From Saprospiraceae bacterium (GTDB lineage Bacteria; Bacteroidota; Bacteroidia; Chitinophagales; Saprospiraceae): a DNA stretch of 64,000 nucleotides. The notes under the pieces are model-generated. The model worked only from the letters and a program-made list of their open reading frames with translations, ran no database searches and had not been told where the DNA came from. The translations under genes and the position numbers were made by a program. Location: positions 1-64,000 of the forward strand of contig WFXH01000102.1 of the NCBI GenBank assembly GCA_015490715.1, in the 5' to 3' direction. This document shows, piece by piece, positions 1 through 64,000 of the stretch (positions are counted from its first letter, which is position 1; each line of letters starts with the position of its first letter).

Positions 1-80
1 CGCTCATACCCGAAGCGGAGCTGCCAAGGGGTCTTTTGACTGTAAGCAGAGGTAGAGAGGAGGCTTAGTAAAATAAGGAC

Positions 81-102
81 GGAGATGCCCGAAGGCATCT
101 CC
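81..102 (-). terminator. UUCG-capped hairpin terminator
   Basis: A perfect 9-bp stem (GGAGATGCC at 81-89 and GGCATCTCC at 94-102) closes a four-base loop that reads TTCG on the minus strand, the very stable C(UUCG)G tetraloop. On the minus strand it is followed by a T-rich stretch at 66-79. It lies 38 nt beyond the stop of the small minus-strand gene at 141-350 and is its likely intrinsic terminator. Confidence 0.7.
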
Positions 103-140
103 ATCAGCAATAGTCGTATTCGATGTAACTGCATGGTGTA

Positions 141-350
141 TTACTTCGATTGTTCGCAGTGGAAGCCGGGATAGTTTTGACATTGTACGCGCACATAGAG
201 GTAGCCATCGACGATGTAGTCGATGTATACGGGCGAGTTGTCTTTCATCCAGTGGAGCTTGTCGGTGCAGTGGTGCATAAGCGCATTTTGTGGTGGCACC
301 TTGCCTTTCTTGCTTAATATTCGCCTGCGAAGGAGATAGAGCTTTTTCAT
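141..350 (-). CDS. Small hypothetical protein, 69 aa
   Basis: I do not recognise this protein. It begins MKKLYLLRRR with a very basic first third. The second half alternates hydrophobic and polar residues (VYIDYIVDGYLYVRV), suggesting a beta hairpin, and ends with a Cys pair in VQCQNYPGFHC. There is no clear signal peptide. The call rests on context: a -7-like box TATCTTCG lies at 374-381 about 24 nt upstream of the ATG, and a UUCG hairpin lies just after the stop, so it looks like a complete single-gene transcription unit. An ATG six codons earlier (368) is possible but would sit almost on the inferred transcription start. Nothing known supports a function. Confidence 0.5.
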   Translation of the reverse strand: MKKLYLLRRRILSKKGKVPPQNALMHHCTDKLHWMKDNSPVYIDYIVDGYLYVRVQCQNYPGFHCEQSK

Positions 351-373
351 TGCACCAGAGATTTTCACAGTGA

Positions 374-381
374 CGAAGATA
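374..381 (-). promoter_or_regulatory. Bacteroidota -7-like box
   Basis: TATCTTCG on the minus strand, one base from the TAnnTTTG consensus; the same variant occurs at 61612. No convincing -33 TTG is visible. It would start transcription around 367, before the small gene at 141-350. Confidence 0.35.
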
Positions 382-557
382 GAGTCTTTTATATAGAATG
401 GCGAAACATTTTATACATTTTAATAAAAATTTAACACTTGTACGGGATCGGAAAGAGTAGGGAAGTGGCAGCGCAGTGTGGGGGCATAGGCAGAGGGGTG
501 AGGATGTGGATTTCCTGCTGGATGGGCTTATTAGTGGTACGGGTGGAGGAGGTGCTG

Positions 558-565
558 TATCTTTG
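558..565 (+). promoter_or_regulatory. Bacteroidota -7 box before the monooxygenase
   Basis: TATCTTTG matches TAnnTTTG. Transcription would begin near 572, so the monooxygenase mRNA is nearly leaderless if ATG 572 is used and has a leader of about 9 nt if ATG 581 is used. No clear TTG -33 element is present. Confidence 0.5.
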
Positions 566-571
566 TCGTAA

Positions 572-1864
572 ATGGTGCGTATGCGCGACAGGGTGTTGAT
601 CATAGGAGCGGGGCCATCGGGGCTTACGACACTCAAGGCGCTTCTAGAGGTGGGCATTACCGATGTCAAGGCGGTCGATCGCAATGCCGATGTCGGAGGG
701 CTGTGGTTGGGCAAGGCGCGCAATCCGCTTTCGCCGGTCTACGATTCGTTGAACATCATCACTTCGAAGTCGCTATCGAGCTTTTCGGATTTTCCGATGC
801 CGAAGTCGTGGCCGCCGTACATACCGCATTATCAAGTGTGGGAGTACCACAAGCGCTATGCTGAGCACTTCAATCTCTACCCGTACATCCAATTTCGCAC
901 GGAGGTGCGCTCGGTGCGACGGCGTGGTGAGCGCGATTACGAGGTGGAATATGCCGATGGGCGTACGGAGCGCTTCGGATACGTAATTGTGGCCAATGGC
1001 CATCATTTTGAGCCGAACATCATCGATTTACCCGGCACCTTTGAGGGGGAGCTGTTGCACGCGCGCGATTACGTCAACCCATTGGAGTGGAAAGGTAAGC
1101 GGGTGCTCATCATCGGTGCGGGCAACAGTGGTTGCGACATTGCTGCTGACGCATGCAAATACGCTGCTGTGACGCATATGAGTTTGCGGCGCGGGTATTA
1201 CATCATTCCCAAGTTTTCGTTTTTCGGATTGCCTTCGGACTACGTATATCAGAAGACGCTGGCGTGGTTGCCCGATTTTCTCAAAAAGCCCTTGGCTCGG
1301 TGGTCGTTGCAATTTTTTCTCGGCAAGTCGTGGAGCAACGGTATGCCCAAGCCCGATCACGACATCTTTGAGACGCATCCGTTGGTCAATACCGAGTTGT
1401 ACTATTTCATCAAGCACAATCGCATTGGAATTAAGCCCGCGATACAAGACATAGAGGGCAAGCGTATCCGGTTTGTCGATGGCAGCAGTGCGGAGTACGA
1501 TGTGGTGGTGATGGCTACGGGGTATGTTCTTTCTTTTCCGTTTTTGGATCGGCAGATGGTGGCTACGTTTTACAAGGAAGACGGCATTTACTTGTACCGA
1601 TTGATCTTTCATCCGCAATATGAGGACTTGTTTTTTGTAGGGCTCATTCAGCCCGACGGCAATCTCTGGATATTGTCGGAATTGCAGGCTAAGTTGATTG
1701 CGCGCAAGCTCACGGGTGCGTATTCCTTGCCGTCGGATGTGGAGGAGCAGGTACGCAGGGAGGTCGAGGAGCGTCGGAGGAAATACGTCCACTCGCGGCG
1801 CCATCTCATTGAGGTGGATCTCTATCGGTATCGGAAGGCGCTTCTTAAAATGTTGCGTTCATGA
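572..1864 (+). CDS. Flavin-containing monooxygenase (FMO family)
   Basis: FAD- and NADPH-dependent monooxygenase, 430 aa. The first Rossmann motif GAGPSG is at residues 12-17 (FAD), the FMO signature FxGxxxHxxxY reads FEGELLHARDY at 157-167, the second motif GAGNSG at 182-187 binds NADPH, and ATGY is at 315-318. The Tyr that ends the signature, rather than Trp, favours an N/S-oxygenating FMO over a Baeyer-Villiger enzyme. The substrate cannot be told. The start is 572 or 581; both lie directly after a -7 box. The stop overlaps the next ATG (ATGA), so the downstream dehydrogenase is translationally coupled and may act on the same substrate. Confidence 0.88.
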   Translation: MVRMRDRVLIIGAGPSGLTTLKALLEVGITDVKAVDRNADVGGLWLGKARNPLSPVYDSLNIITSKSLSSFSDFPMPKSWPPYIPHYQVWEYHKRYAEHFNLYPYIQFRTEVRSVRRRGERDYEVEYADGRTERFGYVIVANGHHFEPNIIDLPGTFEGELLHARDYVNPLEWKGKRVLIIGAGNSGCDIAADACKYAAVTHMSLRRGYYIIPKFSFFGLPSDYVYQKTLAWLPDFLKKPLARWSLQFFLGKSWSNGMPKPDHDIFETHPLVNTELYYFIKHNRIGIKPAIQDIEGKRIRFVDGSSAEYDVVVMATGYVLSFPFLDRQMVATFYKEDGIYLYRLIFHPQYEDLFFVGLIQPDGNLWILSELQAKLIARKLTGAYSLPSDVEEQVRREVEERRRKYVHSRRHLIEVDLYRYRKALLKMLRS

Positions 1865-2685
1865 GCGGGAGTGGTGCGGTGGTGTGTATTACGGGATGTG
1901 GTAGTGGTATAGGCCGCCACTTAGCGGAGCGTTTTTATCGGCGCGGATACCGCGTCGTGTGTACGGATCGTGCGGTCGAACGCCTGGACTATGCGTTGGG
2001 ATGGGAACGCGGGCGGGTGAGCGTCATGGCGTTGGATGTGACGCGGAGGGAGGATTGGCAGCGGTGTATGAAGCAGGTAGGCGAACGCTGGGGGCGATTG
2101 GACGTATTGATCAACAATGCCGGCGTGTTGGATACGGATTTTTTTCATGAAATCGCGGATCTGGATGTGGTCGACATACAGATCGATGTCAATCTCAAGG
2201 GGCCCATTTATGGGATGCACTATGCATTGCCCCTGTTGCGTAAAAGCCTTTCACCAGTGGTCATCAACATTTCGTCGTTGGCGGGGGTGGCGCCTATCCC
2301 GGGTATGAGCATCTATACGGCATCCAAGTACGGACTGCGGGGGTTTACTCTGGCGGTGGCCACGGAGTTGGATCGCTTAGGCATACGGGTGTACAATGTC
2401 TCTCCGGATGCGGTGCGCACGCCGTTGATTGAGGGTGTGCGTCACAAGTCGGCGAGCAATTTGCTCTATTCTGGGGTGTTGTTGAGTGTTGAGGATATTG
2501 AGCGTGTGGTCTTTCGCCTTCTGCGGAGGCCTCGGCGGCGGGAGGTACTCTTGCCGTGGTGGCGGGCCTTGCTTGCGCATTTTGCCAATTGCTTTCCGTA
2601 TTGGTCGAAGGGTGTAGCTCGGCTCTTGGATGCGAAGGGTGAAAAAAAGCGGAAGCAGCTGGCAGCTCGAAACGGGGAGCATTAG
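1861..2685 (+). CDS. Short-chain dehydrogenase/reductase (SDR)
   Basis: Classical NAD(P)-dependent SDR oxidoreductase, 274 aa. The cofactor motif TGCGSGIG is at residues 11-18, NNAG at 85-88, the catalytic Ser in NISS at 137-139, and YxxxK as Y152/K156. PDAVRTP follows at the usual place for cofactor contact. The C-terminal 60 residues are basic and hydrophobic (LLPWWRALLAHFANCF), which may let it sit on a membrane. It shares a 4-nt ATGA overlap with the upstream monooxygenase. A foldback repeat follows at 2693-2785 before the convergent glycosyltransferase. Confidence 0.88.
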   Translation: MSGSGAVVCITGCGSGIGRHLAERFYRRGYRVVCTDRAVERLDYALGWERGRVSVMALDVTRREDWQRCMKQVGERWGRLDVLINNAGVLDTDFFHEIADLDVVDIQIDVNLKGPIYGMHYALPLLRKSLSPVVINISSLAGVAPIPGMSIYTASKYGLRGFTLAVATELDRLGIRVYNVSPDAVRTPLIEGVRHKSASNLLYSGVLLSVEDIERVVFRLLRRPRRREVLLPWWRALLAHFANCFPYWSKGVARLLDAKGEKKRKQLAARNGEH

Positions 2686-2692
2686 GGACATG

Positions 2693-2785
2693 GGCGCCAG
2701 CGATTTCATACCCCAGTCAATGAAGTGCCGCACTTCGGGACCGTGTTGGGGCATTAATCGGGTCGTATGTATGAAATGGTGCGCC
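2693..2785. repeat. Foldback element built from two inverted GTATGAAAT motifs
   Basis: The left arm has GGCGCC (2693-2698) and ATTTCATAC (2703-2711). The right arm has GTATGAAATGGTGCGCC (2769-2785). Between them, CCCCA (2711-2715) can pair with TGGGG (2747-2751), and GAAGTG/CACTTC (2722-2736) forms an inner hairpin. The element fills the gap between two convergent genes, where a two-way terminator would be expected, but it has no T-run. Confidence 0.65.
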
Positions 2786-2823
2786 AAGGTCGGATGGAGA
2801 GATTGGAGTAGGTAGGCAGGGGG

Positions 2824-3828
2824 TCAGGCGAGGGATTGGGCGATTTGGTGTGCGCGTTGGGTGATGGCGGAGGGATTGTGTCCGAGCATGCACTGGAAGC
2901 TGCCGTTAGGGCATCGGGGGTAGCCGAGTTTGGAGCAGGGGCGGCAGGACAGGCCGTGCACTTCGAAGTGGGCATGGGGTACGAGGGTGTTGCCGTAATA
3001 GGGGCCCATACCTAAGGCGGGTACGGTGCTGCCCCAGATGACGAGTACGGGTTTTTTGAGCGCAGTGGCGATATGCATCATGCCCGTGTCGGGGGTGATG
3101 AGGAGTTTGGATTGGGCGATGAGTACGGCGGATTGGCGGATGCTGCACTTGCCACACATATTGAGCACATCCCTTTTGCCGCTGGATTCGATCATTAGTT
3201 GGGCATCTTTCCAATCTTTGACGGCGCCGACGATGACGGTGGGCAGTTGGAGCTTAGAGAGGATGGCGCTTCCGAGCTCGACGGGAATGGACTTGGTGCG
3301 ATGGGCAGAGCCGATCGCCAAGGTGATGTACTGTTTGGGCAATTGGTGCCGCATTTTCTGCCAAAAGCCCTTTTCGCTGTCGAGGAAGATGTCGAGGCCG
3401 AGTCCGTCGTCTTCGACGCCAAAAGGGCGGGCGACCTCGAGATAGCGCTTGACGATGTGATCGCCCGATGGCATGAGGTTGATCTTGAAGTTGGTCAGCA
3501 CCCATTTGCGCAAGTTGAGCTTGCGCAAACGGCGGACAGGAGCATGAAGACGATAGGTTAGCCGACGACTGCGGAAGTTGTTTTGCAGATCGACGATGGC
3601 ATCGTATCGCCGATAAAAATTGTTCAACAGGTCGATTTGACGCGAAGGGGTGTAGTACCACAAACGATGAATGTACGGATTGTCGAGGAGGAGCTCCGAA
3701 TAGCACGGCTTGACGACGAAGTCGACGGTGTATCCCGCTTTGTAGGCGCATCGGATGACGGGCGTGGTCAGTATCACATCGCCAATGGAGCTGAAGCGTA
3801 TGATGAGCATGCGCTTACGTTCCTTCAT
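2824..3828 (-). CDS. Glycosyltransferase family 9 (heptosyltransferase-like)
   Basis: Predicted ADP-heptose:LPS heptosyltransferase-type enzyme, 334 aa, GT-B fold, cytoplasmic face of the inner membrane. The N-terminus MLIIRFSSIGDVILTTP is the typical GT9 first strand and loop; TPDTGMMHIA at about 245-254 is the donor-binding D-x-G-xx-H motif. A Cys-rich C-terminal segment (GLSCRPCSKLG...PRC) is common in Bacteroidota members. I chose ATG 3828 because it forms an ATGA overlap with the upstream small gene; ATG 3810 (MLIIRF) is the alternative. The acceptor sugar cannot be inferred. Confidence 0.85.
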   Translation of the reverse strand: MKERKRMLIIRFSSIGDVILTTPVIRCAYKAGYTVDFVVKPCYSELLLDNPYIHRLWYYTPSRQIDLLNNFYRRYDAIVDLQNNFRSRRLTYRLHAPVRRLRKLNLRKWVLTNFKINLMPSGDHIVKRYLEVARPFGVEDDGLGLDIFLDSEKGFWQKMRHQLPKQYITLAIGSAHRTKSIPVELGSAILSKLQLPTVIVGAVKDWKDAQLMIESSGKRDVLNMCGKCSIRQSAVLIAQSKLLITPDTGMMHIATALKKPVLVIWGSTVPALGMGPYYGNTLVPHAHFEVHGLSCRPCSKLGYPRCPNGSFQCMLGHNPSAITQRAHQIAQSLA

Positions 3829-4193
3829 TGCCCGTGGTGTTTGCGATAGGCTTCGATTATGTCGTGGCGTTGGTAAGGGCATAGTGTAATGCGGGGGCTC
3901 CGTCGAATGAAACTCTCGGTCGGGGCTTGACCTTTCGCCAGATGGTGGTATCGTATACGAGCATTATACGCGTCGTCTTGTGGAACCATGGGAAGTAGAC
4001 GCCCATTATGGTGTATTTGGTCGCCGAAAGATTGGATGTGTAGCTGGCTGTAATTGGTGGCGTAGTGCCCATCGCTTGCGATGAGGGTTTCATGGGTAGT
4101 TGGACACCTGTCCACGGTTGTGGTCGACGGCTGGGAAATAGGTAGTATTTGCTCTGGCAGACTCTGTCGAAGGTGGATACTATCGAGTACCAT
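3825..4193 (-). CDS. Hypothetical protein, 122 aa, coupled to the glycosyltransferase
   Basis: I do not recognise this protein. Two minus-strand frames are open here. The frame ending at 3825 is preferred: its stop overlaps the glycosyltransferase start as ATGA, and from the ATG at 4193 it has normal acidic content (for example DDAYNARIRYHH and CPYQRHDIIEAYRKHH). The competing frame (3857-4291) has no glutamate in 144 residues, and extending the chosen frame back to 4382 adds 63 residues with no Asp or Glu, so neither looks coding. The protein is His-rich and basic with no signal peptide or membrane segment. Position suggests a link to envelope glycosylation, but that is inference. Confidence 0.5.
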   Translation of the reverse strand: MVLDSIHLRQSLPEQILPISQPSTTTVDRCPTTHETLIASDGHYATNYSQLHIQSFGDQIHHNGRLLPMVPQDDAYNARIRYHHLAKGQAPTESFIRRSPRITLCPYQRHDIIEAYRKHHGQ

Positions 4194-4350
4194 GGCCGAT
4201 ATGCTGTGGACGAATGGTCGAATAGTAATAGTTGTAACAATCGATAGTTGTTGAGTGTTTGAAGCGTGGCGGTTTTTGCCAAAAGAGGCATTGCAGAGGG
4301 ACGGATTGTTGGTTAGGGTGGGCCTGTATAGGCGAGGGGCATAGCGGTGA

Positions 4351-4380
4351 ACGATTTTATATGGTGCAGAAATTTTATAC
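4351..4380. repeat. Two direct copies of the ATTTTATAY motif
   Basis: ATTTTATAT (4354-4362) and ATTTTATAC (4372-4380) lie 18 bp apart in the 192-nt gap between the ZIP gene and the small gene, reading as ATATAAAAT and GTATAAAAT on the transcribed strand. They belong to the dispersed GTATRAAAT family. Confidence 0.5.
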
Positions 4381-4385
4381 AAATA

Positions 4386-5105
4386 CTAAAAATGGTGAAA
4401 GAGCAGGCCGAGGGCGATACCCACAAAGATGAATAAGGTGACGACGCTATCGGGGTGGTGATGGTCTTCTTGATCGATTTCATACAGGATGGTCGTAGAT
4501 ATTTGGAGGAGCAGGCCTGTGACGATGGCAAAGAGGAAGAGCTGCCAGTGATAGGGGAAGAACTGGGAGAGGATAGCACCCATCGGCGTGCTCAGGGCAA
4601 AGATGCTCAAAGCGACGGCAAAAGCGGTGAGGGACATAGAACTTCCACGCAAGAGGGCTCCTAAGACGAGTGCTGCGGGGATTTTATGCATGATGATGGC
4701 CCAGAGCAGGGAATGGGTGGATCCTGCAAGCATGTGTGTGTGTTCGGTTTCGCCTATGTGTAGGGGAAATCCCTCGATGAGTGCGTGAAGGAGGAGTCCC
4801 AGATAGAGCACCTTCCATCGGCCCGTAGGTAGATGGAGGTGGACATGGCTGTGTTCTAAGCCCGAGCTAAAGCGGGAGAGAAAAAACTGCGATACGAATC
4901 CCAAGAGTACGAAGAGGCCGATATCGCGTTGGCCGTGGTAGGGCAGGGCGGGAAGGAGTTCGAAAAACACAATGCTCATGATAAAGGCTGCCCCAAAAGC
5001 GAGAAAGTATCGTACCCTTTTGCGGAAGGGTTCGGGGAGCCACCAACCGGCTATTCCGCCAACCAGTGCACTTACTATCAACAATATGTAATAACCAGTG
5101 GTCAT
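4386..5105 (-). CDS. ZIP family divalent metal transporter
   Basis: Integral membrane metal (zinc-type) transporter, 239 aa, with about eight hydrophobic segments starting MTTGYYILLIVSALVGGIAG. The ZIP metal site is visible as HALIEGFPLHIG and, one helix later, IIMHKIPAALVLGALL; a His-rich loop (HSHVHLHL) precedes it, as usual in this family. I chose ATG 5105 because it makes an ATGA overlap with the PAP2 gene; the open frame upstream of it is Arg/His-rich and lacks membrane character. Import of Zn2+ is the usual family role; specificity is not shown by the sequence. Confidence 0.85.
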   Translation of the reverse strand: MTTGYYILLIVSALVGGIAGWWLPEPFRKRVRYFLAFGAAFIMSIVFFELLPALPYHGQRDIGLFVLLGFVSQFFLSRFSSGLEHSHVHLHLPTGRWKVLYLGLLLHALIEGFPLHIGETEHTHMLAGSTHSLLWAIIMHKIPAALVLGALLRGSSMSLTAFAVALSIFALSTPMGAILSQFFPYHWQLFLFAIVTGLLLQISTTILYEIDQEDHHHPDSVVTLFIFVGIALGLLFHHF

Positions 5106-5671
5106 GTATGCGATGTCTTTTGAAGATATTGCGCGATGATGTGGTACATGCCGTAGCCGATGAGTAGACCGATGGCAGTGCCAACGACGATATCGGAGGG
5201 ATAGTGCACGCCGACGAATATCTGTGCAAATCCGACTCCTGTGGCCCATACGAGGAGGACAATGGTTGGCCAGGGGGTCTTCTTACGATGGAGGTAGTGT
5301 AAGCCGAAGTATGTCGCTAAGGCAAAGTGATTCGTGGCATGGGCAGAGGGCATGCTGTAGCCCATACCGCAGGGTACGCGTAAGAGGAGGTCTTGGAGCT
5401 CGAGGTGACAGGGGCGAGGACGCATGAAGAGGTTTTTAAGCAGTTGGCCGCTGAGGACGTCGGCCATTGCTACGGCGAGGACGGCCCCCGCTAAGAGGAC
5501 CAGACCGCGCTTGCCGGCCCGAAACCCAAAGCTCACAATCCAAAACAGATACAGTGGTATCCAGGTCGTGGGATTGCGCCAATAGATGAGCATCACCTCC
5601 AGCCAGTAGGGCAAATGCAACCCGTTGATGCGTGCAAACAGCGTACTATCCCACTGTGTTAGAAGCTCCAC
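5102..5671 (-). CDS. PAP2-family membrane phosphatase
   Basis: Type 2 phosphatidic acid phosphatase, 189 aa, probably acting on an undecaprenyl-diphosphate or phospholipid at the periplasmic face. Motif 1 is K79-x-L-F-M-R-P-R-P, motif 2 is PSAH at 108-111, and motif 3 reads AQIFVGVHYPSD around 149-160 with His156 as nucleophile and Asp160; the usual SR of motif 3 is AQ here. Five to six membrane helices surround these. It overlaps the methyltransferase gene by 26 nt upstream and the ZIP gene by 4 nt downstream. Confidence 0.87.
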   Translation of the reverse strand: MELLTQWDSTLFARINGLHLPYWLEVMLIYWRNPTTWIPLYLFWIVSFGFRAGKRGLVLLAGAVLAVAMADVLSGQLLKNLFMRPRPCHLELQDLLLRVPCGMGYSMPSAHATNHFALATYFGLHYLHRKKTPWPTIVLLVWATGVGFAQIFVGVHYPSDIVVGTAIGLLIGYGMYHIIAQYLQKTSHT

Positions 5672-6446
5672 GATGTGAACGGTCGTTTTTTCGAAAATGC
5701 ACTATTATTCGGGGAGAAGAGTCGGGATGGAAAGCTCGCAGTTGATAGTCTCCAAAATGCGATAGCGGAATGAGTCCTGCCCTGTTGGCCATGCGATGCA
5801 AGTCTTCTACCGTATATAATCGCACGCGTTCGTAAAATGTTTGTTCTTCACCCGTGGGGTGTATGCAGCGTATGGTCTTGATGATGTGGGAAGGGGTGAG
5901 TTGTCGTTGGATATGAAATTGTACACCATTTTCCTGTCGGGTTTCATAGGGGTGGAGGTGTGCTCTGGTGTAGTCGGCATTGAGATAATCGATGATGAAA
6001 TCGCCCTGGGGGTTGAGCGCTGCTGCGATGTGGTAGAACACCTGCTGGTCTTCGTCGTCGGAATCGAAGTAGCCAAAGCTGGTGAAGAGGTTGCAGATGA
6101 AGTCGTAAGGGCCCTGGGGCAAGGGTTGACGCATATCGTGTAGGATGTATTGCTCATTGGGCGAAGCTTGCCTTTGTGCCTCTTGTAGGGCATGGGCGGC
6201 AATGTCGATGCCGGTGACCTGGTAGCCGTATTGTGCCATGATGCGGGTATGTCTACCTCTGCCGCAGGCCAGGTCGAGGATACGCGCCTGGCTGGGTAGA
6301 TTTAGATAGTGCAAGAGCCGCTGTAGGAAGCTGGCGGCCTCGCTTTCGTTGCGGTGGCGATATAGGAGCCGATAGTACTCCGTGTCAAACCACGTTGCGT
6401 ACCAGGGTTTTGAAGTATCGTCCCTTGCTGGTGGAGTGCGGTCCAT
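5646..6446 (-). CDS. Class I SAM-dependent methyltransferase
   Basis: Soluble S-adenosylmethionine-dependent methyltransferase, 266 aa. Motif I reads ILDLACGRGRHT at about 56-67, followed by GIDIAAHAL (motif II acidic residue) and a motif IV-like region YDFICNLFTSFGYF. A GTG start at 6467 is unlikely because a perfect -7 box (TACCTTTG, 6470-6477) puts the transcript start near 6463; ATG 6446 leaves a leader of about 17 nt. The substrate is unknown. It is the first gene of a five-gene minus-strand run that includes lipid phosphatase and sugar transferase genes. Confidence 0.82.
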   Translation of the reverse strand: MDRTPPARDDTSKPWYATWFDTEYYRLLYRHRNESEAASFLQRLLHYLNLPSQARILDLACGRGRHTRIMAQYGYQVTGIDIAAHALQEAQRQASPNEQYILHDMRQPLPQGPYDFICNLFTSFGYFDSDDEDQQVFYHIAAALNPQGDFIIDYLNADYTRAHLHPYETRQENGVQFHIQRQLTPSHIIKTIRCIHPTGEEQTFYERVRLYTVEDLHRMANRAGLIPLSHFGDYQLRAFHPDSSPRIIVHFRKNDRSHRGASNTVG

Positions 6447-6469
6447 ACGCTCGTTTTGGTTGCCCACTT

Positions 6470-6477
6470 CAAAGGTA
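6470..6477 (-). promoter_or_regulatory. Bacteroidota -7 box before the methyltransferase
   Basis: TACCTTTG on the minus strand, identical to the boxes before rpsL, rplP and gcdH. It decides the methyltransferase start (ATG 6446) and is the likely promoter of the run 6446-2824. Confidence 0.5.
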
Positions 6478-6524
6478 GGGCATTTTAGTTGAGCGAGAAC
6501 ACCTGGTATATGTTTTAAAATTTA

Positions 6525-6532
6525 TACATTTG
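6525..6532 (+). promoter_or_regulatory. Bacteroidota -7 box before mscL
   Basis: TACATTTG, 42 nt before the mscL ATG, matching TAnnTTTG. The -33 element is weak (CTG at 6503-6505, 19-nt spacing). Confidence 0.45.
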
Positions 6533-6574
6533 TGCAGTAAAAGTTCAAGCGAGTAAATCAAAATTGTACGAGCT

Positions 6575-6988
6575 ATGTGGAAGGAGTTTCGCGATTTTAT
6601 TATGACGGGCAATGTCATTGAATTTGCAGTAGCGGTAATTCTGGCGGGGGCGGTCAGTCTCGTGGTGACGGGTTTTGTCAACGACATCATGATGCCCATT
6701 GTGGGGTATTTTGTCGGCGATGTCGACTTTTCGCAGATGAAGGTCGTGCTCTCGGAGGCTGTGATCGATGCCGATGGCAAGGTGGTGAAGCCGGAAAATG
6801 CCATTCGCTATGGTGCATGGATCAATACGATTGTCAATCTCGTCATCGTCGGATTGGTATTGTTTCTCATTGTCAAGGCCTATAACCGTATGAAAAAGAA
6901 AAAGGAGGAGGCCCCAGCAGCGCCTGCTGGTCCATCGACGGAGGATCTCCTCGCCGAAATTCGCGATCTGCTCAAGAAGCAAACGTGA
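6575..6988 (+). CDS. mscL: Large-conductance mechanosensitive channel MscL
   Basis: Pentameric inner-membrane channel that opens under membrane tension on osmotic downshock. At 137 aa it is the normal length. The N-terminal amphipathic helix and first pore helix (MWKEFRDFIMTGNVIEFAVA) and FVNDIMMPIVG are characteristic. A periplasmic loop (about 46-75) leads to TM2 (INTIVNLVIVGLVLFLIV), then a charged KKKKEE linker and a cytoplasmic bundle helix. It has its own promoter box at 6525. Its stop is one nucleotide from that of the convergent giant gene, so there is no room for a separate terminator. Confidence 0.95.
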   Translation: MWKEFRDFIMTGNVIEFAVAVILAGAVSLVVTGFVNDIMMPIVGYFVGDVDFSQMKVVLSEAVIDADGKVVKPENAIRYGAWINTIVNLVIVGLVLFLIVKAYNRMKKKKEEAPAAPAGPSTEDLLAEIRDLLKKQT

Positions 6989-6989
6989 T

Positions 6990-9900
6990 TTAGGGGGCGC
7001 GTATTAAGACGAGCCGTCCCACTTGGATCGTCCTATCGGCGTGGGAGAGGCGGAAGAGGTAGGTTCCGGAAGGTAAGTTGTCGGGAAGTTTTATGCTATA
7101 TGTAGCGCGCTCTTCGTAGATCGGCAGCACGTATTGGTAGATGAGCTGGCCGTGGAGGTCGTACAGGGTCCAGTCGTAGCTGCCGGGGGCAGGTGATGTC
7201 GTTTCGAGGTAGATCTGCCCATAGCATGGATTGGGGAAGATGCGGTGGAGAGTGGGCGTGTCGTTTGTCGCAGGGCAGGGGACTACTTCGATGCGATCAG
7301 TTTCGAACTGCGTATTTACGGAGAGCGGTGTCAGTGCGGCTTCATCGATGAAGATCTCTGGTGGTACTTGGGATGCGATGAGGATTGTAAAGAGCGTGTC
7401 GGTGCTTGTACATTCGACCGGGTGAGCGGCATTCCAGGCGATGAATACCCTGTGGTCGACGATGTGGTGATACTCGTCCACTAATGGGAGGGTTACAGGC
7501 AAGATGGCGCGTATTGTGCCGGAGGATGTAAATAGGGATAGCTGTAAAGCGGAGGTGGGTTGGGTAGAAGTGCTGAAGAAGTGTACGGCGTAGAGCTCGT
7601 CGTCGACGCGTTGGGTGACGTAGTACCACTGCCATGTCGATTGGGGCTGGCTACGAGTTTTAATAAAATCGCCCGACACATCGCCCATTTTGATGCCTTT
7701 CCAGTGGATGGTGATGACGCTGTCCCGGGGGTTGGGCACGAAGTTATGGGTATTGGGATGCCTTCTGAGCGCATTGAGATCGTCGAAGTCGGTCGACGAG
7801 AGATAGAGTTTCCAGGAGGGGACGTGGCGAAAGCGGGACCATTTGTTGAGCAAGAGTTTTCGGATGATGCCGATATCTGCCACGGAGAGGTCGCCGCTGT
7901 TGTTGACATCGCCGGCAATGATTTGCCATGCCTTCGTGATCGGCCGAATGCCGAGGAGGTGATATTGGATGAGCTGCAGGTCGAGTACGGAAAGGCCTCT
8001 TAAGTATTGATGCTCATGGCGAAGGGTAATGGTATACTGTTGGCCCGGATGTTTTTGTACTCGTAGGTCGTACGGGCTGTTGTATTGGCCTGTGGCGAGT
8101 GTGTCGGGGCCGCGTGGGGTAGACCGCTGTACGACGATGTGTACACGACGGAGTGGTCGGCCCCCTAAGGAGGTGACGCTGCCGTGGAGACGTAGCAAGT
8201 GTCCATTGCAATGGTTATTGGCCTGGATTTGCACCTGGGCGGTACACGAGGCGATGTTGCCTGCCTCGTCACGGACATATACGGTCACCGTGGTGTCCAG
8301 TATGCGTTGTCCCTTGAGATCCGCACAGTTAAATTGGACGCTGTCGACGTACTGATTGGGGCGAAAGCTGTAGCGCAGGGCACTTGTATCGGTGCAGTTG
8401 TCGGAGCTTTGGAGTATGAAATGGTCGACGGGCAGCGTGATGGTCCCTGATTCGGGCATGATGACGGTGTTGATTTGATCGCGGCAATAGACGGTAGGAG
8501 GTTTGCAATCGCGTACGGTGATGCGTTGGGTACAGGTAGCGACATTGCCACAATCGTCTTCGACGCGCCATTCGACGCGATGGGTGCCGAGGGGTAGAAT
8601 GATCGTGCTATTGGTATAGGGATTCCAGTTGCTCCATTGGCCAGCTTGGTCGATATCTATTCGGTAGTACCATTTCATGGCCTCTTGAGGCGTGCAATCG
8701 TCTACAGCAGTGGGTTGGTAGACAAATTGACCGCTGCATGGGGATGCACTGCTCACGGTTTCATACAGACACAGTACAGTATCTCTACAAAAGGGGCTAT
8801 CGATTACGGGAGGTTGGGAGTTGACGACACGGATGATTTGCGTATCCTGCCATATGCCTGCAGTGTGTTTGTCGTACCGACACCAATCGATGACGGTCCA
8901 CTCGCGGGCAATGGTAAAGCAGGCCGAATCAGCCTGGTAGTAATAGCGGTCGGTGTAGGTGACCTGTACGTCTGCACAGCCCGTATTGCGCAGGGCGTAG
9001 GCGCTGTCGAGGCGCGTCGAGGTTGAGGGATCGAGCTCGGCATCGTCTGAGCAACTCAAGGTTATCGGCGGGTCGATGATATCTGCTGGCCAGTGGATGT
9101 CGGCCTCGGAAAAGGGATGACGGTTGACGAAGGTGATGCGCTGGATAGCCGAGTCGACATTGCCCGCAGGATCCGTCGCTGTAAAGCGCCGTATCAGCAC
9201 ACCGCTACCACAGTGCAACGAGTGCTGTATGCTTTCTTCCACGACGACACGATCGCAGTTGTCTATTACATAACCGTCCAATCCCATGTATTGGCGTCGG
9301 CCGTCGATGGTGAGAAAGATGCTATCACGCTGGTCGCGGTGCATGGCAATACGGCCGAATAGGGCAGCTGTACTGTCGATATCCCACGAAAAGTCGCAGG
9401 GAACGGTCATGTCGGGTGGCGGCACGATGCGCGGAGGCGTTTTGTCGTCGACGCGCACTTCGACCATGCAAACCGAGGAGTTGCCGGCGGCATCAAAGAC
9501 GGCGAGTTCGACCATGATGCGTTTGTCGGCATCATCACAGCAGAAGTGTATGGTGGGCGCAAAGTCGTTGGTAGAACTACAGGTGGATGCGCTGTCCACG
9601 CGTCGCGCTAAGAAGTGGTTAATGCCACAATTGTCCCGACTGCCGTCGTCTAAGGCTTGAGCATCTAAGATGTGTTGGCCATCGTCGGAGAGTGTGACCA
9701 CGGTGTGATTTTCGCAGACGATGTCGGGGGGGCGCCTATCGGCCACGTAAAACATTACAGTACAACTCGCCTTATTGCCGCAGTCGTCAACGATTTCATA
9801 CTCCAGCCAATGACAGCCCGTATCGAGTTGACTCAAGACGAATGGAGCTTCGTCGGGGCGGCGGTAATCTCCAACGAGACGCTTGTTACGTGGATCGGGC

Positions 9901-12332
9901 TGACAGGCATCATCGGGCCGATGAGCGATGTGGTAGATGCGGTATTTCCATTGTGAGCAGTGCTCTTCTACTTGTATCGGTGCAGAAGGGCTGTTGGGGA
10001 TTGGCACTTGATAGCTTGCGAAGCAATCATAGGGCGACACCGATGCGGTATCGTAGGCCAGAGTGTCTGAAGTGCAGAGCAATGAAGGGGCGGTTGTATC
10101 GGTGATGACGATGCGTTGGCTTGTGGACACCTTGCGCTGAGATGGTGGAGCACACCAGTCGATGACGGTCCAAGTGCGTAGGATTTTTTGAGTGCCACCG
10201 CAGGAGGGAATGAGGTGGTCTTCGTACGTGGCGTAGAGCCAGCTGCAACCGTTGGCAACGGGATAGCCCGTTACATCGGGGTGGGGGGTACCCTGATCGG
10301 TCGCCTTCCAGCTGTCGAGACAGTCGATTACGGTGTCGTGCAAGGGCTGCAGATCATCGGGGATGCGTGGGCGGATGATGCGTATGGTGTCGTTGCATCG
10401 GGTGTAGTTGCCCGAGGCATCGATAGCTTCCCATGTACGGACGATGGTTTTAAACGAATCTTCGCAGATGAAATCGTTGAGCACTTCGTCGCTGTAGCGG
10501 AGGCGCACCGTACCGCAGGAGTCCCAGTGGTCGACGAGGTATTCGTCGTCGGAAGCTGTGGGCGTGATGACGGCGCTATTGGGTAGGGGGAAGCCCAGCG
10601 CTTCGGGAGAAAGGTCTGCACTACAGCGCACTGTGTCGTTACCACAGCGTAGCGGTGGTATATATTTGTCTTCGATATAGAGGCGGCCGTGGCAGTAATT
10701 TTGCACACAGGTGTCGACTACCTTGAAGCGTATGGTGTCGCCGATGTATCGGCAGTCGATGACGGTGCCGGGGATGACGGAGCCATCGGGTGCGTAGAGC
10801 TCCAGCTTCCAGCACGGATTGGTGCCGCGGCCCTCGGTGAGGATTTCCAGGTCGAGCTCCACTTCTCCATCGGTATTGAGGGAGACGTTAAGGAGGTCGT
10901 TGCAGATGAGGTATGGGTTGATGGGGCCGGGCAGGGAGCTTGCACAGCTGGTACGATAGACTTCGACATCGCCGGGGCTGGTGTGCTCGACGATGGAATT
11001 GTCTAAGTCGATGAAGAAGTCCGTATAGGCGTTGCCGCGCATTATGGCGGTGACAGGAAGATTGCCGCTGGCATGAATACCCTGTACGCCGTAGTAAAAT
11101 CCTGGGCTGCTGTACAGAGTGGACATAAAGTTGGCCGTAGCCCACAACATCGAGTCGCATTGGGCATAGGGATTGGTGCTGCGCTGGAGATATCCGTAGT
11201 CGACACCTCCGGCGGCATTGGCTCCGTCGTAGCCGGGGAGGACGTTCCATCCACCCACGTAAAATTTCCTCCCCGACAATTGCCATCGGCCATTGCGCTG
11301 CACCATTTCGGTGACCCATGCGCGATTCGGATGGCCTCGTTCGGCAAGAGCCAATCGACCGTCTTCGGCAAAGGCCATATCCGTGATCCAAGAAGAGGCT
11401 GCCGTGATCGTATCGATGGCAAATTCGAACTGCTCTCCACCGGCATAGACGCCGTTGCGGTAGAGGGCGCGTCCACCAAAGTCGCCGTTGGACTGCAGTG
11501 GGATCGAATAAATGGCGTGTCCCGCATGCTGGGGATCGCGCCTACGGGCGAAGTACACGCGCGTCACACCATTGGAATCGGTGTGGATGGCGATGCCCCA
11601 CACTTGCTCCTCTTCAATAGTAATGCCCTTGCTGCCGTCGTCTAAGGCAAAGGGATCGTAGACGCTGACTACTTGTGCTGGACTGCGCTTGAGATCGATA
11701 CGGTAAATACGCCCGTCTTCCAGGTTGGTTGCAAAAAGTTGGTGGTGTTCGACATCGTAGGCGATGTTACCAATGCCGTTTCCCCGGCCTCCCGTATTGG
11801 GTATAGTCGTCGACGGCAGCGGCGGTAATACCGACGTATCGACGGTATGGATGAGTATGTGTATGTTGGCGGCATGCTCTCCATCGGCACGGTAGATGCC
11901 CGCCGGCCCGGCAGGTCCGACTTGTTGGGTGTGCGCTATGGGATAGATGTTGCTGAGCGAATACACATCGCTGGCTCCAAAGTAAACATTGCCCATGCTG
12001 TCGAAGGCAAGTCCGAAGACCTGCCCCATATTGGCCAGTGTCCACGTGGGCGGAGTGCGGACGATCGACGGATCATCGACACACCAGTCCTTGCCCCTGG
12101 GTGCCCTACCTGTCTTGCGCGTGTCGTACAGCTCGGCTACCGTATTCGACAGGTTATCTGTCGCCGCAAAATGCGTCACCACCATCATCCCCCGATGAAT
12201 GGTCTGCCCGTAGCTGAAGGAAAGATACTGCGCAATACACCACACCATTAATATAAGTATGGCCGTACTTCGCACTGTTGGATGGAAGCGGATGGGCACG
12301 AGATAAGTCCTATGCCGTGGTGCTAAGCGCAT
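6990..12332 (-). CDS. Giant secreted cysteine-rich repeat protein, T9SS cargo
   Basis: 1780-aa predicted surface or released protein. A signal peptide ends near residue 43 (LSFSYGQ). Residues of about 50-480 look like a propeller of NHL or six-bladed type (FGLAFDSMGNVYFGA, NIAYDVEHHQLFATN). The middle (about 550-1400) is a tandem array of Cys-rich HYR/Ig-like modules with recurring WTVIDWC, DDCGN and DAAGN/DPAGN motifs. A dockerin-like Ca2+ loop (GDVNNSGDLSVADIGIIRKLLL, split over about 1470-1492) follows, and the last 80 residues (FPNPCYGQIYLE... to LPSGTYLFRLSH) form a type A T9SS sorting domain. A role in adhesion or polymer binding is inference from module types. It is transcribed divergently from the ribosomal operon. 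Confidence 0.85.
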   Translation of the reverse strand: MRLAPRHRTYLVPIRFHPTVRSTAILILMVWCIAQYLSFSYGQTIHRGMMVVTHFAATDNLSNTVAELYDTRKTGRAPRGKDWCVDDPSIVRTPPTWTLANMGQVFGLAFDSMGNVYFGASDVYSLSNIYPIAHTQQVGPAGPAGIYRADGEHAANIHILIHTVDTSVLPPLPSTTIPNTGGRGNGIGNIAYDVEHHQLFATNLEDGRIYRIDLKRSPAQVVSVYDPFALDDGSKGITIEEEQVWGIAIHTDSNGVTRVYFARRRDPQHAGHAIYSIPLQSNGDFGGRALYRNGVYAGGEQFEFAIDTITAASSWITDMAFAEDGRLALAERGHPNRAWVTEMVQRNGRWQLSGRKFYVGGWNVLPGYDGANAAGGVDYGYLQRSTNPYAQCDSMLWATANFMSTLYSSPGFYYGVQGIHASGNLPVTAIMRGNAYTDFFIDLDNSIVEHTSPGDVEVYRTSCASSLPGPINPYLICNDLLNVSLNTDGEVELDLEILTEGRGTNPCWKLELYAPDGSVIPGTVIDCRYIGDTIRFKVVDTCVQNYCHGRLYIEDKYIPPLRCGNDTVRCSADLSPEALGFPLPNSAVITPTASDDEYLVDHWDSCGTVRLRYSDEVLNDFICEDSFKTIVRTWEAIDASGNYTRCNDTIRIIRPRIPDDLQPLHDTVIDCLDSWKATDQGTPHPDVTGYPVANGCSWLYATYEDHLIPSCGGTQKILRTWTVIDWCAPPSQRKVSTSQRIVITDTTAPSLLCTSDTLAYDTASVSPYDCFASYQVPIPNSPSAPIQVEEHCSQWKYRIYHIAHRPDDACQPDPRNKRLVGDYRRPDEAPFVLSQLDTGCHWLEYEIVDDCGNKASCTVMFYVADRRPPDIVCENHTVVTLSDDGQHILDAQALDDGSRDNCGINHFLARRVDSASTCSSTNDFAPTIHFCCDDADKRIMVELAVFDAAGNSSVCMVEVRVDDKTPPRIVPPPDMTVPCDFSWDIDSTAALFGRIAMHRDQRDSIFLTIDGRRQYMGLDGYVIDNCDRVVVEESIQHSLHCGSGVLIRRFTATDPAGNVDSAIQRITFVNRHPFSEADIHWPADIIDPPITLSCSDDAELDPSTSTRLDSAYALRNTGCADVQVTYTDRYYYQADSACFTIAREWTVIDWCRYDKHTAGIWQDTQIIRVVNSQPPVIDSPFCRDTVLCLYETVSSASPCSGQFVYQPTAVDDCTPQEAMKWYYRIDIDQAGQWSNWNPYTNSTIILPLGTHRVEWRVEDDCGNVATCTQRITVRDCKPPTVYCRDQINTVIMPESGTITLPVDHFILQSSDNCTDTSALRYSFRPNQYVDSVQFNCADLKGQRILDTTVTVYVRDEAGNIASCTAQVQIQANNHCNGHLLRLHGSVTSLGGRPLRRVHIVVQRSTPRGPDTLATGQYNSPYDLRVQKHPGQQYTITLRHEHQYLRGLSVLDLQLIQYHLLGIRPITKAWQIIAGDVNNSGDLSVADIGIIRKLLLNKWSRFRHVPSWKLYLSSTDFDDLNALRRHPNTHNFVPNPRDSVITIHWKGIKMGDVSGDFIKTRSQPQSTWQWYYVTQRVDDELYAVHFFSTSTQPTSALQLSLFTSSGTIRAILPVTLPLVDEYHHIVDHRVFIAWNAAHPVECTSTDTLFTILIASQVPPEIFIDEAALTPLSVNTQFETDRIEVVPCPATNDTPTLHRIFPNPCYGQIYLETTSPAPGSYDWTLYDLHGQLIYQYVLPIYEERATYSIKLPDNLPSGTYLFRLSHADRTIQVGRLVLIRAP

Positions 12333-12611
12333 TCGCCAAATTTCATATTAAACTTTTTCATAATATGATGCTTGCAAAACACATGCCAAAGCGGGGGGCA
12401 GCGGGAGGTATACATAAGGGTACGGCACGGATGGAGGGATGAGCTCGCCTTTGGTGCCGTGCTGTGATCCTCTTTGTGTCGGTTGAACAGTGGTTGAGGA
12501 GCAAACCTTTTGGTGTCTTGTGGGTTTTACTGTGCAGCTACTGCGAAAAAGCGGTGGTCTTTTTCGGGAAAAAATCCCATTTTCTTGGCGGGTACATTGA
12601 AAAAATTAATG

Positions 12612-12619
12612 TACCTTTG
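12612..12619 (+). promoter_or_regulatory. Promoter of the ribosomal operon
   Basis: TACCTTTG matches TAnnTTTG. A TTG lies 24 nt upstream (12585-12587) and another 12 nt upstream (12597-12599); neither has the ideal spacing of about 19-21. Transcription would begin near 12626, giving rpsL a 75-nt leader. Confidence 0.6.
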
Positions 12620-12630
12620 CACTCACTTTT

Positions 12631-12649
12631 TCGCAGGGGTAGGCTGCGA
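12631..12649 (+). promoter_or_regulatory. Leader hairpin of the ribosomal operon
   Basis: TCGCAG (12631-12636) pairs with CTGCGA (12644-12649) around a seven-base loop, right at the start of the predicted transcript and 51 nt before rpsL. It could serve mRNA stability or feedback by a ribosomal protein; the sequence alone cannot choose. Confidence 0.4.
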
Positions 12650-12700
12650 GAGGTGCACGGTTGTTGAATAAGAGAAGTCTAACGATAGATTCGTGAGCTT

Positions 12701-13075
12701 ATGCCGACGATTAATCAGTTAGTGCGTAAAGGGAGAAAGAAGGTTGCCTCGGTCAGCAAATCCAAGGCATTGGAGGGCTGTCCGCAGAAGCGCGGGGTGT
12801 GTACCCGTGTGTACACGACCACGCCCAAGAAGCCCAATTCAGCCTTGCGCAAGGTGGCCAAGGTGCGTCTGACCAATGGCATTGAGGTCATTGCCTACAT
12901 CCCAGGTGAGGGCCACAATCTCCAGGAGCACAGCATCGTGTTGGTACGCGGGGGTAGGGTAAAAGACCTACCCGGAGTGCGTTACCAGATCATTCGCGGT
13001 GCCTTGGATACTGCGGGAGTAGAAGACCGCCGCAAGTCGCGATCGAAATACGGAACCAAAAGGCCTAAGAAATAA
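12701..13075 (+). CDS. rpsL: 30S ribosomal protein S12
   Basis: Decoding-centre protein of the small subunit, 124 aa. [19 protein letters not shown] and [13 protein letters not shown] are the two conserved loops; the lysines at 43-44 and 88, where streptomycin-resistance mutations usually fall, are wild type. First gene of the merged ribosomal operon. No Shine-Dalgarno sequence precedes the ATG. Confidence 0.98.
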
Positions 13076-13091
13076 TCAAATCGCCTGAGGT

Positions 13092-13559
13092 ATGCGAAGA
13101 AAACGACCAAAGCCAAGAGTCATACCGCCGGATCCCGTCTACAACGATCCGATGGTCATGAAATTTATCAACAACATCATGCGTCGAGGGAAGAAGGCCC
13201 TTGCCATGCGCATCTTTTACGATGCCATGGACATCATCAAAAAGCGCACGGACGAAAATCCCTACGAAATTTGGAAAAAGGCCCTCGAAAACGCCACTCC
13301 GTACTTGGAGGTGCGTTCGCGGCGTATTGGTGGAGCGACCTTTCAGATACCGACTGAAATCCCTGAAAACCGCCGTATCTCGATTGGTATGAAATGGTTG
13401 ATACAATACGCCAAGCAGCGCCACGGCAAGGGAATGTCGGAAAAACTCGCCGCCGAAATCATCGCCGCATCCAACAACGAAGGCGGAGCCGTCAAGCGCA
13501 AAAACGAAATGCATCGTATGGCCGAAGCCAACCGCGCCTTTGCGCACTTTAGAGTGTGA
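13092..13559 (+). CDS. rpsG: 30S ribosomal protein S7
   Basis: Primary 16S rRNA 3'-domain binder, 155 aa. It starts MRRKRPKPRVIPPDP and contains MVMKFINNIMRRGKK and the conserved GGATFQIPTEI region. It lies 16 nt after rpsL. The coding sequence includes an exact copy of the dispersed GTATGAAATGGT motif at 13387-13398 (codons of GMKWL). Confidence 0.98.
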   Translation: MRRKRPKPRVIPPDPVYNDPMVMKFINNIMRRGKKALAMRIFYDAMDIIKKRTDENPYEIWKKALENATPYLEVRSRRIGGATFQIPTEIPENRRISIGMKWLIQYAKQRHGKGMSEKLAAEIIAASNNEGGAVKRKNEMHRMAEANRAFAHFRV

Positions 13560-13588
13560 GCTGCTAAGAGATAAAATGTTTGTTGATT

Positions 13589-15724
13589 ATGGCTAAGGAT
13601 TTGAGATTTCTTCGAAATATCGGAATTGCCGCCCATATCGATGCCGGCAAGACAACTACAACGGAACGTATCCTCTATTATACCGGTTTGACGCATAAAA
13701 TCGGTGAAGTACACGAGGGTGCCGCCACTATGGACCACATGGAGCAGGAAAAGGAGCGCGGTATCACCATCACCGCTGCGGCAACAAAGGTCCACTGGAA
13801 TTGGCTTGGAAATACGTACGAAATCAACATCATCGACACGCCGGGTCACGTCGACTTTACAGTCGAAGTAGAGCGTTCGCTGCGCGTGCTCGACGGTGCT
13901 GTAGCACTCTTTTGTGCCGTATCGGGGGTAGAGCCGCAGTCCGAAACCGTCTGGCGGCAAGCGGACAAGTACAAAGTGCCGCGCATCGCCTTTGTCAATA
14001 AGATGGACCGTTCGGGCGCCGATTTCTTCCATGTCGTCGAAGATATACGCAACAAACTCGGAGCCAACGCCATTCCGCTCCAGGTGCCCATCGGCGTGGA
14101 AGACACTTTCCGCGGGGTGGTCGACCTCATCACCGACGAAGCCAAGATTTGGAACGAAGAGGATCTCGGCATGACTTATGAAGTGGTGCCTGTCCCCGAA
14201 GACCTCGTCGACACGGTGCGGGAGTACAAGGAAAAGCTCCTCGAAGCCGTAGCCGAATACGACGAGAGCCTGATGGAGAAGTACTTCGAAGATCCCTCGT
14301 CGATCACGCCCGATGAAATACGCGCAGCCATCCGCAAGGCCGTCATCGACATGAGCATGACGCCAGTGCTCTGCGGTTCGGCCTTTAAAAACAAGGGCGT
14401 ACAGGCCTTGCTCGACGCGTGTTGTGCTTTCTTGCCCTCACCACTGGATAAGGGGCCCGTCCAGGGACGCAATCCCCAAACCGACCAGACCGAAGTGCGA
14501 CGGCCGACACTCGACGATCCCTTTACCTCTCTATGCTTTAAAATCACCACCGATCCCTACGTGGGACGGCTGGCCTTTATTCGCGTATATTCGGGCCAAC
14601 TCGAAGAGGGCAGCTATGTGCTCAATACGCGCACGATGAAAAAAGAGCGCATGTCGCGTCTCTATCAAATGCACGCCAACAAGCAAAATCCCATCAAAAA
14701 AGTGGAGGTCGGCGACATTGCGGCTGCCGTAGGATTTAAAAACATACGCACCGGCGACACGCTCTGCGATGTCGATCATCCCATCGAGCTGGAGAGCATG
14801 TCTTTCCCCGAACCCGTCATCGGTGTCGCCATCGAGCCCAAGTCCCAAAAAGACATGGACAAGCTCGGAATGGCGCTCTCCAAGCTCGCCGAAGAGGATC
14901 CCACCTTCCGCGTGCGGTTTGACGAAGAGACCAACCAGACCATCATCAGCGGCATGGGAGAGTTGCACCTCGAAATTATCGTCGACCGCCTGCGCCGCGA
15001 ATTTAAAGTCGAGTGCAATCAGGGACAACCCCAGGTCAACTACAAAGAGCGCCTGACGAAAACGGTCGATCACACACAGCGATTGAAAAAGCAAACCGGC
15101 GGTGCCGGACTCTTCGCACAGATCTCCTTCGAAATAGGGCCCGCCGATGAGGAGTTCCTCCAGAGCGAGGAGTTTAAGAGCGGCAAGCAGCGCCTCCAGT
15201 TTGTCAACGACATCTTCGGCGGTGCCATCCCCAAAGAGCTCATCCCCTCGGTCATCAAGGGCTTTGAGGCGATGATGGACACAGGCGTACTGGCAGGTTA
15301 CGCCCTCGAAAGCATGAAAGTGCGCGTCTACGACGGCCAAACACACCCTGTCGACTCCAAACCCATCGCCTTTGAGCTCTGTGCTAAGGAAGGCTTTAAA
15401 GAAGCTGCTCCGAAAGCTGAGCCACAGCTGCTCGAGCCCATCATGAAAGTCGAGATCGTTACTCCCGAAGAATTCGTCGGACCGATCATCGGAGATCTCA
15501 ACCGTCGCCGGGGGATCCCCAAAGGACAGGAATCGCGACCGGGCGGCGTCATCGCCATCCAGGCAGAAGTGCCGCTGGCCGAAATGTTTGGGTACGTCAC
15601 CACCTTGCGCACCATCACTTCAGGGCGTGCAAGCAGTACCATGGAATTTTCCCATTACGCTCCCGTGCCGCCCAATATCGCCGAAACCATCATCAAAAAA
15701 GCCAAAGGAGAAGTCAACGTCTAA
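13589..15724 (+). CDS. fusA: Translation elongation factor G
   Basis: Ribosomal translocase GTPase, 711 aa. P-loop [13 protein letters not shown] near the N-terminus, DTPGHVDF (G3) and [10 protein letters not shown] (G4) follow, then the domain II-V signatures including [14 protein letters not shown] and the C-terminal ATMEF-like region read here as [13 protein letters not shown] use ATG 13589 ([12 protein letters not shown]) rather than a TTG nine bases earlier. No tuf gene follows, unlike the E. coli str operon. The stop is 19 nt before rpsJ. Confidence 0.98.
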
Positions 15725-15743
15725 CATCTAAAATAACACAGGC

Positions 15744-16052
15744 ATGAATCAAAAAATTCGCATCAAACTCCGCTCGTACGACCACAACCTCGTCGATAAA
15801 GCAGCGGAAAAAATCGTCAACACCGCACGCGAGACGAGGGTACACGTCGTGGGTCCGATTCCTCTGCCTACCGAAAAGCAAATCTTCACCGTCTTGCGCT
15901 CGCCACACGTCAACAAAAAATCGCGCGAGCAATTCCAGCTTCGGACCCATAAGCGCCTCATCGAAATCTACTCGCCTAAGCCCGACACCATCGAAGCGCT
16001 CTCAAAGTTGGAGCTCTCTAGTGGTATCGAAATCCAGGTGAAGCTCACTTAA
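15744..16052 (+). CDS. rpsJ: 30S ribosomal protein S10
   Basis: 102-aa small-subunit head protein. [14 protein letters not shown] at the N-terminus and [28 protein letters not shown] (split motif) are standard. It links the str part (rpsL-rpsG-fusA) to the S10 part of the operon without an evident promoter. Confidence 0.98.
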
Positions 16053-16090
16053 GTAGAGCTCAATCCACCCGACGAGTAGTGTACTGTGGC

Positions 16091-16110
16091 TTTTGGTAGT
16101 ATAAAATGGT
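16091..16110 (+). repeat. 20-bp repeat, copy 1 (inverted partner at 19991)
   Basis: TTTTGGTAGTATAAAATGGT in the rpsJ-rplC gap, seven bases before the rplC GTG. Its exact reverse complement lies at 19991-20010 between rpsC and rplP. It carries the long form GTATAAAATGGT (16099-16110) of the dispersed motif. Confidence 0.8.
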
Positions 16111-16116
16111 AGAAAA

Positions 16117-16746
16117 GTGAACGGACTCATAGGTAAAAAACTCGGGATGACCAGTGTCTACGACAGTGACGGTAAGCAAGTGGCTTGCACCGTCATCCTC
16201 GCCGAGCCCAATGTCGTGACGCAGATCAAAACCGTCGAAACCGACCAATACAACGCCGTCCAGCTCGGCTTCGGTGAGCGCAAGGAAAAACGCACCACCA
16301 AACCTCTCCTCGGACACTTCAAAAAAGCAGGTACCACTCCCAAGCGAAAACTCGTCGAGTTTCGCGACTTCTCCATACCCGTCAAGCTCGGCGATACCAT
16401 CTCCATCACAGATGTGTTTGAAGAAGGCGATACCGTACACGTCGTAGGCACGTCGAAGGGAAAGGGCTTTCAAGGGGTGGTCAAAAGACACGGCTTCCGC
16501 GGAGTCGGCGATGCCACCCACGGCCAACACAACCGCCAGCGTCACCCCGGCTCCATCGGCGCTTCCGCCTTCCCGTCAAGAGTCGTCAAAGGCCTCCGCA
16601 TGGCCGGCCGCATGGGCAACCAACGCGTCAAAATACGCAACCTCAAAATCGTCAAAATCCTCCCAGAACAACACATCCTACTCGTCAAAGGTGCTGTACC
16701 CGGCCATAAAGGTGCCTTCGTCATACTTCAAAAAGAAGAAGGATAG
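16117..16746 (+). CDS. rplC: 50S ribosomal protein L3
   Basis: Early-assembly large-subunit protein, 209 aa. [13 protein letters not shown] marks the N-terminus and [18 protein letters not shown] the loop reaching the peptidyl-transferase centre, with the Gln that PrmB methylates in other bacteria. It starts with GTG, the only non-ATG start I accept in this operon, because no in-frame ATG precedes the conserved N-terminus. The 20-bp repeat ends seven bases upstream. Confidence 0.97.
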
Positions 16747-16763
16747 ACAAAAACGTAGCGACT

Positions 16764-17384
16764 ATGAAAGTGGAAGTCATCGATATAGAGGGTAAAAATA
16801 CCGGCCGAACCGTCGAGCTATCCGATGAAGTGTTCGGCATAGAGCCCAACGAACACGTCGTATACCTCGCCGTCAAACAATACCTCGCCCACCAGCGTCA
16901 AGGTACGCATAAGACCAAAGGGCGCAGCGAAGTCAAGGGCTCTCGAAGGAAGCTCTACCGCCAAAAGGGCACCGGCCGTGCACGTGTCGGCGACATTAAA
17001 AACCCCATCTTCCGAGGCGGAGGCACCGTGTTCGGACCCCAACCGCGCAAATACACCATTAAACTCAACAAAAAAGTCAAGCGCCTCGCTCGACGCAGCG
17101 TTCTTTCCGACCGCGCCAAAAAGGGCATGATCAAAGTAATCGAAGACTTTACCTTCGACGCACCAAAGACGAAGCAGTACATCCAGGTACTCAAAAACCT
17201 CGGCCTCGACGGTCAAAAGAGTACCCTCATATTGCCCGAAACCGACAAACACATCGTCCTCTCCGCCCGCAACATACCAAAAGTATTTGTGCGGCGAGTA
17301 CACGACCTCAATACCTACGACCTGCTCAACGGAGGCCAGCTCCTCATCATGGAAAGCGCCGTCGAAAAAATCAACCAATTTTAA
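16764..17384 (+). CDS. rplD: 50S ribosomal protein L4
   Basis: 206-aa exit-tunnel protein. The extended loop shows [23 protein letters not shown] and the conserved GGGTVFGP; the C-terminal globular part ends [17 protein letters not shown]. In enterobacteria L4 represses the S10 operon; no comparable leader is obvious before rpsJ here. Confidence 0.97.
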
Positions 17385-17401
17385 CCCAAACCCTTCAAGC
17401 C

Positions 17402-17695
17402 ATGAAGCGTATCATCATAAAACCCGTCATCTCCGAAAAGGCAGAGCGACTCATCGAAAAGCACAACCAATACACCTTTATTGTCGCCAAGGATGCCAAT
17501 AAAATCGAAATCGCTAAAGCGATCGAAGAAAAGTACAACGTCTCCGTCAAGGCCGTCAATACCGCCATCATGCCGGCGAAGATGCTTCGCCGATACACCA
17601 AGCGAGGTATCATCCACGGCAAAAAACCGTCGTACAAAAAAGCAGTCGTAACGCTGGATGCCAACGACAGCATCGACATCTATGGAACTGAATAA
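17402..17695 (+). CDS. rplW: 50S ribosomal protein L23
   Basis: 97-aa protein at the tunnel exit, the docking site for trigger factor and SRP in other bacteria. [22 protein letters not shown] and the [11 protein letters not shown]-type C-terminus (here [13 protein letters not shown]) identify it. It lies 17 nt after rplD. Confidence 0.97.
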
Positions 17696-17706
17696 ACTTT
17701 GACGTC

Positions 17707-18543
17707 ATGCCAGTAAAAAAATACAAACCCGTCACACCGGGATTGCGCTTTCGAGTGACGAATGCCTACGCCGAACTGACAACCGACAGGCCGGAAAAAT
17801 CGCTCACCGTCGGCATCAAGAAGACAGGCGGGCGGAACAATCAAGGGCGTCGCACGGTGCGATACAGAGGTGGGGGGCACAAGCGCCGCTATCGAATCAT
17901 CGATTTCAAACGCGACAAAGATGGCGTGCCCGCTACCGTCAAAACCGTCGAATACGACCCCAATCGTTCGGCTTTCATCTCTTTGGTCTGGTACGCCGAC
18001 GGCGAAAAGCGTTACATCATCGCCCCGCGCGGCATCCAGGTGGGACAAAAAATCATGTCGGGGGAAAACGCCTCTCCCGACTTAGGCAACGCCCTCTACC
18101 TCAAAGATATTCCCGTCGGTACTACCGTCCATTGTATCGAAATGCATCCCGGCAAGGGAGCCCAACTCGCCCGAAGCGCAGGAAATTACGCCATATTGGT
18201 CGGCAAGGAAGGAAAATACGCCATCCTCAAATTGCCCTCGGGTGAGGTGCGCAAAATCCTCCTCAGCTGCAAAGCCACCATAGGACAGGTGTCCAATCCC
18301 GACCACCAGCTCGTCAAATACGGAAAAGCCGGTGTCCGCCGTTGGCTCGGCCGTCGACCTCGTACACGTGGTGTCGCCATGAACCCCGTCGACCACCCCA
18401 TGGGCGGTGGCGAAGGTAAAGCCAGCGGTGGCCATCCCCGTTCGCGCAAAGGCCTCTACGCGAAGGGTAAAAAGACGCGCAATCCCAAAAAACCATCCAC
18501 CAAACTCATTCTCAGTCGCCGAAAATCCAAGAAGAAAAAATAA
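17707..18543 (+). CDS. rplB: 50S ribosomal protein L2
   Basis: 278-aa protein needed for subunit association and peptidyl-transferase structure. [23 protein letters not shown] near residue 40 and the C-terminal [20 protein letters not shown], with the conserved histidine, are both intact. Confidence 0.98.
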
Positions 18544-18556
18544 AACCCATTAGCTT

Positions 18557-18829
18557 ATGGCACGCTCGCTGAAAAAAGGACCGTACGTACATCACAAATT
18601 GCTCAAAAAAATCGCCCAAATCCACCAGTCCGGTCGACGCGACAAGAGCATCAAGACCTGGTCCAGAGCCAGCATGATCATACCCGATATGGTGGGGTTG
18701 ACCATCATGGTACACGACGGAAGAAAGTTCGTGCCCGTATTCATAAAGGAGAGTATGGTGGGCCACAAGCTCGGCGAGTTTGCGCCTACCCGCACATTTA
18801 AAGGCCACGCCGGTCACCGCAAAAAATAA
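18557..18829 (+). CDS. rpsS: 30S ribosomal protein S19
   Basis: 90-aa head protein. [16 protein letters not shown] and the C-terminal [16 protein letters not shown] are diagnostic. Seven nucleotides separate its ATG from rplB's terminal lysines plus stop region; only six separate its stop from rplV. Confidence 0.98.
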
Positions 18830-18835
18830 CAAACC

Positions 18836-19264
18836 ATGGAAGCAAAAGCCATCTTGAGAAATTGTCCCATGTCGGCGCGCAAAATGCGACTCGTCGCCGA
18901 TATCGTCCGCGGCAAAGAGGTCACCGATGCGCTCTATACCCTCAAGTTTACGCGAAAGAAGGCCGCCTCCATCCTCGAAAAACTCCTCCTATCCGCCGTG
19001 GCGAACTGGGAATACAAAAACGACAATACCGTCGATGCCGACGACTATAAACTCATCATCAAAAAACTCCTCGTCGATCAAGCCACTCCCCTCAAGCGCT
19101 TTCGACCAGCGCCCATGGGTCGGGCTATGCCCTACAAAAAACACCGCTGCCACATCACCATCGTCATCGAAAATAAAGTGCCACTGCCCACCGAACAGGA
19201 GCAGTCCGAACAAGTAGCCGAGACAGTGTCCGAAGAAACCGCAGAAAAGACAGATGAACAATAA
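18836..19264 (+). CDS. rplV: 50S ribosomal protein L22 with acidic tail
   Basis: 142 aa, longer than the usual 110-115. The core (RNCPMSARKMRLVADIVRG... PMGRAMPYKKHRCHITIVI) is normal, including the tunnel-lining hairpin. After about residue 118 a Glu/Gln/Thr-rich tail (EQEQSEQVAETVSEE) is added. Its stop region overlaps the inverted motif pair at 19264-19281. Confidence 0.96.
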   Translation: MEAKAILRNCPMSARKMRLVADIVRGKEVTDALYTLKFTRKKAASILEKLLLSAVANWEYKNDNTVDADDYKLIIKKLLVDQATPLKRFRPAPMGRAMPYKKHRCHITIVIENKVPLPTEQEQSEQVAETVSEETAEKTDEQ

Positions 19265-19281
19265 TTTCATACGTATAAAAT
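19264..19281. repeat. Abutting inverted pair of dispersed motifs before rpsC
   Basis: ATTTCATAC (19264-19272) is followed directly by GTATAAAAT (19273-19281), an 18-bp near-perfect palindrome with one mismatched pair, ending eight bases before the rpsC ATG. Confidence 0.65.
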
Positions 19282-19289
19282 CGTAGCAT

Positions 19290-19985
19290 ATGGGTCAAAA
19301 GACAAACCCCATCGGCAACCGACTGGGCATCATTCGCGGATGGGACTCCTTCTGGTTTGATGAAAAAAACTATGCGCAAAACGTCGTCAGCGACTACCAG
19401 ATACGCGACTACTTGCGCAAGCGCATTAAACGCGGCGGCATATCACGCATTATCATAGAGCGTCCGCTCAATAAAATCAATATCACCATCAACACTTCCA
19501 AGCCCGGCGTCATCATCGGCCGCCAGGGCAAGGAGGTCGATGCCATTCGCGAAGAGCTCAAAAAGCTCACCGGCAAAGACGTCTCTATCGATATCTACGA
19601 AATCCGCCAGCCCGAACTCGATGCCTATCTCGTGGCGGAAAACATCGTCCAGCAAATCGAAAAGCGCGCCAGCTATCGACGGGCCGTCAAAATGGCCATC
19701 CAATCGACCATGCGCGCCGGCGCAAAGGGCATTAAAGTGCGAGTCTCGGGACGACTCAATGGCGCTGAAATGGCCCGCTCAGAAGAGTACAAAGACGGCC
19801 GCATTCCACTGCATACCTTCCGCGCAGATATCGACTACGCACTCCAGGAAGCACATACCATCTACGGTAAAATCGGCGTCAAGGTGTGGATCTGCAAGGG
19901 CGAAGTCCTCGAAAAGCGAGAGCTCACGCCCAGCGCCATCCGCGACCGCAAGCGAAGAAGCGACCGACGCGGACGCCGACGCTAA
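19290..19985 (+). CDS. rpsC: 30S ribosomal protein S3
   Basis: 231-aa protein at the mRNA entry site with helicase activity in the ribosome. [20 protein letters not shown] begins it, and the KH-domain loop reads [12 protein letters not shown]. The C-terminal tail is basic ([12 protein letters not shown]). It is followed by the second copy of the 20-bp repeat and an internal promoter box. Confidence 0.97.
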
Positions 19986-19990
19986 GTTCA

Positions 19991-20010
19991 ACCATTTTAT
20001 ACTACCAAAA
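19991..20010 (-). repeat. 20-bp repeat, copy 2 (inverted partner at 16091)
   Basis: ACCATTTTATACTACCAAAA, the exact reverse complement of 16091-16110, five bases after the rpsC stop and immediately before the internal promoter box at 20026. Confidence 0.8.
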
Positions 20011-20025
20011 TTGAACGAAAAATAC

Positions 20026-20033
20026 TACCTTTG
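20026..20033 (+). promoter_or_regulatory. Internal promoter of the ribosomal operon
   Basis: TACCTTTGCA in the 105-nt gap between rpsC and rplP, the longest gap inside the S10-spc part. The box equals that before rpsL; a TTG lies 12 nt upstream in both. It would let rplP and downstream genes be transcribed separately. Confidence 0.5.
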
Positions 20034-20090
20034 CACCGCTTTTGACCAGGCGTAGAGCCTCAAGCGATCAAACTTAACAACACCATTACG

Positions 20091-20510
20091 ATGCTGCAAC
20101 CAAAACGAACCAAATATCGCAAACAACAAAAAGGGAGGATCCGAGGGGTGGCCTCTCGAGGCTATACCGTTGCTTTTGGCTCGTTTGGGCTCAAATCCCT
20201 CGAACCCGGCTGGATCACCAGTCGTCAGATCGAAGCTGCACGTGTCGCCATGACGCGTCACATGCGCAGGGAAGGAAAAGTATGGATCCGCATATTTCCC
20301 GACAAACCCATCACCAAAAAACCCCTCGAAGTCCGCATGGGTAAGGGTAAAGGCAATGTCGAATACTACGTAGCCGTCGTCAAACCCGGCACCATCATGT
20401 TTGAAATCGATGGCGTCAAAAGAGCCGTGGCAGAAGAAGCGCTCCGACTGGCGGCGCAAAAACTGCCCGTCAAGACGAAAATCACCGTACGTCCAGATTA
20501 CGTCGAATGA
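20091..20510 (+). CDS. rplP: 50S ribosomal protein L16
   Basis: 139-aa protein near the A site. [19 protein letters not shown] starts it and [17 protein letters not shown] contains the usual loop. It is the first gene after the putative internal promoter and has an 57-nt leader from that promoter. Confidence 0.98.
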
Positions 20511-20530
20511 CCGTCTAAAATCCGTCAACC

Positions 20531-20812
20531 ATGCCTAATAAAGCATATCAGGAATTCGTCCAAATGAGCGATGAGGAGCTCATCGAACAAGTCCAAAAGG
20601 CCAAAAAGGCCTACGACGAAATGCGCTACGAACACAGCGTCACCGGCATCGAATCTCCCATCGCTCTGCGCAAGCTCCGCCGCGATATCGCGCGCATGCT
20701 TACCGAACTGCGCAAGCGCGAGCTCGACCGAATGTCTGAAGAAGAACTCGCCAAGCGCTCCAAAATTCGCGCTCGTCGACGACGACAGAAAAAGCAAAAA
20801 CGCAAAAAATAA
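20531..20812 (+). CDS. rpmC: 50S ribosomal protein L29 with basic tail
   Basis: 93 aa against a usual 62-70. The coiled-coil core ([20 protein letters not shown]... [22 protein letters not shown]) is normal; about 27 residues follow, ending in the very basic [14 protein letters not shown]. The tail would project near the tunnel exit. Confidence 0.96.
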
Positions 20813-20823
20813 ATGCATTGACC

Positions 20824-21096
20824 ATGTCTACCGAACTACCACCATGGCTCAAAGGTCGAAAACAACGCGTCGGCACCGTCGTTTCCGATAAAATGGATAA
20901 AACCGTAGCCGTACTGATCGAGCGCTATGTGCCACATCCCAAGTACAAAAAGCGCATCAAGCGCTCCAAAAAGTTTCTCGCCCACGACGAAAACAATGAG
21001 TGCCGCGTGGGCGACGTCGTCCGCATCATCGAAACACGACGCTATAGCAAACGAAAAGCATGGAAAGTGCTCGAAATCATCGAGCGAGCCAAATAA
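20824..21096 (+). CDS. rpsQ: 30S ribosomal protein S17
   Basis: 90-aa 16S rRNA binder with OB fold; [25 protein letters not shown] is the family signature. ATG 20824 ([11 protein letters not shown]) is used; a TTG six bases earlier is not needed. Confidence 0.97.
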
Positions 21097-21117
21097 ACCG
21101 TTTTAAACCCAACGACC

Positions 21118-21483
21118 ATGATCCAACAGGAAACACGCCTCAAAGTAGCCGATAACACCGGAGCGACTGAAGTGCTCTGCATTCGCGTACTCGGTGGCTC
21201 CAAACGCCGATATGCCTCCGTGGGCGATAAAATCGTGGTCACGGTCAAAAGCGCCACGCCAGGGGGAATCAAAAAGGGTACCGTCTCCCGCGCTGTCGTC
21301 GTGCGCACCAAAAAAGAAGTCCGACGAAAAGACGGCACCTACATCCGCTTTGACGACAACGCCTGCGTCTTGCTCAATGCACAAGACGAACCCAGAGGTA
21401 CGCGCATCTTCGGACCCGTAGCGCGCGAACTGCGCGAAAAAAACTTCATGCGCATCGTGAGCTTAGCTCCTGAAGTACTGTAA
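21118..21483 (+). CDS. rplN: 50S ribosomal protein L14
   Basis: 121-aa intersubunit-bridge protein. [16 protein letters not shown] at the N-terminus and [10 protein letters not shown] plus the C-terminal [12 protein letters not shown] are standard. Confidence 0.98.
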
Positions 21484-21501
21484 AACCAAAACCGCGAACC
21501 C

Positions 21502-21840
21502 ATGGCAAAGAAACGATTTCAACCCAAGCCAAAAATAAAAAAAGGCGACACAGTCGTCGTTATCGCCGGTAGCCACAAATACAAAGGTGTCAAAGGTAAA
21601 GTGCTCGCCGTGTATCCGAAGAAAAACCGCGTGCTCGTCGAGGGCGTCAATATCGTCAAAAAACACGTCAAACCTACCGAAACCCAAAAGGGCGGCATCA
21701 TCGAAGTCGAAGCCCCCATCCATATTTCCAACGTCATGTACTGGGATGAAAAAATCGGCGCACCAACACGCATCGGCCGAAGAGTAGAAAACGGCAAAAT
21801 CGTCCGATATTCCAAAAAATCGGGTAGAACAATCGATTGA
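21502..21840 (+). CDS. rplX: 50S ribosomal protein L24
   Basis: 112-aa assembly initiator with a KOW motif ([22 protein letters not shown]). [13 protein letters not shown] in the second half is typical of the family. Confidence 0.97.
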
Positions 21841-21875
21841 GTCAACGCAAGTAAAGCGATTAAGACCATAGGGCT

Positions 21876-22430
21876 ATGGAAAAATACGAACCGAGACTGA
21901 AAAAATACTACAGAGAAGAAGTCGTCCCCAAACTCATGGAGAAGTTTGGGTATAAAAATGTCATGCAAGTACCTCGGCTGGTCAAAATAGTACTCAACCG
22001 AGCCGTAGGAAAGGCTACCCAGGATAAAAAGCTCGTCGACTACGCGGTCGAAGAGCTCACCACGATTGCCGGCCAACGCGCCGTGCCCATTAAGGCCAAG
22101 CGCAGCGTGGCCAACTTCAAACTCCGCAAAGGCATGCCCATCGCCGCTAAGGTCACCCTCCGACGCGATCGCATGTGGGAGTTTCTCGACAAACTCATCA
22201 ACGCAGCGCTCCCCCGCGTGCGCGACTTCAAAGGCGTCAGCGATAAGAGCTTCGACGGTAGAGGTAATTTTAACATGGGCGTCGACGAACAAATCATCTT
22301 CCCCGAAATTATTGTGGATAAAATACACGAAATCGGTGGTCTCGATATCGCCATCGTCACCACCGCTAAGACCGATCAGGAAGCCTACGAGCTGCTCAAA
22401 GAGCTCGGCTTCCCCTTTAAAAATTCTTAA
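21876..22430 (+). CDS. rplE: 50S ribosomal protein L5
   Basis: 184-aa 5S rRNA-binding protein. [18 protein letters not shown]-type N-terminal region, the [14 protein letters not shown] strand and [20 protein letters not shown] are diagnostic. Confidence 0.98.
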
Positions 22431-22444
22431 AAAATAGTAGAGCA

Positions 22445-22714
22445 ATGGCTAAGAAATCAATTATAGCACGACAGAAAAAACGCGAGCGACTCGTAGCAAA
22501 ATACGCCGAGCTGCGCAGACAGCTCAAAAAGGAAGGCAAATGGCTGGAGCTCGACAAACTCCCCAAAAATGCCTCACCCGTGCGTCTGCGCAACCGCTGC
22601 CAGATCACCGGTAGAGCACGCGGCTATTTCCGCAAATTCGGAATCTCGCGCATCATGCTGCGCCAAATGGCCAACGAAGGCCTGATTCCGGGTATTACTA
22701 AAGCCAGCTGGTAA
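22445..22714 (+). CDS. rpsN: 30S ribosomal protein S14, zinc-free type
   Basis: 89-aa long form without the CxxC zinc ribbon. [21 protein letters not shown] is the conserved core and it ends GITKASW. Confidence 0.98.
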
Positions 22715-22726
22715 ATCCATTCGACT

Positions 22727-23155
22727 ATGGCCAAGAAAAACAAACTGTCTACCAAAGTAACCGATCAATTAGGCGATTTCCTCACGCGTATACGCAATGC
22801 CCAAATGGCAGGTCATCGTGTACTCGAAGTACCTGCCTCCAAACTCAAAAAACGCATCACCGAAATCCTCTACGACCAGGGTTATATCCGCAAGTACAAA
22901 TTCGACAAGGACGACAGAGGATTTGAAATCATACGCATCGCCCTCAAGTACGAAAAAGACACCGGCCTGCCCGTCATCAAAGGCATCGGCCGCATCAGCA
23001 AACCCTCGCTGAGAAAATACGCAAAGGCGAAAAACATACCGTACATCATCAACGGCCTCGGCATCGCTATCGTATCTACATCTAAAGGAGTGATGACCGA
23101 CAAAGAAGCCCGCCGACAAAACGTCGGGGGTGAACTCCTCTGCTACGTCTATTAA
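22727..23155 (+). CDS. rpsH: 30S ribosomal protein S8
   Basis: 142-aa central-domain 16S binder. It contains DFLTRIRNAQMAGH, and the C-terminal VSTSKGVMTDKEARRQNVGGELLCYVY. The N-terminus is about ten residues longer than in E. coli. S8 is the translational repressor of the spc genes in enterobacteria; no such site was recognised here. Confidence 0.97.
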   Translation: MAKKNKLSTKVTDQLGDFLTRIRNAQMAGHRVLEVPASKLKKRITEILYDQGYIRKYKFDKDDRGFEIIRIALKYEKDTGLPVIKGIGRISKPSLRKYAKAKNIPYIINGLGIAIVSTSKGVMTDKEARRQNVGGELLCYVY

Positions 23156-23172
23156 TAGAAAATCGTTCGCTT

Positions 23173-23727
23173 ATGTCGCGTATCGGCAAAAACCCTATAC
23201 CTATCCCAAACGGAGTCGAAGTCACCGTCGACAAGAGCAATGTCGTAACCGTCAAGGGTCCGAAGGGACAACTCACCCAACAAGTCGACCCGGATATCAC
23301 CGTCGAAATCGAAGACAATACCATCTATGTCAAGCGCCCCACCGACCAAAAGCGCCATAAAGCGATGCATGGACTGTATCGCTCGCTCATCGCCAATATG
23401 GTCGAAGGCGTCTCTAAGGGATATGTCAAAGAACTCGAATTGGTAGGTGTGGGATATCGCGTCTCCAACCAGGGCAATCTCCTCGAAATCCACGTGGGCT
23501 ACTCTCATCCCATCCTCTTCGTCGTGCCCGAAGAGCTCAAAGTATCGACCGAGATGAAAAAAGGTAGCCCACCACTCATACGCTTAGAAGGAATCGACAA
23601 GCAACTCATCGGCGAAATCGCCGCCAAAATCCGATCCTTCCGTAAACCCGAACCCTACAAGGGCAAGGGTATCCGATATAAAGGAGAAGTCATACGCAGG
23701 AAAGTGGGTAAAATGGCTGGTAAATAA
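23173..23727 (+). CDS. rplF: 50S ribosomal protein L6
   Basis: 184-aa protein near the factor-binding site. MSRIGKNPIPIP, LRSLIANMVEGVSKGY-type helix (YRSLIANMVEGVSKGY) and the C-terminal PEPYKGKGIRYKGEVIRRKVGK are standard. Confidence 0.98.
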   Translation: MSRIGKNPIPIPNGVEVTVDKSNVVTVKGPKGQLTQQVDPDITVEIEDNTIYVKRPTDQKRHKAMHGLYRSLIANMVEGVSKGYVKELELVGVGYRVSNQGNLLEIHVGYSHPILFVVPEELKVSTEMKKGSPPLIRLEGIDKQLIGEIAAKIRSFRKPEPYKGKGIRYKGEVIRRKVGKMAGK

Positions 23728-23736
23728 CCGTAGACT

Positions 23737-24090
23737 ATGGCAAAGTCAAAAGCTGAAAGGAGAGAGCGCATCCGTAGAGGTATTCGCAAAAAGATACACG
23801 GCACGGCCGAACGGCCACGGCTGTGCGTGTTCCGCAGCAATAAAGAAATCTACTGCCAGTTTGTCGACGACGATCGCGGCGTGACGCTGGCAGCCGCTTC
23901 ATCAAGAGATAAGGGCATCGATAAATCTCTTACTCCAATAGAACAGGCCTTTCAAGTGGGTAAGCTCGCTGCCGAAAGAGCGCTCCAAAAAGGCATTACC
24001 AAAGTCGTATTCGACCGCGCCGGATACCTCTATCACGGACGCGTCAAAGCACTCGCCGAAGGAGCACGTGAAGGTGGATTGGATTTTTAA
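23737..24090 (+). CDS. rplR: 50S ribosomal protein L18
   Basis: 117-aa 5S rRNA binder. [25 protein letters not shown] (split) and the C-terminal [26 protein letters not shown] are diagnostic. Confidence 0.98.
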
Positions 24091-24108
24091 ACGTAAACGT
24101 TGCAAGCT

Positions 24109-24639
24109 ATGACAGTGGGAAAATCTCTTCGCAAACTAAAAAAGATAAAAGCAGCCGAACTCGAACTCGAACAACGCGTCGTGGCCATCAAGCGTGTGGC
24201 AAAAGTCACCAAAGGAGGACGCACGTTTGGGTTTGCTGCTACCGTCGTCGTCGGCAATAAAAACGGCATCGTCGGCCATGGCCACGGCAAGGCCCGAGAA
24301 GTGTCTCTCGCCATCTCCAAAGCCGTCGATGATGCCAAGAAAAACCTCGTCCAGGTCCCCCTCAAAGGGACCACCGTCCCACACGAACAGTGGGGAAAAT
24401 TCGGTGCCGCACGCGTGTTTATTAAGCCCGCCGTCGAAGGTACCGGTGTCATTGCAGGTGGATCGATGCGCGCCGTGCTCGAATGCGCCGGCATCCACAA
24501 CGTACTCTGTAAATCCATGGGCTCTTCCACGCCCGAAAACGTCGTCAAAGCAACCATCGATGCGCTCGTCAAAATGCGTACCGCCGAAGAAGTAGCACGT
24601 GCACGAGGCATTTCACTTCAAAAAGTCTTTAACGGCTAA
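24109..24639 (+). CDS. rpsE: 30S ribosomal protein S5
   Basis: 176-aa protein important for decoding accuracy. [35 protein letters not shown], and [19 protein letters not shown] are family signatures. ATG 24109 is used; a TTG nine bases earlier is discounted. Confidence 0.97.
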
Positions 24640-24643
24640 GACT

Positions 24644-24844
24644 ATGGCTAAGATTCAAATCACACAAGTGCGAAGTAAAATCGGTCGACCCAAAAAACAA
24701 AAGGCTACTCTTGAAGCCTTAGGTCTACGACGCATGCACCAAACCGTCGTCCACGAAGCCACGCCCCAAATATTGGGAATGGTTCGAAAGGTGCAGCACT
24801 TGGTCAAAGTGACTCCTGTCGAAGAAACCAACGATAAAAAATAA
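24644..24844 (+). CDS. rpmD: 50S ribosomal protein L30
   Basis: 66-aa protein. It starts [20 protein letters not shown], four nucleotides after the rpsE stop. An in-frame extension back into rpsE exists but is ignored because it lies wholly inside that gene. Confidence 0.96.
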
Positions 24845-24850
24845 TCCAGC

Positions 24851-25300
24851 ATGGAATTACATCAACTAAAACCAGCCAAAGGTTCCGTCAAAGAGCGCAA
24901 GCGGGTCGGACGCGGCCAGGGCTCCGGACGTGGGGGAACCAGTACGCGCGGTCACAAAGGCGATAAGTCGCGCTCAGGGCATAAAATCAAGCGCGGCTAC
25001 GAAGGCGGACAACTCCCCATACATATGCGCATACCCAAACGCGGATTCCACTCCCGTAACCGCGTCGAATACGTCCCCCTCAATCTCGACCAAATCACCA
25101 TGTACTGCGAAAAATACGGCCTCGACGAAATTACCCTCCAATGGCTGTATGAAAAGCGCATACTCCGCAAAAACGAACGGGTCAAAGTGCTCGGACGTGG
25201 CGAAATCAACAAACCAGTCAAAATCGAAGCCCATAAGTGCTCCGAAACAGCAAAAAAAGCTATTGAAGCAGCAGGAGGTACCGTGACTATTGTCGACTAA
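24851..25300 (+). CDS. rplO: 50S ribosomal protein L15
   Basis: 149-aa late-assembly protein. GRGQGSGRGGTSTRGHKGDKSRSG is the Gly-rich N-terminal arm and EGGQLPIHMRIPKRGF the conserved core. Confidence 0.98.
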   Translation: MELHQLKPAKGSVKERKRVGRGQGSGRGGTSTRGHKGDKSRSGHKIKRGYEGGQLPIHMRIPKRGFHSRNRVEYVPLNLDQITMYCEKYGLDEITLQWLYEKRILRKNERVKVLGRGEINKPVKIEAHKCSETAKKAIEAAGGTVTIVD

Positions 25301-25317
25301 TTGATCAATTGGGTAGC

Positions 25318-26688
25318 ATGAAAAAGCTCATCGAGACACTCCGAAATATCTGGAAAATCAAAGAACTCCGCCAGAGAATACTCTTCACCCTGGGCCTCAT
25401 CTTCGTCTATCGCTACGGATCGTTTGTCGTCATCCCCGGCGTCATCCCCGAGGCCCTCGAAGCGGCTACACAAAATCAGAATACCCTTTTTGGCTTGATC
25501 AACATGTTTACCGGCGGGGCATTCAACAATGCCGCCATCTTTGCGCTCGGCATTATGCCCTACATCACGGCCTCCATCATCATCCAGCTGCTCGGCTTTG
25601 CAGTACCCTACTTCCAACGCCTCCAGACTAAAGAAGGAGAATCCGGTCGTAAAAAGCTCAATCAAATCACGCGCATACTGACCCTCTTCATCACCCTCGT
25701 CCAAGGTGGGGGCTACCTCACTTATCTCATCAGTACTCCCAATGTGGTGACGTCCGAAATACCGATCGGCATCTTTTGGGTCACCAATATGATACTCCTG
25801 TCGACAGGTACCATCTTCGCCATGTGGCTGGGCGAACGCATTACCGACCGCGGAATAGGCAACGGCATCTCCTTGCTCATCATGATCGGCATTATCGCCG
25901 GATTGCCCATCTCCTTAGTGGGTGAATTTCAAGCGCGCTTTAGCGAAGGCCAACTCTTTCGCTTTGTTCTCATACTGAGCTTCTTTTACATTATCACTAT
26001 GGCGACGATTGCCATCGTGCAGGCCGTGCGCAAAATCCCCATCCAGTTTGCCAAGCGCATGATAGGGCGCGGCAACTATCAAATGCCCGTAGCAGGGGCA
26101 CGCGATTATATACCCGTCAAGGTCAATGCCGCCGGCGTAATGCCCATCATCTTTGCCCAGGCCATCATGTTCTTGCCCGTCACCGTAGTCCAATACCTCG
26201 CTGGGGATCAAGCCATTGCCTCCAGCCCATTCCTACAATCACTCATGGATCCCTTCTCCCTTTCAAGCTCCATATTGGCCTTCATCCTCGTCGTACTCTT
26301 TACCTATGTCTATACAGCCCTCGTTGTCGACCCCAAGCAGTATGCCGAATACCTCAAGAGACAAAATGCCTTTATTCCGGGAGTCAAACCCGGCAAAGCC
26401 ACCGCCGAATACATCGATGCCATCGTCTCCAAGGTCACCCTGCCGGGATCCATCTTTCTCGGCATCATTACCGTTATGCCCGCCATTGCCAATAAAGTGC
26501 TCGGCGCTACTCCAGCCTTTTCGACGTTCTTTGGCGGCACTTCTCTCATCATCCTCGTCGGAGTGATCCTCGATACGCTTCAGCAAATTGAGACCTATCT
26601 GCTCATGAAAAAATACGACGGCCTCGTTAAATCCGGCCGCATTATGGGGCGCACACGAGGCCTTCAAGGCATCGGAGCCCCAATTTGA
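25318..26688 (+). CDS. secY: Protein translocase subunit SecY
   Basis: 456-aa core of the SecYEG channel in the inner membrane, with ten predicted membrane helices. GSFVVIPGVIPEALE after TM1, FNNAAIFALGIMPYITASII in the plug/TM2 region, and the cytosolic loop ending EYLKRQNAFIPGVKPGKAT are conserved. ATG 25318 is chosen over a TTG nine bases upstream. It is the last gene of the spc part; adk, found here in many bacteria, is absent. Confidence 0.97.
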   Translation: MKKLIETLRNIWKIKELRQRILFTLGLIFVYRYGSFVVIPGVIPEALEAATQNQNTLFGLINMFTGGAFNNAAIFALGIMPYITASIIIQLLGFAVPYFQRLQTKEGESGRKKLNQITRILTLFITLVQGGGYLTYLISTPNVVTSEIPIGIFWVTNMILLSTGTIFAMWLGERITDRGIGNGISLLIMIGIIAGLPISLVGEFQARFSEGQLFRFVLILSFFYIITMATIAIVQAVRKIPIQFAKRMIGRGNYQMPVAGARDYIPVKVNAAGVMPIIFAQAIMFLPVTVVQYLAGDQAIASSPFLQSLMDPFSLSSSILAFILVVLFTYVYTALVVDPKQYAEYLKRQNAFIPGVKPGKATAEYIDAIVSKVTLPGSIFLGIITVMPAIANKVLGATPAFSTFFGGTSLIILVGVILDTLQQIETYLLMKKYDGLVKSGRIMGRTRGLQGIGAPI

Positions 26689-26775
26689 TCGCGATTTAGA
26701 GTACCTAAACGCTGTCGAGGTGAACAAGCTATTGCACAAAGCGTTACAAAAAACAAGCCGTTCGATTCGGACTAT

Positions 26776-27576
26776 ATGATTCACATTCGCTCGGAAGAAG
26801 AAATCGCCCTCCTTAGACAGAGCAACCAGTTGGTAAGCCGTACCCTGGCACACATAGCAAAACACCTCAAACCCGGCATTACAGGTCAACAGCTCGATGC
26901 ACTGGCCGAGGAGTACATACGCGATCACGGAGCAGAGCCTGCCTTTAAGGGGTATCGCGGCTTTCCCGCTACCCTGTGTATATCCATCAATCACTGCGTC
27001 GTACACGGCATCCCCAATGACAAACCCATACAAGAAGGAGATATTGTGAGCGTCGACTGTGGAGTAGAGCGAGAAGGATATTTTGGCGATGCGGCGTATA
27101 CTTTTGCGGTCGGAGTAGAGGATCCAGCAATCTTAGACCTATTAAAAGCTACCGTCCATAGTCTCTATCTCGGCATTGGCCAGGCCAAGCACGGCAACCG
27201 CGTCGGCGATATTGGATGGGCCATTCAAAACTACATCGAACGCGAAAAGGGCTATTCCGTCGTACGCGATCTCGTAGGTCACGGCATCGGCACCCAACTA
27301 CACGAACCCCCCGAAATACCCAACTTCGGCCGCCGCGGCCGAGGGCCACTGCTCAAGTCCGGCATGGTCATCGCCATCGAACCCATGATCAACATGGGAA
27401 AGGCACGAGTCGTCCAAGCATCCGATGGTTGGTCTATCCTCACCAGCGACGGCAAACCCTCCGCTCACTTCGAACACACCGTCGCCGTGCGCAACGGCCG
27501 CGCTGAACTATTATCGGATCACGGCGTTATCGAAGAGGAAATAAAAAACAATCCATATCTTGTCTCTATCTCGTAA
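26776..27576 (+). CDS. map: Methionine aminopeptidase, type I
   Basis: 266-aa cytosolic metallopeptidase removing the initiator Met. The five metal ligands are visible: Asp in SVDCGVE, Asp in YFGDAAYTF, His in [11 protein letters not shown], Glu in VIAIEPMI and Glu in HFEHTVAV. It follows secY after 87 nt. Its nearness to SecY, IF-1 and L36 is the common bacterial arrangement. Confidence 0.97.
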
Positions 27577-27611
27577 AATTATCCGATATTTGCAGTCCGA
27601 AATTGGCAAGG

Positions 27612-27827
27612 ATGGCTAAACAACCGCTGATCAAACAAGATGGGGTCGTCACAGAAGCGCTCTCCAACGCCATGTTTCGCGTCAAACTCGAAAGCGGACA
27701 CGAAATCCTGGCGACCATTTCGGGCAAAATGCGGCTCAACTACATCCGCATACTGCCCGGCGACAAAGTAGCTGTCGAAATTTCGCCATACGATCTCAAT
27801 AGAGGTCGAATCACATACCGCTATTAA
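27612..27827 (+). CDS. infA: Translation initiation factor IF-1
   Basis: 71-aa S1/OB-fold factor. It starts [20 protein letters not shown] and ends [14 protein letters not shown] 27612 is used; a TTG nine bases upstream is not. A GATATTTG sequence just upstream resembles a -7 box with one mismatch. Confidence 0.97.
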
Positions 27828-27848
27828 ACCACTAAACTGTCGGAAGTC

Positions 27849-27965
27849 ATGAAAGTACGGGCATCAGTTAAAAAGCGTTCCGCCGATTGTAAAATCGTCC
27901 GCCGTAAAGGGCGCATCTACATCATCAATAAGAAAAATCCACGATTTAAACAACGTCAGGGATAA
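27849..27965 (+). CDS. rpmJ: 50S ribosomal protein L36, zinc-free type
   Basis: 38 aa: starts [20 protein letters not shown] and ends NPRFKQRQG. Only one of the four zinc-binding Cys/His positions remains (Cys14), so this is the C-minus form. It sits in the standard place between infA and rpsM, 21 nt after infA. Confidence 0.97.
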
Positions 27966-27977
27966 AATCGCTCATCT

Positions 27978-28355
27978 ATGGCACGTATCGCAGGCGTAGA
28001 CCTTCCGAAAAACAAGCGCGGCGTGATCGGTCTGACCTATATCTATGGCATAGGTCGTACCACCGCACGCAAGATTCTCCAGGAAGCCGGAATTGATGAA
28101 AACATCCGCGTAAAAGATTGGACCGACCAGAATATCCGCGACATCGCCACCTACATCCGCAACAACCTCAAAGTGGAGGGGGAGCTGCGTACCGAAGTGC
28201 AGATGAATATCAAGCGCCTGATGGATATCGGCTGTTATCGCGGCATACGCCACCGCAAAGGCCTGCCTGTGCGTGGCCAGCGCACCCGTACCAACGCGCG
28301 GACGCGCAAGGGTAAGCGCAAGACCGTAGCCAATAAGAAGAAAGCCACTAAGTAA
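27978..28355 (+). CDS. rpsM: 30S ribosomal protein S13
   Basis: 125-aa head protein contacting P-site t[28 protein letters not shown] and [18 protein letters not shown] are diagnostic. Confidence 0.98.
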
Positions 28356-28382
28356 TTTTGAGCTGTATAAAATCTTTCATCT

Positions 28383-28772
28383 ATGGCAACACGTTCGCGT
28401 AAGGCAAAAAAGCGAAAAGTCAAAGTCGAACCAGAAGGCATCGTCCATATACAGGCGACGTTTAACAATATCATCATCACGGTGACCAATAAGGCCGGGC
28501 AGGTCATCTCGTGGTCCAGTGCCGGAAAGATGAAGTTTCGCGGATCGAAAAAAAATACCCCTTATGCCGCACAAGTAGCCGCACAAGATGCTGCTTCTGC
28601 AGCCTATGAAGCGGGAGTGCGCGTAGCGGAAGTGCGCGTCAAAGGGCCCGGCAGTGGCCGCGAAGCAGCCATCCGTGCGGTCTATCAGGCCGGCATCCGC
28701 ATCACCCGTATTGTCGATGTCACTCCCATACCGCACAATGGTTGTCGGCCACCCAAAAGACGTCGAGTGTAA
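28383..28772 (+). CDS. rpsK: 30S ribosomal protein S11
   Basis: 129-aa platform protein. [16 protein letters not shown] and [13 protein letters not shown], ending [13 protein letters not shown], are standard. A GTATAAAAT motif copy (28365-28373) sits 9 nt before its ATG. Confidence 0.98.
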
Positions 28773-28776
28773 ATTT

Positions 28777-28801
28777 TTTTATCGGATATAATGCGATAAA
28801 A
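28777..28801 (+). promoter_or_regulatory. Hairpin in the rpsK-rpsD gap
   Basis: TTTTATCG (28777-28784) and CGATAAAA (28794-28801) form an 8-bp A/T-rich stem with a nine-base loop, ending ten bases before the rpsD ATG. S4 controls this part of the operon in E. coli, so a feedback site is possible; weak stem, no further support. Confidence 0.3.
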
Positions 28802-28811
28802 TCTGTAGTGC

Positions 28812-29426
28812 ATGGCAAGATATACAGGACCAAAGACCAAAAAAGCACGAGCCTTTGGCGAAGCCATCTTCGGTTACGATAAATACTTCGAGCGCAAGAA
28901 ATATCCCCCGGGCGAACACGGCAATAAACGCCGTCGCCGACAAAAGTCGTATTACGGCATCCAGCTGATGGAAAAGCAAAAGGCCAAATACACCTACGGC
29001 CTGCTCGAAAGACAGTTTCGCAACCTGTTTAAGAAGGCGGCGCGCCTCAAGGGCAATACCGGAGAATTGTTGCTCCAACTCCTCGAATCACGACTCGACA
29101 ATGTCGTCTATCGCCTCGGCATTGCTCCAACACGACGCGCAGCCCGTCAGCTCGTCAGCCACAGACACATCACCGTCAACGGCAAAGTCACCAATATCCC
29201 CTCTTATTTGCTCAAACCCGGCGAAGTCGTTGGCGTGCGAGGCAAAAGCCAAAACCTCGAAGTGATCAAAAACAGCATTAAACAGAATTCCCAAAACGTC
29301 CGACGTTTCGGATGGCTGGAGTGGAACCCCGATAAAATGGAAGGCGTCTTCCTCCAATACCCCGAAAGAGAAAAAATACCAGAACCCATCAACGAACAGC
29401 TCATCGTCGAACTCTATTCGAAATAA
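28812..29426 (+). CDS. rpsD: 30S ribosomal protein S4, zinc-free type
   Basis: 204-aa early-assembly protein. It starts [17 protein letters not shown], lacks the N-terminal Cys zinc knuckle, and has the S4 RNA-binding domain [27 protein letters not shown] (split). Ends in a typical VELYSK. Confidence 0.97.
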
Positions 29427-29480
29427 GTAGTCGACGCACTCCGTGAGCGTCTTGACAAAGCCGAAAAATATTGTGAAACT

Positions 29481-30488
29481 ATGACCAGTATATTGACATT
29501 TCATAAGCCGGAAAAAATAAAGCTCAAAAAGGGCAACGAATTCGAGGGAGAATTTGAATTTAAACCCCTCGAGCCGGGATTCGGCCAAACCATCGGTAAC
29601 TCCCTCAGACGAGTTCTCCTCTCCTCCCTCGAAGGATGGGCGATCAGCAGCGTGCGCATTGTCGACGTCGACCACGAGTTTTCCGTCATCGAAGGCGTAC
29701 GCGAAGATGTCGTCGACATCATCCTCAACCTCAAGCAGGTGCGCTTTAAATTCCTCCGCGAAGACCAAAATACCGTAGAGGAAAAGATCTACATCAGCTT
29801 TACTGGTAAAGAGGAATTCCGAGCTGGCGACATACAGGCCTATACCAACATGTTTGAAATCACCAACCCCGATCTGCTCATCTGCGAGATGGAACCCTGG
29901 GTCAACCTCGACATGGAACTCACCTTGACCAAAGGGCGCGGCTATGTCCCGGCAGAAGAAAACGTCGACGAAAACGCACCCATAGGTGTCATTCCCGTCG
30001 ATGCCATCTATACGCCCATCAAGAACGTGGCCTACACCGTCAGCAATGTGCGTGTCGGTCAAAAGACCGACTACGAAAAACTCCTCCTTTATGTCAAAAC
30101 CGATGGCACTATTACACCCGAAGAAGCTGTAAAGCAAGCCGCTAAAATCCTCATCGACCACCTTGCACTCATCGTCAAAGAAAAAATCGACCTCGATACC
30201 GAAGAAGATCACAAAGAGGTCCAGATGGACGAGGAGATTCTCCACAAGCGCAAGCTACTCAAAACCCCCCTCGAAGACCTCGAACTATCGGTGCGCGCCT
30301 TTAACTGCCTCAAAGCAGCGCGCATCAATACCCTCGCTGACCTCGTGCAATACGAACCGCACGAACTGCTCAAATTCCGCAATTTCGGTAAAAAGTCCTT
30401 AGTCGAAATCGAAGAATTGCTCAAAGATCTCGGCCTTACTCTCGGAATGGACGTGTCTAAATACCAACTTGACGAAAACCACCGTTAA
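29481..30488 (+). CDS. rpoA: RNA polymerase alpha subunit
   Basis: 335-aa alpha subunit. The N-terminal dimerisation domain shows LEPGFGQTIGNSLRRVLLSS; the C-terminal DNA-binding domain (from about 250) shows LELSVRAFNCLKAARINTLADL and FGKKSLVEIEELLKDLGL. Normal length and position between rpsD and rplQ. Confidence 0.98.
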   Translation: MTSILTFHKPEKIKLKKGNEFEGEFEFKPLEPGFGQTIGNSLRRVLLSSLEGWAISSVRIVDVDHEFSVIEGVREDVVDIILNLKQVRFKFLREDQNTVEEKIYISFTGKEEFRAGDIQAYTNMFEITNPDLLICEMEPWVNLDMELTLTKGRGYVPAEENVDENAPIGVIPVDAIYTPIKNVAYTVSNVRVGQKTDYEKLLLYVKTDGTITPEEAVKQAAKILIDHLALIVKEKIDLDTEEDHKEVQMDEEILHKRKLLKTPLEDLELSVRAFNCLKAARINTLADLVQYEPHELLKFRNFGKKSLVEIEELLKDLGLTLGMDVSKYQLDENHR

Positions 30489-30500
30489 AACCATCTCCTC

Positions 30501-31106
30501 ATGAGACACAGAAAAAAAGTAGCCAAACTCGGTAGAAAGAGTGCCCAGCGCAAAGCGCTGTTGAAGAGCCTTGCCAATGCACTCATTCGCCATAAACGCA
30601 TCGTCACCACCTTGGCCAAAGCCAAGGCCCTGCGGCCCTTCGTCGAACCCATCATCACACGGGCCAAAGAAGACAATCTCCACAGCAGGCGCATGGTGTT
30701 TCGAAAGCTCCAGGATAAAGAGGCCGTCAAAGAACTCTTCGGCACGATACGACCCAAAATCATGGATCGGCCCGGCGGATATACCCGTGTCGTACGCATG
30801 GGCTTCCGCAAAAGCGACTTCGCCGAAATGGCCATGATCGAACTCGTCGACTTCAACGAAGTCTACACTACCAAAGAGACCCCTACACCAACCAAAACGC
30901 GCTCCAAGACGCGTCGTGGTGGGAAGAAGAAAAAGGCTAAATCCACAGACCAGAGCACTGGTGCCACCACCGCTACCGCCTCTGCCAAAGAACAACCATC
31001 GTCATCACCAGAGGTAGAGGATACAGCATCGCCCACCACATCGACGCCTCCGGCGGAGGAGAACAACAACACCGAAGCGGAGGACAACAAAAAAGAAGAA
31101 GCTTAA
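30501..31106 (+). CDS. rplQ: 50S ribosomal protein L17 with long C-terminal tail
   Basis: 201 aa against a usual 115-130. The core ([29 protein letters not shown]... [24 protein letters not shown], split) is normal. From about residue 130 follow a basic Arg/Lys stretch ([15 protein letters not shown]) and then a Ser/Thr/Glu low-complexity tail ending [13 protein letters not shown]. Last ribosomal gene of the operon; I see no terminator before the DUF1573 gene. Confidence 0.96.
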
Positions 31107-31167
31107 CATACGGATATTGTATAGCCATTCGTTAAAGACACGAATTGTGATTTCAAAATACCCGATT

Positions 31168-31635
31168 ATGAAAAATCTCATCTTTTTGCTGGGATTGATG
31201 CTTGGAACATCCGCCGCATGGGCCCAGGCCAATACGGATCAATCCAAGTTGGAGGAGAAAATGGGGCCCAAAATCGAATTTTCGACCACGATCGTCGACT
31301 ACGGCACGATCGAGCAAGGGGCCGATCCTCTGCGCGTCGTCGAATTTAAAAATGTCGGCGACGAACCACTCATAATCAAGAACGCCCGAGGATCGTGTGG
31401 ATGTACGGTACCTTCCTGGCCGAAAGAGCCCATCATGCCCGGTGAATCCTCCAAGATAGAAATCCGCTACGACACGAAGCGTATCGGTCCGATTAGTAAG
31501 ACCGTCAAAATCACGACCAACGAAAAGGACAACAACGTCCATGTGCTGCGCGTAAAGGGAAAAGTGCTCCGCAAAGAGCCCAAAAAAGACCTTCCCGTCA
31601 AGGAGTCCAACTTGTTGGCGCCCAAATCCAAATAG
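31168..31635 (+). CDS. DUF1573 domain secreted protein
   Basis: 155 aa with a Sec signal peptide (MKNLIFLLGLMLGTSAAWAQ). The body is one Ig-like DUF1573 domain: VVEFKNVGDEPLIIKNARGSC, GCTVPSWPKEPIMPGESSKIEI and VKITTNEKDNN. Such domains are frequent in Bacteroidota envelope proteins; function unknown. I chose ATG 31168 because it begins the signal peptide; an earlier ATG at 31117 adds a charged stretch that would spoil it. The gene lies 61 nt after rplQ and may be read through from the ribosomal operon. Confidence 0.85.
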   Translation: MKNLIFLLGLMLGTSAAWAQANTDQSKLEEKMGPKIEFSTTIVDYGTIEQGADPLRVVEFKNVGDEPLIIKNARGSCGCTVPSWPKEPIMPGESSKIEIRYDTKRIGPISKTVKITTNEKDNNVHVLRVKGKVLRKEPKKDLPVKESNLLAPKSK

Positions 31636-31664
31636 TCAAAAAGGACCTTTCCTGCTTTGCTCTT

Positions 31665-31704
31665 CGCCCTAAGCCCATCTACAATAAAAGATAGGCTTAG
31701 GGCG
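31665..31704 (+). terminator. 11-bp inverted repeat after the DUF1573 gene
   Basis: CGCCCTAAGCC (31665-31675) and GGCTTAGGGCG (31694-31704) form a perfect 11-bp stem with an 18-nt loop. There is no T-run after it, so it is either a factor-assisted terminator or processing site ending the ribosomal transcript or an mRNA structure in the yaaA leader (yaaA starts at 31739). Confidence 0.5.
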
Positions 31705-31738
31705 TAGTCTATATATAAGGAGCAAAAAGGCACGAGGA

Positions 31739-32515
31739 ATGTTGGTCGTATTATCACCGGCGAAGCGCTTAAACGAAAAGCCCGTCGATGTATGTGAACG
31801 ACTGCAGTGTACGGCACCCGCGTTTGTCGACAAGGCCTGCGTATTACTCGATGTGCTGAAAAAATACGATGCCAAGGGATTGCAATCCCTGATGGGCATC
31901 AGCGATAAGCTCGCACAAATCAACTACGAGCGCTTTCAGCAGATGAAGATCCCCGCGAATGGGCAGGGAAAGCCAGCAGTCTTTCTCTTCAACGGGGAAG
32001 CGTTCCAGGGGCTGGCGGCCCATACCCTGACCCTCGAAGAGCTCCAACGCCTCCAGCAGCACTTGCGCATCCTCTCAGGCCTCTACGGCGTCTTGCGCCC
32101 CCTCGATATCATCATGCCCTATCGACTCGAGATGGGCACGTCTTTACAGTTTGACGGCTATGCGGATCTCTATGCCTTTTGGAAAGACATCCTGACGGAT
32201 TTTATCAATAGCGAAATTGAAAAGGCCAATTATTCCGCACTCATCAATCTCGCCTCGCAAGAGTATTTCAATGCTCTCGATCCCGGAAAAATACGCGTCC
32301 CCATCTACCACATTCACTTTCGAGAATACCTCAACGGAAAATACAAATTCATGGCCTTTTACGGTAAAAAGGCCCGTGGCCTGATGACGCGTTTTATCGT
32401 GAAGAACAATCTCCAGACCCCCGAAGAACTCGTCCACTTCGACTTAGAAGGATATCACTTCCACCCCGAGATGTCGGATACCTACAACTTCTACTTCACC
32501 AGAGGAGACGATTGA
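31739..32515 (+). CDS. yaaA: Peroxide stress protein YaaA (DUF328/UPF0246)
   Basis: 258-aa cytosolic protein of the YaaA family, which limits iron and DNA damage during peroxide stress in E. coli and binds DNA. Family motifs: MLVVLSPAKRLN, FNGEAFQGL, LSGLYGVLRPLDIIMPYRLEMGT, NLASQEYFNAL and KKARGLMTRFI. It follows the 11-bp hairpin and has an AAGGAGC sequence upstream, one of few SD-like sequences in the window. Confidence 0.93.
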   Translation: MLVVLSPAKRLNEKPVDVCERLQCTAPAFVDKACVLLDVLKKYDAKGLQSLMGISDKLAQINYERFQQMKIPANGQGKPAVFLFNGEAFQGLAAHTLTLEELQRLQQHLRILSGLYGVLRPLDIIMPYRLEMGTSLQFDGYADLYAFWKDILTDFINSEIEKANYSALINLASQEYFNALDPGKIRVPIYHIHFREYLNGKYKFMAFYGKKARGLMTRFIVKNNLQTPEELVHFDLEGYHFHPEMSDTYNFYFTRGDD

Positions 32516-32542
32516 GGTAGCGCGACACAGTCGAAGGACAGG

Positions 32543-32574
32543 TTGGGTATTTTCTACGTAATTCTCTACATTTG
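32543..32574 (+). promoter_or_regulatory. Complete Bacteroidota promoter before the hydratase
   Basis: TTG (32543-32545), 21-nt spacer, TACATTTG (32567-32574). Both elements and spacing match the Bacteroidota consensus. The transcript would start near 32581, about 19 nt before the ATG. Confidence 0.65.
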
Positions 32575-32599
32575 CCTGTAGCTTCAACTATTGCGGTGC

Positions 32600-33376
32600 A
32601 TGGAGTATATAGAGTTTTCCATATCCGATGGCATTGCGCGCATCGTGCTCAATCGCCCTGAGAAGTACAATGCCGTCCATCGAAGGATGGCTTTAGAGAT
32701 ACAGGAGGCTTTGTGCGCGGTATCTGAGGACAAAACAGTGCGCGTTCTTCTCTTCACGGGCAAGGGCAAGGCCTTTTGTGCTGGTCAAGATCTCAACGAG
32801 GTGGTAGATCCCGAGGGCCCGGCGCTTAAAGATATCGTGGCACGGCATTACAATCCGATTGTACGGGCCATACGCAATATGCACGTGCCGGTGGTGGCTG
32901 CAGTCAATGGCGTAGCTGCCGGTGCGGGGGCCAACATTGCGTTGAATTGCGACATCGTGGTAGCCAAAAAGTCTGCAGTGTTTATTCAGGCGTTTAGCAA
33001 GATCGGGCTGATACCCGATAGCGGAGGGACGTGGATCTTACCCCGCCTCATCGGATGGCAAAAGGCCTTAGCCGTATCCATGCTTGCCGATACGATTACT
33101 GCCGAAGAAGCCGAGCGCATGGGCATGATCTATCGATGGTGGGAAGACGACGAGTTTGATGAGCAAGTAGAAGCGCTCCTCGTCCGATTGTCTCAAATGC
33201 CGACCTATGGGCTGTATCTTACCAAAGAAGCCTATCGGCTGAGTGCCCAGTTGAGCTTGGAAGAGCAATTACAAGTTGAGGCGCACCTGCAAACTCTTGC
33301 CGGCGCATCCGACGATTATCGCGAAGGGGTACGCGCCTTTTTGGAAAAGCGAAAGCCTCAATTCAAGGGCAAGTGA
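32600..33376 (+). CDS. paaG: Enoyl-CoA hydratase/isomerase, PaaG-like
   Basis: 258-aa crotonase-fold enzyme. The oxyanion-hole regions are [11 protein letters not shown] and [33 protein letters not shown] is characteristic of PaaG, the 1,2-epoxyphenylacetyl-CoA isomerase that makes the seven-membered oxepin ring in aerobic phenylacetate breakdown. Other paa genes (paaABCE, paaZ) are not in this window, so the specific substrate is inference and it could act in ordinary beta-oxidation. ATG 32600 follows a complete promoter. Its TGA overlaps the next ATG by one base (TGATG). Confidence 0.85.
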
Positions 33377-34551
33377 TGGCGAAGGGAAAGGTGGGCATCA
33401 TCGGTGCAGGGACGATGGGGGCAGGCATTGCCCAAGTAGCTGCCCTCGCTGGTCATCGCGTTGTACTCATCGATATTTTACAAGACCAGTTAAATCGTGC
33501 ACAGAAGACGATCCACCATTTCATACAGAGAGCCGTAGAAAAGGGCAAGCTCTCCGAGCATGTCGCCGAGGCGGCCCTTGCATCATTGAGTTACACCACC
33601 GATTATAATGTGCTCACCGATGCCGTGTTGGTCATCGAAGCTGTCGTCGAAGACGAAGGGGTCAAAGCAGCCGTGTTGGAGGAGGTGTCCGGGCACGTAA
33701 GTCAGGAGTGCATCATTGCGACCAACACTTCATCGCTATCGGTGACGGCACTTTCGAGGAATGTGTCGGCACCAGAGCGTTTTCTGGGGCTGCACTTTTT
33801 CAATCCCGCCCCACTGATGGCATTGGTTGAAGTGGCTCCGACAGTAGCAACCTCTGAAGTGGTGTGTCGTCGTGCCGAACAGATGATGCGCGACTGGGGA
33901 AAGGAGGCGGTGCGTACGCAGGATTTGCCCGGGTTTATCGTCAATCGCATAGCGCGCCCCTATTACGGCGAAGCGCTTTGTATCGTCGAAGAGCGCCTCG
34001 CCACGGTTGAGCAGGTCGATCGCGCCATGAAATCGATCGGCGGCTTCCGCATGGGCCCCTTCGAACTGATGGATCTCATCGGACTGGATGTCAACTACGC
34101 GGTCTCCGAACAGGTCTTCCAAGCCTTTTACTATGATCCACGATATCGCCCATCGCTCTTGCAGAAGAAGATGGTCGAGGCTGGGTGGCTCGGCAAGAAG
34201 ACAGGGAAGGGGTTTTACACCTACGCATCGGAGCCCCCTGTGCCTACGCTATCGTGGCCCGTTCAACAGCCTATTGGCGATGAGGAGATCTTTATGCGCA
34301 TCCTATCGATGTTGATCAACGAGGCAGCTGATGCCGTAGTACGGGGGGTAGCCTCGAAAGAAGATGTCGAAACAGCGATGACGCGTGGGGTCAATTACCC
34401 TAAGGGATTGCTCCACTGGGCCGATGAAATCGGCATTCGTACGGTCGTCCGCCAACTGGATGCCCTTTTTGAGCGCTATCGCGACATGCGGTACCGATGT
34501 AGTCCGCTATTGCGCCAGATGGCGGCGAAGGATGCGCGTTTTTTTCATTGA
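33376..34551 (+). CDS. paaH: 3-hydroxyacyl-CoA dehydrogenase, PaaH-like
   Basis: 391-aa NAD-dependent dehydrogenase; in the phenylacetate pathway the homologue oxidises 3-hydroxyadipyl-CoA. N-terminal Rossmann motif [15 protein letters not shown], catalytic His in [17 protein letters not shown], then the C-terminal dimer domain with [16 protein letters not shown] and a second, shorter repeat ([13 protein letters not shown]). The TGATG overlap shows it is translationally coupled to the PaaG-like gene, and the pair is the last two steps before thiolysis. Confidence 0.88.
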
Positions 34552-34576
34552 CACAACAAACACTTGTGTAGATGTT

Positions 34577-34608
34577 TTGCAATAGTCAAAGACGTGCATT
34601 TATATTTG
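34577..34608 (+). promoter_or_regulatory. Complete Bacteroidota promoter before tdh
   Basis: TTG (34577-34579), 21-nt spacer, TATATTTG (34601-34608). Transcription from about 34615 gives a 76-nt leader that carries three copies of the TRAAAT motif family. Confidence 0.6.
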
Positions 34609-34611
34609 TGC

Positions 34612-34671
34612 ATAAAATGGGACGAATGAATCCGTGGAACCATTTTAGCGGTGTGTTTGGTGGTATGAAAT
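34612..34671. repeat. Cluster of three dispersed-motif copies in the tdh leader
   Basis: ATAAAATGG (34612-34620), the inverted CCATTTTA (34640-34647) and GTATGAAAT (34663-34671). The first two can pair with each other over about seven bases. All lie between the promoter and the tdh ATG. Confidence 0.5.
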
Positions 34672-34690
34672 TGTGAAAGTGATTGGGTAA

Positions 34691-35653
34691 ATGAAAGAGC
34701 GGATATTGGTCATTGGCGCAGCAGGTCAGATAGGTACGGCCCTCCTCGATGCCTTAATAGAAGCGTATTCCCGCGATGCAGTGCATGCTGCCGATATCCG
34801 TCCTATAGAATACGGTGGGCCGAGCTATCGCATGGACATCACTGTGCCTGCATCGGTGACGGAAGTCTTTCGGAAAGTGCGTCCCACGCAGGTCTATCAC
34901 CTTGCTGCAATCCTATCCGCATCGGGGGAAAAAGATATCCATAAGACTTGGGCGGTCAATGTAGATGGCTACCGACATGTATTGTTTCACTGTCGTGATT
35001 TTGAGGTCAAGAGGGTATTTTATCCGAGTACCATAGCGGTGTTTGGTCCCACTACGCCTAAGGAGAACACCCCGCAGGATACACCCCTGTTGCCCCAGAC
35101 GGTCTACGGCATGAGCAAGGTGAGCGGGGAAATGTGGTCGCAGTACATGTATGCCAAATTTGGGCTCGACGTGCGCAGTCTTCGCTATCCGGGAGTGATC
35201 GGATGGCGGACCATTCCCTCTGGGGGAACCACGGATTACGCCGTAGAGATGTTTTATGCAGCTATCGAAGGGAAGACCTATCGCTGTTTTCTCGACCGTG
35301 ATACTTATCTTCCGATGATGTACATGCCCGATGCTATCAAGGCGACCCTGCAACTCATGGAGGCAAGTACGGAAAAAATCACCCTGCACTATGGATATAA
35401 CATCTCAGGCACGAACTTTGCTCCGAAAGACCTCGAAGCGTCCATACGAGAATTCATTCCCGACTTTCGGGTGGAGTATCGGCCCGACTATCGACAGGAG
35501 ATTGCATCGACATGGGTGCGCAGCATTGATGATTCTGTAGCGCGAAGGGACTGGGGCTGGAAGCCCGAGTACGACTTGCGGCGCATGACGGAGGACATGT
35601 TGATGCACTTGCAAAAAAAATTCAATAGCAGCATACCCGAACCCATCGAGTAG
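34691..35653 (+). CDS. tdh: L-threonine 3-dehydrogenase, SDR (epimerase-like) type
   Basis: 320-aa NAD-dependent enzyme oxidising L-threonine to 2-amino-3-ketobutyrate. N-terminal motif [14 protein letters not shown]; the extended-SDR active site has Ser in [13 protein letters not shown] and YGMSK with Tyr/Lys; [23 protein letters not shown] and [11 protein letters not shown] are hallmarks that separate this family from UDP-sugar epimerases. It lies 29 nt upstream of kbl, whose product uses its unstable product, so the two form the threonine-to-glycine route. Confidence 0.92.
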
Positions 35654-35682
35654 CTCCATATCAGGTCAATAAATCTTGTCTT

Positions 35683-36879
35683 ATGTTCGAACCCTACAGG
35701 AAGGCATTACAGCGCGAAATCGAAGAAATCAAACAGGCAGGCCTCTATAAAGCCGAGCGCATCATCACGACGCCCCAGGGAGCGTGTATTGCTACGACCG
35801 ATATGTCGGAGGTGTTAAACTTTTGCGCCAACAATTACTTGGGTCTGTCCTCGCATCCGGAATTGATACGTGCGGCGAAAGAGACGATCGATGCCTATGG
35901 ATTTGGGTTGTCTTCGGTGCGCTTCATCTGTGGTACGCAGTCGATTCACAAAGAGCTGGAGCAGAAGATTGCGGACTTTGTGGGGATGGAGGATGCCATA
36001 CTGTATTCATCGGCCTTTGATGCCAATGGCGGTCTGTTTGAACCCTTGCTCGGGCCTGAGGATGCGGTGATTTCCGACCGCCTCAACCATGCCTCCATCA
36101 TTGACGGCATACGTCTGTGCAAGGCCAAGCGCTACGTGTATGCCAACAACGACATGGAGGATTTAGAGGACAAGCTTCGCCAGGCACGTGAAGACGGGGC
36201 CCGTAGGATCCTCATCGCGTCGGATGGGGTATTCTCGATGGATGGCATCATCGCGAAAGTGGATGAAATCTGTGATTTGGCCGACAAGTACGAGGCCATG
36301 GTCATGATTGACGACAGCCATGCCACGGGCTTTATCGGCCCTAAGGGGCGGGGTACGCACGAATACCGCAATGCCATGGGGCGTGTGGATATCATCACTT
36401 CGACCTTTGGCAAGGCGCTGGGGGGTGCTTCGGGGGGATTTACCGCTGCAAGGAAGGAAATCGTAGAGATATTGCGTCAACGCTCACGCCCGTATTTGTT
36501 TTCCAATACCCTGGCGCCCGCTGTGGTTGGGGCCACCCTCAAAGCTCTTGACCTATTGACTGAGAGTACGGAGCTGCGCGACAAGCTCGAGTGGAACACG
36601 CGGTATTTTCGCGAGCACATGACCAGAGCGGGCTTTGACATCATCCCGGGCGAGCATCCCATCGTGCCCATCATGATATACGATGCGCAGGTATCGCAGG
36701 TCTTCGCCGACGAGCTCCTCAAGGAAGGCATTTACGTCATTGGATTTTTCTATCCCGTTGTGCCCAGAGGGCAAGCGCGCATACGCGTACAGCTCTCGGC
36801 CCAACACGAAAAAGAACACCTCGATAAGGCCATTACGGCGTTTATTAAGGTAGGTCAAAAGCTTGGCATCATTACATAG
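35683..36879 (+). CDS. kbl: Glycine C-acetyltransferase (2-amino-3-ketobutyrate CoA ligase)
   Basis: 398-aa PLP enzyme that cleaves 2-amino-3-ketobutyrate with CoA to glycine and acetyl-CoA. Alpha-oxoamine synthase features: [29 protein letters not shown], the cofactor Asp in [13 protein letters not shown] (about 208-220), and the Schiff-base lysine K244 in [13 protein letters not shown]. Same length as E. coli Kbl. Directly follows tdh. Confidence 0.95.
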
Positions 36880-36882
36880 GGT

Positions 36883-37386
36883 ATGCAGGGGATGGTACAG
36901 CGCAAGTCAACGCTCTGGAGAATGTTGATCTTGGGGAGCTTACTGGCCGCTGTGGCCATAGTGCAATGCCGACGTACGAAGTTTTCCTCTGTGCCGGCCA
37001 TAGAAATTCTCGGCATTTCCAGAGATACGATGGTGCAGGGTGCGTTCAATCAAGATTCTATTTTGGTCTACCTGGCCATACGCGATGGCGATGGCGACAT
37101 CGGCGAGGGCCCGGACGACACGCTTCCCAACATTGAGATTACCCTGATCAATACAGGCGTCGTCGAATACATCCGTATGCCTGAAATCGAGCACAACGCT
37201 TCGCCCATTTATGCAGAAGCCACCGTGCGCATCTACACGACATGCTGTGTATATGACGATGCGATTCCGCCCTGTACACCTACCGACAGTGTACAGCATC
37301 TCGTCTATCAAATACGCATCAGAGACCAACGAGGGCAATGGTCCAATAGCGTACAAACTACACCCATCGCATTACTCTGCCGATGA
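36883..37386 (+). CDS. Hypothetical lipoprotein with DGDGDIG motif
   Basis: 167 aa. The N-terminus (RMLILGSLLAAVAIVQC) looks like a lipoprotein signal with Cys29 as lipid site, although the residues just before the Cys are not ideal. The body has the RDGDGDIGEGPDD stretch, an acidic, probably Ca2+-binding pattern found in many uncharacterised Bacteroidota lipoproteins, and ends with YQIRIRDQRGQWSN. It starts four nucleotides after kbl, so it may be cotranscribed, but no functional link to threonine use is evident. Starts at 36892 or 36922 are possible. Confidence 0.7.
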   Translation: MQGMVQRKSTLWRMLILGSLLAAVAIVQCRRTKFSSVPAIEILGISRDTMVQGAFNQDSILVYLAIRDGDGDIGEGPDDTLPNIEITLINTGVVEYIRMPEIEHNASPIYAEATVRIYTTCCVYDDAIPPCTPTDSVQHLVYQIRIRDQRGQWSNSVQTTPIALLCR

Positions 37387-37425
37387 GCACGATTTTATGA
37401 CCAAACGATAAAAGGATTGGATGCA

Positions 37426-38298
37426 ATGGAGAAGATGAGTGCTTCGGAGCTCGTACTTACCCCAGAGGGGCGTGTCTACCACCTGCATCTCCTCCCAGAG
37501 GAAGTGGCGACGACTATCTTTACAGTGGGCGATCCCGGCCGCGTCGAGCTGGTCTCTCGGAGATTTGATAAAATTGAGCATCGCGTGGCCCATCGGGAAT
37601 TTGTGACCCACACGGGATTTATCGGTTCCAGGCGTGTGAGTGTCCTCTCGACGGGTATCGGCCCCGACAACATCGACATCGTACTCAATGAGCTGGATGC
37701 CCTCTTCAATGTCAATTTGAAGACGCGTGAGGTGCGCCTCAATCCCATCAGCTTGGACATTATACGGCTCGGCACGTCGGGGGCTATCCAACCCGATTTG
37801 GCACCGGGCACCCTGGTGGCTTCGCGTATGGCCATCGGTCTGGACAATTTGCTCTTTTATTACAAGAGGCAGATGAAAGAGGAGGAAGCTGAGCTTGAGG
37901 AAGCCTTTTATGACTTTTGTGAAAACATGCGGCTGCCCACGAAGGTATACTTTGCTGTACCCGAATGGCCGGAAGTGATGGATTTGCCGTCGGATATCCC
38001 CCGGGGCATTACCCTGACATGTCCGGGCTTTTACGGACCCCAAGCGCGCAGTTTGCGCCTCGAAGCAGCTGCTCCTCATATGCCCGATTACTTCATGAAT
38101 TTCGAGTACAAAGGACTACGTATCACCAACATCGAGATGGAGTCGGCAGCCATTTTTGGCCTTGCCAACATGTTAGGGCACCGCGCACTATCGATCAATG
38201 TAATATTAGCCAATCGCTTGCAGGGGACCTTTGTCGACGACTACGATGCAGCGATCGACAAGCTCATCGACCAGGCATTGAGCTGGATGCGGTTTTAG
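37426..38298 (+). CDS. Nucleoside phosphorylase, uridine phosphorylase-like
   Basis: 290-aa enzyme of the PNP/UDP family that splits nucleosides with phosphate to base and (deoxy)ribose 1-phosphate. [10 protein letters not shown] (phosphate site), [20 protein letters not shown] and the ribose/base-binding [20 protein letters not shown] are clear. The [16 protein letters not shown] segment is typical too. Substrate choice cannot be fixed. A TTG nine bases upstream is not used. The gene ends in a 4-nt overlap with the convergent transaldolase. Confidence 0.87.
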
Positions 38299-38951
38299 CC
38301 CTGCGATTGGCGAAAGTCGCGGAGAAACTTTTCGAGACCAATATCGGTCAGGGGGTGTTTAAACAGCCCCTTGATCGAGGCCAGTGGGCAGGTGACGATG
38401 TCGGCTCCAGCTTTTGCGGCTTCGACGATGTGGCGGGCACTGCGGATCGAGGCTGCCAACACTTCGGTTTCAAAGCCCTGGATTTCGTAGATTTCGACGA
38501 TTTCTTCGATGAGCGCGATGCCGTCCCAGGTGATGTCGTCGATGCGTCCGATGAAGGGACTGACATAAGTGGCACCGGCCTTGGCTGCCAGTAGTGCTTG
38601 CCCCGCCGAAAAGACCAGAGTGCAGTTGGTGGGAATGCCTTCGTCGCGCAATGCGCTCAGGGCCTTAACTCCATCGGGTATCATCGGTATTTTGACTACT
38701 ATGCGGCGATCGATAGAAGCGAGGGCCTTTGCTTCGGCCATCATCGAGTCGTAATCGGTACTGATGACCTCCGCACTGACTGGCCCGTCGACGAGTTCGC
38801 AAATCTTCCGGTAGTGCTCGCGTATAGCTTCCTCCCCTTTGATGCCCACTTTGGCCATGAGACTGGGATTGGTCGTCACGCCATCTAAAATGCCCAGCTG
38901 CTTGGCCTCTTTGATTTCGTCTATATTGGCCGTATCGATGAAAAATTTCAT
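38295..38951 (-). CDS. tal: Transaldolase, short (MipB/TalC) type
   Basis: 218-aa TIM-barrel aldolase moving a dihydroxyacetone unit between sugar phosphates in the pentose phosphate pathway; fructose-6-phosphate aldolase is the alternative in this subfamily. [20 protein letters not shown] and [11 protein letters not shown] open it, and the Schiff-base lysine is K87 in RRIVVKIPM. Start ATG 38951 rather than 38957. The start codon lies inside an exact GTATGAAAT motif copy (38945-38953). Confidence 0.92.
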
Positions 38952-38972
38952 ACTCAAACAGTTATTTCTTCA

Positions 38973-38980
38973 CAAAGATA
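38973..38980 (-). promoter_or_regulatory. Bacteroidota -7 box before transaldolase
   Basis: TATCTTTG on the minus strand, 21 nt before the transaldolase ATG. No clear TTG at the expected distance. Confidence 0.45.
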
Positions 38981-39045
38981 CACAAGCCCAGGAGGATGGG
39001 ATGGGGTTGAATGTATACAATGCGGTAATAAGCCCCTATGGCCAG

Positions 39046-39076
39046 CGTTTTATATCGTAGAATTCACCGTTTTATA
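39046..39076 (+). repeat. Direct repeat CGTTTTATA, 22 bp apart
   Basis: CGTTTTATA at 39046-39054 and 39068-39076, both followed by a C/G-GT context, in the 154-nt divergent region before fadN. The 22-bp spacing (two helical turns) puts both on one DNA face, as in many operators. They are close relatives of the dispersed GTATAAAA motif in inverted orientation. Confidence 0.4.
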
Positions 39077-39111
39077 CGTGATCGAAAGCGATTTTTGAGA
39101 AATACACGCCG

Positions 39112-41508
39112 ATGAAGTCAAAACGCATACCCCGTGTACGCAAGGTTGCGGTATTGGGAGCAGGGGTGATGGGAAGTGCGCTGGCCTGTCACATGGCCAA
39201 TGCCGGCATGGAAGTGTTGCTCCTCGATATCGTGACGCCCGGTTTGAGTGAGGAGGAAAGAGCCTCGAAGCAACACCGCGATCGGTTGGTCAACGAAAAT
39301 CTCGAGCGCACTTTGCGGTCGAAACCCTCGCCGATCTTTACCCAATCGCTGCGCCGCTATATTCAGACGGGCAATTTTGAGGATGATCTGCCTAAGATCG
39401 CCGATTGCGATTGGATCATTGAGGCCGTGGTGGAGCGGCTCGATATTAAGCGTTCGCTGTTTGAGAGGGTGGAGCAATATCGCCGAGCAGATGCCATTGT
39501 CTCGTCGAATACTTCGGGCATACCCATACACATGATGGCGGAAGGGAGGAGCGCGGAATTCCGCGCACACTTTCTGGGGACGCATTTTTTCAATCCTCCG
39601 CGCTACATGCAGCTACTCGAGCTCATACCGGGTCCCGACACTGATCCGGCGATTGTGCAGTTTATGCAGAGCTGGGGCGATCGCATCTTGGGCAAGACGA
39701 CGGTCGTGTGCAAAGACACGCCGGGCTTTATCGCCAACCGCATTGGTGTCTACGCAATGGCTAAGATATTCGAGCTGGCCGAAAAGTACGGCTTGACACC
39801 TGCGGAAGTAGATAAATTGACAGGGCCACTCATTGGCAGGCCTAAGACGGGAACGTTTCGCTTAGGAGACCTCGTCGGGCTCGATGTGGCCGTCAAAGTC
39901 ATTGAAGATCTCAAGAAACACCTTCCGCACGACAGCTTTATCCAGCAGCTGCGCATGCCGAAGTTTGTGGAGTATTTGATCCAAAAAAGATACTTCGGCA
40001 ATAAGTCAGGGCGGGGATTCTACTACAAGACCGACGAGCGCGACGAACGCGGTAAGCGCATCATCCAGCAAATCGACTTTGAGAGCTTCGAATACCACCC
40101 CGTAGAACGTCCTAACCTCGAAATCCTCGCTACGGCTAAGGCTTTGGATAGTGTAGCCGAGCGCTTGCGTCTGATGTTTAAGTCGGACGACAGGGGCTCA
40201 AAGTTGGTGCGTGAGCATTTCCTGTCGCTCTTTGCCTATGCTTCGCACTGTGCTCCGGAGATTGCGGATTCCATCTACGATATCGATCGGGCGATGAAGG
40301 CGGGCTTCAACTGGCAATACGGCCCCTTTGAGTATTGGGATATGCTCGGCTTGGAGGAGACCGTGGGTGAGATGCAAGCAGAGGGATATCCGCCGGCACC
40401 CTGGGTGGAGCAAATGCTCGAACAGGGCATTACACAATTTTATCGCCGAGAGGGGCGCCAGCGTCAGTACTACGATTTTATCGATAAGCGCTACGCAGTG
40501 GTGCCCGATCAGATGGAGTTTTTGGTGTTGAGCGAGCTGGATGCCGTGGTCTGGCAAAACGAAGAGATACGCCTCCACGATATCGGCGATGGGGTGCTCT
40601 GTGTGGAGTTTACTTCGCCCAACAACACGATTGGTGAAGGGGTGTTGCGTGGTCTGGATCACAGTATCACATTGGCTGAAGAGGAAGGATGGCAGGGGGT
40701 GGTGATAGGCAACAACGCTGAGCACTTCAGCGTGGGAGCCAATTTGATGCTCATCGGCATGATGGCTTTTCAAAAACAGTTTGATCAGCTCGATGAGGCC
40801 GTGCGGATGTTTCAGCGCGTCAATATGCGTCTGCGTTACGCGGCAGTGCCCGTAGTAGCAGCGGTGCAGGGCTATACGTTTGGTGGAGGCGTGGAAATGA
40901 TGATGCATTGCGACCGGGTCGTGGCAGCAGCGGAGAGCTATATCGGCCTCGTGGAAGTCGGGGTAGGCCTCATCCCCGGCGGAGGGGGAACGAAGGAATT
41001 TGCCCTGCGGATTTCTGAGTCTTTTCACAAAGATGACAATCAGATACCTCTGCTCATTGAGGGATTGCGTACCTTGGCTACTGCCACGGTGGCCACCTCG
41101 GCACTGGAGGCGTATGAGCACAAGTACCTGCTTCGCTATCGCGACACTTACGTCATGCATCGCCAGCGCAACCTCACCGAAGCCAAAAAAGCGGTCTTGC
41201 AGATGGCACCGTACTATGTGCCGCCACGGCCGACCGAAGTGACGGTACTCGGCAGAACAGGTCTCGGTGCTTGTCTTGTGGCTATTAATGAGTTGTATCG
41301 GGCGGGATGGGCAACGGAGTACGATGCACATATTGCCAAAAAACTCGCCTGGGTACTCTGCGGGGGAGATATCACGGGTCAGCAGACGGTCAGTGAATGG
41401 TATCTCCTCGACCTCGAGCGCGAGGCCTTTTTAAGCCTTTGCGGTGAGGCCAAGACCTTGGAGCGCATTCAATACATGCTCGAGCACAAAAAACCATTGC
41501 GCAACTAA
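39112..41508 (+). CDS. fadN: 3-hydroxyacyl-CoA dehydrogenase/enoyl-CoA hydratase, FadN type
   Basis: 798-aa bifunctional beta-oxidation enzyme in the order dehydrogenase then hydratase, as in Bacillus FadN and opposite to E. coli FadB. The Rossmann motif VAVLGAGVMGSALA is at about 13-26, THFFNPPRYMQLLELIPG holds the catalytic His, and DTPGFIANRIGVYAM follows. The crotonase part (about 500-650) shows HFSVGANL and AAVQGYTFGGGVEMMMHCDR, then GLIPGGGGTKE. It is 18 nt upstream of the thiolase, forming a complete hydration-oxidation-thiolysis unit. Confidence 0.92.
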   Translation: MKSKRIPRVRKVAVLGAGVMGSALACHMANAGMEVLLLDIVTPGLSEEERASKQHRDRLVNENLERTLRSKPSPIFTQSLRRYIQTGNFEDDLPKIADCDWIIEAVVERLDIKRSLFERVEQYRRADAIVSSNTSGIPIHMMAEGRSAEFRAHFLGTHFFNPPRYMQLLELIPGPDTDPAIVQFMQSWGDRILGKTTVVCKDTPGFIANRIGVYAMAKIFELAEKYGLTPAEVDKLTGPLIGRPKTGTFRLGDLVGLDVAVKVIEDLKKHLPHDSFIQQLRMPKFVEYLIQKRYFGNKSGRGFYYKTDERDERGKRIIQQIDFESFEYHPVERPNLEILATAKALDSVAERLRLMFKSDDRGSKLVREHFLSLFAYASHCAPEIADSIYDIDRAMKAGFNWQYGPFEYWDMLGLEETVGEMQAEGYPPAPWVEQMLEQGITQFYRREGRQRQYYDFIDKRYAVVPDQMEFLVLSELDAVVWQNEEIRLHDIGDGVLCVEFTSPNNTIGEGVLRGLDHSITLAEEEGWQGVVIGNNAEHFSVGANLMLIGMMAFQKQFDQLDEAVRMFQRVNMRLRYAAVPVVAAVQGYTFGGGVEMMMHCDRVVAAAESYIGLVEVGVGLIPGGGGTKEFALRISESFHKDDNQIPLLIEGLRTLATATVATSALEAYEHKYLLRYRDTYVMHRQRNLTEAKKAVLQMAPYYVPPRPTEVTVLGRTGLGACLVAINELYRAGWATEYDAHIAKKLAWVLCGGDITGQQTVSEWYLLDLEREAFLSLCGEAKTLERIQYMLEHKKPLRN

Positions 41509-41526
41509 AGGACAAATCTACAGTCT

Positions 41527-42696
41527 ATGGAAGCATATATCGTCAGCGCGTATCGCACAGCAGTAGGCAAGGCCAAAAAGGGGGCGTTGAGGCACGTGCG
41601 TTCCGATGATTTAGGCGTGGCGGTCATCCAGCATTTGATGCGGCAGCATCCGCAGATACGTCCCGAAGATGTCGACGATGTCGTTACGGGATGTGCTGTG
41701 CCCGAGGGGGAGCAAGGACTGCAAATTGGCCGCTTAGTGGCATTGCGCGCATTGGGGATTGATGTGCCGGGTGTGACTGTCAATCGCTATTGCGGATCGG
41801 GCCTCGAAGCCATTGCCATCGCAGTGGCAAAGATACGCGCTGGGATGGGGCACTGTTATATCGCAGGGGGCATTGAGTCGATGAGCATGGTGCCTATGAC
41901 GGGATACAAATTTGCACCCAACTATATCTTTGGCAGCGAGCATCCCGATTATCTCGTTTCTATGGGCCTGACGGCAGAGGCCTTGGCCGAAAAATACGGC
42001 ATCAGCAGGGAGGAGCAAGACGCCTTTGCTTTGCGCTCGCATCGACGGGCGGCCCAGGCCATTGATCAGGGGTACTTCGAGAGTCAAATCGTGCCCTTTA
42101 CGGTGTATGAAAAGACGGTCGAGGGGCGGGAGGTGCACACGCAGACGTTTGAGTTTAAAGTCGACGAGGGCGTTCGTCGGGACACATCTATGGAGGCGCT
42201 TGCGCGTCTCAAACCCGTCTTCAAAAAGGATGGGACGGTGACGGCGGGCAATGCGTCGCAGACATCCGATGGCGCCTCTTACGTATTGGTGGTCAGCGAG
42301 GAGCGCCTCAAAGAGTGGGGCCTCAAACCCATGGGACGCATGATCCAATGTGCGGTGGCTGGTGTAGAGCCCTATTACATGGGTATCGGCCCCGTCAAGG
42401 CGATACCTAAAGCGCTCAAGTGGTCGGGCCTTCGGCTGAGCGATATCGAGCTCATCGAGCTCAACGAGGCATTTGCGGCGCAGTCCCTTGCCGTGATTCG
42501 CGAGGCGGAGCTCGATCCCGACATCGTCAACATCAATGGTGGAGCCATAGCACTGGGGCATCCGTTGGGCTGTACGGGAGCTAAGCTGACGACCCAGATA
42601 CTACACGACCTGCATCGCTTAGACAAGCGTTACGGCATGGTGACGGCTTGCATAGGAGGTGGCCAGGGCATTGCCGCCGTCTTCGAGCGGCTGTAA
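41527..42696 (+). CDS. fadA: Acetyl-CoA acyltransferase (thiolase)
   Basis: 389-aa thiolase that cleaves 3-ketoacyl-CoA with CoA. Acyl-accepting Cys89 lies in NRYCGSGLEAI; NEAFAAQSLAV, GGAIALGHPLGCTGAKL (catalytic His) and the second Cys in MVTACIGGGQGIAAVFE complete the active site. Partner of FadN just upstream. A motif copy (42717) follows in the short gap before convergent queG. Confidence 0.95.
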   Translation: MEAYIVSAYRTAVGKAKKGALRHVRSDDLGVAVIQHLMRQHPQIRPEDVDDVVTGCAVPEGEQGLQIGRLVALRALGIDVPGVTVNRYCGSGLEAIAIAVAKIRAGMGHCYIAGGIESMSMVPMTGYKFAPNYIFGSEHPDYLVSMGLTAEALAEKYGISREEQDAFALRSHRRAAQAIDQGYFESQIVPFTVYEKTVEGREVHTQTFEFKVDEGVRRDTSMEALARLKPVFKKDGTVTAGNASQTSDGASYVLVVSEERLKEWGLKPMGRMIQCAVAGVEPYYMGIGPVKAIPKALKWSGLRLSDIELIELNEAFAAQSLAVIREAELDPDIVNINGGAIALGHPLGCTGAKLTTQILHDLHRLDKRYGMVTACIGGGQGIAAVFERL

Positions 42697-42716
42697 TGCG
42701 CAAGACTGCTTTTAGG

Positions 42717-42736
42717 GTATGAAATGGTTGGCTCCG
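42717..42736 (+). repeat. Dispersed motif copy, long form, between fadA and queG
   Basis: GTATGAAATGGTTGGCTCCG, matching the extended consensus GTATGAAATGGTTGGCGCC in all but one of the first nineteen bases. It is followed by a small hairpin CGCC/GGCG. It lies in the 63-nt gap between convergent genes. Confidence 0.6.
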
Positions 42737-42759
42737 CCTTTGTGGCGCGCTTTAGGCTA

Positions 42760-43728
42760 TTAGAGAGTGCCTCCGTGGTCGTGGTCGAACACAAAGTGGA
42801 TATTGCGCATGATTCCGCGGTATTTGGCGCGTTGCAAGGGCGTTCCTGCAAAGTGGAGGTCGAAGTCTTCCGGGGTGAGTTGTTTCCACTGCTCTACGGG
42901 CTGGAACAGCAAAGGGCTTCGCGGTTGAAAGTCGGGCTCGTCGTGAGGTCGGGCAAAGCGATTCCATGGACATACTTCCTGGCAGATGTCGCAGCCAAAG
43001 ATCCAACGTGACCATTGGTGGCGGTAGTCTTCAGGTATGGGATGCTCGGCTTTGAGCTCAATCGTCAGGTAGGAGATACAACGGCGTGCATCGAGTACGT
43101 AGCCCTGTGGGGTAATGGCACCTGTGGGACAGGCATCAATACAGCGCCGACAGCGTCCGCAATGGTCGGCCATCGGGCTATCTGGAGCGAGCTCGAGATT
43201 GGTGATCATCACCGCTAAGAAGACATAAGAGCCATAGCGGGGATGAATGACTAAGGTATTTTTACCCTGCCAGCCAAGGCCTGCGCGCACGGCCCATTGG
43301 CGCTCCAATACGGGGGAGGAATCGACGAAATAGCGCCCTTCGAGGTGGGGGAATCGCTCGCGTAGAAGCGCATAGAGGCGTTTGAGTTTTTTCTTCAGTA
43401 CGCGGTGATAATCGCGGCCGTGGGCGTAGATAGAGACGCGCGGAATGCGGTCGTCTGGTGGGGTGTGGGTAGCATAATAGTTGTAGGATAGGCAAATGAT
43501 GGATTGCGCACCGGGGACGAGGGCTCGTGGATCGAAGCGTTTGTCTAAGTGTTTTTCCATATAGTGCATGGTAGCGTGATAGCCCTGGCGAAGCCACTGG
43601 AGATACTGCTGGCGCATGGTGTCGTCGACGGCTTCTGCCGGTGCGATGCCCACATTGAGAAATCCCAATTGGCGGGCGATGCGCTTGATTTCTTCTGCTG
43701 CCGCTTCGGGGTTATAATTGCGTTTCAT
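42760..43728 (-). CDS. queG: Epoxyqueuosine reductase QueG
   Basis: 322-aa cobalamin- and iron-sulfur-dependent enzyme for the last step of queuosine synthesis in tRNA. SSPVLERQWAVRAGLGWQGKNT (split) is the QueG signature; two [4Fe-4S] sites are visible as CGRCRRCIDACPTGAI and CDICQEVCPWN. The C-terminus stops at GTPLQRAKYRG plus a short tail, the short form without the HEAT-like domain. Downstream of pcrA on the same strand with a 75-nt gap. Confidence 0.94.
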   Translation of the reverse strand: MKRNYNPEAAAEEIKRIARQLGFLNVGIAPAEAVDDTMRQQYLQWLRQGYHATMHYMEKHLDKRFDPRALVPGAQSIICLSYNYYATHTPPDDRIPRVSIYAHGRDYHRVLKKKLKRLYALLRERFPHLEGRYFVDSSPVLERQWAVRAGLGWQGKNTLVIHPRYGSYVFLAVMITNLELAPDSPMADHCGRCRRCIDACPTGAITPQGYVLDARRCISYLTIELKAEHPIPEDYRHQWSRWIFGCDICQEVCPWNRFARPHDEPDFQPRSPLLFQPVEQWKQLTPEDFDLHFAGTPLQRAKYRGIMRNIHFVFDHDHGGTL

Positions 43729-43803
43729 GCCAGAGCCTCTATAACAGATAACGCTCCTGTGCTTAGAGGGATCACGGAGGATGTAAATAGGAGGCTAAGT
43801 GAA

Positions 43804-46092
43804 TCAATTGAGGATCTGGAGGCGAGCAAATTTGAGCATGATGCGCTTGGGTGGGCCGGGGATTTCGTCAAACTTGATGGTGGCGACGCGTTTGTCGCGC
43901 ACGCCGTCGATGGTGAGGACTTTTCCCACGCCGAATTGTAGGTGCAGCACGCGTTGGCCGGTGCGCACTTCTTCGGGAGGGCTTGGTGTAAATGATTGGG
44001 GGTCGATTTTGACGGCTGGGGAGCGCTGTTGGGGAGGAGTACCCGAAATTTTAGCGCGAGGCGCGGTGACGAAATGCTCTTGTATGTCGGGGATGACTTT
44101 GACCTTGCCCACGGGAAATTCGATGGATTCTTCAGGGAGTTCGCGGATAAAACGACTGGGTTCGTTGTATACCTGGCGTCCCCAGAGGTACCGCGATTCG
44201 GCGTGACTGAGGATGAGGAAGCGCTTTGCACGGGTGATGGCTACGTAAAAGAGCCGGCGTTCTTCTTCGATCTCGCGTGGATTGTGGATCGTCTGAAAGC
44301 TGGGGAATAGATTTTCTTCCAGTCCGACGACAAAGACGGCTTCAAACTCGAGGCCCTTGGCGGAGTGGACGGTCATGAGGCTGACGTAGTCGGCATCATC
44401 GTCTTTGAGGTCGATATCCGTCAGCAGGGCGATGTGTTGGAGATAGCTGTATAGGGAGCGGTCGTCGACTTCTGCTCCGTAGGGCACTTCTTCGGCTTCG
44501 ACGAATTCCTTGATGCCGTCGAGGAGGGCGAGGACGTTTTGGAGGCGTTCGACGCCTTCGGTGGAGTCGTCGCGCTTGAGTTCGCGCTCTAAGCCAGAGA
44601 GTTTAAAAGCGCGATACGCCACGGTGTAGGCGTCTTCGGTTTGGGCGAGCTTGTGGAGGCGTTGGATAAGATGGGACAATTCGGCGGCGGCTTTGTGGGC
44701 TTTGGTGGGCAGGGCTGCTTCGTGCATCGCTCGCCACATGCTGATGCCGTGACTGCGCGCAAAGTCGAGTATGCGCTCGACACTTGCCTTGCCGATGCCC
44801 CGCTTGGGGTAGTTGATGACGCGCTTGAGCGCTTCGCTGTCGTGGGGGTTGACGATGAGGCGCAGGTAGGCGAGCATGTCTTTGACTTCCTTGCGCTGGT
44901 AGAAGGTGATGCCGCCAAAGATTTTATACGGAATATTCAGCCTTCGGAGGTATTCTTCGAAGACGCGAGACAGGGCATTCATGCGGTAGAGCACGGCGAT
45001 ATCCCTGTAGCGGAGGTGGTAGCGGTCGCATATTTCCTGGATTTTTTGCGCTACGCGCCTGCCCTCTTCGCCTTCGTTGGTATTGGTCATGATGTGGATC
45101 TTAGCTCCTTCGCCCCTATCGGTCCAGATGGACTTTTCGATTTGGCGGCGGTTGTAGGAGATGAGCTTGTTGGCCGCTTGGACGATGTGAGCGGTGGAGC
45201 GGTAGTTTTGTTCGAGTTTGATGACTTTGACGTTGTGGTAGTCTTTTTGGAAGCTGAGGATGTTGCTGATGTCGGCGCCGCGAAAGGCGTAGATACTCTG
45301 GGCGTCGTCGCCGACGATGCAGATGTTTTCGGGGCTTTCGGGGTAGAGGGTGAGCTTTTTGAGTATGCGGTATTGGAGGTGGTTGGTGTCTTGAAATTCG
45401 TCGACGTGTGTGTATTGAAAGAGCTGGCGGTATTTGTCGAGCACGTCGGGGTGGGCGTCGAGGAGGTGGTAGAAGTAATAGAGCAGGTCGTCGAAGTCCA
45501 TGGCCGCTGCACTGCGGCAGTATTCGACGTATTTGTGGTAGATGAGGTAGGTATGCGGGCGCCGGCTGGCCTCATCGGCCTGACGCAGACGCGGTATGCG
45601 CTCGTATTCTTCGGGGGAGATGAGACGCGACTTGGCGAGGGAGATGCGCGTGCGGAGGGCATTGGGAGCATATACCTGTGGGTCGAGTTTGAGCTCCTGG
45701 AGGATTTCGCGGATGAGGTTTTTGCTGTCTTCGGTGTCGTAAATCGTAAAGTGCGAGGGATAACCGATGCGGTGTGCCTCGCGTCGCAAGATGCGAGCAA
45801 ATACGGAGTGGAAGGTGCCCATCCACAGGCTATTGGCCTGGGGCCCAACGAGGGCGGTGATGCGCTCGCGCATCTCTCGTGCCGCCTTGTTGGTAAACGT
45901 CAGCGCCAAAATGCGGTGGGGCTGCACGTTACGCCGTAGCAAGTGCGCTATGCGATACGTCAATACCCGCGTCTTTCCCGATCCAGGCCCCGCTATGACC
46001 ATGACGGGCCCTTCGGTGGCCTCTACCGCCTCGCGCTGCCGCGGATTGAGATCTCGCAAAAAGTCCATCTCCTCCATCAGAGCTGCAAGCAT
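43804..46092 (-). CDS. pcrA: ATP-dependent DNA helicase UvrD/PcrA family
   Basis: 762-aa superfamily 1 3'-5' helicase for repair and replication restart. Q motif and Walker A: LNPRQREAVEATEGPVMVIA then GPGSGKTRVL; motif II VDEFQDTN, motif III GDDAQSIYAFRGAD, motif IV EQNYRST, motif V MTVHSAKGLEFEAVFVVGLE and motif VI VAITRAKRFL. The C-terminal Tudor-like part (VLHLQFGVGKVLTIDG) is that of PcrA. ATG 46092 is chosen over 46107 because a TAATTTTG -7 box at 46105-46112 overlaps the earlier ATG. Confidence 0.95.
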   Translation of the reverse strand: MLAALMEEMDFLRDLNPRQREAVEATEGPVMVIAGPGSGKTRVLTYRIAHLLRRNVQPHRILALTFTNKAAREMRERITALVGPQANSLWMGTFHSVFARILRREAHRIGYPSHFTIYDTEDSKNLIREILQELKLDPQVYAPNALRTRISLAKSRLISPEEYERIPRLRQADEASRRPHTYLIYHKYVEYCRSAAAMDFDDLLYYFYHLLDAHPDVLDKYRQLFQYTHVDEFQDTNHLQYRILKKLTLYPESPENICIVGDDAQSIYAFRGADISNILSFQKDYHNVKVIKLEQNYRSTAHIVQAANKLISYNRRQIEKSIWTDRGEGAKIHIMTNTNEGEEGRRVAQKIQEICDRYHLRYRDIAVLYRMNALSRVFEEYLRRLNIPYKIFGGITFYQRKEVKDMLAYLRLIVNPHDSEALKRVINYPKRGIGKASVERILDFARSHGISMWRAMHEAALPTKAHKAAAELSHLIQRLHKLAQTEDAYTVAYRAFKLSGLERELKRDDSTEGVERLQNVLALLDGIKEFVEAEEVPYGAEVDDRSLYSYLQHIALLTDIDLKDDDADYVSLMTVHSAKGLEFEAVFVVGLEENLFPSFQTIHNPREIEEERRLFYVAITRAKRFLILSHAESRYLWGRQVYNEPSRFIRELPEESIEFPVGKVKVIPDIQEHFVTAPRAKISGTPPQQRSPAVKIDPQSFTPSPPEEVRTGQRVLHLQFGVGKVLTIDGVRDKRVATIKFDEIPGPPKRIMLKFARLQILN

Positions 46093-46104
46093 TTCATCGA
46101 AAAA

Positions 46105-46112
46105 CAAAATTA
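46105..46112 (-). promoter_or_regulatory. Bacteroidota -7 box before pcrA
   Basis: TAATTTTG on the minus strand fits TAnnTTTG and would start transcription near 46098, six bases before the ATG at 46092. Confidence 0.4.
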
Positions 46113-46169
46113 CGGATTTTCATAATATGTGTTTCGCTTTTTCATCTTTGGAAGAGACTATGTTCACGC

Positions 46170-46293
46170 GTAGTATGAAATGGTGCTGTACATTTTTGTA
46201 CACGAAAACTGTCGTCTATCGAGGACATGGGGTCTATATCGGTGAAAAACCCTTCGGGATACTTTGATGGCGCCGACCAACCATTTCATACCC
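46170..46293. repeat. 124-bp element bounded by inverted GTATGAAATGGT copies
   Basis: GTATGAAATGGT (46173-46184) and its reverse complement ACCATTTCATAC (46280-46291) are perfect 12-bp terminal inverted repeats about 95 bp apart. Inside are the hairpin TGTACA-TTTT-TGTACA (46187-46202) and a GGCGCC (46269-46274) next to the right arm, as in the element at 2693. It fills the gap between pcrA and the membrane protein at 46303. Confidence 0.65.
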
Positions 46294-46302
46294 GAAAAAA
46301 AG

Positions 46303-46800
46303 CTAACGCTTCGATGCGTACGTACGATAAAGGGAATAGAGGAGGACAAAGGGGAGGGTCGATAGGCCGACAAAGGCAAGTGCATAGCTCAATACGAGCT
46401 GAAATTGAGCGTATCGTGCATAGGAAGGAATGCTGTCGGCATGCAAGTGGGTAAAGAGTTCGTAAAATCCCCGATCCTGGACGTAAATGCTGACGCGCAA
46501 AAAGCTGATGTAGGTGTAGAGCAGGGCGATGATGGATAAGATGATGAGTGCTGCGCGGGCCAGGGGTGATCGTAAATAGAGGATATAGCGGTGTGTGAAG
46601 AGCATGCGTGTAGCGTGGAAGCCCATGAGAAAGGCAAGGGAATTGTCGAAGTAAAGGGGATAAGACTGTGGTGATGTCAAGAGAGGTTGAAACATGCCAA
46701 GTAAAAGTAAGAGGGAAAATGCCCACCAGAGGCATTCGATGAGGATGGCGAGTATGCGTTCGTTGGGAGTGGCCGATGCGGAGGAGGAGTGTTTGTTCAT
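46303..46800 (-). CDS. Hypothetical membrane protein, 165 aa
   Basis: I do not recognise a family. A short polar N-terminus (MNKHSSSASATPNER) is followed by about four membrane helices: ILIECLWWAFSLLLLLGMF, SLAFLMGFHATRMLF, ARAALIILSIIALLYTYISF and VLSYALAFVGLSTLPFVLLY. A soluble loop of about 40 residues with acidic and aromatic residues lies between helices 3 and 4. It follows the PAP2-like gene by 10 nt, so the two are likely cotranscribed from the gcdH promoter. Confidence 0.75.
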   Translation of the reverse strand: MNKHSSSASATPNERILAILIECLWWAFSLLLLLGMFQPLLTSPQSYPLYFDNSLAFLMGFHATRMLFTHRYILYLRSPLARAALIILSIIALLYTYISFLRVSIYVQDRGFYELFTHLHADSIPSYARYAQFQLVLSYALAFVGLSTLPFVLLYSLYRTYASKR

Positions 46801-46810
46801 ACCTGCGAAT

Positions 46811-47479
46811 TTACCGTAGCCATTGGATGATGAGCAGGGGCGATATCAGGCCGAGGAGGAGCCCTAAACCCACTTCACGCAATGTGTGTGCTTGGAGGTA
46901 GAGCCGTGCCGAGACGATCAATCCGCTGATGATTACGGCGGCGGGAAGGACATAGGCGGAGGGCAGGGAAGTCATGGAGCTATCGATGGAGAGGGTAGGG
47001 GGGAGCACTTCGCGATACAGCCAAAAGCTCCACAGGAGGAGCATGCCTGCTCCCATGGCGTGGATGGAAACTTTAATAGCGAGGTTGGTCAAAAAGGCGA
47101 GGACGATGCCGAGCGTCATGGCTACGACGATGCGCACAATGGTTAGCGGAATGGTGGGTTGGAAGTAGAGGTTGATACTGGCCCAGAAGTAGAAGATCAT
47201 CATGATGATGTAGGGGATGAAGCGCTCTTTGCGCGTGGGCATGCCGTAGCTATGGAGCAGGCCGAGAGGTTTGAGTAGGGCGATGGTTATTAAGGGGAGC
47301 ATTGCGGTAAAGAGGGTGATACTTGCCCATGAGGGTAGGCCTGCTTGCCAGTGGACCTGGCCGAAGAGGGCAGGAGTGGTGATGAGGAGGAGGCCGATGA
47401 GGTAGGAGACGATGAGCAGCGGATGAAAGACGGCGGAGATGAGGAGGAAAAAGGCGCGCATCAATTGGCTTAGCCTCAT
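46811..47479 (-). CDS. PAP2-like integral membrane protein
   Basis: 222 aa with about seven membrane helices. KVSIHAMGAGML resembles PAP2 motif 2 (PSGH with the histidine kept) and SARLYLQAHTLREVGLGLLLG resembles motif 3 (SR-x5-H), but the motif 1 KxxxxxxRP is not evident, so it is either a divergent phosphatase or a non-catalytic relative. A periplasmic or lipid substrate is possible. It starts 14 nt after glutaryl-CoA dehydrogenase, likely in the same operon. Confidence 0.72.
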   Translation of the reverse strand: MRLSQLMRAFFLLISAVFHPLLIVSYLIGLLLITTPALFGQVHWQAGLPSWASITLFTAMLPLITIALLKPLGLLHSYGMPTRKERFIPYIIMMIFYFWASINLYFQPTIPLTIVRIVVAMTLGIVLAFLTNLAIKVSIHAMGAGMLLLWSFWLYREVLPPTLSIDSSMTSLPSAYVLPAAVIISGLIVSARLYLQAHTLREVGLGLLLGLISPLLIIQWLR

Positions 47480-47493
47480 GGCACAGGATGAGC

Positions 47494-48684
47494 TCAGGTG
47501 AAGGCTTGGATACCCGTAATTTCCTTACCGAGTATGAGGGTGTGGATTTCGTGGGTGCCTTCGTAGGTGATGACGGTTTCGAGGTTCATCATGTGGCGCA
47601 TGATGGGGAATTCGTTGGTGATGCCCATGCCGCCGAGTATTTGACGGGCGGTGCGGGCGATTTGGAGTGCCATGTAGACATTGTTGCGCTTGGCCATAGA
47701 TATTTGGGCAGGTGTAACTTTGCCGGCATTGGCCAGGGTACCGAGGCGCCAGGCGAGCAGTTGCGCTTTGGTGATTTCGGTGAGCATGTCGGCCAGTTTG
47801 GCCTGTGTGAGCTGAAAGCCCGCAATGGGGCGATCAAACTGGATACGCTCCAGCGAATACTGAAGAGCGGTGTTGTAGCAGTCCATGGCGGCGCCGATGA
47901 CGCCCCAGGCGATGCCGTAGCGCGCCTTGGACAGGCAAGACAGGGGTCCACGCATGCCCTTAATGTTGGGCAGGAGGGCGTCCTTAGGTACGCGTACGTT
48001 GTCGAAGACGAGCTCGCCGGTGATCGAGGCGCGCAGGGATAATTTGCCTTTGATTTCGGGCGCTTCAACCCCTTTCCAGTCGCGTTCGACGATGAGGCCG
48101 CGCACCTTGCCCTCTTCGTCTTTGGCCCAGACTACCGCAATGTCGGCCACGGGGGAGTTGGTGATCCACATCTTGGAGCCGTTGAGGATGTACGCGTCAC
48201 CGTCGTCGACAATGTGGGTTTGCATGCCCGCGGGATTGGAGCCGTAATCGGGTTCGGTAAGGCCAAAGCAGCCGATGAGCTCGCCTCGTCCCAATTTGGG
48301 TAAATATTTCTTCTTTTGCTCTTCGCTGCCGTAGGTGTAGATGGGATACATGACTAAGGATCCTTGTACGGAGGCCATCGATCGAACTCCGGAATCCCCA
48401 CGTTCCAGCTCTTGCATGATGATGCCGTAGGCAATTTCGTCCATACCACCGCCGCCGTATTCGGCGGGGAGGCTCGGCCCATAGGCGCCGATCTCTGCAA
48501 GGCCTTTATAGAGATGTGTGGGACAAGTGCCCTCTTCGAAGTGCTTTTCGATGATGGGACGTACCTCACTGCTGACCCATTCGCGGGTGGCTTGCTGTGC
48601 GAGTTTGTGCTCTTCTTCCAACAAGTCGTCAATAGCGTAAAAATCGTGGTATTGATACCTGTCTGCTGCCTGCATGGTCTGCAT
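47494..48684 (-). CDS. gcdH: Glutaryl-CoA dehydrogenase
   Basis: 396-aa FAD enzyme that oxidises and decarboxylates glutaryl-CoA to crotonyl-CoA in lysine, tryptophan and aromatic catabolism. Hallmarks separating it from other acyl-CoA dehydrogenases: SGVRSMASVQGSLVMYPIYT with the substrate-binding Arg, GCFGLTEPDYGSNP, LSLRASITGELVFD, and TYEGTHEIHTLILGKEITG with the catalytic Glu. A -7 box (TACCTTTG, 48693-48700) places transcription start near 48686, so ATG 48684 or 48675 is the start. Crotonyl-CoA would feed FadN and FadA encoded 6 kb away. Confidence 0.93.
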   Translation of the reverse strand: MQTMQAADRYQYHDFYAIDDLLEEEHKLAQQATREWVSSEVRPIIEKHFEEGTCPTHLYKGLAEIGAYGPSLPAEYGGGGMDEIAYGIIMQELERGDSGVRSMASVQGSLVMYPIYTYGSEEQKKKYLPKLGRGELIGCFGLTEPDYGSNPAGMQTHIVDDGDAYILNGSKMWITNSPVADIAVVWAKDEEGKVRGLIVERDWKGVEAPEIKGKLSLRASITGELVFDNVRVPKDALLPNIKGMRGPLSCLSKARYGIAWGVIGAAMDCYNTALQYSLERIQFDRPIAGFQLTQAKLADMLTEITKAQLLAWRLGTLANAGKVTPAQISMAKRNNVYMALQIARTARQILGGMGITNEFPIMRHMMNLETVITYEGTHEIHTLILGKEITGIQAFT

Positions 48685-48692
48685 GTTTGGCG

Positions 48693-48700
48693 CAAAGGTA
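48693..48700 (-). promoter_or_regulatory. Bacteroidota -7 box before gcdH
   Basis: TACCTTTG on the minus strand with a TTG 12 nt upstream (48713-48715 on the plus strand as CAA), the same arrangement as at 12612 and 20026. Confidence 0.5.
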
Positions 48701-48776
48701 CAGCGAAATGCCCAATGCACCTTTTGTCTGTGGAGAAATCTCTGCTGTCGTATCTTAGGCGTAAAATCGAAGGGAG

Positions 48777-50171
48777 ATGGCCAAGTATTTTGTCGTAGTT
48801 ATTGTCTTGAGTACAGCCCTTAGACTGGAAGCTACGACCTGGTGGGTGGGCCCGAGCAGGTCGTTTACCACCCCTTCAGTTGTTAGCGCACTTGTCAGGA
48901 CAGGCGATACCGTCTACATCGAAGCTGGCGTATATGCTGACGACGTCGCCGTATGGCGTGCCGATAGCCTGTTCATTGCAGGCGTAGGGGGCATTGTAGA
49001 GCTTCCGTCGGGAGGGCAAGCCGCCGAGGGCAAGGCCATCTGGGTCATCAAAGGCGATGCCTATCGCATCGCCCATATTGCTTTTTCGCAATGCCGAGTA
49101 CCCGATCACAATGGGGCAGGCATACGCCTCGAGGGAACAGACTTGTACCTTCAACATTGCCGTTTTTACGACAACGAAATGGGCATCCTCGTGGGCAACA
49201 ATTCCCAAAGTCGGGTGGTCATCGAACACTGCGTATTTTACGACAACGGCTTTGGGCAAGGGTACACCCATCACATTTACGTCAATCACATCCGACGTCT
49301 GGACGTGCGATATTCGTACCTCTATCGAGTGCGCGTGGGACATCACATCAAATCGCGTGCTGTGCAAACATGGATCCTCTACAACCGCATTGCCGATGAG
49401 TTGGGCAACGGCAGCAGGCTCGTCGACCTACCCAATGGAGGCTTGGCCGTGTTGGTCGGCAACGAACTCATCCAGGGTGCGCATGCCGAAAACTACAATC
49501 TCGTCGGGTTTGGCCATGAGGGATACGCCACCGGCAGGATGCATCGCCTCTACCTGGTACACAATACCCTGATCAGCAAGCGTCATAATGCACTCTTCGT
49601 CGACGTACGCCCCGGAGGCGAAGCCTACATCGTTAACAACGCCTTTGGTGGCAAAGGAAAACTGTGGAATGGCCAAGTGTGGTATCGAGCTGCCAATGTG
49701 CATCGTGCAGTCATTGATTCGCTCTATTTCGTCAATTACAGCACGGACGAATACCACCTCACCCCCGCTTCGCCGCTCGTCGATGCTGGGACAAGACGGT
49801 ATGTCTTACCCGACAGTACACGTGTCGACAAGGAGTATCACCATCCTGCAGACTTCATCCCACGCCGGTGGTCGGAGATAGATAGTGTAGACATCGGAGC
49901 CCACGCCTATCGTATGGCCAGTGGAGTAGACCGGGTCCCCTATAGGTATGATGTGCGAATATTCCTCTCTGGTGAAATAGTACAGGTCGAAGCCCCCGTA
50001 GTGCTCGATGACCTACATCTCTACACTCTGACAGGGCAGGAGGTGCCCATGGTTCGAATAGATGAACATCGCTGGAAAGTGTCTGCCCCCATCCGCGAAG
50101 GAACGATGTACCTCGCTATCGGTCAGAGGGACATGGCAATGGTGATGGCCAAGGTGATACGGTTTTATTAA
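48777..50171 (+). CDS. Secreted right-handed beta-helix protein, probable T9SS cargo
   Basis: 464 aa with a signal peptide (MAKYFVVVIVLSTALRLEA). Residues of about 25-330 show short repeats typical of a parallel beta-helix (RIAHIAFSQCRVPDHNGAGI, LYLQHCRFYDNEMGILVGN, VVIEHCVFYDNGFG, VRYSYLYRV), the fold of pectate lyases and other polysaccharide-active proteins. The last 85 residues (VVLDDLHLYTLTGQEVPM) resemble a T9SS type A domain. Catalytic residues of a known lyase family could not be assigned. It has a GAAGGGAG sequence before the ATG. Confidence 0.78.
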   Translation: MAKYFVVVIVLSTALRLEATTWWVGPSRSFTTPSVVSALVRTGDTVYIEAGVYADDVAVWRADSLFIAGVGGIVELPSGGQAAEGKAIWVIKGDAYRIAHIAFSQCRVPDHNGAGIRLEGTDLYLQHCRFYDNEMGILVGNNSQSRVVIEHCVFYDNGFGQGYTHHIYVNHIRRLDVRYSYLYRVRVGHHIKSRAVQTWILYNRIADELGNGSRLVDLPNGGLAVLVGNELIQGAHAENYNLVGFGHEGYATGRMHRLYLVHNTLISKRHNALFVDVRPGGEAYIVNNAFGGKGKLWNGQVWYRAANVHRAVIDSLYFVNYSTDEYHLTPASPLVDAGTRRYVLPDSTRVDKEYHHPADFIPRRWSEIDSVDIGAHAYRMASGVDRVPYRYDVRIFLSGEIVQVEAPVVLDDLHLYTLTGQEVPMVRIDEHRWKVSAPIREGTMYLAIGQRDMAMVMAKVIRFY

Positions 50172-50185
50172 ATGCCATCTTTGAG

Positions 50186-50205
50186 GGAACAAGCACCTTT
50201 GTTCC
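50186..50205. terminator. Hairpin between convergent genes
   Basis: GGAACAA (50186-50192) and TTGTTCC (50199-50205) form a 7-bp stem with a six-base loop in the 39-nt gap between the beta-helix gene and the subtilase gene. No T-run on either side, so a two-way terminator is likely only by position. Confidence 0.45.
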
Positions 50206-50210
50206 GTCAA

Positions 50211-51839
50211 TCAATACAAGACGGCAAACGCTCGCGAGCGAATCTCGTAATCGTTTCCCAGTATAAAATAGTACACGCCTTTGGGCAGTGGTGGCAGGGA
50301 TAGGGTATAGCTGTGGACATCTTTTAAGAGAGGGTAAAAATCCGAATGGACGAGTACTCTACCCCTTGTATCGACAATGCGCGCGAAATGCCGCCCGTAG
50401 GTAGGTGTGTTAAAAAGGACGTATACCTGGTGGGGCATTGGAGAATAAAATTGAAGTATTTCCAATTGCGTAGGCCCGTCGTGGCAATATTGGGACTTAA
50501 TGTGGCTAAAGATGCGATAGAGGTTTAGCTTACCCCCGGAGAGCAGTCGATTTTGCAGTGTTGCTATGGGCTCTGCGTTTCGTAGGATGAGGTCTTTGAC
50601 ATATCGCGCAGCGCTATCTGGAGAGGCCTTTAGGTGAGCGATATGGTCATTGCATCGCACGGTATAGATGAGTTGTATTGCGCCACTGACAAAGGGAGAG
50701 GCGTAGGATGTACCTGTCCCTGCATCGTACGGGGATCCCGATCCGTAGGAGGTGCTCCAGATGGATTTGCCGGGCGCGCCGATGTCGATGGATTTTTTGC
50801 CGTAGGCAGCGTTGTCGATGATCTGGCTGCTCTGGTTGAGGGCGGTGACGCATATGAGATAGGGCGAGGTACAAGCACAGGGTAGATCACCTTCAACATC
50901 GACATCGACATCGAGATTGGCAGTAGAAGCGACGGTCAGCACGCCCTCGTGTCCGAGGCTGTCGATGATGGCACAGATAAGGGGAAACTCATCTTGTCTG
51001 GCGCGCTCTCTACCGAGTGAGAAGTTGATACCCACGACATAGGCCCCCACCTGGCCGTCGGTGCGATTGTACAGTTGGCGTTGATGCCATACGTATTCGA
51101 GTGCGGCATAGAGGTCGGCGTCTTGTATTTGGTTGCTCTTTCCGAGGGAGACGAGCAGTAGCTGGCCGTTCCAGTTGACGCCCGTGATGCCGATACCGTT
51201 ATTGCCCCTTGCAGCGATGATGCCTGCTACGCGCGTACCGTGTCGGTGTTTGTAGAGCTTGTCGTTGGCGGTGGTGAGGTTGTAGCCGAGATAGTCGTCT
51301 ACATAGCCGTTGTTGTCGTTGTCGATGCTATCGTCCGGTATTTCGGCGGTGTTGCGATAGATGGCCTCTTGAAGGTCTTCGTGTGTCCAGTCAAATCCGG
51401 CGTCGATGACGGCGATAAGGGGCACAGGTGTGTCGGCAATACCCGTACTCAAGTCCCATGCCCGCGGAGCTTCGATATCGCGAAGCCCCCATTGCAGGTC
51501 AAACATCGGATCATCGGGCTGTCGGCGGAGCTCGAGTGAGCCGTTTTTCTGTGCACGACAAACGGCGGGCAGCGATCGAAGTCGTTCTAGAAGTGTTGTG
51601 TCGAGTCCCCCTTCAACAACGATTTCATATATGGGCGTAAATCTTCCGATCTTTTTCCATCGGAGTGTTTGGTAGGCTGTATGCGTATTTCGGGTATGAA
51701 ATTGTGCGAGCAGGTCTTCTATTTGGGCACCGGGGCAAAGACGGACGAGCACCGAATGTTGGCTGTAGAGACCTTGCGCGGTGAGCAGTAGAGTAGCGGT
51801 GAAAAAAAATATTCGGGTTAGGGGATACCTGTAGAGCAT
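50211..51839 (-). CDS. Secreted subtilisin-like serine protease (S8), probable T9SS cargo
   Basis: 542-aa protease. The signal peptide is MLYRYPLTRIFFFTATLLLT plus AQGLYSQ, which fixes the start at 51839. A propeptide-like region (about 25-115) precedes the catalytic domain: Asp in VIDAGFDWTHEDL, His in HRHGTRVAGIIAA, Ser in GTGTSYASPFVSG. An acidic EF-hand-like stretch DDSIDNDNNGYVDDYLG lies between Asp and His. The final 80 residues (IVDTRGRVLVHSDF... LPKGVYYFILGN) look like a T9SS sorting domain. Last gene of the minus-strand run starting at dcd, 34 nt after ribA. Confidence 0.88.
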   Translation of the reverse strand: MLYRYPLTRIFFFTATLLLTAQGLYSQHSVLVRLCPGAQIEDLLAQFHTRNTHTAYQTLRWKKIGRFTPIYEIVVEGGLDTTLLERLRSLPAVCRAQKNGSLELRRQPDDPMFDLQWGLRDIEAPRAWDLSTGIADTPVPLIAVIDAGFDWTHEDLQEAIYRNTAEIPDDSIDNDNNGYVDDYLGYNLTTANDKLYKHRHGTRVAGIIAARGNNGIGITGVNWNGQLLLVSLGKSNQIQDADLYAALEYVWHQRQLYNRTDGQVGAYVVGINFSLGRERARQDEFPLICAIIDSLGHEGVLTVASTANLDVDVDVEGDLPCACTSPYLICVTALNQSSQIIDNAAYGKKSIDIGAPGKSIWSTSYGSGSPYDAGTGTSYASPFVSGAIQLIYTVRCNDHIAHLKASPDSAARYVKDLILRNAEPIATLQNRLLSGGKLNLYRIFSHIKSQYCHDGPTQLEILQFYSPMPHQVYVLFNTPTYGRHFARIVDTRGRVLVHSDFYPLLKDVHSYTLSLPPLPKGVYYFILGNDYEIRSRAFAVLY

Positions 51840-51873
51840 CGCACACCATGTGGAAGGTCGGGTTATCGCGAGG

Positions 51874-52488
51874 TCACTGGTCGTTGTTGTCATCGAGTGG
51901 AATTATATGTCCCAGATGCTCTTTTTTGTCCATGAGATAGCGATAGTTGTGGGCACAGGTATGGCCCAGCAGGGGGATGCGTTGGATGACCTGGATGCCG
52001 TCGTGCTCGAGGGCTTTGACCTTGTCGGGGTTGTTGGTCAGGAGGTGGACTTTGTCGATGTGGAGCATGTGGAGGATTTGCACGACATCCTGATAATGGC
52101 GCATGTCGGCGTCAAATCCCAGGCGTAGATTGGCTTCGACGGTGTTGAGCCCCTGGTCTTGGAGGGCGTAGGCGCGTATTTTGTTGGTCAAGCCGATACC
52201 TCTGCCTTCCTGGCGGGCGTAGATGAGCAGGCCTCCGTGTTGGGCGAGGTATTGGCAGGCTTTGTCGAGCTGGCTGCCGCATTCGCAGCGCAGTGAGTGG
52301 AGCACATCACCCGTAAAGCACTCGGAGTGGATGCGGAGGTTGACCACCTTTTGGGTGTCGAACGGCTCGAAGGCAAGGGCGACGTGGGGCAATGGATCAT
52401 CATCGCTGTGGCCGAAGACCATGATGCGCGCCGCTCCCCAGCGCGTGGGTAGATGGGCTTCGGCGAGCTTTTTTAGGCGGCGTTTCAT
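51874..52488 (-). CDS. ribA: GTP cyclohydrolase II
   Basis: 204-aa zinc enzyme for the first step of riboflavin synthesis from GTP. Zinc-site cysteines are in SECFTGDVLHSLRCECGSQL; RQEGRGIGLTNKIRAYALQ and GLNTVEANLRLGF are conserved. It is monofunctional: the DHBP synthase (RibB) domain fused to it in many Bacteroidota is absent. ATG 52488 follows the crcB stop by 10 nt; an upstream in-frame start would overlap crcB. Confidence 0.93.
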   Translation of the reverse strand: MKRRLKKLAEAHLPTRWGAARIMVFGHSDDDPLPHVALAFEPFDTQKVVNLRIHSECFTGDVLHSLRCECGSQLDKACQYLAQHGGLLIYARQEGRGIGLTNKIRAYALQDQGLNTVEANLRLGFDADMRHYQDVVQILHMLHIDKVHLLTNNPDKVKALEHDGIQVIQRIPLLGHTCAHNYRYLMDKKEHLGHIIPLDDNNDQ

Positions 52489-52498
52489 GGGACTGTCT

Positions 52499-52882
52499 TT
52501 AATGCCATTTGAGGGTCGTCGACCCAAATTTCAAGCCGAGCCAAACACCTAAAATACAACTTAGCAGACTCAAACTAATGTATTGCAGGGCTTTGGCCCA
52601 GAGGTTTTGATGCACAAGGGAATAGTTTTCAAATGCAAAGGTCGAAAACGTGCTAAATCCGCCGCAAAATCCGACGATAGCGAAAGCGTACCAGTGTCGA
52701 CTGTGCAAATGCCCCTGAATGGCGGGCAGCAACCACCATCCGAGTAAAAAACTGGCTGCAAAATTGGCGCCCAAGGTGCCCCAGGGCAGTCCCCACAGGC
52801 GAATGGTCGAAAGCCATTGGCCGAGCTGATAGCGAGCTAAACTGCCTAAGCCCCCTCCTATGAATATCAACAACCATTTCAT
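52499..52882 (-). CDS. crcB: Fluoride channel CrcB/FluC
   Basis: 127-aa four-helix membrane protein forming a dual-topology dimer that exports fluoride. GGGLGSLARYQLGQWL, GTLGANFAASFLLGW with the conserved Asn, and the break-helix GFCGGFSTFSTFAFE with the Phe box are all present. Its ATG falls inside an exact inverted copy of the dispersed motif (52873-52884), so its first codons are made from that repeat sequence. No fluoride riboswitch was recognised upstream. Confidence 0.93.
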   Translation of the reverse strand: MKWLLIFIGGGLGSLARYQLGQWLSTIRLWGLPWGTLGANFAASFLLGWWLLPAIQGHLHSRHWYAFAIVGFCGGFSTFSTFAFENYSLVHQNLWAKALQYISLSLLSCILGVWLGLKFGSTTLKWH

Positions 52883-52904
52883 ACTCAGAAAAGTCGATGC
52901 AATT

Positions 52905-53966
52905 TTAAACGGATTCTCCCCGTTGTTGTTTGTTTTTCAATACTAAGTAGAGCGTGTAGGTAAAGAGCGTTGCAAATCCAAAAATGATAAAGAGCAAGTT
53001 GATATTGCCGATCCCGCGAAATTTGAGGACGATGTAGATAAAGAGCAAGTTGATAGCGGCGAGGATGGCTGTGGCCTGTGTGTGCGTAAAACCCACGTCG
53101 ATCATGATGTGGTGAATGTGCAACCGGTCGGGATGAAAGGGATTTTTACCCTTTAATAACCGAAGGATGAAGACGCGTAAAGTGTCAAAGAGGGGCAAAA
53201 TCATCATACCGATGGCCACCGCCGGCGCTGCTTTGATGTGCAGTGGCGATGTGGGCGACATGTGGTATTGCTCTTCGATAAAGACGATGCTCAACAGCGC
53301 TACGAAGGCTCCCGAAATGGTTGCCCCGGCGTCTCCCAGAAAAATGCGCGCCGGGGTGAGATTGTATTTTAAGAAGGCGATCATCGCCCCGCTCAATGCA
53401 AAGGCCACTAAGGCATAAGCCATTCGATCGCTCAGATAAAACCAGATACCGAGCGTGAGGCTGACCATGATGACCAAACTGGCGGAGAGCCCATTGATTC
53501 CGTCGATGAGATTGAAGGCATTGATGACCACGATAATGGTAAAGACCGTCAACAAGACACTCCAACCATAAGGGATACGCTCGATACCGAAGATGCCGTC
53601 CAGACTGGTCAGGCGAATGTGGGCAAAGATCACGAAAATGACCGCAGCCAGTATTTGAGATACGAACTTGTATTCGGGCTTGAGCGGCTCAATGTCGTCG
53701 TACACCCCGACGAAAAACAATACCAAAAGCCCCGCAAACAGGTATTGTAAACGCGAAAAATACTCGAACGAGGCCCATAGGATTAGCGAAACGATGATGG
53801 CCATGAAGACCGCAATGCCGCCAAGCGGGGGCACGGGCTTCGTGTGCGTTTTGCGCTGATTGGGCAGATCAAAGATGCGATGTTTTTTAGCAAAGGCGAT
53901 GAGCAAAGGTATGGTCAGATAGCAGATACTGAATGCCGTGATGAATATCAGTATGCTATCGTACAT
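52905..53966 (-). CDS. Polyprenyl-phosphate HexNAc-1-phosphate transferase (WecA/TagO/MraY superfamily)
   Basis: 353-aa membrane enzyme with about ten to eleven helices that moves a sugar 1-phosphate from a UDP-sugar onto undecaprenyl phosphate, the first step of O-antigen or wall glycan synthesis. Motifs: KPVPPLGGIAVF, VGVYDDIEPLK (Mg2+ aspartates), NAFNLIDGINGLS, FLGDAGATISGAFVA and the HIP-like HPDRLHIHH typical of WecA/TagO rather than MraY. One nucleotide separates it from dcd. Confidence 0.9.
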   Translation of the reverse strand: MYDSILIFITAFSICYLTIPLLIAFAKKHRIFDLPNQRKTHTKPVPPLGGIAVFMAIIVSLILWASFEYFSRLQYLFAGLLVLFFVGVYDDIEPLKPEYKFVSQILAAVIFVIFAHIRLTSLDGIFGIERIPYGWSVLLTVFTIIVVINAFNLIDGINGLSASLVIMVSLTLGIWFYLSDRMAYALVAFALSGAMIAFLKYNLTPARIFLGDAGATISGAFVALLSIVFIEEQYHMSPTSPLHIKAAPAVAIGMMILPLFDTLRVFILRLLKGKNPFHPDRLHIHHIMIDVGFTHTQATAILAAINLLFIYIVLKFRGIGNINLLFIIFGFATLFTYTLYLVLKNKQQRGESV

Positions 53967-53967
53967 C

Positions 53968-54504
53968 TCAAAATTCGTTTTTCCACATCATCGACTCTAT
54001 GGGTCGGATGCTGTGTTGGGTGTATTTTGCTCCCGGCTTGGAGTGGTACATGCGTTCGATTTCGCCGTCGATATTGAAATAGATGAGCTGGCCGATGGGC
54101 ATGCCCGCGTAGATTCGTATGGGATGGATACAGCTGATTTCCAGGGTCCAGCGGTTGCAAAACCCCACATCGCCCTTGCCTGCAGTGGCGTGAATGTCGA
54201 TGCCGAGCCGTCCGATACTCGACTTTCCCTCTAAAAAGGGTACGTACTTGTGCGTTTCGGTGTACTCGACGGTTACGCCTAAGTACAGCACGCCGGGCTG
54301 CAAGACAAAACCCTCCGGCGGTATTTCGAAGTGGTGGACGGGATTGGGCTTGCGCGCATCGAGGGGAAATTCCGTATAAATCGCAAGGTATTTATCTAAA
54401 TGCACATCGTAGCTGTTGGTGCCGAGGTTTTTTCTGTCGAAGGGATCGATGACGATATCGCCTTTTTCGATGGCTTCGAGGATTTTTTTGTCCGTCAGAA
54501 TCAT
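53968..54504 (-). CDS. dcd: dCTP deaminase
   Basis: 178-aa trimeric enzyme deaminating dCTP to dUTP for thymidylate synthesis. MILTDKKILEAIEKGDIVIDP opens it; EGKSSIGRLGIDIHATAGKGDVGF (split) carries the catalytic and nucleotide-binding residues, then WTLEI. ATG 54504 matches the family N-terminus; the upstream in-frame ATG adds a basic stretch. The bifunctional DCD/DUT form cannot be excluded from sequence alone. Confidence 0.92.
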   Translation of the reverse strand: MILTDKKILEAIEKGDIVIDPFDRKNLGTNSYDVHLDKYLAIYTEFPLDARKPNPVHHFEIPPEGFVLQPGVLYLGVTVEYTETHKYVPFLEGKSSIGRLGIDIHATAGKGDVGFCNRWTLEISCIHPIRIYAGMPIGQLIYFNIDGEIERMYHSKPGAKYTQHSIRPIESMMWKNEF

Positions 54505-54522
54505 CCACTGTGGAGTTTTGCA

Positions 54523-54534
54523 CGTAAATTTACG
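54523..54534. promoter_or_regulatory. 12-bp palindrome between dcd and cinA
   Basis: CGTAAATTTACG, a perfect palindrome 18 nt upstream of the dcd ATG in the divergent dcd-cinA region. It contains TAAATTTA, one base from a -7 box on each strand, so it may be a promoter core, an operator or both. Confidence 0.35.
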
Positions 54535-54596
54535 CACCGCGAATTTAATCACATTGTGCTAACGACGAGGGAAGAGCGCTTCATATAAACCATCCA

Positions 54597-55883
54597 ATGA
54601 GTAGAATACGCATTGCCATCATCACGATTGGAAATGAAATCTTGCGCGGTCGTACGCTCAACACCAACGCCCATTATCTGGCGCGTTGGGCCAATCGCTT
54701 TGGCATAGAGCTATGTCGGATGTGTACCGTGCCCGACGACAAACGGGCCATTCATGCAGCTCTCAACGATGCCTATGGCTGTGCCGATTGGGCTATCTGC
54801 ACGGGAGGATTGGGCCCTACGACCGACGATATTACGCGCCAGGCTATTGCCGAGTATTTCGACCTTCCTTTGGAGTATCGTGAAGATGTGCAAGCGCGTA
54901 TTGAGGAGTTTTTAAGACACTTCGGAATACCATTTGAGGCTAAACACCGCTCGCTGTGTTATGTACCCCAAGGAGCACTGGTGTTTTACAACCGCAAGGG
55001 TACGGCACCGGGTTTTCTCATCGATAGGGGCGGAAGAGTACTGGTGGCTCTGCCGGGCGTACCCATTGAGATGCGCCATCTCGTCGAAGATTACCTCACA
55101 CCGTATGTGCAACAGCGCTATGGGTACCGGCCGCTCCCTTCCGAGCGCATCTTGCTCGCCGGCATAGAAGAGCCCGAAGTGCACCGCCGAGTGGAAACGC
55201 TCATTGACGAGACAGCCACATTCATCGATTGGGGATTTTACCCGCACTATACCAACGTGGAAATCACCCTACGCATGCGACCCGAAGTCGGTGTAGCTCC
55301 GGCCGAGGTGGAGGAGCGTTTGCGAAAGCTGCGCTATCGAATAGAAGAGCTTTTTGGAGCCGACTATGTAGGCAGTGGTGATGTATCGCTTGGGCGGGCC
55401 GCTGGCGCCTATTTAAAACAGCTCGGTTGGTACGCAGGTGCCGCCGAGAGCTGTACGGGAGGCTATATCTCACACTTATTTACTTCGGATGCGGGCAGTT
55501 CGGAGTACTTCAAGGGCGCGATCGTGAGCTATGCCAATGCTGTCAAACACGAGGTGTTAGGGGTGCCGATGGAGGTGTTAAAGGCCGAAGGTGCGGTCTC
55601 GCAACCCGTGGTGGAAGCCATGGTGCGCGGGGCCCTTCGAGTGTTGGATGTGGGGGTGGCGGTGGCCGTAAGTGGCATAGCCGGCCCCGGCGGAGGCACC
55701 CCCGAAAAGCCCGTCGGTACCGTCTGGATCGCGGTGGGCGACCACAGCGAGGTGCGCAGCCGGCGCTTTCACTTTCCCTACGACCGACTGGAAAATATCG
55801 AAATCACCGCCATCACGGCTCTGGATGTCCTGCGCAGATGGTGTCGAGCACGCATTTATAAATCTCCATTGCCATGGACATAG
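54597..55883 (+). CDS. cinA: CinA: nicotinamide-nucleotide amidase / competence-damage protein
   Basis: 428 aa. The N-terminal MoCF-like domain (about 1-170: IITIGNEILRGRTLNTNAHYL, CTGGLGPTTDDITRQ, ALPGVPIEM) is the ADP-ribose pyrophosphatase-type part; the C-terminal domain (about 265-420: AAESCTGGYISHLFTS, SGIAGPGGGTPEKPVGTVWIA) is the NMN deamidase. It recycles NMN to NaMN in NAD metabolism. Overlaps rsmG by 10 nt. Confidence 0.95.
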   Translation: MSRIRIAIITIGNEILRGRTLNTNAHYLARWANRFGIELCRMCTVPDDKRAIHAALNDAYGCADWAICTGGLGPTTDDITRQAIAEYFDLPLEYREDVQARIEEFLRHFGIPFEAKHRSLCYVPQGALVFYNRKGTAPGFLIDRGGRVLVALPGVPIEMRHLVEDYLTPYVQQRYGYRPLPSERILLAGIEEPEVHRRVETLIDETATFIDWGFYPHYTNVEITLRMRPEVGVAPAEVEERLRKLRYRIEELFGADYVGSGDVSLGRAAGAYLKQLGWYAGAAESCTGGYISHLFTSDAGSSEYFKGAIVSYANAVKHEVLGVPMEVLKAEGAVSQPVVEAMVRGALRVLDVGVAVAVSGIAGPGGGTPEKPVGTVWIAVGDHSEVRSRRFHFPYDRLENIEITAITALDVLRRWCRARIYKSPLPWT

Positions 55884-56533
55884 ACGTACAGGCTGGTCTT
55901 GCGCTCCTATTAAAGTACTTTCCCAATTTGACCGACAAGCAGTACCAGCAATTTGCGCAGCTTGCACCCTTGTACAGCGAATGGAACGCGCGCATCAACG
56001 TCATCTCGCGCAAGGATATCGGCAATCTCTACGAACGACACGTGCTCCACAGCCTTTCTATCGCGAAGTTTGTCGACTTCATGCCGGGGACGGTATTGCT
56101 CGACGTGGGCACGGGAGGGGGCTTTCCCGGACTCCCTTTGGCTATCCTCTACCCCGACGTGTTTGTACATCTCATCGATGGCACGGCCAAGAAGATCAAA
56201 GTGGTCAATGCGATCATCAGTGCCCTGGATTTGACCAATGCCAGGGCCCAGCATATACGCGTAGAGCAATTGCGCAAGCGACAATACGACTTTATCGTAT
56301 CGCGTGCAGTAGCCCCCCTCACGATACAATACCGCTGGGGACAAAGGCTCATACGAAGCCCGGGCTTCAACTCGGTACCCAATGGCGTATTATCTCTCAA
56401 AGGCGGCAATGTCCAAAGCGAACTCGACGCTTTGCCCAAAGGCATCTATCGCGAAGCCAATCCGCTGAGTACCTATATCGCTACGCCGTGGTTTGCCCAG
56501 GACAAATACCTCCTCTATGTGCAGGTAGAGTGA
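55874..56533 (+). CDS. rsmG: 16S rRNA (guanine527-N7)-methyltransferase RsmG
   Basis: 219-aa SAM-dependent methyltransferase. Motif I LLDVGTGGGFPGLPLAI, the KK stretch KKIKVVNAIISAL and the catalytic-region FIVSRAVAPL are family features. It begins inside the cinA 3' end (10-nt overlap), so its translation is coupled. Confidence 0.92.
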   Translation: MDIDVQAGLALLLKYFPNLTDKQYQQFAQLAPLYSEWNARINVISRKDIGNLYERHVLHSLSIAKFVDFMPGTVLLDVGTGGGFPGLPLAILYPDVFVHLIDGTAKKIKVVNAIISALDLTNARAQHIRVEQLRKRQYDFIVSRAVAPLTIQYRWGQRLIRSPGFNSVPNGVLSLKGGNVQSELDALPKGIYREANPLSTYIATPWFAQDKYLLYVQVE

Positions 56534-56538
56534 TTGGG

Positions 56539-56925
56539 CTAGGACGCCCCTTCGAAGATCCATTCCTTAAAGTATTCGACGATGGCACGCTTGAGCAGTT
56601 GGCTCTGTTCGAGGATGTCCACTTTAGGCATGCGGCGCACCTTTTGATAGAGCGGCCAGCCGTCATGGGTCGTGCCCAATCGCTTGTAATAGCCCAGGGC
56701 TTCCAGTGCAGCCATAGCGCCTACCTGGATGAGGTCTTCTTTGTCCTTGCGCGAGATGTCCTGGCGCAAAAATCCCGTCTCCTGGATGCCGATGAGGAAG
56801 AGGATGTCGACAAGCGCGGGCTCCTTACGGCGCCGAAACCGACGGCTGATCTTTTGGCGCAAGACGGCCCAGTAAAAGTCCAATTCCCAGCTTTCGATCA
56901 ATTCGGGGTATTTATTAGTAGGCAC
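56539..56925 (-). CDS. Hypothetical protein coupled to purF, 128 aa
   Basis: I do not recognise a named family. It is a soluble, probably all-helical protein (ELIESWELDFYWAVLRQKIS, SRKDKEDLIQVGAMAALEAL, DILEQSQLLKRAIVEYFKEW) with a basic KISRRFRRRKE patch and no signal or membrane segment. Its start lies inside the last codons of purF (11-nt overlap), so the two are translationally coupled. A link to purine synthesis is inferred from that overlap only. Confidence 0.75.
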   Translation of the reverse strand: MPTNKYPELIESWELDFYWAVLRQKISRRFRRRKEPALVDILFLIGIQETGFLRQDISRKDKEDLIQVGAMAALEALGYYKRLGTTHDGWPLYQKVRRMPKVDILEQSQLLKRAIVEYFKEWIFEGAS

Positions 56926-58822
56926 GGATGTTTTTCTTTTCTACGTAATTAATAAACGCACGATTGGCTACGCGGTTGCCCCCAGGTGTGGGGTAATTGC
57001 CCGTAAAATACCAATCTCCCCTGTGATGAGGACAGGCTCGATGTAAGTTTTCGACAGTCTGAAAGATGACGCGCAGTTCAATACGTGGATCCTTTGGGCG
57101 CAACATCTCGGCTATTTTAGCGGAAATCTCATCGGCACTGAAGAGCGCGTATAAACGCTTGACCTCATTGGAAGATTCTTCGATGGGGAGCTCCAACGAG
57201 CGCTTGCAGCGGTGGTAGACCTCTTCGATGAGGTGCTCCTTGTTGTGATCGTACAACAGCTCAATCATCGCTTGGAAGGCTATGAAATCGTGCATCTTGC
57301 TCATGTCGATGCCGTAACAATCGGGATAGCGGATCTGCGGCGCGGAAGAAACGATGACGATACGCTTGGGCAACAGCCGCGACACAATGGCAATGATGCT
57401 GTCGCGCAGCGTGGTCCCCCGTACGATTGAGTCATCTAAGAGCACCAGCGTGTCGCGATGGTTGCGCACGATGCCATAGGTCACGTCGTAGGCATAGGAG
57501 ACCAGGTGACTGCGCCCACTGTCGTCGCTGATAAAAGTGCGCAGCTTTGCGTCTTTGACCACAATTTTCTCTATGCGCGGTCGGAGGGATAAAATGGTGC
57601 GGATTTGTTCATCCTGGGGTTGCCCCTGGCGAAGATGTGTTTGTAATTTTTGCGTCTTTACCTCGTTGAGATATTTCTCCAGTTCTTCCATTAGGCCTCC
57701 AAAGGCAGTTTCTGCCGTGTTGGGGATGTAGGAAAAGACCGTGTTTTCGAAATCGTAGTCGATAGCTTCGAGCACCTGATCCCGCAGGTATCGCCCTAAG
57801 GCTTTGCGCTCTAAATAGATATCTCGATCGGTGCCGCGGCTGAAATAAATGCGCTCGAAGGAGCACGGTGTACATTGGGGAGCGGGGTCTAAGCACTGTT
57901 CGATGCCCACGCGGCCGTCGCGTTTGACGATGAGGGCTGCGCCTGCGGGAATTTCTCGTACCTCGTCGTGGCGCACGTTGAGTGCCGTTTGGATAGCTGG
58001 GCGTTCGGAGGCGGCGACGACGATTTCATCGTCCCAGTAGTAATAGGCAGGACGGATCCCCCACGGATCGCGGTAGACAAAGGCATCGCCGTGTCCGATC
58101 ATGCCCACTAAGGCCCAGCCACCGTCAAATTTGCGCGTGGCCCGCTGCAAGACGCGACTGATCGAAAGGTGGTAAAAGATGCGCTCGTTGAGCTCCTGTG
58201 TCGGCAGACCCTGGGGTTTGAAAAAGCGGTACTGCCATTCGACCTCCTCGTCGAGAAAATGGCCAATCTTTTCAAGCAAGGTGACGGTGTCGCTCTTTTC
58301 AATGGGAAATTGCCCGAGCTCGACGAGCTCGTCAAAAATCGCGTCGACATTGGTCATGTTGAAGTTGCCCGCCAATACCAGAGTACGCGAAATCCAGTTG
58401 CTCTGGCGAATTTTGGGATGAACGTACCGCAAGTCGTTCTGGCCGTGAGTGCCGTAACGCAGGTGTCCCATCAGCACTTCCCCTGCAAAGGGCACCGACT
58501 GCGTCAACCATTCGGCATCCAGCATTTTGTCGGGAGGCAGAGCATTGAAATGAGCGTATACCTCGTCGAAGAGATCCGTCAAGTAATCGGCACCGATCGT
58601 GCGATAGCGGTCTAAGTATCGGGTGCCAAGAGGAGCATGCAATTTAATAGTGGCTATTCCTGCTCCATCCTGGCCGCGATTGCGCTGCTTCTGCATCAAT
58701 AGTTGCAACTTGGTAAGGGCATACAGGGGCGTGCCGTATTTGTCGATATAAAATTGTAAGGGCTTGCGCAGCCGAATAAAGGCGATGCCACACTTGTGAA
58801 AGATTTCCCCGCTCATCACCAT
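56915..58822 (-). CDS. purF: Amidophosphoribosyltransferase (PurF), long form
   Basis: 635 aa; E. coli PurF has about 505. First committed step of purine synthesis: PRPP plus glutamine gives phosphoribosylamine. Cys11 in HKCGIAF is the likely N-terminal nucleophile after processing; QNRGQDGAGIA-type text (RNRGQDGAGIA), GHLRYGTHG and LAGNFNMTN mark the glutaminase domain, and VLLDDSIVRGTTLRDSI the PRPP loop. About 100 extra residues occur within and after the glutaminase domain. A -7 box at 58835-58842 rules out the upstream ATG at 58882; ATG 58822 or 58816 remains, with a very short leader. Confidence 0.88.
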   Translation of the reverse strand: MVMSGEIFHKCGIAFIRLRKPLQFYIDKYGTPLYALTKLQLLMQKQRNRGQDGAGIATIKLHAPLGTRYLDRYRTIGADYLTDLFDEVYAHFNALPPDKMLDAEWLTQSVPFAGEVLMGHLRYGTHGQNDLRYVHPKIRQSNWISRTLVLAGNFNMTNVDAIFDELVELGQFPIEKSDTVTLLEKIGHFLDEEVEWQYRFFKPQGLPTQELNERIFYHLSISRVLQRATRKFDGGWALVGMIGHGDAFVYRDPWGIRPAYYYWDDEIVVAASERPAIQTALNVRHDEVREIPAGAALIVKRDGRVGIEQCLDPAPQCTPCSFERIYFSRGTDRDIYLERKALGRYLRDQVLEAIDYDFENTVFSYIPNTAETAFGGLMEELEKYLNEVKTQKLQTHLRQGQPQDEQIRTILSLRPRIEKIVVKDAKLRTFISDDSGRSHLVSYAYDVTYGIVRNHRDTLVLLDDSIVRGTTLRDSIIAIVSRLLPKRIVIVSSAPQIRYPDCYGIDMSKMHDFIAFQAMIELLYDHNKEHLIEEVYHRCKRSLELPIEESSNEVKRLYALFSADEISAKIAEMLRPKDPRIELRVIFQTVENLHRACPHHRGDWYFTGNYPTPGGNRVANRAFINYVEKKNIRAY

Positions 58823-58834
58823 GTATTGCCTCGA

Positions 58835-58842
58835 CAAAGATA
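58835..58842 (-). promoter_or_regulatory. Bacteroidota -7 box before purF
   Basis: TATCTTTG on the minus strand. A CAA on the plus strand at 58859-58861 could be the -33 TTG at 16-nt spacing, shorter than usual. Confidence 0.45.
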
Positions 58843-58914
58843 CGCTATTTGCAATGGACAAAGGGTGCAATGACGAGCGCACGCATACGCCCTTCAGAAA
58901 GAGGAGGTCTCATA

Positions 58915-58980
58915 AGTGGTATTGCCTAAAATATCTGTATGAAATGGTTAGCGCCGTGAAGAAATGATTAGGCGACCACT
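58915..58980. repeat. 66-nt stem-loop repeat element carrying the dispersed motif
   Basis: AGTGGT (58915-58920) pairs with ACCACT (58975-58980) and GCCTAA (58924-58929) with TTAGGC (58968-58973). The loop holds GTATGAAATGGTTAGCGCC (58937-58955), followed by a diverged second copy of GAAATGRTTAGSCG. This is the clearest folded single element of the family. Confidence 0.65.
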
Positions 58981-59159
58981 GTTTTATATTTAGGAGGAAT
59001 AAAATCGCAGAACACAGAGGGCATGAGCTTCCGATTGTCGTTGTGCGCTCATACTAAACGCCCATGGCACTCGTTAGGATAGAGCAACAAAATGAAGGGC
59101 AGTATTGCAAACATCTCGACGCTGAAGAAACCTGGTCCATCCGCAAAACAAGGACTTCT

Positions 59160-60518
59160 ATGCTCAAAATCCGTTTTGAAAAGGTGTTGCCCCAGTGGAG
59201 GGGGCCTTCTCTTGCAGCGTCATTAGCAGTGTGGGGGTTATTATTGGCTCCAAACCTACTGTGGTCGCAAGCGCGGATCATCCACCTGAAAAATCCGTCT
59301 TTCGAAGGTATCCCCCAGCAAGGCATGTATGCGCGGTTTAACCTGAGTGGTTGGATAGACTGCGGTTTTTCGCAGGAGACCCCACCCGATGTACACGGCA
59401 GTAATACCAATTATTTTGACGTCAACAAAAAGCCCTTCCACGGGAATACCTTTCTCGGCATGGTCGTGCGGTCGACCAACACGTGGGAACGCGTCTCTCA
59501 ACGCCTGGAGGCCCCGCTCCTCAAAGGGCAGTGCTATAAATTTACGATTTACCTCGCGCGAGCCTCGCGCTACGTCAGCGGCATCAACGAAGACCGCCTC
59601 CAGCGCTATCGAAATCGGGCAAGGCTGAAAGAAGTGCGCCGCACGTTTGGCAGAGCGGAATACGATTTTACCAACCCCGTCATCCTCCGCATTTGGGGAG
59701 GAAACGGCTATTGCGTCCAAAAGGAATTGCTCGCCGAAAGCCAACCCATCATCAACACCGAATGGAAGAAATACGAGTTTTACTTCAACCCCAAATTCAA
59801 TCACCAGTATATCGAACTCGAAGCATTTTACGAGCTGCCCCTCATACAGTTTTACAACGGCAATGTCTTGCTCGACAATGCCTCGGATATCGTACCCGTA
59901 CCATGCCCCGAAGAAGAGCTCCTCTACACATCCACCGTCAAAGATCCCGATTACAACGAGGCACAGCAGCGCTATCGACAGCAGCGCGAAGAAAAACGAA
60001 GAGCAAAGAGCCCCACGGTGGCGAAGACGCCTCCACCCAAGCCTCGCAAGCCAAAGCCCAAACCTCCAACTACTAAAAAGCCCAAGGAACAAAGTGCATC
60101 GATTGCGCAGTCACCAACCCAGGTAGAAGAACCCCAAAGCCTCCGCAGGCTCCGTAAAAAAGACCTCAAACGCGGCCAACGCATACGCATCAAGCGACTG
60201 TTCTTCAAAGCGGATTCGGCTACCATTACCCCCGAATCCGAAGTAGTGCTCGATGATTTGTACCATTTTTTGCGCAACAATCCCACCGTGCGCATCGAAA
60301 TCGGCGGACACACCAACGGCCGCCCGCCACACGCCTATTGCGATAGCCTTTCCACCGCACGTGCAAAGGCCGTGTACGATTACCTCGTCCGACGAGGTAT
60401 TGATCCATCGCGGTTGAGCTACAAAGGCTACGGCAAGCGCATGCCCATCGCCCCCAACACCACTCCTGAAGGGCGACGAAAAAACCAGCGCGTCGAGATA
60501 AAAATCATCGATCTGTAA
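59160..60518 (+). CDS. OmpA-family outer-membrane/periplasmic protein
   Basis: 452 aa. A signal peptide (KVLPQWRGPSLAASLAVWGL through LLWSQ) supports ATG 59160. Residues of about 40-250 form a galactose-binding-like domain with NPSFEGIPQQG, GWIDCGFSQETPPD and FLGMVVRSTNTWERVSQ, a module seen in Bacteroidota surface proteins. A Pro/Lys linker (about 300-345: TPPPKPRKPKPKPPTTKKPK) leads to a C-terminal OmpA domain (LFFKADSATITPESEVVLDDL, GHTNGRPP, LSTARAKAVYDYLVRRG, GYGKRMPIAPNTTPEGRRKNQRVEI split) that binds peptidoglycan. A wall-anchored binding protein is the likely role. Confidence 0.85.
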   Translation: MLKIRFEKVLPQWRGPSLAASLAVWGLLLAPNLLWSQARIIHLKNPSFEGIPQQGMYARFNLSGWIDCGFSQETPPDVHGSNTNYFDVNKKPFHGNTFLGMVVRSTNTWERVSQRLEAPLLKGQCYKFTIYLARASRYVSGINEDRLQRYRNRARLKEVRRTFGRAEYDFTNPVILRIWGGNGYCVQKELLAESQPIINTEWKKYEFYFNPKFNHQYIELEAFYELPLIQFYNGNVLLDNASDIVPVPCPEEELLYTSTVKDPDYNEAQQRYRQQREEKRRAKSPTVAKTPPPKPRKPKPKPPTTKKPKEQSASIAQSPTQVEEPQSLRRLRKKDLKRGQRIRIKRLFFKADSATITPESEVVLDDLYHFLRNNPTVRIEIGGHTNGRPPHAYCDSLSTARAKAVYDYLVRRGIDPSRLSYKGYGKRMPIAPNTTPEGRRKNQRVEIKIIDL

Positions 60519-60742
60519 GAGAATCCATGGAGTAGAAGGCGTCGTGTGCTACACCTCCATCCTCAATTTGCAGGGGGGAGTGGAAAGGATTGTTGTGCCT
60601 TTAGAAGCACCGCGAGCTCTGCATAAAATTGTAGATAGTTTCGTACCACGGGCCTGGCCTTCCTCATTGAGGGGAGTACAGCACTTTCCCCCCTGGACCC
60701 CTTGGAGGAAAGGGCGTGTTGCGGAAGTGTGCGTGTCGAAAA

Positions 60743-61147
60743 TTACTCTTCCTCTTCGGAAGCAGGACCCGGCAGATCGACCTCGGGTGGTATGTTTTCG
60801 ACATCGACTTCGGGAGGAGCTGTTTGGGCAGCTGGCTCGTTTTTCGCGGTACTGCCGTTGCCGTTTTGGGCGGTGTATTCTTCCATCGGTATGACGGAGA
60901 CGTAGGTGCGCACTTTGTGGTGCTTGTGTCGCTTTTTGCGGAAGACGACTACGCCGTCGGTCAGTGCGAAGATGGTGTAGTCTTTACCCAGTCCGACATT
61001 TTTGCCTGGGTGGTATTTGGTGCCGCGCTGGCGGACGATGATATTCCCGGCTCTCGCTACTTGTCCACCGAACAATTTTACACCTAAGCGCTTACTATGC
61101 GAATCCCTTCCGTTGTCGGTACTTCCTACACCTTTTTTATGTGCCAT
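60743..61147 (-). CDS. rpmA: 50S ribosomal protein L27 with acidic tail
   Basis: 134 aa against a usual 84-90. [20 protein letters not shown] is the normal N-terminus without a cleaved leader, and [19 protein letters not shown] the core. After about residue 90 a Pro/Glu/Ala tail ends [15 protein letters not shown]. Downstream of rplU in the usual rplU-rpmA pair, 20 nt apart. Confidence 0.96.
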
Positions 61148-61167
61148 GGCCGTGCGATTTTATGTGA

Positions 61168-61476
61168 TTATGCCTTGATAGCGTCGATTTTGAGCTTGGT
61201 CAGATGTTGGCGATGCCCCTTTTTGACGCGGTAGCCCTTTCGGCGCTTTTTCTTAAATACGATAACTTTTTTGTCTTTGAGATGTTCGAGCACGGTGGCT
61301 TCGACCTTGGCGTTGAGATGGGGCGTACCGATCTCGACATCGCCGTCGCGGTCGATGAGGAGCACTTCGCCGATTTGTATCTTGTCGCCTTCGTTGGCGT
61401 CTAAGCGATTGACGTAAAGGGTTTGTCCCTCCTCGACCTTGTATTGATGACCTCCGATTTCGATAACTGCAAACAT
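61168..61476 (-). CDS. rplU: 50S ribosomal protein L21
   Basis: 102-aa protein. MFAVIEIGGHQYKVEEGQTL and KRRKGYRVKKGHRQHLTKLKI are diagnostic. ATG 61476 is preferred; ATG 61482 adds two residues. Longer in-frame extension upstream runs through the promoter box at 61510-61517 and is rejected. Confidence 0.97.
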   Translation of the reverse strand: MFAVIEIGGHQYKVEEGQTLYVNRLDANEGDKIQIGEVLLIDRDGDVEIGTPHLNAKVEATVLEHLKDKKVIVFKKKRRKGYRVKKGHRQHLTKLKIDAIKA

Positions 61477-61509
61477 GGCCATACCTTTATCTATCCGTGA
61501 ATTGAGCCG

Positions 61510-61517
61510 CAAAGATA
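61510..61517 (-). promoter_or_regulatory. Bacteroidota -7 box before rplU
   Basis: TATCTTTG on the minus strand, 33 nt before the rplU ATG. It shows that the long open frame upstream of 61476 is not coding. Confidence 0.5.
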
Positions 61518-61611
61518 CGTTTTTTTTGACGAATTGTGGAACACCGTCGGAAACTACCGCCAATGCCCCTTGTAAGGACGACATGCTATGGGCAAATATC
61601 CAATATTTTTG

Positions 61612-61619
61612 TATCTTCG
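61612..61619 (+). promoter_or_regulatory. -7-like box before the BNR-repeat gene
   Basis: TATCTTCG, one base from TAnnTTTG, 25 nt before ATG 61645; GGGGAGAG lies between them as an SD-like sequence. Confidence 0.4.
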
Positions 61620-61644
61620 CGTAGAGCTCGTAGGGGAGAGTGAA

Positions 61645-63636
61645 ATGAAAACCAAAAACACTTGTCATATGAGATGGATTGCAGGACTACTGTCGATGAC
61701 TATGGTTGCGACTGTATGGGGACAGTCGTCTCCAAAAATACCACAGCGTCTGCTGAAGCCCGTGCCGAAGGTCAACATCCAGGCTATCGGCAATGAGGTT
61801 TGGCAGGGGAAACGGAGAACAGTCCCTCATATAGAAAGCCGTTTTCCCAATCAAATCGTCGGCTTTACATATTATGATTTGCAGACTAATAATAGTATGA
61901 TGCCGCGCGTGGCGGTCGCCAACGAAGTGGTGCGGGTCGTCTGGACGTATAGTGCGGATGAACAGCCGCGGGGATTTCCCGATCGAGGGACCGGTTTTAA
62001 TCGATACGAGAACGGTTCTTGGGTCGTATCGGAAGACGACCTCTTGGATCTCAAGCGCATAGAGCCCGAGCGGTGCGGTTGGCCCAACGTCGGTGTGCTG
62101 GGCGACGGCACCGAAGTAGTGATCAGCCATAGTACGGCCTCGAATGTGCTGATGATGTGCCGACGCGCGCCCAATGCCACCGAATGGGACTGCGAGCTGT
62201 TGGAAGACAAAACCGGCAGCGGCAAGCTCTGGCCCCGCATGGCCATAGGAGGCCCCGATAACAATACAATTCACCTCATCAGTGTGACCCGACCACCTAG
62301 GTTTAATGGTAGACCCTATCGCAATATCACTCAACATCTGCTCTACCAACGCTCAACCGATGGCGGCGAAACATGGGACATCGAAGATCTCGTACTGCCG
62401 GGCATTTCAGACAGCATCTACGATGTCATGGAAGCCGATGCCTACTTCATTGCCGCTCGCGATACCATCGTGGCCATTGTCCATTTCGGAGGGTGGAACG
62501 ATATCGTCTTGTGGAAGTCGACCGATAACGGAGCGACGTGGAAGAAAATTCTGATCAACGAATTTCCGCTTCACAAGTACGATCCGGGTAGGGATGGTCT
62601 GTATTCCGCCGATGATTTGTCGTACAAGGATACCTTAGGTGGGCCTGGATCACAAGGGGGTATACCAGCTATCTATACCTCCGATGGCACCGGAAGCGTC
62701 ACGATCGACGCCAACGGTGAATGCCATGTCGTCTTCGGCGAAATGTTTGTTGCCGTTGCACTTGACGGGGCGGATACGAACTTTGTCTTCTATCCCGCCT
62801 GGGGCTACATCGACTACTGGAGAGAAGCCTTTGCCGATACCGACGATACGTCGTATGTGCGCCCCTATCGCATTGCGACCTACGTCGATTACGACGGCAA
62901 CGGCCGCATCGATATCCAATCGATCAACCAAATCGCATTTTACGGCGGCGGTGCTGTTAATATGCCCTACATCGTCAGTGATGACGACAACAACCTCTTC
63001 GTGGCGTACTCCGCCATCAATGAGCAATTTAAGCATGAAGATGACGACGAATTCTATCGGCACATCTATCTGATCCGCTCCGATGATGGCGGAGAAACGT
63101 GGACGGACCCCTATGACGTCATCAACTACATGTTTTACGAAGACGAAGATGAAAAAATCGACACCGCATATACAGAGGGCGTCTATCCATCTATGACCGT
63201 TGACGACAATTATCTCTATCTGGTGTTTCAAAAAGACTACAATCCCGGCTCGTGGGTTATTTTAACAAACCTCGGAGGGGATGACAACGACAACGACTTC
63301 GATATCAACGATATCGTGTACCTGAAGCTCACCAAACAATTTGAAGCGGTCAATGTCGAGCGCGTCGTAAGACCGGAGACCTTCGACATGCAGGTCACCC
63401 CCAATCCCGTACAGGAAAACCATCTGACGCTGAGCTTTGACCTACCCAGTGCATCAAATGTGCGCGTCCAGCTCATCGATATGGATGGTCACACACAGAC
63501 ACTGCTCGCCAAACAGCGCTTAGAAGCAGGGCCTCACCGCTTGGTCTTGCCTTTGAAAGAAACGCCTACGGTGGGATTTGTGAAGCTATGGGTGGGCAAT
63601 GCTACTGCTACAAAGAAAGTAGTGTTTGTGCGATAA
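61645..63636 (+). CDS. Secreted BNR/Asp-box repeat protein, T9SS cargo
   Basis: 663 aa. Signal peptide: MRWIAGLLSMTMVATVWGQ within the first 27 residues. The body is a beta-propeller with sialidase-type Asp boxes (RSTDGGETWDIED, KSTDNGATWKKIL, RSDDGGETWTDPY) and acidic Ca2+-like loops (DYDGNGRIDIQ, DDNDNDFDIND). Sialidase catalytic Arg triad and FRIP motif are not seen, so it is probably a non-enzymatic or different propeller. The last 80 residues (MQVTPNPVQENHLTLSF to KLWVGNATATKKVVFVR) are a type A T9SS sorting domain. ATG 61645 is chosen because it follows the promoter and starts the signal peptide. Confidence 0.85.
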   Translation: MKTKNTCHMRWIAGLLSMTMVATVWGQSSPKIPQRLLKPVPKVNIQAIGNEVWQGKRRTVPHIESRFPNQIVGFTYYDLQTNNSMMPRVAVANEVVRVVWTYSADEQPRGFPDRGTGFNRYENGSWVVSEDDLLDLKRIEPERCGWPNVGVLGDGTEVVISHSTASNVLMMCRRAPNATEWDCELLEDKTGSGKLWPRMAIGGPDNNTIHLISVTRPPRFNGRPYRNITQHLLYQRSTDGGETWDIEDLVLPGISDSIYDVMEADAYFIAARDTIVAIVHFGGWNDIVLWKSTDNGATWKKILINEFPLHKYDPGRDGLYSADDLSYKDTLGGPGSQGGIPAIYTSDGTGSVTIDANGECHVVFGEMFVAVALDGADTNFVFYPAWGYIDYWREAFADTDDTSYVRPYRIATYVDYDGNGRIDIQSINQIAFYGGGAVNMPYIVSDDDNNLFVAYSAINEQFKHEDDDEFYRHIYLIRSDDGGETWTDPYDVINYMFYEDEDEKIDTAYTEGVYPSMTVDDNYLYLVFQKDYNPGSWVILTNLGGDDNDNDFDINDIVYLKLTKQFEAVNVERVVRPETFDMQVTPNPVQENHLTLSFDLPSASNVRVQLIDMDGHTQTLLAKQRLEAGPHRLVLPLKETPTVGFVKLWVGNATATKKVVFVR

Positions 63637-63665
63637 GCTGCACAGCATCATCGAATACTTGCTCG

Positions 63666-63703
63666 AAGCGGGGACTGTTTTTCAAAATAGTCCCCGCTTT
63701 TTT
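63666..63703 (+). terminator. Intrinsic terminator after the BNR-repeat gene
   Basis: AAGCGGGGACT (63666-63676) and AGTCCCCGCTT (63689-63699) form a perfect 11-bp stem with a 12-nt loop, followed by a T-run reaching 63703. This is the best intrinsic terminator in the window, 30 nt after the stop. Confidence 0.9.
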
Positions 63704-63752
63704 ATTATTTTTGTATATTGCCGTAAAATTGTGAAGCCATACGAGCTGGAAG

Positions 63753-64000
63753 ATGCGTGCGAGCTCTCTAAGCATACGGGTGATTTTACGTATCATGCCC
63801 CAACCTTGGTGGGTGTGTTGTGCCTTTGTGCTTTTGATGCCTATAGCTAAAGGTCAGGAGTTGCGCCTTCCCACCGTATTTCGCTTAGGGGAATATGAGT
63901 CTTCCTATCGGTTGTTGCTCAAGAGGCATCCCTCCACGCTCATTGAGGTGGTAGACAATGATCTGGATTATGCCTACAAAATTTGGCAAAGTGTACTCAT
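63753..64000 (+). CDS. Secreted protein, N-terminal fragment (cut by window edge)
   Basis: The frame is open from ATG 63753 to the end of the window and codes for at least 82 residues. It begins MRASSLSIRVILRIMPQPWW and continues with VCCAFVLLMPIAKGQ, a typical signal peptide with likely cleavage after GQ. The mature part starts ELRLPTVFRLGEYESSYRLL and has an alternating acidic/hydrophobic pattern. ATG 63795 is an alternative start. The family cannot be named from this fragment; position after the terminator shows a new transcription unit. Confidence 0.6.
   Translation, partial: MRASSLSIRVILRIMPQPWWVCCAFVLLMPIAKGQELRLPTVFRLGEYESSYRLLLKRHPSTLIEVVDNDLDYAYKIWQSVL

Follow-up and report, generated by a model that had tools for sequence, protein, structure and literature searches.

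Why should one short word recur again and again along an otherwise ordinary stretch of bacterial DNA? The window, i.e. the whole 64-kb stretch analysed here, comes from a 2.45-Mb Saprospiraceae genome in 115 contigs (G000) and contains 24 copies of GTATRAAAT on its two strands, 16 of them GTATGAAAT and eight GTATAAAAT. For a protein encoded in it, the closest named matches are from Saprospiraceae. A preliminary description of this DNA had listed 23 copies; all 23 positions were correct on recounting, and one GTATGAAAT copy, at 33518-33526 on the minus strand, had been overlooked. The 12-base form GTATRAAATGGT is indeed present repeatedly, with 11 copies rather than the 10 first reported. The proposed 19-base extension, in contrast, is not present in exact form: GTATGAAATGGTTGGCGCC has no copy in the window, and the bases past GGT are only weakly constrained. 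The most enriched 9-mer of the window is GTATGAAAT, with 16 occurrences for 0.5 expected. Rfam and tRNA searches of the window gave no matches.

Most of these copies are intergenic, as had been claimed, with slightly different numbers: instead of about 14 of 23, gene calls place 13 of the 24 between genes, three across a gene end and eight inside genes. The first are a GTATAAAAT copy at 408-416 (minus strand), intergenic, and a pair in a convergent spacer, made of GTATGAAAT at 2703-2711 (minus) and GTATGAAATGGT at 2769-2780 (plus). They are followed by an intergenic GTATAAAAT at 4372-4380 (minus) and by GTATGAAAT at 4477-4485 (minus) within a ZIP-transporter gene. A large secreted-protein gene harbours two copies conserved in the sister species, GTATGAAATGGT at 8414-8425 (plus) and GTATGAAAT(CGT) at 9793-9801 (minus); it spans 6990-12332 and codes for a protein of 1780 residues that matches a secretion-system C-terminal sorting domain and a HYR domain. 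The gene just upstream of that of EF-G contains GTATGAAATGGT at 13387-13398 (plus). Five copies belong to the ribosomal-protein operon: GTATAAAATGGT at 16099-16110 (plus), between two genes; GTATGAAAT at 19264-19272 (minus), at a gene end, which abuts GTATAAAAT(CGT) at 19273-19281 (plus) in the spacer to form an inverted pair; and two more spacer copies, GTATAAAATGGT at 19991-20002 (minus) and GTATAAAAT at 28365-28373 (plus). The overlooked copy sits within a gene, as GTATGAAATGGT at 33515-33526 (minus), and GTATGAAAT(TGT) at 34663-34671 (plus) is intergenic.

In the right-hand part of the window, the sister species has kept the following copies: GTATGAAAT at 38945-38953 (minus) and GTATGAAATGGT at 52873-52884 (minus), both at gene starts; GTATAAAAT at 44921-44929 (minus) within a UvrD-helicase gene; two intergenic GTATGAAATGGT copies at 46173-46184 (plus) and 46280-46291 (minus); and, within a subtilase gene, GTATAAAAT(AGT) at 50261-50269 (plus) and GTATGAAAT(TGT) at 51694-51702 (plus). 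The GTATGAAATGGT copies at 42717-42728 (plus), in a convergent spacer, and 58937-58948 (plus), in a divergent one, each read GTATAAAAT in the sister species, a change at R only.

We sampled stretches of three genomes, their choice depending partly on 12-mer content: G000 (about 429 kb), that of the sister species, G001 (583 kb), and that of a member of another genus, G042 (439 kb). In the G000 sample GTATGAAAT is again the most enriched 9-mer (102 copies for 5.3 expected), and GTATRAAAT occurs 176 times, versus 7.7, 13.2 and 41.8 expected under Markov models of order 3, 4 and 5, the last of which itself already holds much of the motif. Similarly, GTATRAAATSGT was found 90 times, with 0.3 to 2.3 expected. 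The strong over-representation noted in the window, far above Markov expectation, thus extends across the genome sample, including by the third-order comparison that the preliminary description had named as a possible refutation. All 21 of the 21 G000 stretches carry GTATRAAAT, at 2 to 7 copies per 10 kb. In the whole genome we counted 243 copies of GTATRAAATGGT, 127 forward and 116 reverse, and none of its reversed control. Scaling up from the 429-kb sample gives roughly 1,000 copies of GTATRAAAT per genome, a figure that is only approximate because the stretches were picked partly by the presence of the 12-mer: the sample exceeds the whole genome by about 20% in its density of GTATGAAATGGT. 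A short specific word far above chance, genome-wide and on both strands, is what one looks for in a DNA uptake sequence, and GTATRAAAT is such a word.

In the aligned copies, positions -13 to -3 are rich in T; the core GTATRAAAT follows at 0-8, then SGT at 9-11 and a weak S two bases further on. No conservation was detected beyond about 16 bp in the aligned copies from G000, G001 and G042. The motif has the same shape in the three genomes, the copies of G042 having mostly G at R, mostly G after the core and a G before it. The common single-base variants of GTATGAAATGGT are confined to A at position 5, T or C at position 10 and T at position 11; the rest are nearly absent. The word is thus read sharply, with defined degenerate positions. 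Close pairs of motifs are three times commoner than chance and have no fixed geometry, with eight to nine each of the +/-, -/+ and same-strand arrangements. In G042, two perfect 24-bp palindromes, GTATGAAATGGTACCATTTCATAC (L138:3023 and L141:4581), consist of two abutting copies.

With genes called by a simple gene finder, 72 of the 176 copies in the G000 sample are intergenic, 84 lie in genes and 20 on gene edges. This corresponds to 1.99 copies per kb between genes versus 0.21 per kb in genes (Fisher odds 9.3), and the intergenic enrichment seen in the window is therefore found in the sample as well, at about ninefold. Both densities far exceed their own background, the genic one about 11-fold. 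Of the copies in genes, 39 are on the same strand as the gene and 45 on the opposite one, and none uses the sense reading frame that gives a stop codon. Location both in and between genes, unlinked to promoters or terminators, is a further characteristic of uptake sequences that this motif displays.

The copies are also maintained over time. The sister species aligns to 84 kb of the G000 sample at 88% DNA identity, and 24 of 26 aligned sites have retained GTATRAAAT, compared with 39% of random 9-mers in coding and 35% in intergenic DNA (p ~2e-8). The lack of conservation at orthologous sites that would have spoken against the motif was thus not observed; three bases differ within the kept copies, each of them at R. 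Such retention at orthologous positions in close relatives is another trait of uptake sequences. Between the sister genera, i.e. G000 versus G042, the positions differ in the ribosomal-protein operon: G000 has its copies in the spacers near 16099, 19264-19273, 19994 and 28365, and in G042 an inverted pair lies between the homologues of the genes at 25318-26688 and 26776-27576, which by their place in the operon code for SecY and methionine aminopeptidase. The word persists while its places turn over.

We surveyed GTATRAAATGGT in 149 relatives and then in 398 family members of 112 genera. It is above chance in only two genera, that of the window (g1; G000 and G001), with 242-243 copies per genome, and g42 (G042 and G201), with about 390-510. 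In the remaining genomes the counts barely differ from those of the reversed control. A tree of EF-G joins G000 and G042 with a support of 100/100.

Word counting in G029, a near relative devoid of GTATRAAATGGT, yielded another word, TTTGCCGAAAGGC, which is also dispersed on both strands. It has 278 copies in G029 and 861 in G191, of the same genus; 660 (G081), 390 and 478 in three genomes of genus g81; 167 and 322 (G197) in g38; 103 and 126 in g75; 227 in G217; 452 in G355; and tens in several more genera, for about zero in its reversed control. It is absent from the four genomes that carry the GTAT word (G000, G001, G042 and G201), and in other families of the order it is at chance level only. 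G070 has no exact TTTGCCGAAAGGC and 156 one-mismatch copies, versus one in the reversed control, and probably carries a one-base variant that would be a further dialect. A smaller excess of one-mismatch TTTGCCGAAAGGC was seen in G053, G058 and G063.

Are the two words related? Both have a T-rich left side and an RAAA block flanked by four and by three to four bases, which align as GTAT-RAAA-TSGT and TGCC-GAAA-GGC. What we observe is alternative words with a complementary distribution among related genera; as dialects, they would serve one system. On the basis of the shared T-tract, the RAAA block and their complementary distribution, TTTGCCGAAAGGC is likely a dialect of the same system as the GTAT word. 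We go no further than 'likely' because TTTGCCGAAAGGC contains a small hairpin (GCC-GAAA-GGC), is located mostly in coding DNA and was read in 140 kb, where its first nine bases, in both orientations, fell in coding DNA in 17 of 20 cases (G029). TTTGCCGAAAGGC occurs on several of the branches of the tree, which suggests that the GTAT word replaced it in the ancestor of g1 and g42, judging from a single gene tree in which many forks are weak.

The searches also returned words of other kinds. G042 has a second dispersed element, GTGTGTATTACAAANTGCAC, with 14 copies in 372 kb (L131-L149, e.g. L132:19565), which is absent from G000, G001 and G029 and is possibly the site of a regulator. A GATAATGAT word of G082 was dropped as a dispersed motif since it comes from one repetitive gene: more than 30 units lie on one strand at L290:280-3235, apparently within a single Asp/Asn-rich repetitive gene, which yields false motif signals. 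In other Bacteroidota, the ribosomal-operon loci yielded over-represented words that were either weak or repeated in tandem or locally.

We also looked for the machinery of transformation. ComEC, which a bacterium with uptake sequences should possess, was found in all 38 of the 38 genomes searched. A type IV pilus machine usually accompanies uptake sequences, without belonging to their definition. It appears to be missing here: no PilB/PilT-type ATPase scored over the cut-off in the motif-bearing G000, G001, G042 and G201. Strong matches to a type IV pilus or type II secretion ATPase (PF00437) were obtained for only two of the 38 Saprospiraceae searched, G058 and G063. In Riemerella anatipestifer, the DUF5689 protein RA0C_RS04920 and the beta-barrel protein RA0C_RS04915 are essential for transformation (PMC8459023). 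DUF5689 proteins are encoded by most of the Saprospiraceae, the motif-bearing genomes included. In G000 (L279) and G042 (L280), a gene for a protein of 909-917 residues is followed immediately by a DUF5689 gene. Between these genomes, identity is 55 and 57% for the two proteins. The first protein of the G042 pair has a weak match to a carboxypeptidase-regulatory-like domain, as does the Riemerella beta-barrel partner; this match and the gene arrangement suggest that it is a beta-barrel. In G042, ComEC is encoded about 17 kb from the gene pair. No PDB homologue was identified by sequence for the DUF5689 protein or its putative beta-barrel partner, and an AlphaFold model of the former (mean pLDDT 40) was set aside. 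The motif-bearing genomes thus resemble the Riemerella system (ComEC, DprA, DUF5689 and beta-barrel; PMC8459023) in having the adjacent pair and ComEC. Riemerella has no established uptake sequence of such a kind; the k-mers reported for it are A-rich runs, candidates of untested function (PMC7965970). As ComEC and DUF5689 are also present in most relatives that have neither word, the machinery does not predict the motif: it is necessary for the uptake hypothesis, but by itself it does not discriminate.

Uptake sequences, REP elements and sites of a global DNA-binding protein had all been offered for this motif, with no choice made between them. Of these, the idea of an uptake sequence is supported by the density of the motif, its placement on both strands, its one-sided T-tract, its conservation, the lack of strand bias and the pattern of apparent dialects in the family. 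We consider it probable that the motif belongs to a DNA uptake sequence system with dialects, outside the Neisseriaceae and Pasteurellaceae and operating without type IV pili. The sharpness of the word, the turnover of its places and its replacement within the family also point to a sequence of the DUS/USS type. In such a system, GTATRAAATSGT after a T-rich stretch would be the self tag of the window's genus, and TTTGCCGAAAGGC its equivalent dialect in other Saprospiraceae. Tagged double-stranded DNA would be bound better than untagged DNA by a receptor of the transformation machinery at the cell surface, and the tagged DNA would cross the outer membrane and then enter via ComEC. Recombination would spread the tag, which would accumulate where selection tolerates it and be renewed in place. 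As type IV pilus ATPases are absent from these genomes, uptake would proceed through the Bacteroidota beta-barrel/DUF5689 pair, with the specificity residing in that surface complex. The motif and its evolution are observed, while its action in uptake, the receptor role of the gene pair and the kinship of the two words are inferred.

The likeness to the known systems is close in several respects. As for the USS of Pasteurellaceae, there are about a thousand copies per genome, on both strands, with alternative types in subgroups (PMC1626085, PMC12616744). The differences are the sequence itself, the phylum, Bacteroidota, the lack of a detected type IV pilus ATPase and the much higher density between genes; in addition, uptake is a prediction here. 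The anatomy of the flank is comparable, since in the USS a short core likewise lies beside an AT-rich tract on one side. The DUS of Neisseriaceae (PMC3630211), too, are words of 10-12 bp at very high density, and the likeness extends to a short core held in common, to one-off copies in modest numbers, to a stop codon that in one frame restricts where the word can lie within genes and, probably, to dialects that track the phylogeny of a single family. However, their core is CTG rather than RAAA, and the sequences are unrelated. The receptor of the DUS is the type IV pilin ComP, and a different surface complex would be needed here. In addition, the divergence between the two Saprospiraceae motifs exceeds that among the dialects of Neisseriaceae.

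Several observations count against the uptake reading. ComEC and DUF5689 in relatives with neither word are one, and the hairpin and mostly coding location of TTTGCCGAAAGGC another. To our knowledge, all known uptake sequences work with type IV pili, which seem to be lacking here. The ninefold intergenic excess is more extreme than any we know of in the DUS and USS; it would, however, follow from the AT-richness of the word and its stop codon in one frame.

Among the alternatives, the motif could be the site of an abundant chromosome-organising protein, involved in nucleoid association, segregation or nucleoid occlusion, which would need many evenly spread sites and whose specificity would have changed between lineages. 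The occurrence of sites in every 20-kb stretch read, in both orientations, preferentially in spacers and conserved, is compatible with this idea. However, the site-specific chromosome organisers that we know of use fewer than the roughly 1,000 sharp 12-bp sites present here. Moreover, biased uptake and recombination would easily switch about 1,000 sites between relatives, a change that would be difficult for a cytoplasmic protein lacking such a drive. We therefore regard a DNA-binding protein of this kind as unlikely.

A Chi-like site, read by the RecBCD/AddAB-type enzyme of this lineage in DNA repair, appears far less plausible still. Chi sites are short, over-represented and different between bacterial groups, as are the words described here, but they are read on one strand, oriented with replication and found mostly in genes. 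A bias linked to replication had been suggested as a point to check; the two strands are equally represented on every contig, with no bias relative to gene orientation, and genes are depleted relative to spacers. The T-rich flank is no feature of any Chi site that we know of.

There is equally little to be said for a regulatory site, whether as a promoter element, as the target of a global transcription factor or within a terminator. The intergenic enrichment, the AT-richness and a slight likeness to a -10 box are in its favour. However, the motif is about as dense in convergent spacers (1.46 per kb) as in divergent ones (1.78 per kb), it occurs in both orientations in tandem spacers (2.23 per kb), and it exceeds expectation even inside genes. 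These spacer densities and orientations, together with the equality of the strands, disfavour promoter, terminator, Chi and replication-oriented readings alike. The different spacer positions in the ribosomal operons of sister genera also argue against regulation, and a terminator would require a hairpin plus a T-run, which the motif does not have.

A mobile repeat, i.e. a REP/BIME, a MITE or an IS end, is hardly credible: the copies are dispersed, intergenic and in some cases inverted pairs, including the G042 palindromes, but the flanks contain no element body or extended palindromic unit outside the core, the pairs have no fixed geometry and many copies lie in genes.

We thus return to the uptake sequence. 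We know of sequence-tagged uptake in only two unrelated families, Neisseriaceae and Pasteurellaceae, both with type IV pili. A search of freely accessible published papers found no case of uptake sequences in Saprospiraceae or other Bacteroidota, the nearest being the Riemerella k-mer table (PMC7965970). On balance, we lean towards DNA uptake sequences having arisen independently a third time, in Bacteroidota, with two or more dialects, probably at least three, across a single family and a non-pilin receptor in the DUF5689/beta-barrel complex. If true, this would provide an independent case in environmental Bacteroidota, with word turnover across a large family. The selection behind self-tagging, the switch of an entire genome to another dialect and the nature of a tag-reading protein that is no pilin could then be studied. 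Transformability, along with a route of DNA entry, is also predicted for a family with few genetic tools.

Follow-up and report, generated by a model that had tools for sequence, protein, structure and literature searches.

The window analyzed here (64,000 nucleotides; positions 1 to 64,000, forward strand, of contig WFXH01000102.1, Saprospiraceae bacterium assembly GCA_015490715.1) contains, in the gap between a membrane-protein gene and pcrA, two copies of a 12-bp word facing each other as an inverted pair. The features of this locus are as follows.

43804-46107, - strand: pcrA
46101-46135 (approximate), - strand: conserved block 5' of pcrA
46173-46184, + strand: left arm, word copy GTATGAAATGGT; 12/12 kept in the sister species
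46187-46202, no strand: hairpin TGTACA-TTTT-TGTACA (by eye)
46280-46291, - strand: right arm, word copy GTATGAAATGGT; 12/12 kept in the sister species
46303-46800, - strand: membrane-protein gene

Direct reading of the window confirmed that the arms are an exact 12-bp inverted pair, as the original prediction had it, with an outer span of 119 bp and a noncoding spacer of 95 bp. The length of 124 bp first given to this unit (46170-46293) included 3 + 2 unmatched bases beyond the arms. The predicted internal hairpin is also present and folds as a 6-bp stem. Folding of the 119-bp unit was better than that of shuffled sequences on either strand (z, approximately -3.4), a value that includes the 12-bp closing stem formed by the two arms. 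A terminator at the pcrA gap was considered and rejected because no T-run was seen by eye 3' of the hairpin. The window had no Rfam match at the gathering threshold and no tRNA, and the letters around the arms revealed no visible target duplication, in agreement with the earlier reading. Outside the word pair, the block 5' of pcrA differs by one base in the sister species and contains TAATTTTG, which fits the Bacteroidetes -7 box (TAnnTTTG); this block is probably the pcrA promoter.

The unit had been likened to a MITE, with the caveat that the arms might instead be a pair of sites. A search for full-length copies returned the unit and its flanks as a single match in the genome from which the window derives (G000; 2.45 Mb, 115 contigs), and the other 30 matches were pieces of 16 to 35 bp that nearly all lay on the arm word. 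Because the unit is single-copy, it is not a repeated element; what repeats is the arm word. Pairs of this word occur in all four orientations and at variable spacings, from 14 bp upward, and the pcrA pair is thus one among several such neighbors. A fixed paired unit of 107 to 110 bp was suggested by individual spacings (107 and 110 bp in this genome; 110 and 110 bp in the sister species) and was rejected, given that pairs otherwise vary.

The closest comparison is with G001, a metagenome-assembled genome (MAG) of the same genus (95% complete), which we refer to as the sister species. Its pcrA gap shows no empty site: both arms are identical there, whereas the 95-bp interior and the DNA outside the arms are much changed (PcrA, 97% identical). 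In the one relative that could be compared, the outcome named at the outset as refuting a MITE-like unit was thus obtained, the interior being unique and the gap between the arms kept (107 versus 110 bp). A second genus of the family that carries the word (described below) lacks the word pair at pcrA and is too distant to reveal an empty site. At the corresponding position, two bases in from one arm, the sister species also has a hairpin, with different letters (L141, approximately 1405-1423); in these two sequences, the stem looks as if it were kept by paired changes.

An insertion of mobile DNA, either a MITE with 12-bp terminal repeats or a REP/REPIN moved by a RAYT transposase, is therefore hardly credible. 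It would account for short repeats facing each other across a noncoding 95-bp spacer with hairpins, as in REPINs and MITEs, but not for a single-copy unit, for pairs in every orientation and spacing, for sites retained inside genes, or for a sister species that keeps both arms around a diverged interior. The RAYT family Y1_Tnp was not matched in G000; one match was found in each of G001 (partial, 45 bits), G065, and G165. On the basis of the single-copy unit, the kept arms, the varied pairs, and the missing RAYT, both MITE and REPIN were rejected for this locus. The caveat was borne out in that each arm is one copy of a dispersed word. The pcrA pair is two word sites in one gap, and the pairing itself probably does nothing special. 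The hairpin was also rejected as a regular partner of the word: both species have one at the pcrA pair, but copies generally lack one, and 40-nt stretches beside intergenic copies fold about as well as other intergenic 40-mers.

The consensus of the word, GTATRAAATNGT, has 674 copies in the G000 genome (350 and 324 by strand), and the same consensus read backwards, used as a control, has 0. The exact form GTATGAAATGGT has 169 copies (94 forward, 75 reverse; control, 0). In the sister species, there are 626 consensus copies (313 on each strand; control, 1). A sample of 818 kb of the G000 genome contained 227 copies against approximately 1.0 expected under an order-3 Markov model (i.e., an approximately 200-fold over-representation, about equal on both strands). 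In 445 kb of this genome, the word was the top over-represented 12-mer family, and all listed over-represented 12-mers, together with the leading 8-mers and 10-mers, were forms or overlaps of the GTATRAAATNGT family. The stretches sampled were chosen mostly for carrying word copies (G000 and the first G001 batch), and their densities (0.278, 0.247, and 0.184 per kb) match those of the whole genomes (0.275, 0.26, and 0.18 per kb). In print, a text search matched the word in two papers, both unrelated by title (a grape gene and a Drosophila enhancer).

Within the window, the arm 12-mer with up to two mismatches occurs 29 times (4.3 expected; none of 100 shuffles reached 29), and the consensus occurs 16 times. 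Apart from the two arms, the consensus copies are as follows; identities marked "by eye" are resemblances.

2769-2780, + strand: GTATGAAATGGT; intergenic
8414-8425, + strand: GTATGAAATGGT; antisense in a large CDS; sister species 12/12
9790-9801, - strand: GTATGAAATCGT; sense in the same large CDS as the 8414-8425 copy; sister species 12/12
13387-13398, + strand: GTATGAAATGGT; sense in a CDS resembling ribosomal protein S7 (by eye)
16099-16110, + strand: GTATAAAATGGT; just 5' of a gene resembling ribosomal protein L3 (by eye)
19273-19284, + strand: GTATAAAATCGT; between two ribosomal-protein-like genes (by eye); directly abutting a near-copy at 19261-19272 (-)
19991-20002, - strand: GTATAAAATGGT; called intergenic
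33515-33526, - strand: GTATGAAATGGT; antisense in a CDS
34663-34674, + strand: GTATGAAATTGT; 16 bp 5' of a gene start
42717-42728, + strand: GTATGAAATGGT; between a thiolase and a queG-like gene (by eye); R position G to A in the sister species
50261-50272, + strand: GTATAAAATAGT; antisense in a CDS; sister species 12/12
51694-51705, + strand: GTATGAAATTGT; antisense in a CDS; sister species 12/12
52873-52884, - strand: GTATGAAATGGT; over the start codon of a crcB-like gene (by eye), reading GT-ATG-AAA-TGG-T; sister species 12/12
58937-58948, + strand: GTATGAAATGGT; intergenic; R position changed in the sister species

The word tolerates change at some positions and not at others. One-mismatch forms were in 7- to 16-fold excess at positions 1 to 3, 9, 11, and 12, whereas those at positions 4 and 6 to 8 showed no excess (observed/expected, 0 to 1.1). 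Position 5 takes A or G (C/T forms, 7 seen versus 1.2 expected). The signal extends beyond the 12 bp as a T-rich tract followed by GTATRAAATSGT and DSDHS: the flanks are T-rich at approximately -10 to -3, carry C/G at +10, +14, and +17, nearly exclude C at +13 and +15, and are alike in intergenic and coding copies. A strict TRAAA core with graded edges is, as far as sequence can tell, the footprint of a protein-like DNA reader.

Retention between the two species was assessed in a 161-kb alignment with 89% DNA identity in the aligned stretches. Of 43 fully aligned sites of the G000 genome, 39 keep the consensus in the sister species (gene bodies, 16/16; starts, 2/2; intergenic, 21/25), including all 8 antisense copies within genes. 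Identity over all 12 positions was observed at 32 of the 43 sites, versus 32% of all coding 12-mers and 25% of intergenic ones. In the reverse direction, with up to three unaligned columns allowed, 39 of 47 sister-species sites were kept. All 12 losses in both directions were single changes at positions 1, 2, 9, 11, and 12, never in the TRAAA core, and the seven sites that were changed yet kept had changes only at R or N. The retention of antisense copies inside genes is hard to explain except by selection or drive acting on the DNA word.

The gene context of the 227 sampled copies was classified with gene calls from our own hexamer-based script, in which start codons are rough: 106 were intergenic, 20 lay over a start codon, and 101 were in gene bodies (39 sense, 62 antisense). 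The word is approximately tenfold denser between genes than inside them (intergenic DNA, approximately 71 kb of the sample). Within genes, it nevertheless exceeds what synonymous-codon shuffles yield, with 33 sense and 62 antisense copies seen versus 4.0 and 3.1 expected (60 shuffles in the same genome; maxima, 9 sense and 7 antisense) and, in the sister species, 24 and 28 versus 2.7 and 1.2. Word density was 0.39 per kb in the least codon-typical fifth of genes and 0.29 per kb in the most typical. The spacing of copies (coefficient of variation, 0.83 to 1.0) gave no clear evidence of evenness.

These positions bear on whether the word marks gene starts as a promoter, an operator, or a (leaderless) translation-start element, a role that we regard as improbable. 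Within 25 bp of start codons, there were 43 sense copies versus 5 antisense (15 versus 0 in the sister species), as such an element would have it. ATGAAA, which lies within the word, makes a good start, and the bias is partly due to its being a natural one. All 20 start-overlapping copies in G000 are sense and read GT-ATG-AAA, and the genus of G000 and G001 may have co-opted the word as start context. Relative to gene starts, this overlapping minority alone is oriented. From 200 to 75 bp upstream, by contrast, orientation is neutral (36 versus 33), and the zone from 75 to 25 bp, where core promoters would be expected, is thinned approximately threefold (approximately 0.8 copies per kb of noncoding DNA versus 2.4 further upstream), less so in the sister species (1.3 versus 2.0 per kb). 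Of the 227 copies, the 101 in gene bodies are more often antisense than sense, and the antisense ones were kept in every case compared (8/8). None of 70 sampled sites in the second genus overlaps a start codon.

The word stands out in only 4 of 398 genomes of the family, which belong to two genera: that of G000 and G001 (674 and 626 copies) and that of G065 and G165 (690 and 512). The remaining family genomes had at most 29 copies as read from the table, with controls in the same range. The exact word, counted across 396 genomes of the order in a sample that left out G001 and G165, occurred 169 and 502 times in two genomes and at most 4 times elsewhere. PcrA was 62 and 61% identical to that of the second genus and at most 57% identical to the others in a comparison of PcrA identities across 24 genomes. 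The two word-bearing genera are probably sisters, judging from PcrA; with the second genus the closest, the word most simply arose once, in an ancestor that they share.

In the second genus, the word has a dialect of its own: 90% of the intergenic copies have G at -1, position 5 (R) is fixed as G, and position 10 (N) is mostly G. None of nine mapped coding sites was common to both genera (alignments below 40% identity were dropped). The word is thus conserved while its places are not, a pattern that sets it apart from operators and structural RNAs and that uptake sequences share. Further over-represented 12-mers were also observed in G065 (L168-L187), e.g., GTGTGTATTACA, TGTGCTTTGTGC, and GTTTTAACCGTG, which look like separate local repeats.

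A dispersed, clade-specific word with a strict core could also be a Chi-like recombination or repair signal (AddAB/RecBCD) or a self-marker against defense nucleases. Known Chi sites are 5 to 8 bp long and strand biased towards replication, whereas this word spans at least 12 bp, is equally frequent on both strands (350/324), and is approximately tenfold denser between genes than within them. We consider this explanation about as improbable as that of a promoter or start element. The promoter or operator, Chi-like, and mobile-element explanations all fit worse than either of the two that follow.

The first of these takes the word to be the site bound by an abundant chromosome-organizing or replication/repair protein (e.g., a specific nucleoid protein, an occlusion factor, or a condensin loader), with sites every 3 to 4 kb or so kept by selection. 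Copies on both strands and in coding and intergenic DNA, a strict core, retention between species, and the absence of type IV pilus ATPases are all consistent with it, and an organizer with dense sites would be expected to leave much the same sequence evidence. MatP, SlmA, and Noc have a few dozen sites each, however, far below the approximately 674 found here, and the complete turnover of sites between genera (0/9) and the clustering of sites in gaps also argue against it. Such a role is unlikely, if less so than the preceding ones, and is the chief rival to uptake.

The second, to which we give an even chance on the pattern of copies described above, is that the arms belong to a word spread over the whole genome and recognized in the manner of a DNA uptake sequence, the kind of tag by which gonococci and Haemophilus tell their own DNA. 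A sequence-specific DNA-binding protein would read the word and would belong to a DNA import route, so that cells would prefer the DNA of their kin; biased uptake followed by recombination would then accumulate and mend the word wherever it did little harm. Over-representation, presence on both strands and in both coding and noncoding DNA (denser in the latter), a strict core, and clade dialects match what is expected of uptake sequences, and we counted the 8/8 antisense retention, the turnover of sites with a persistent word, and the ComEC, DprA, and ComEA-like genes described below for this reading. Several observations speak against it, including the pilus and HHH results given below. The sense cluster at start codons in the genus of G000 and G001 is not predicted by uptake, the spacing of copies is not clearly even, and the fifths of codon typicality showed no scarcity of the word near atypical genes, although it should be missing from foreign DNA.

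The uptake-sequence systems known so far rely on type IV pili, and to our knowledge, uptake words come only from two proteobacterial families, both with such pili. The machine of these systems, a type IV pilus with a word-binding minor pilin, was not found as judged by PF00437 (type IV pilus/type II secretion system [T2SS] ATPase), which had no match over the cut-off in the four word-bearing genomes; partial matches below the cut-off were present in two of them and absent from the other two. Without a type IV pilus ATPase, the receptor would have to be of another kind if the word acts in uptake. ComEC was detected in all four word-bearing genomes and DprA (PF02481) in three (G000, G065, and G165). 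DprA had no match in the 95% complete genome of G001, which may reflect an assembly gap. A gene for a ComEA-like protein with multiple helix-hairpin-helix (HHH) motifs adjoins ComEC in all four, and HHH proteins were found in 16 of 16 genomes tested, with or without the word. ComEC, DprA, and HHH proteins are common, and with HHH proteins in all 16 genomes, none of the candidate readers is specific to the word-bearing clade. The ComEC gene and the adjoining membrane-anchored multi-HHH gene are located at L109:17016-19982 (G000, contig 34) and L176:14645-17736 (G065), and a fructose-bisphosphatase-like gene (by eye) adjoins them in both genera.

The Pasteurellaceae uptake signal sequence (USS) has AT-rich side tracts beside its core, which the T-rich tract of the present word (approximately -10 to -3) resembles. 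The two differ in sequence, phylum, and machinery, and the word is less dense, with no even spacing shown. The Neisseriaceae DNA uptake sequence (DUS) is likewise unrelated in sequence; it has thousands of copies versus approximately 674 here, the word (0.28 per kb) is less dense than the DUS in Neisseriaceae, and the word-bearing genomes, in which the uptake role is putative, had no detectable type IV pilus ATPase. The likenesses lie elsewhere. According to passages of PMC3630211, the DUS is a nonpalindromic sequence of 10 to 12 bp, the most over-represented one, found on both strands and in coding and intergenic DNA; it has an inviolate core with tolerant edges and genus dialects that track phylogeny, and it is absent from other lineages of the family, all of which parallels the present word. 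Passages of PMC1939737 describe uptake sequences as nonpalindromic and dispersed over coding and noncoding DNA, with an excess in the latter and no orientation bias; dispersal over coding and intergenic DNA without orientation bias is what the USS shares with the word. In the same passages, approximately 10% of uptake sequences form inverted pairs, and no intracellular binder of uptake sequences is reported to have been found.

Our literature search, which covered few subscription papers, found no uptake word established in Bacteroidota. Within this phylum, natural competence is known: according to PMC8459023, transformation of Riemerella anatipestifer is lost when transposons disrupt ComEC, DprA, a helix-hairpin-helix protein predicted to be periplasmic, or outer-membrane candidates. 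Riemerella (Flavobacteriaceae) thus shares ComEC, DprA, and a helix-hairpin-helix protein with the present genomes. Riemerella columbina prefers its own DNA according to parts of PMC7965970, in which the k-mers described are A/T-rich low-complexity words of 7 to 10 bp at approximately 2 to 8 times expectation, with their function left open. These differ from the complex, approximately 200-fold-enriched 12-mer found here.

We propose, tentatively and at slightly less than even confidence, that a pilus-independent uptake word may have evolved in a clade of two Saprospiraceae genera, independently of Neisseriaceae and Pasteurellaceae and with a dialect in each genus, where it would bias the import of kin DNA and would itself be spread and mended by that bias. 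If true, this would be a third, independent case of an uptake word, with its own dialects, in a phylum whose competent members take in DNA with no known pili and in which one species favors its own DNA. It would offer a natural replicate in the debate about whether these words reflect selection for sex among kin or uptake bias alone, and it would point to a novel DNA receptor. Even if the reader were a chromosome-organizing protein, a word kept this strictly in both coding strands would be unusual.
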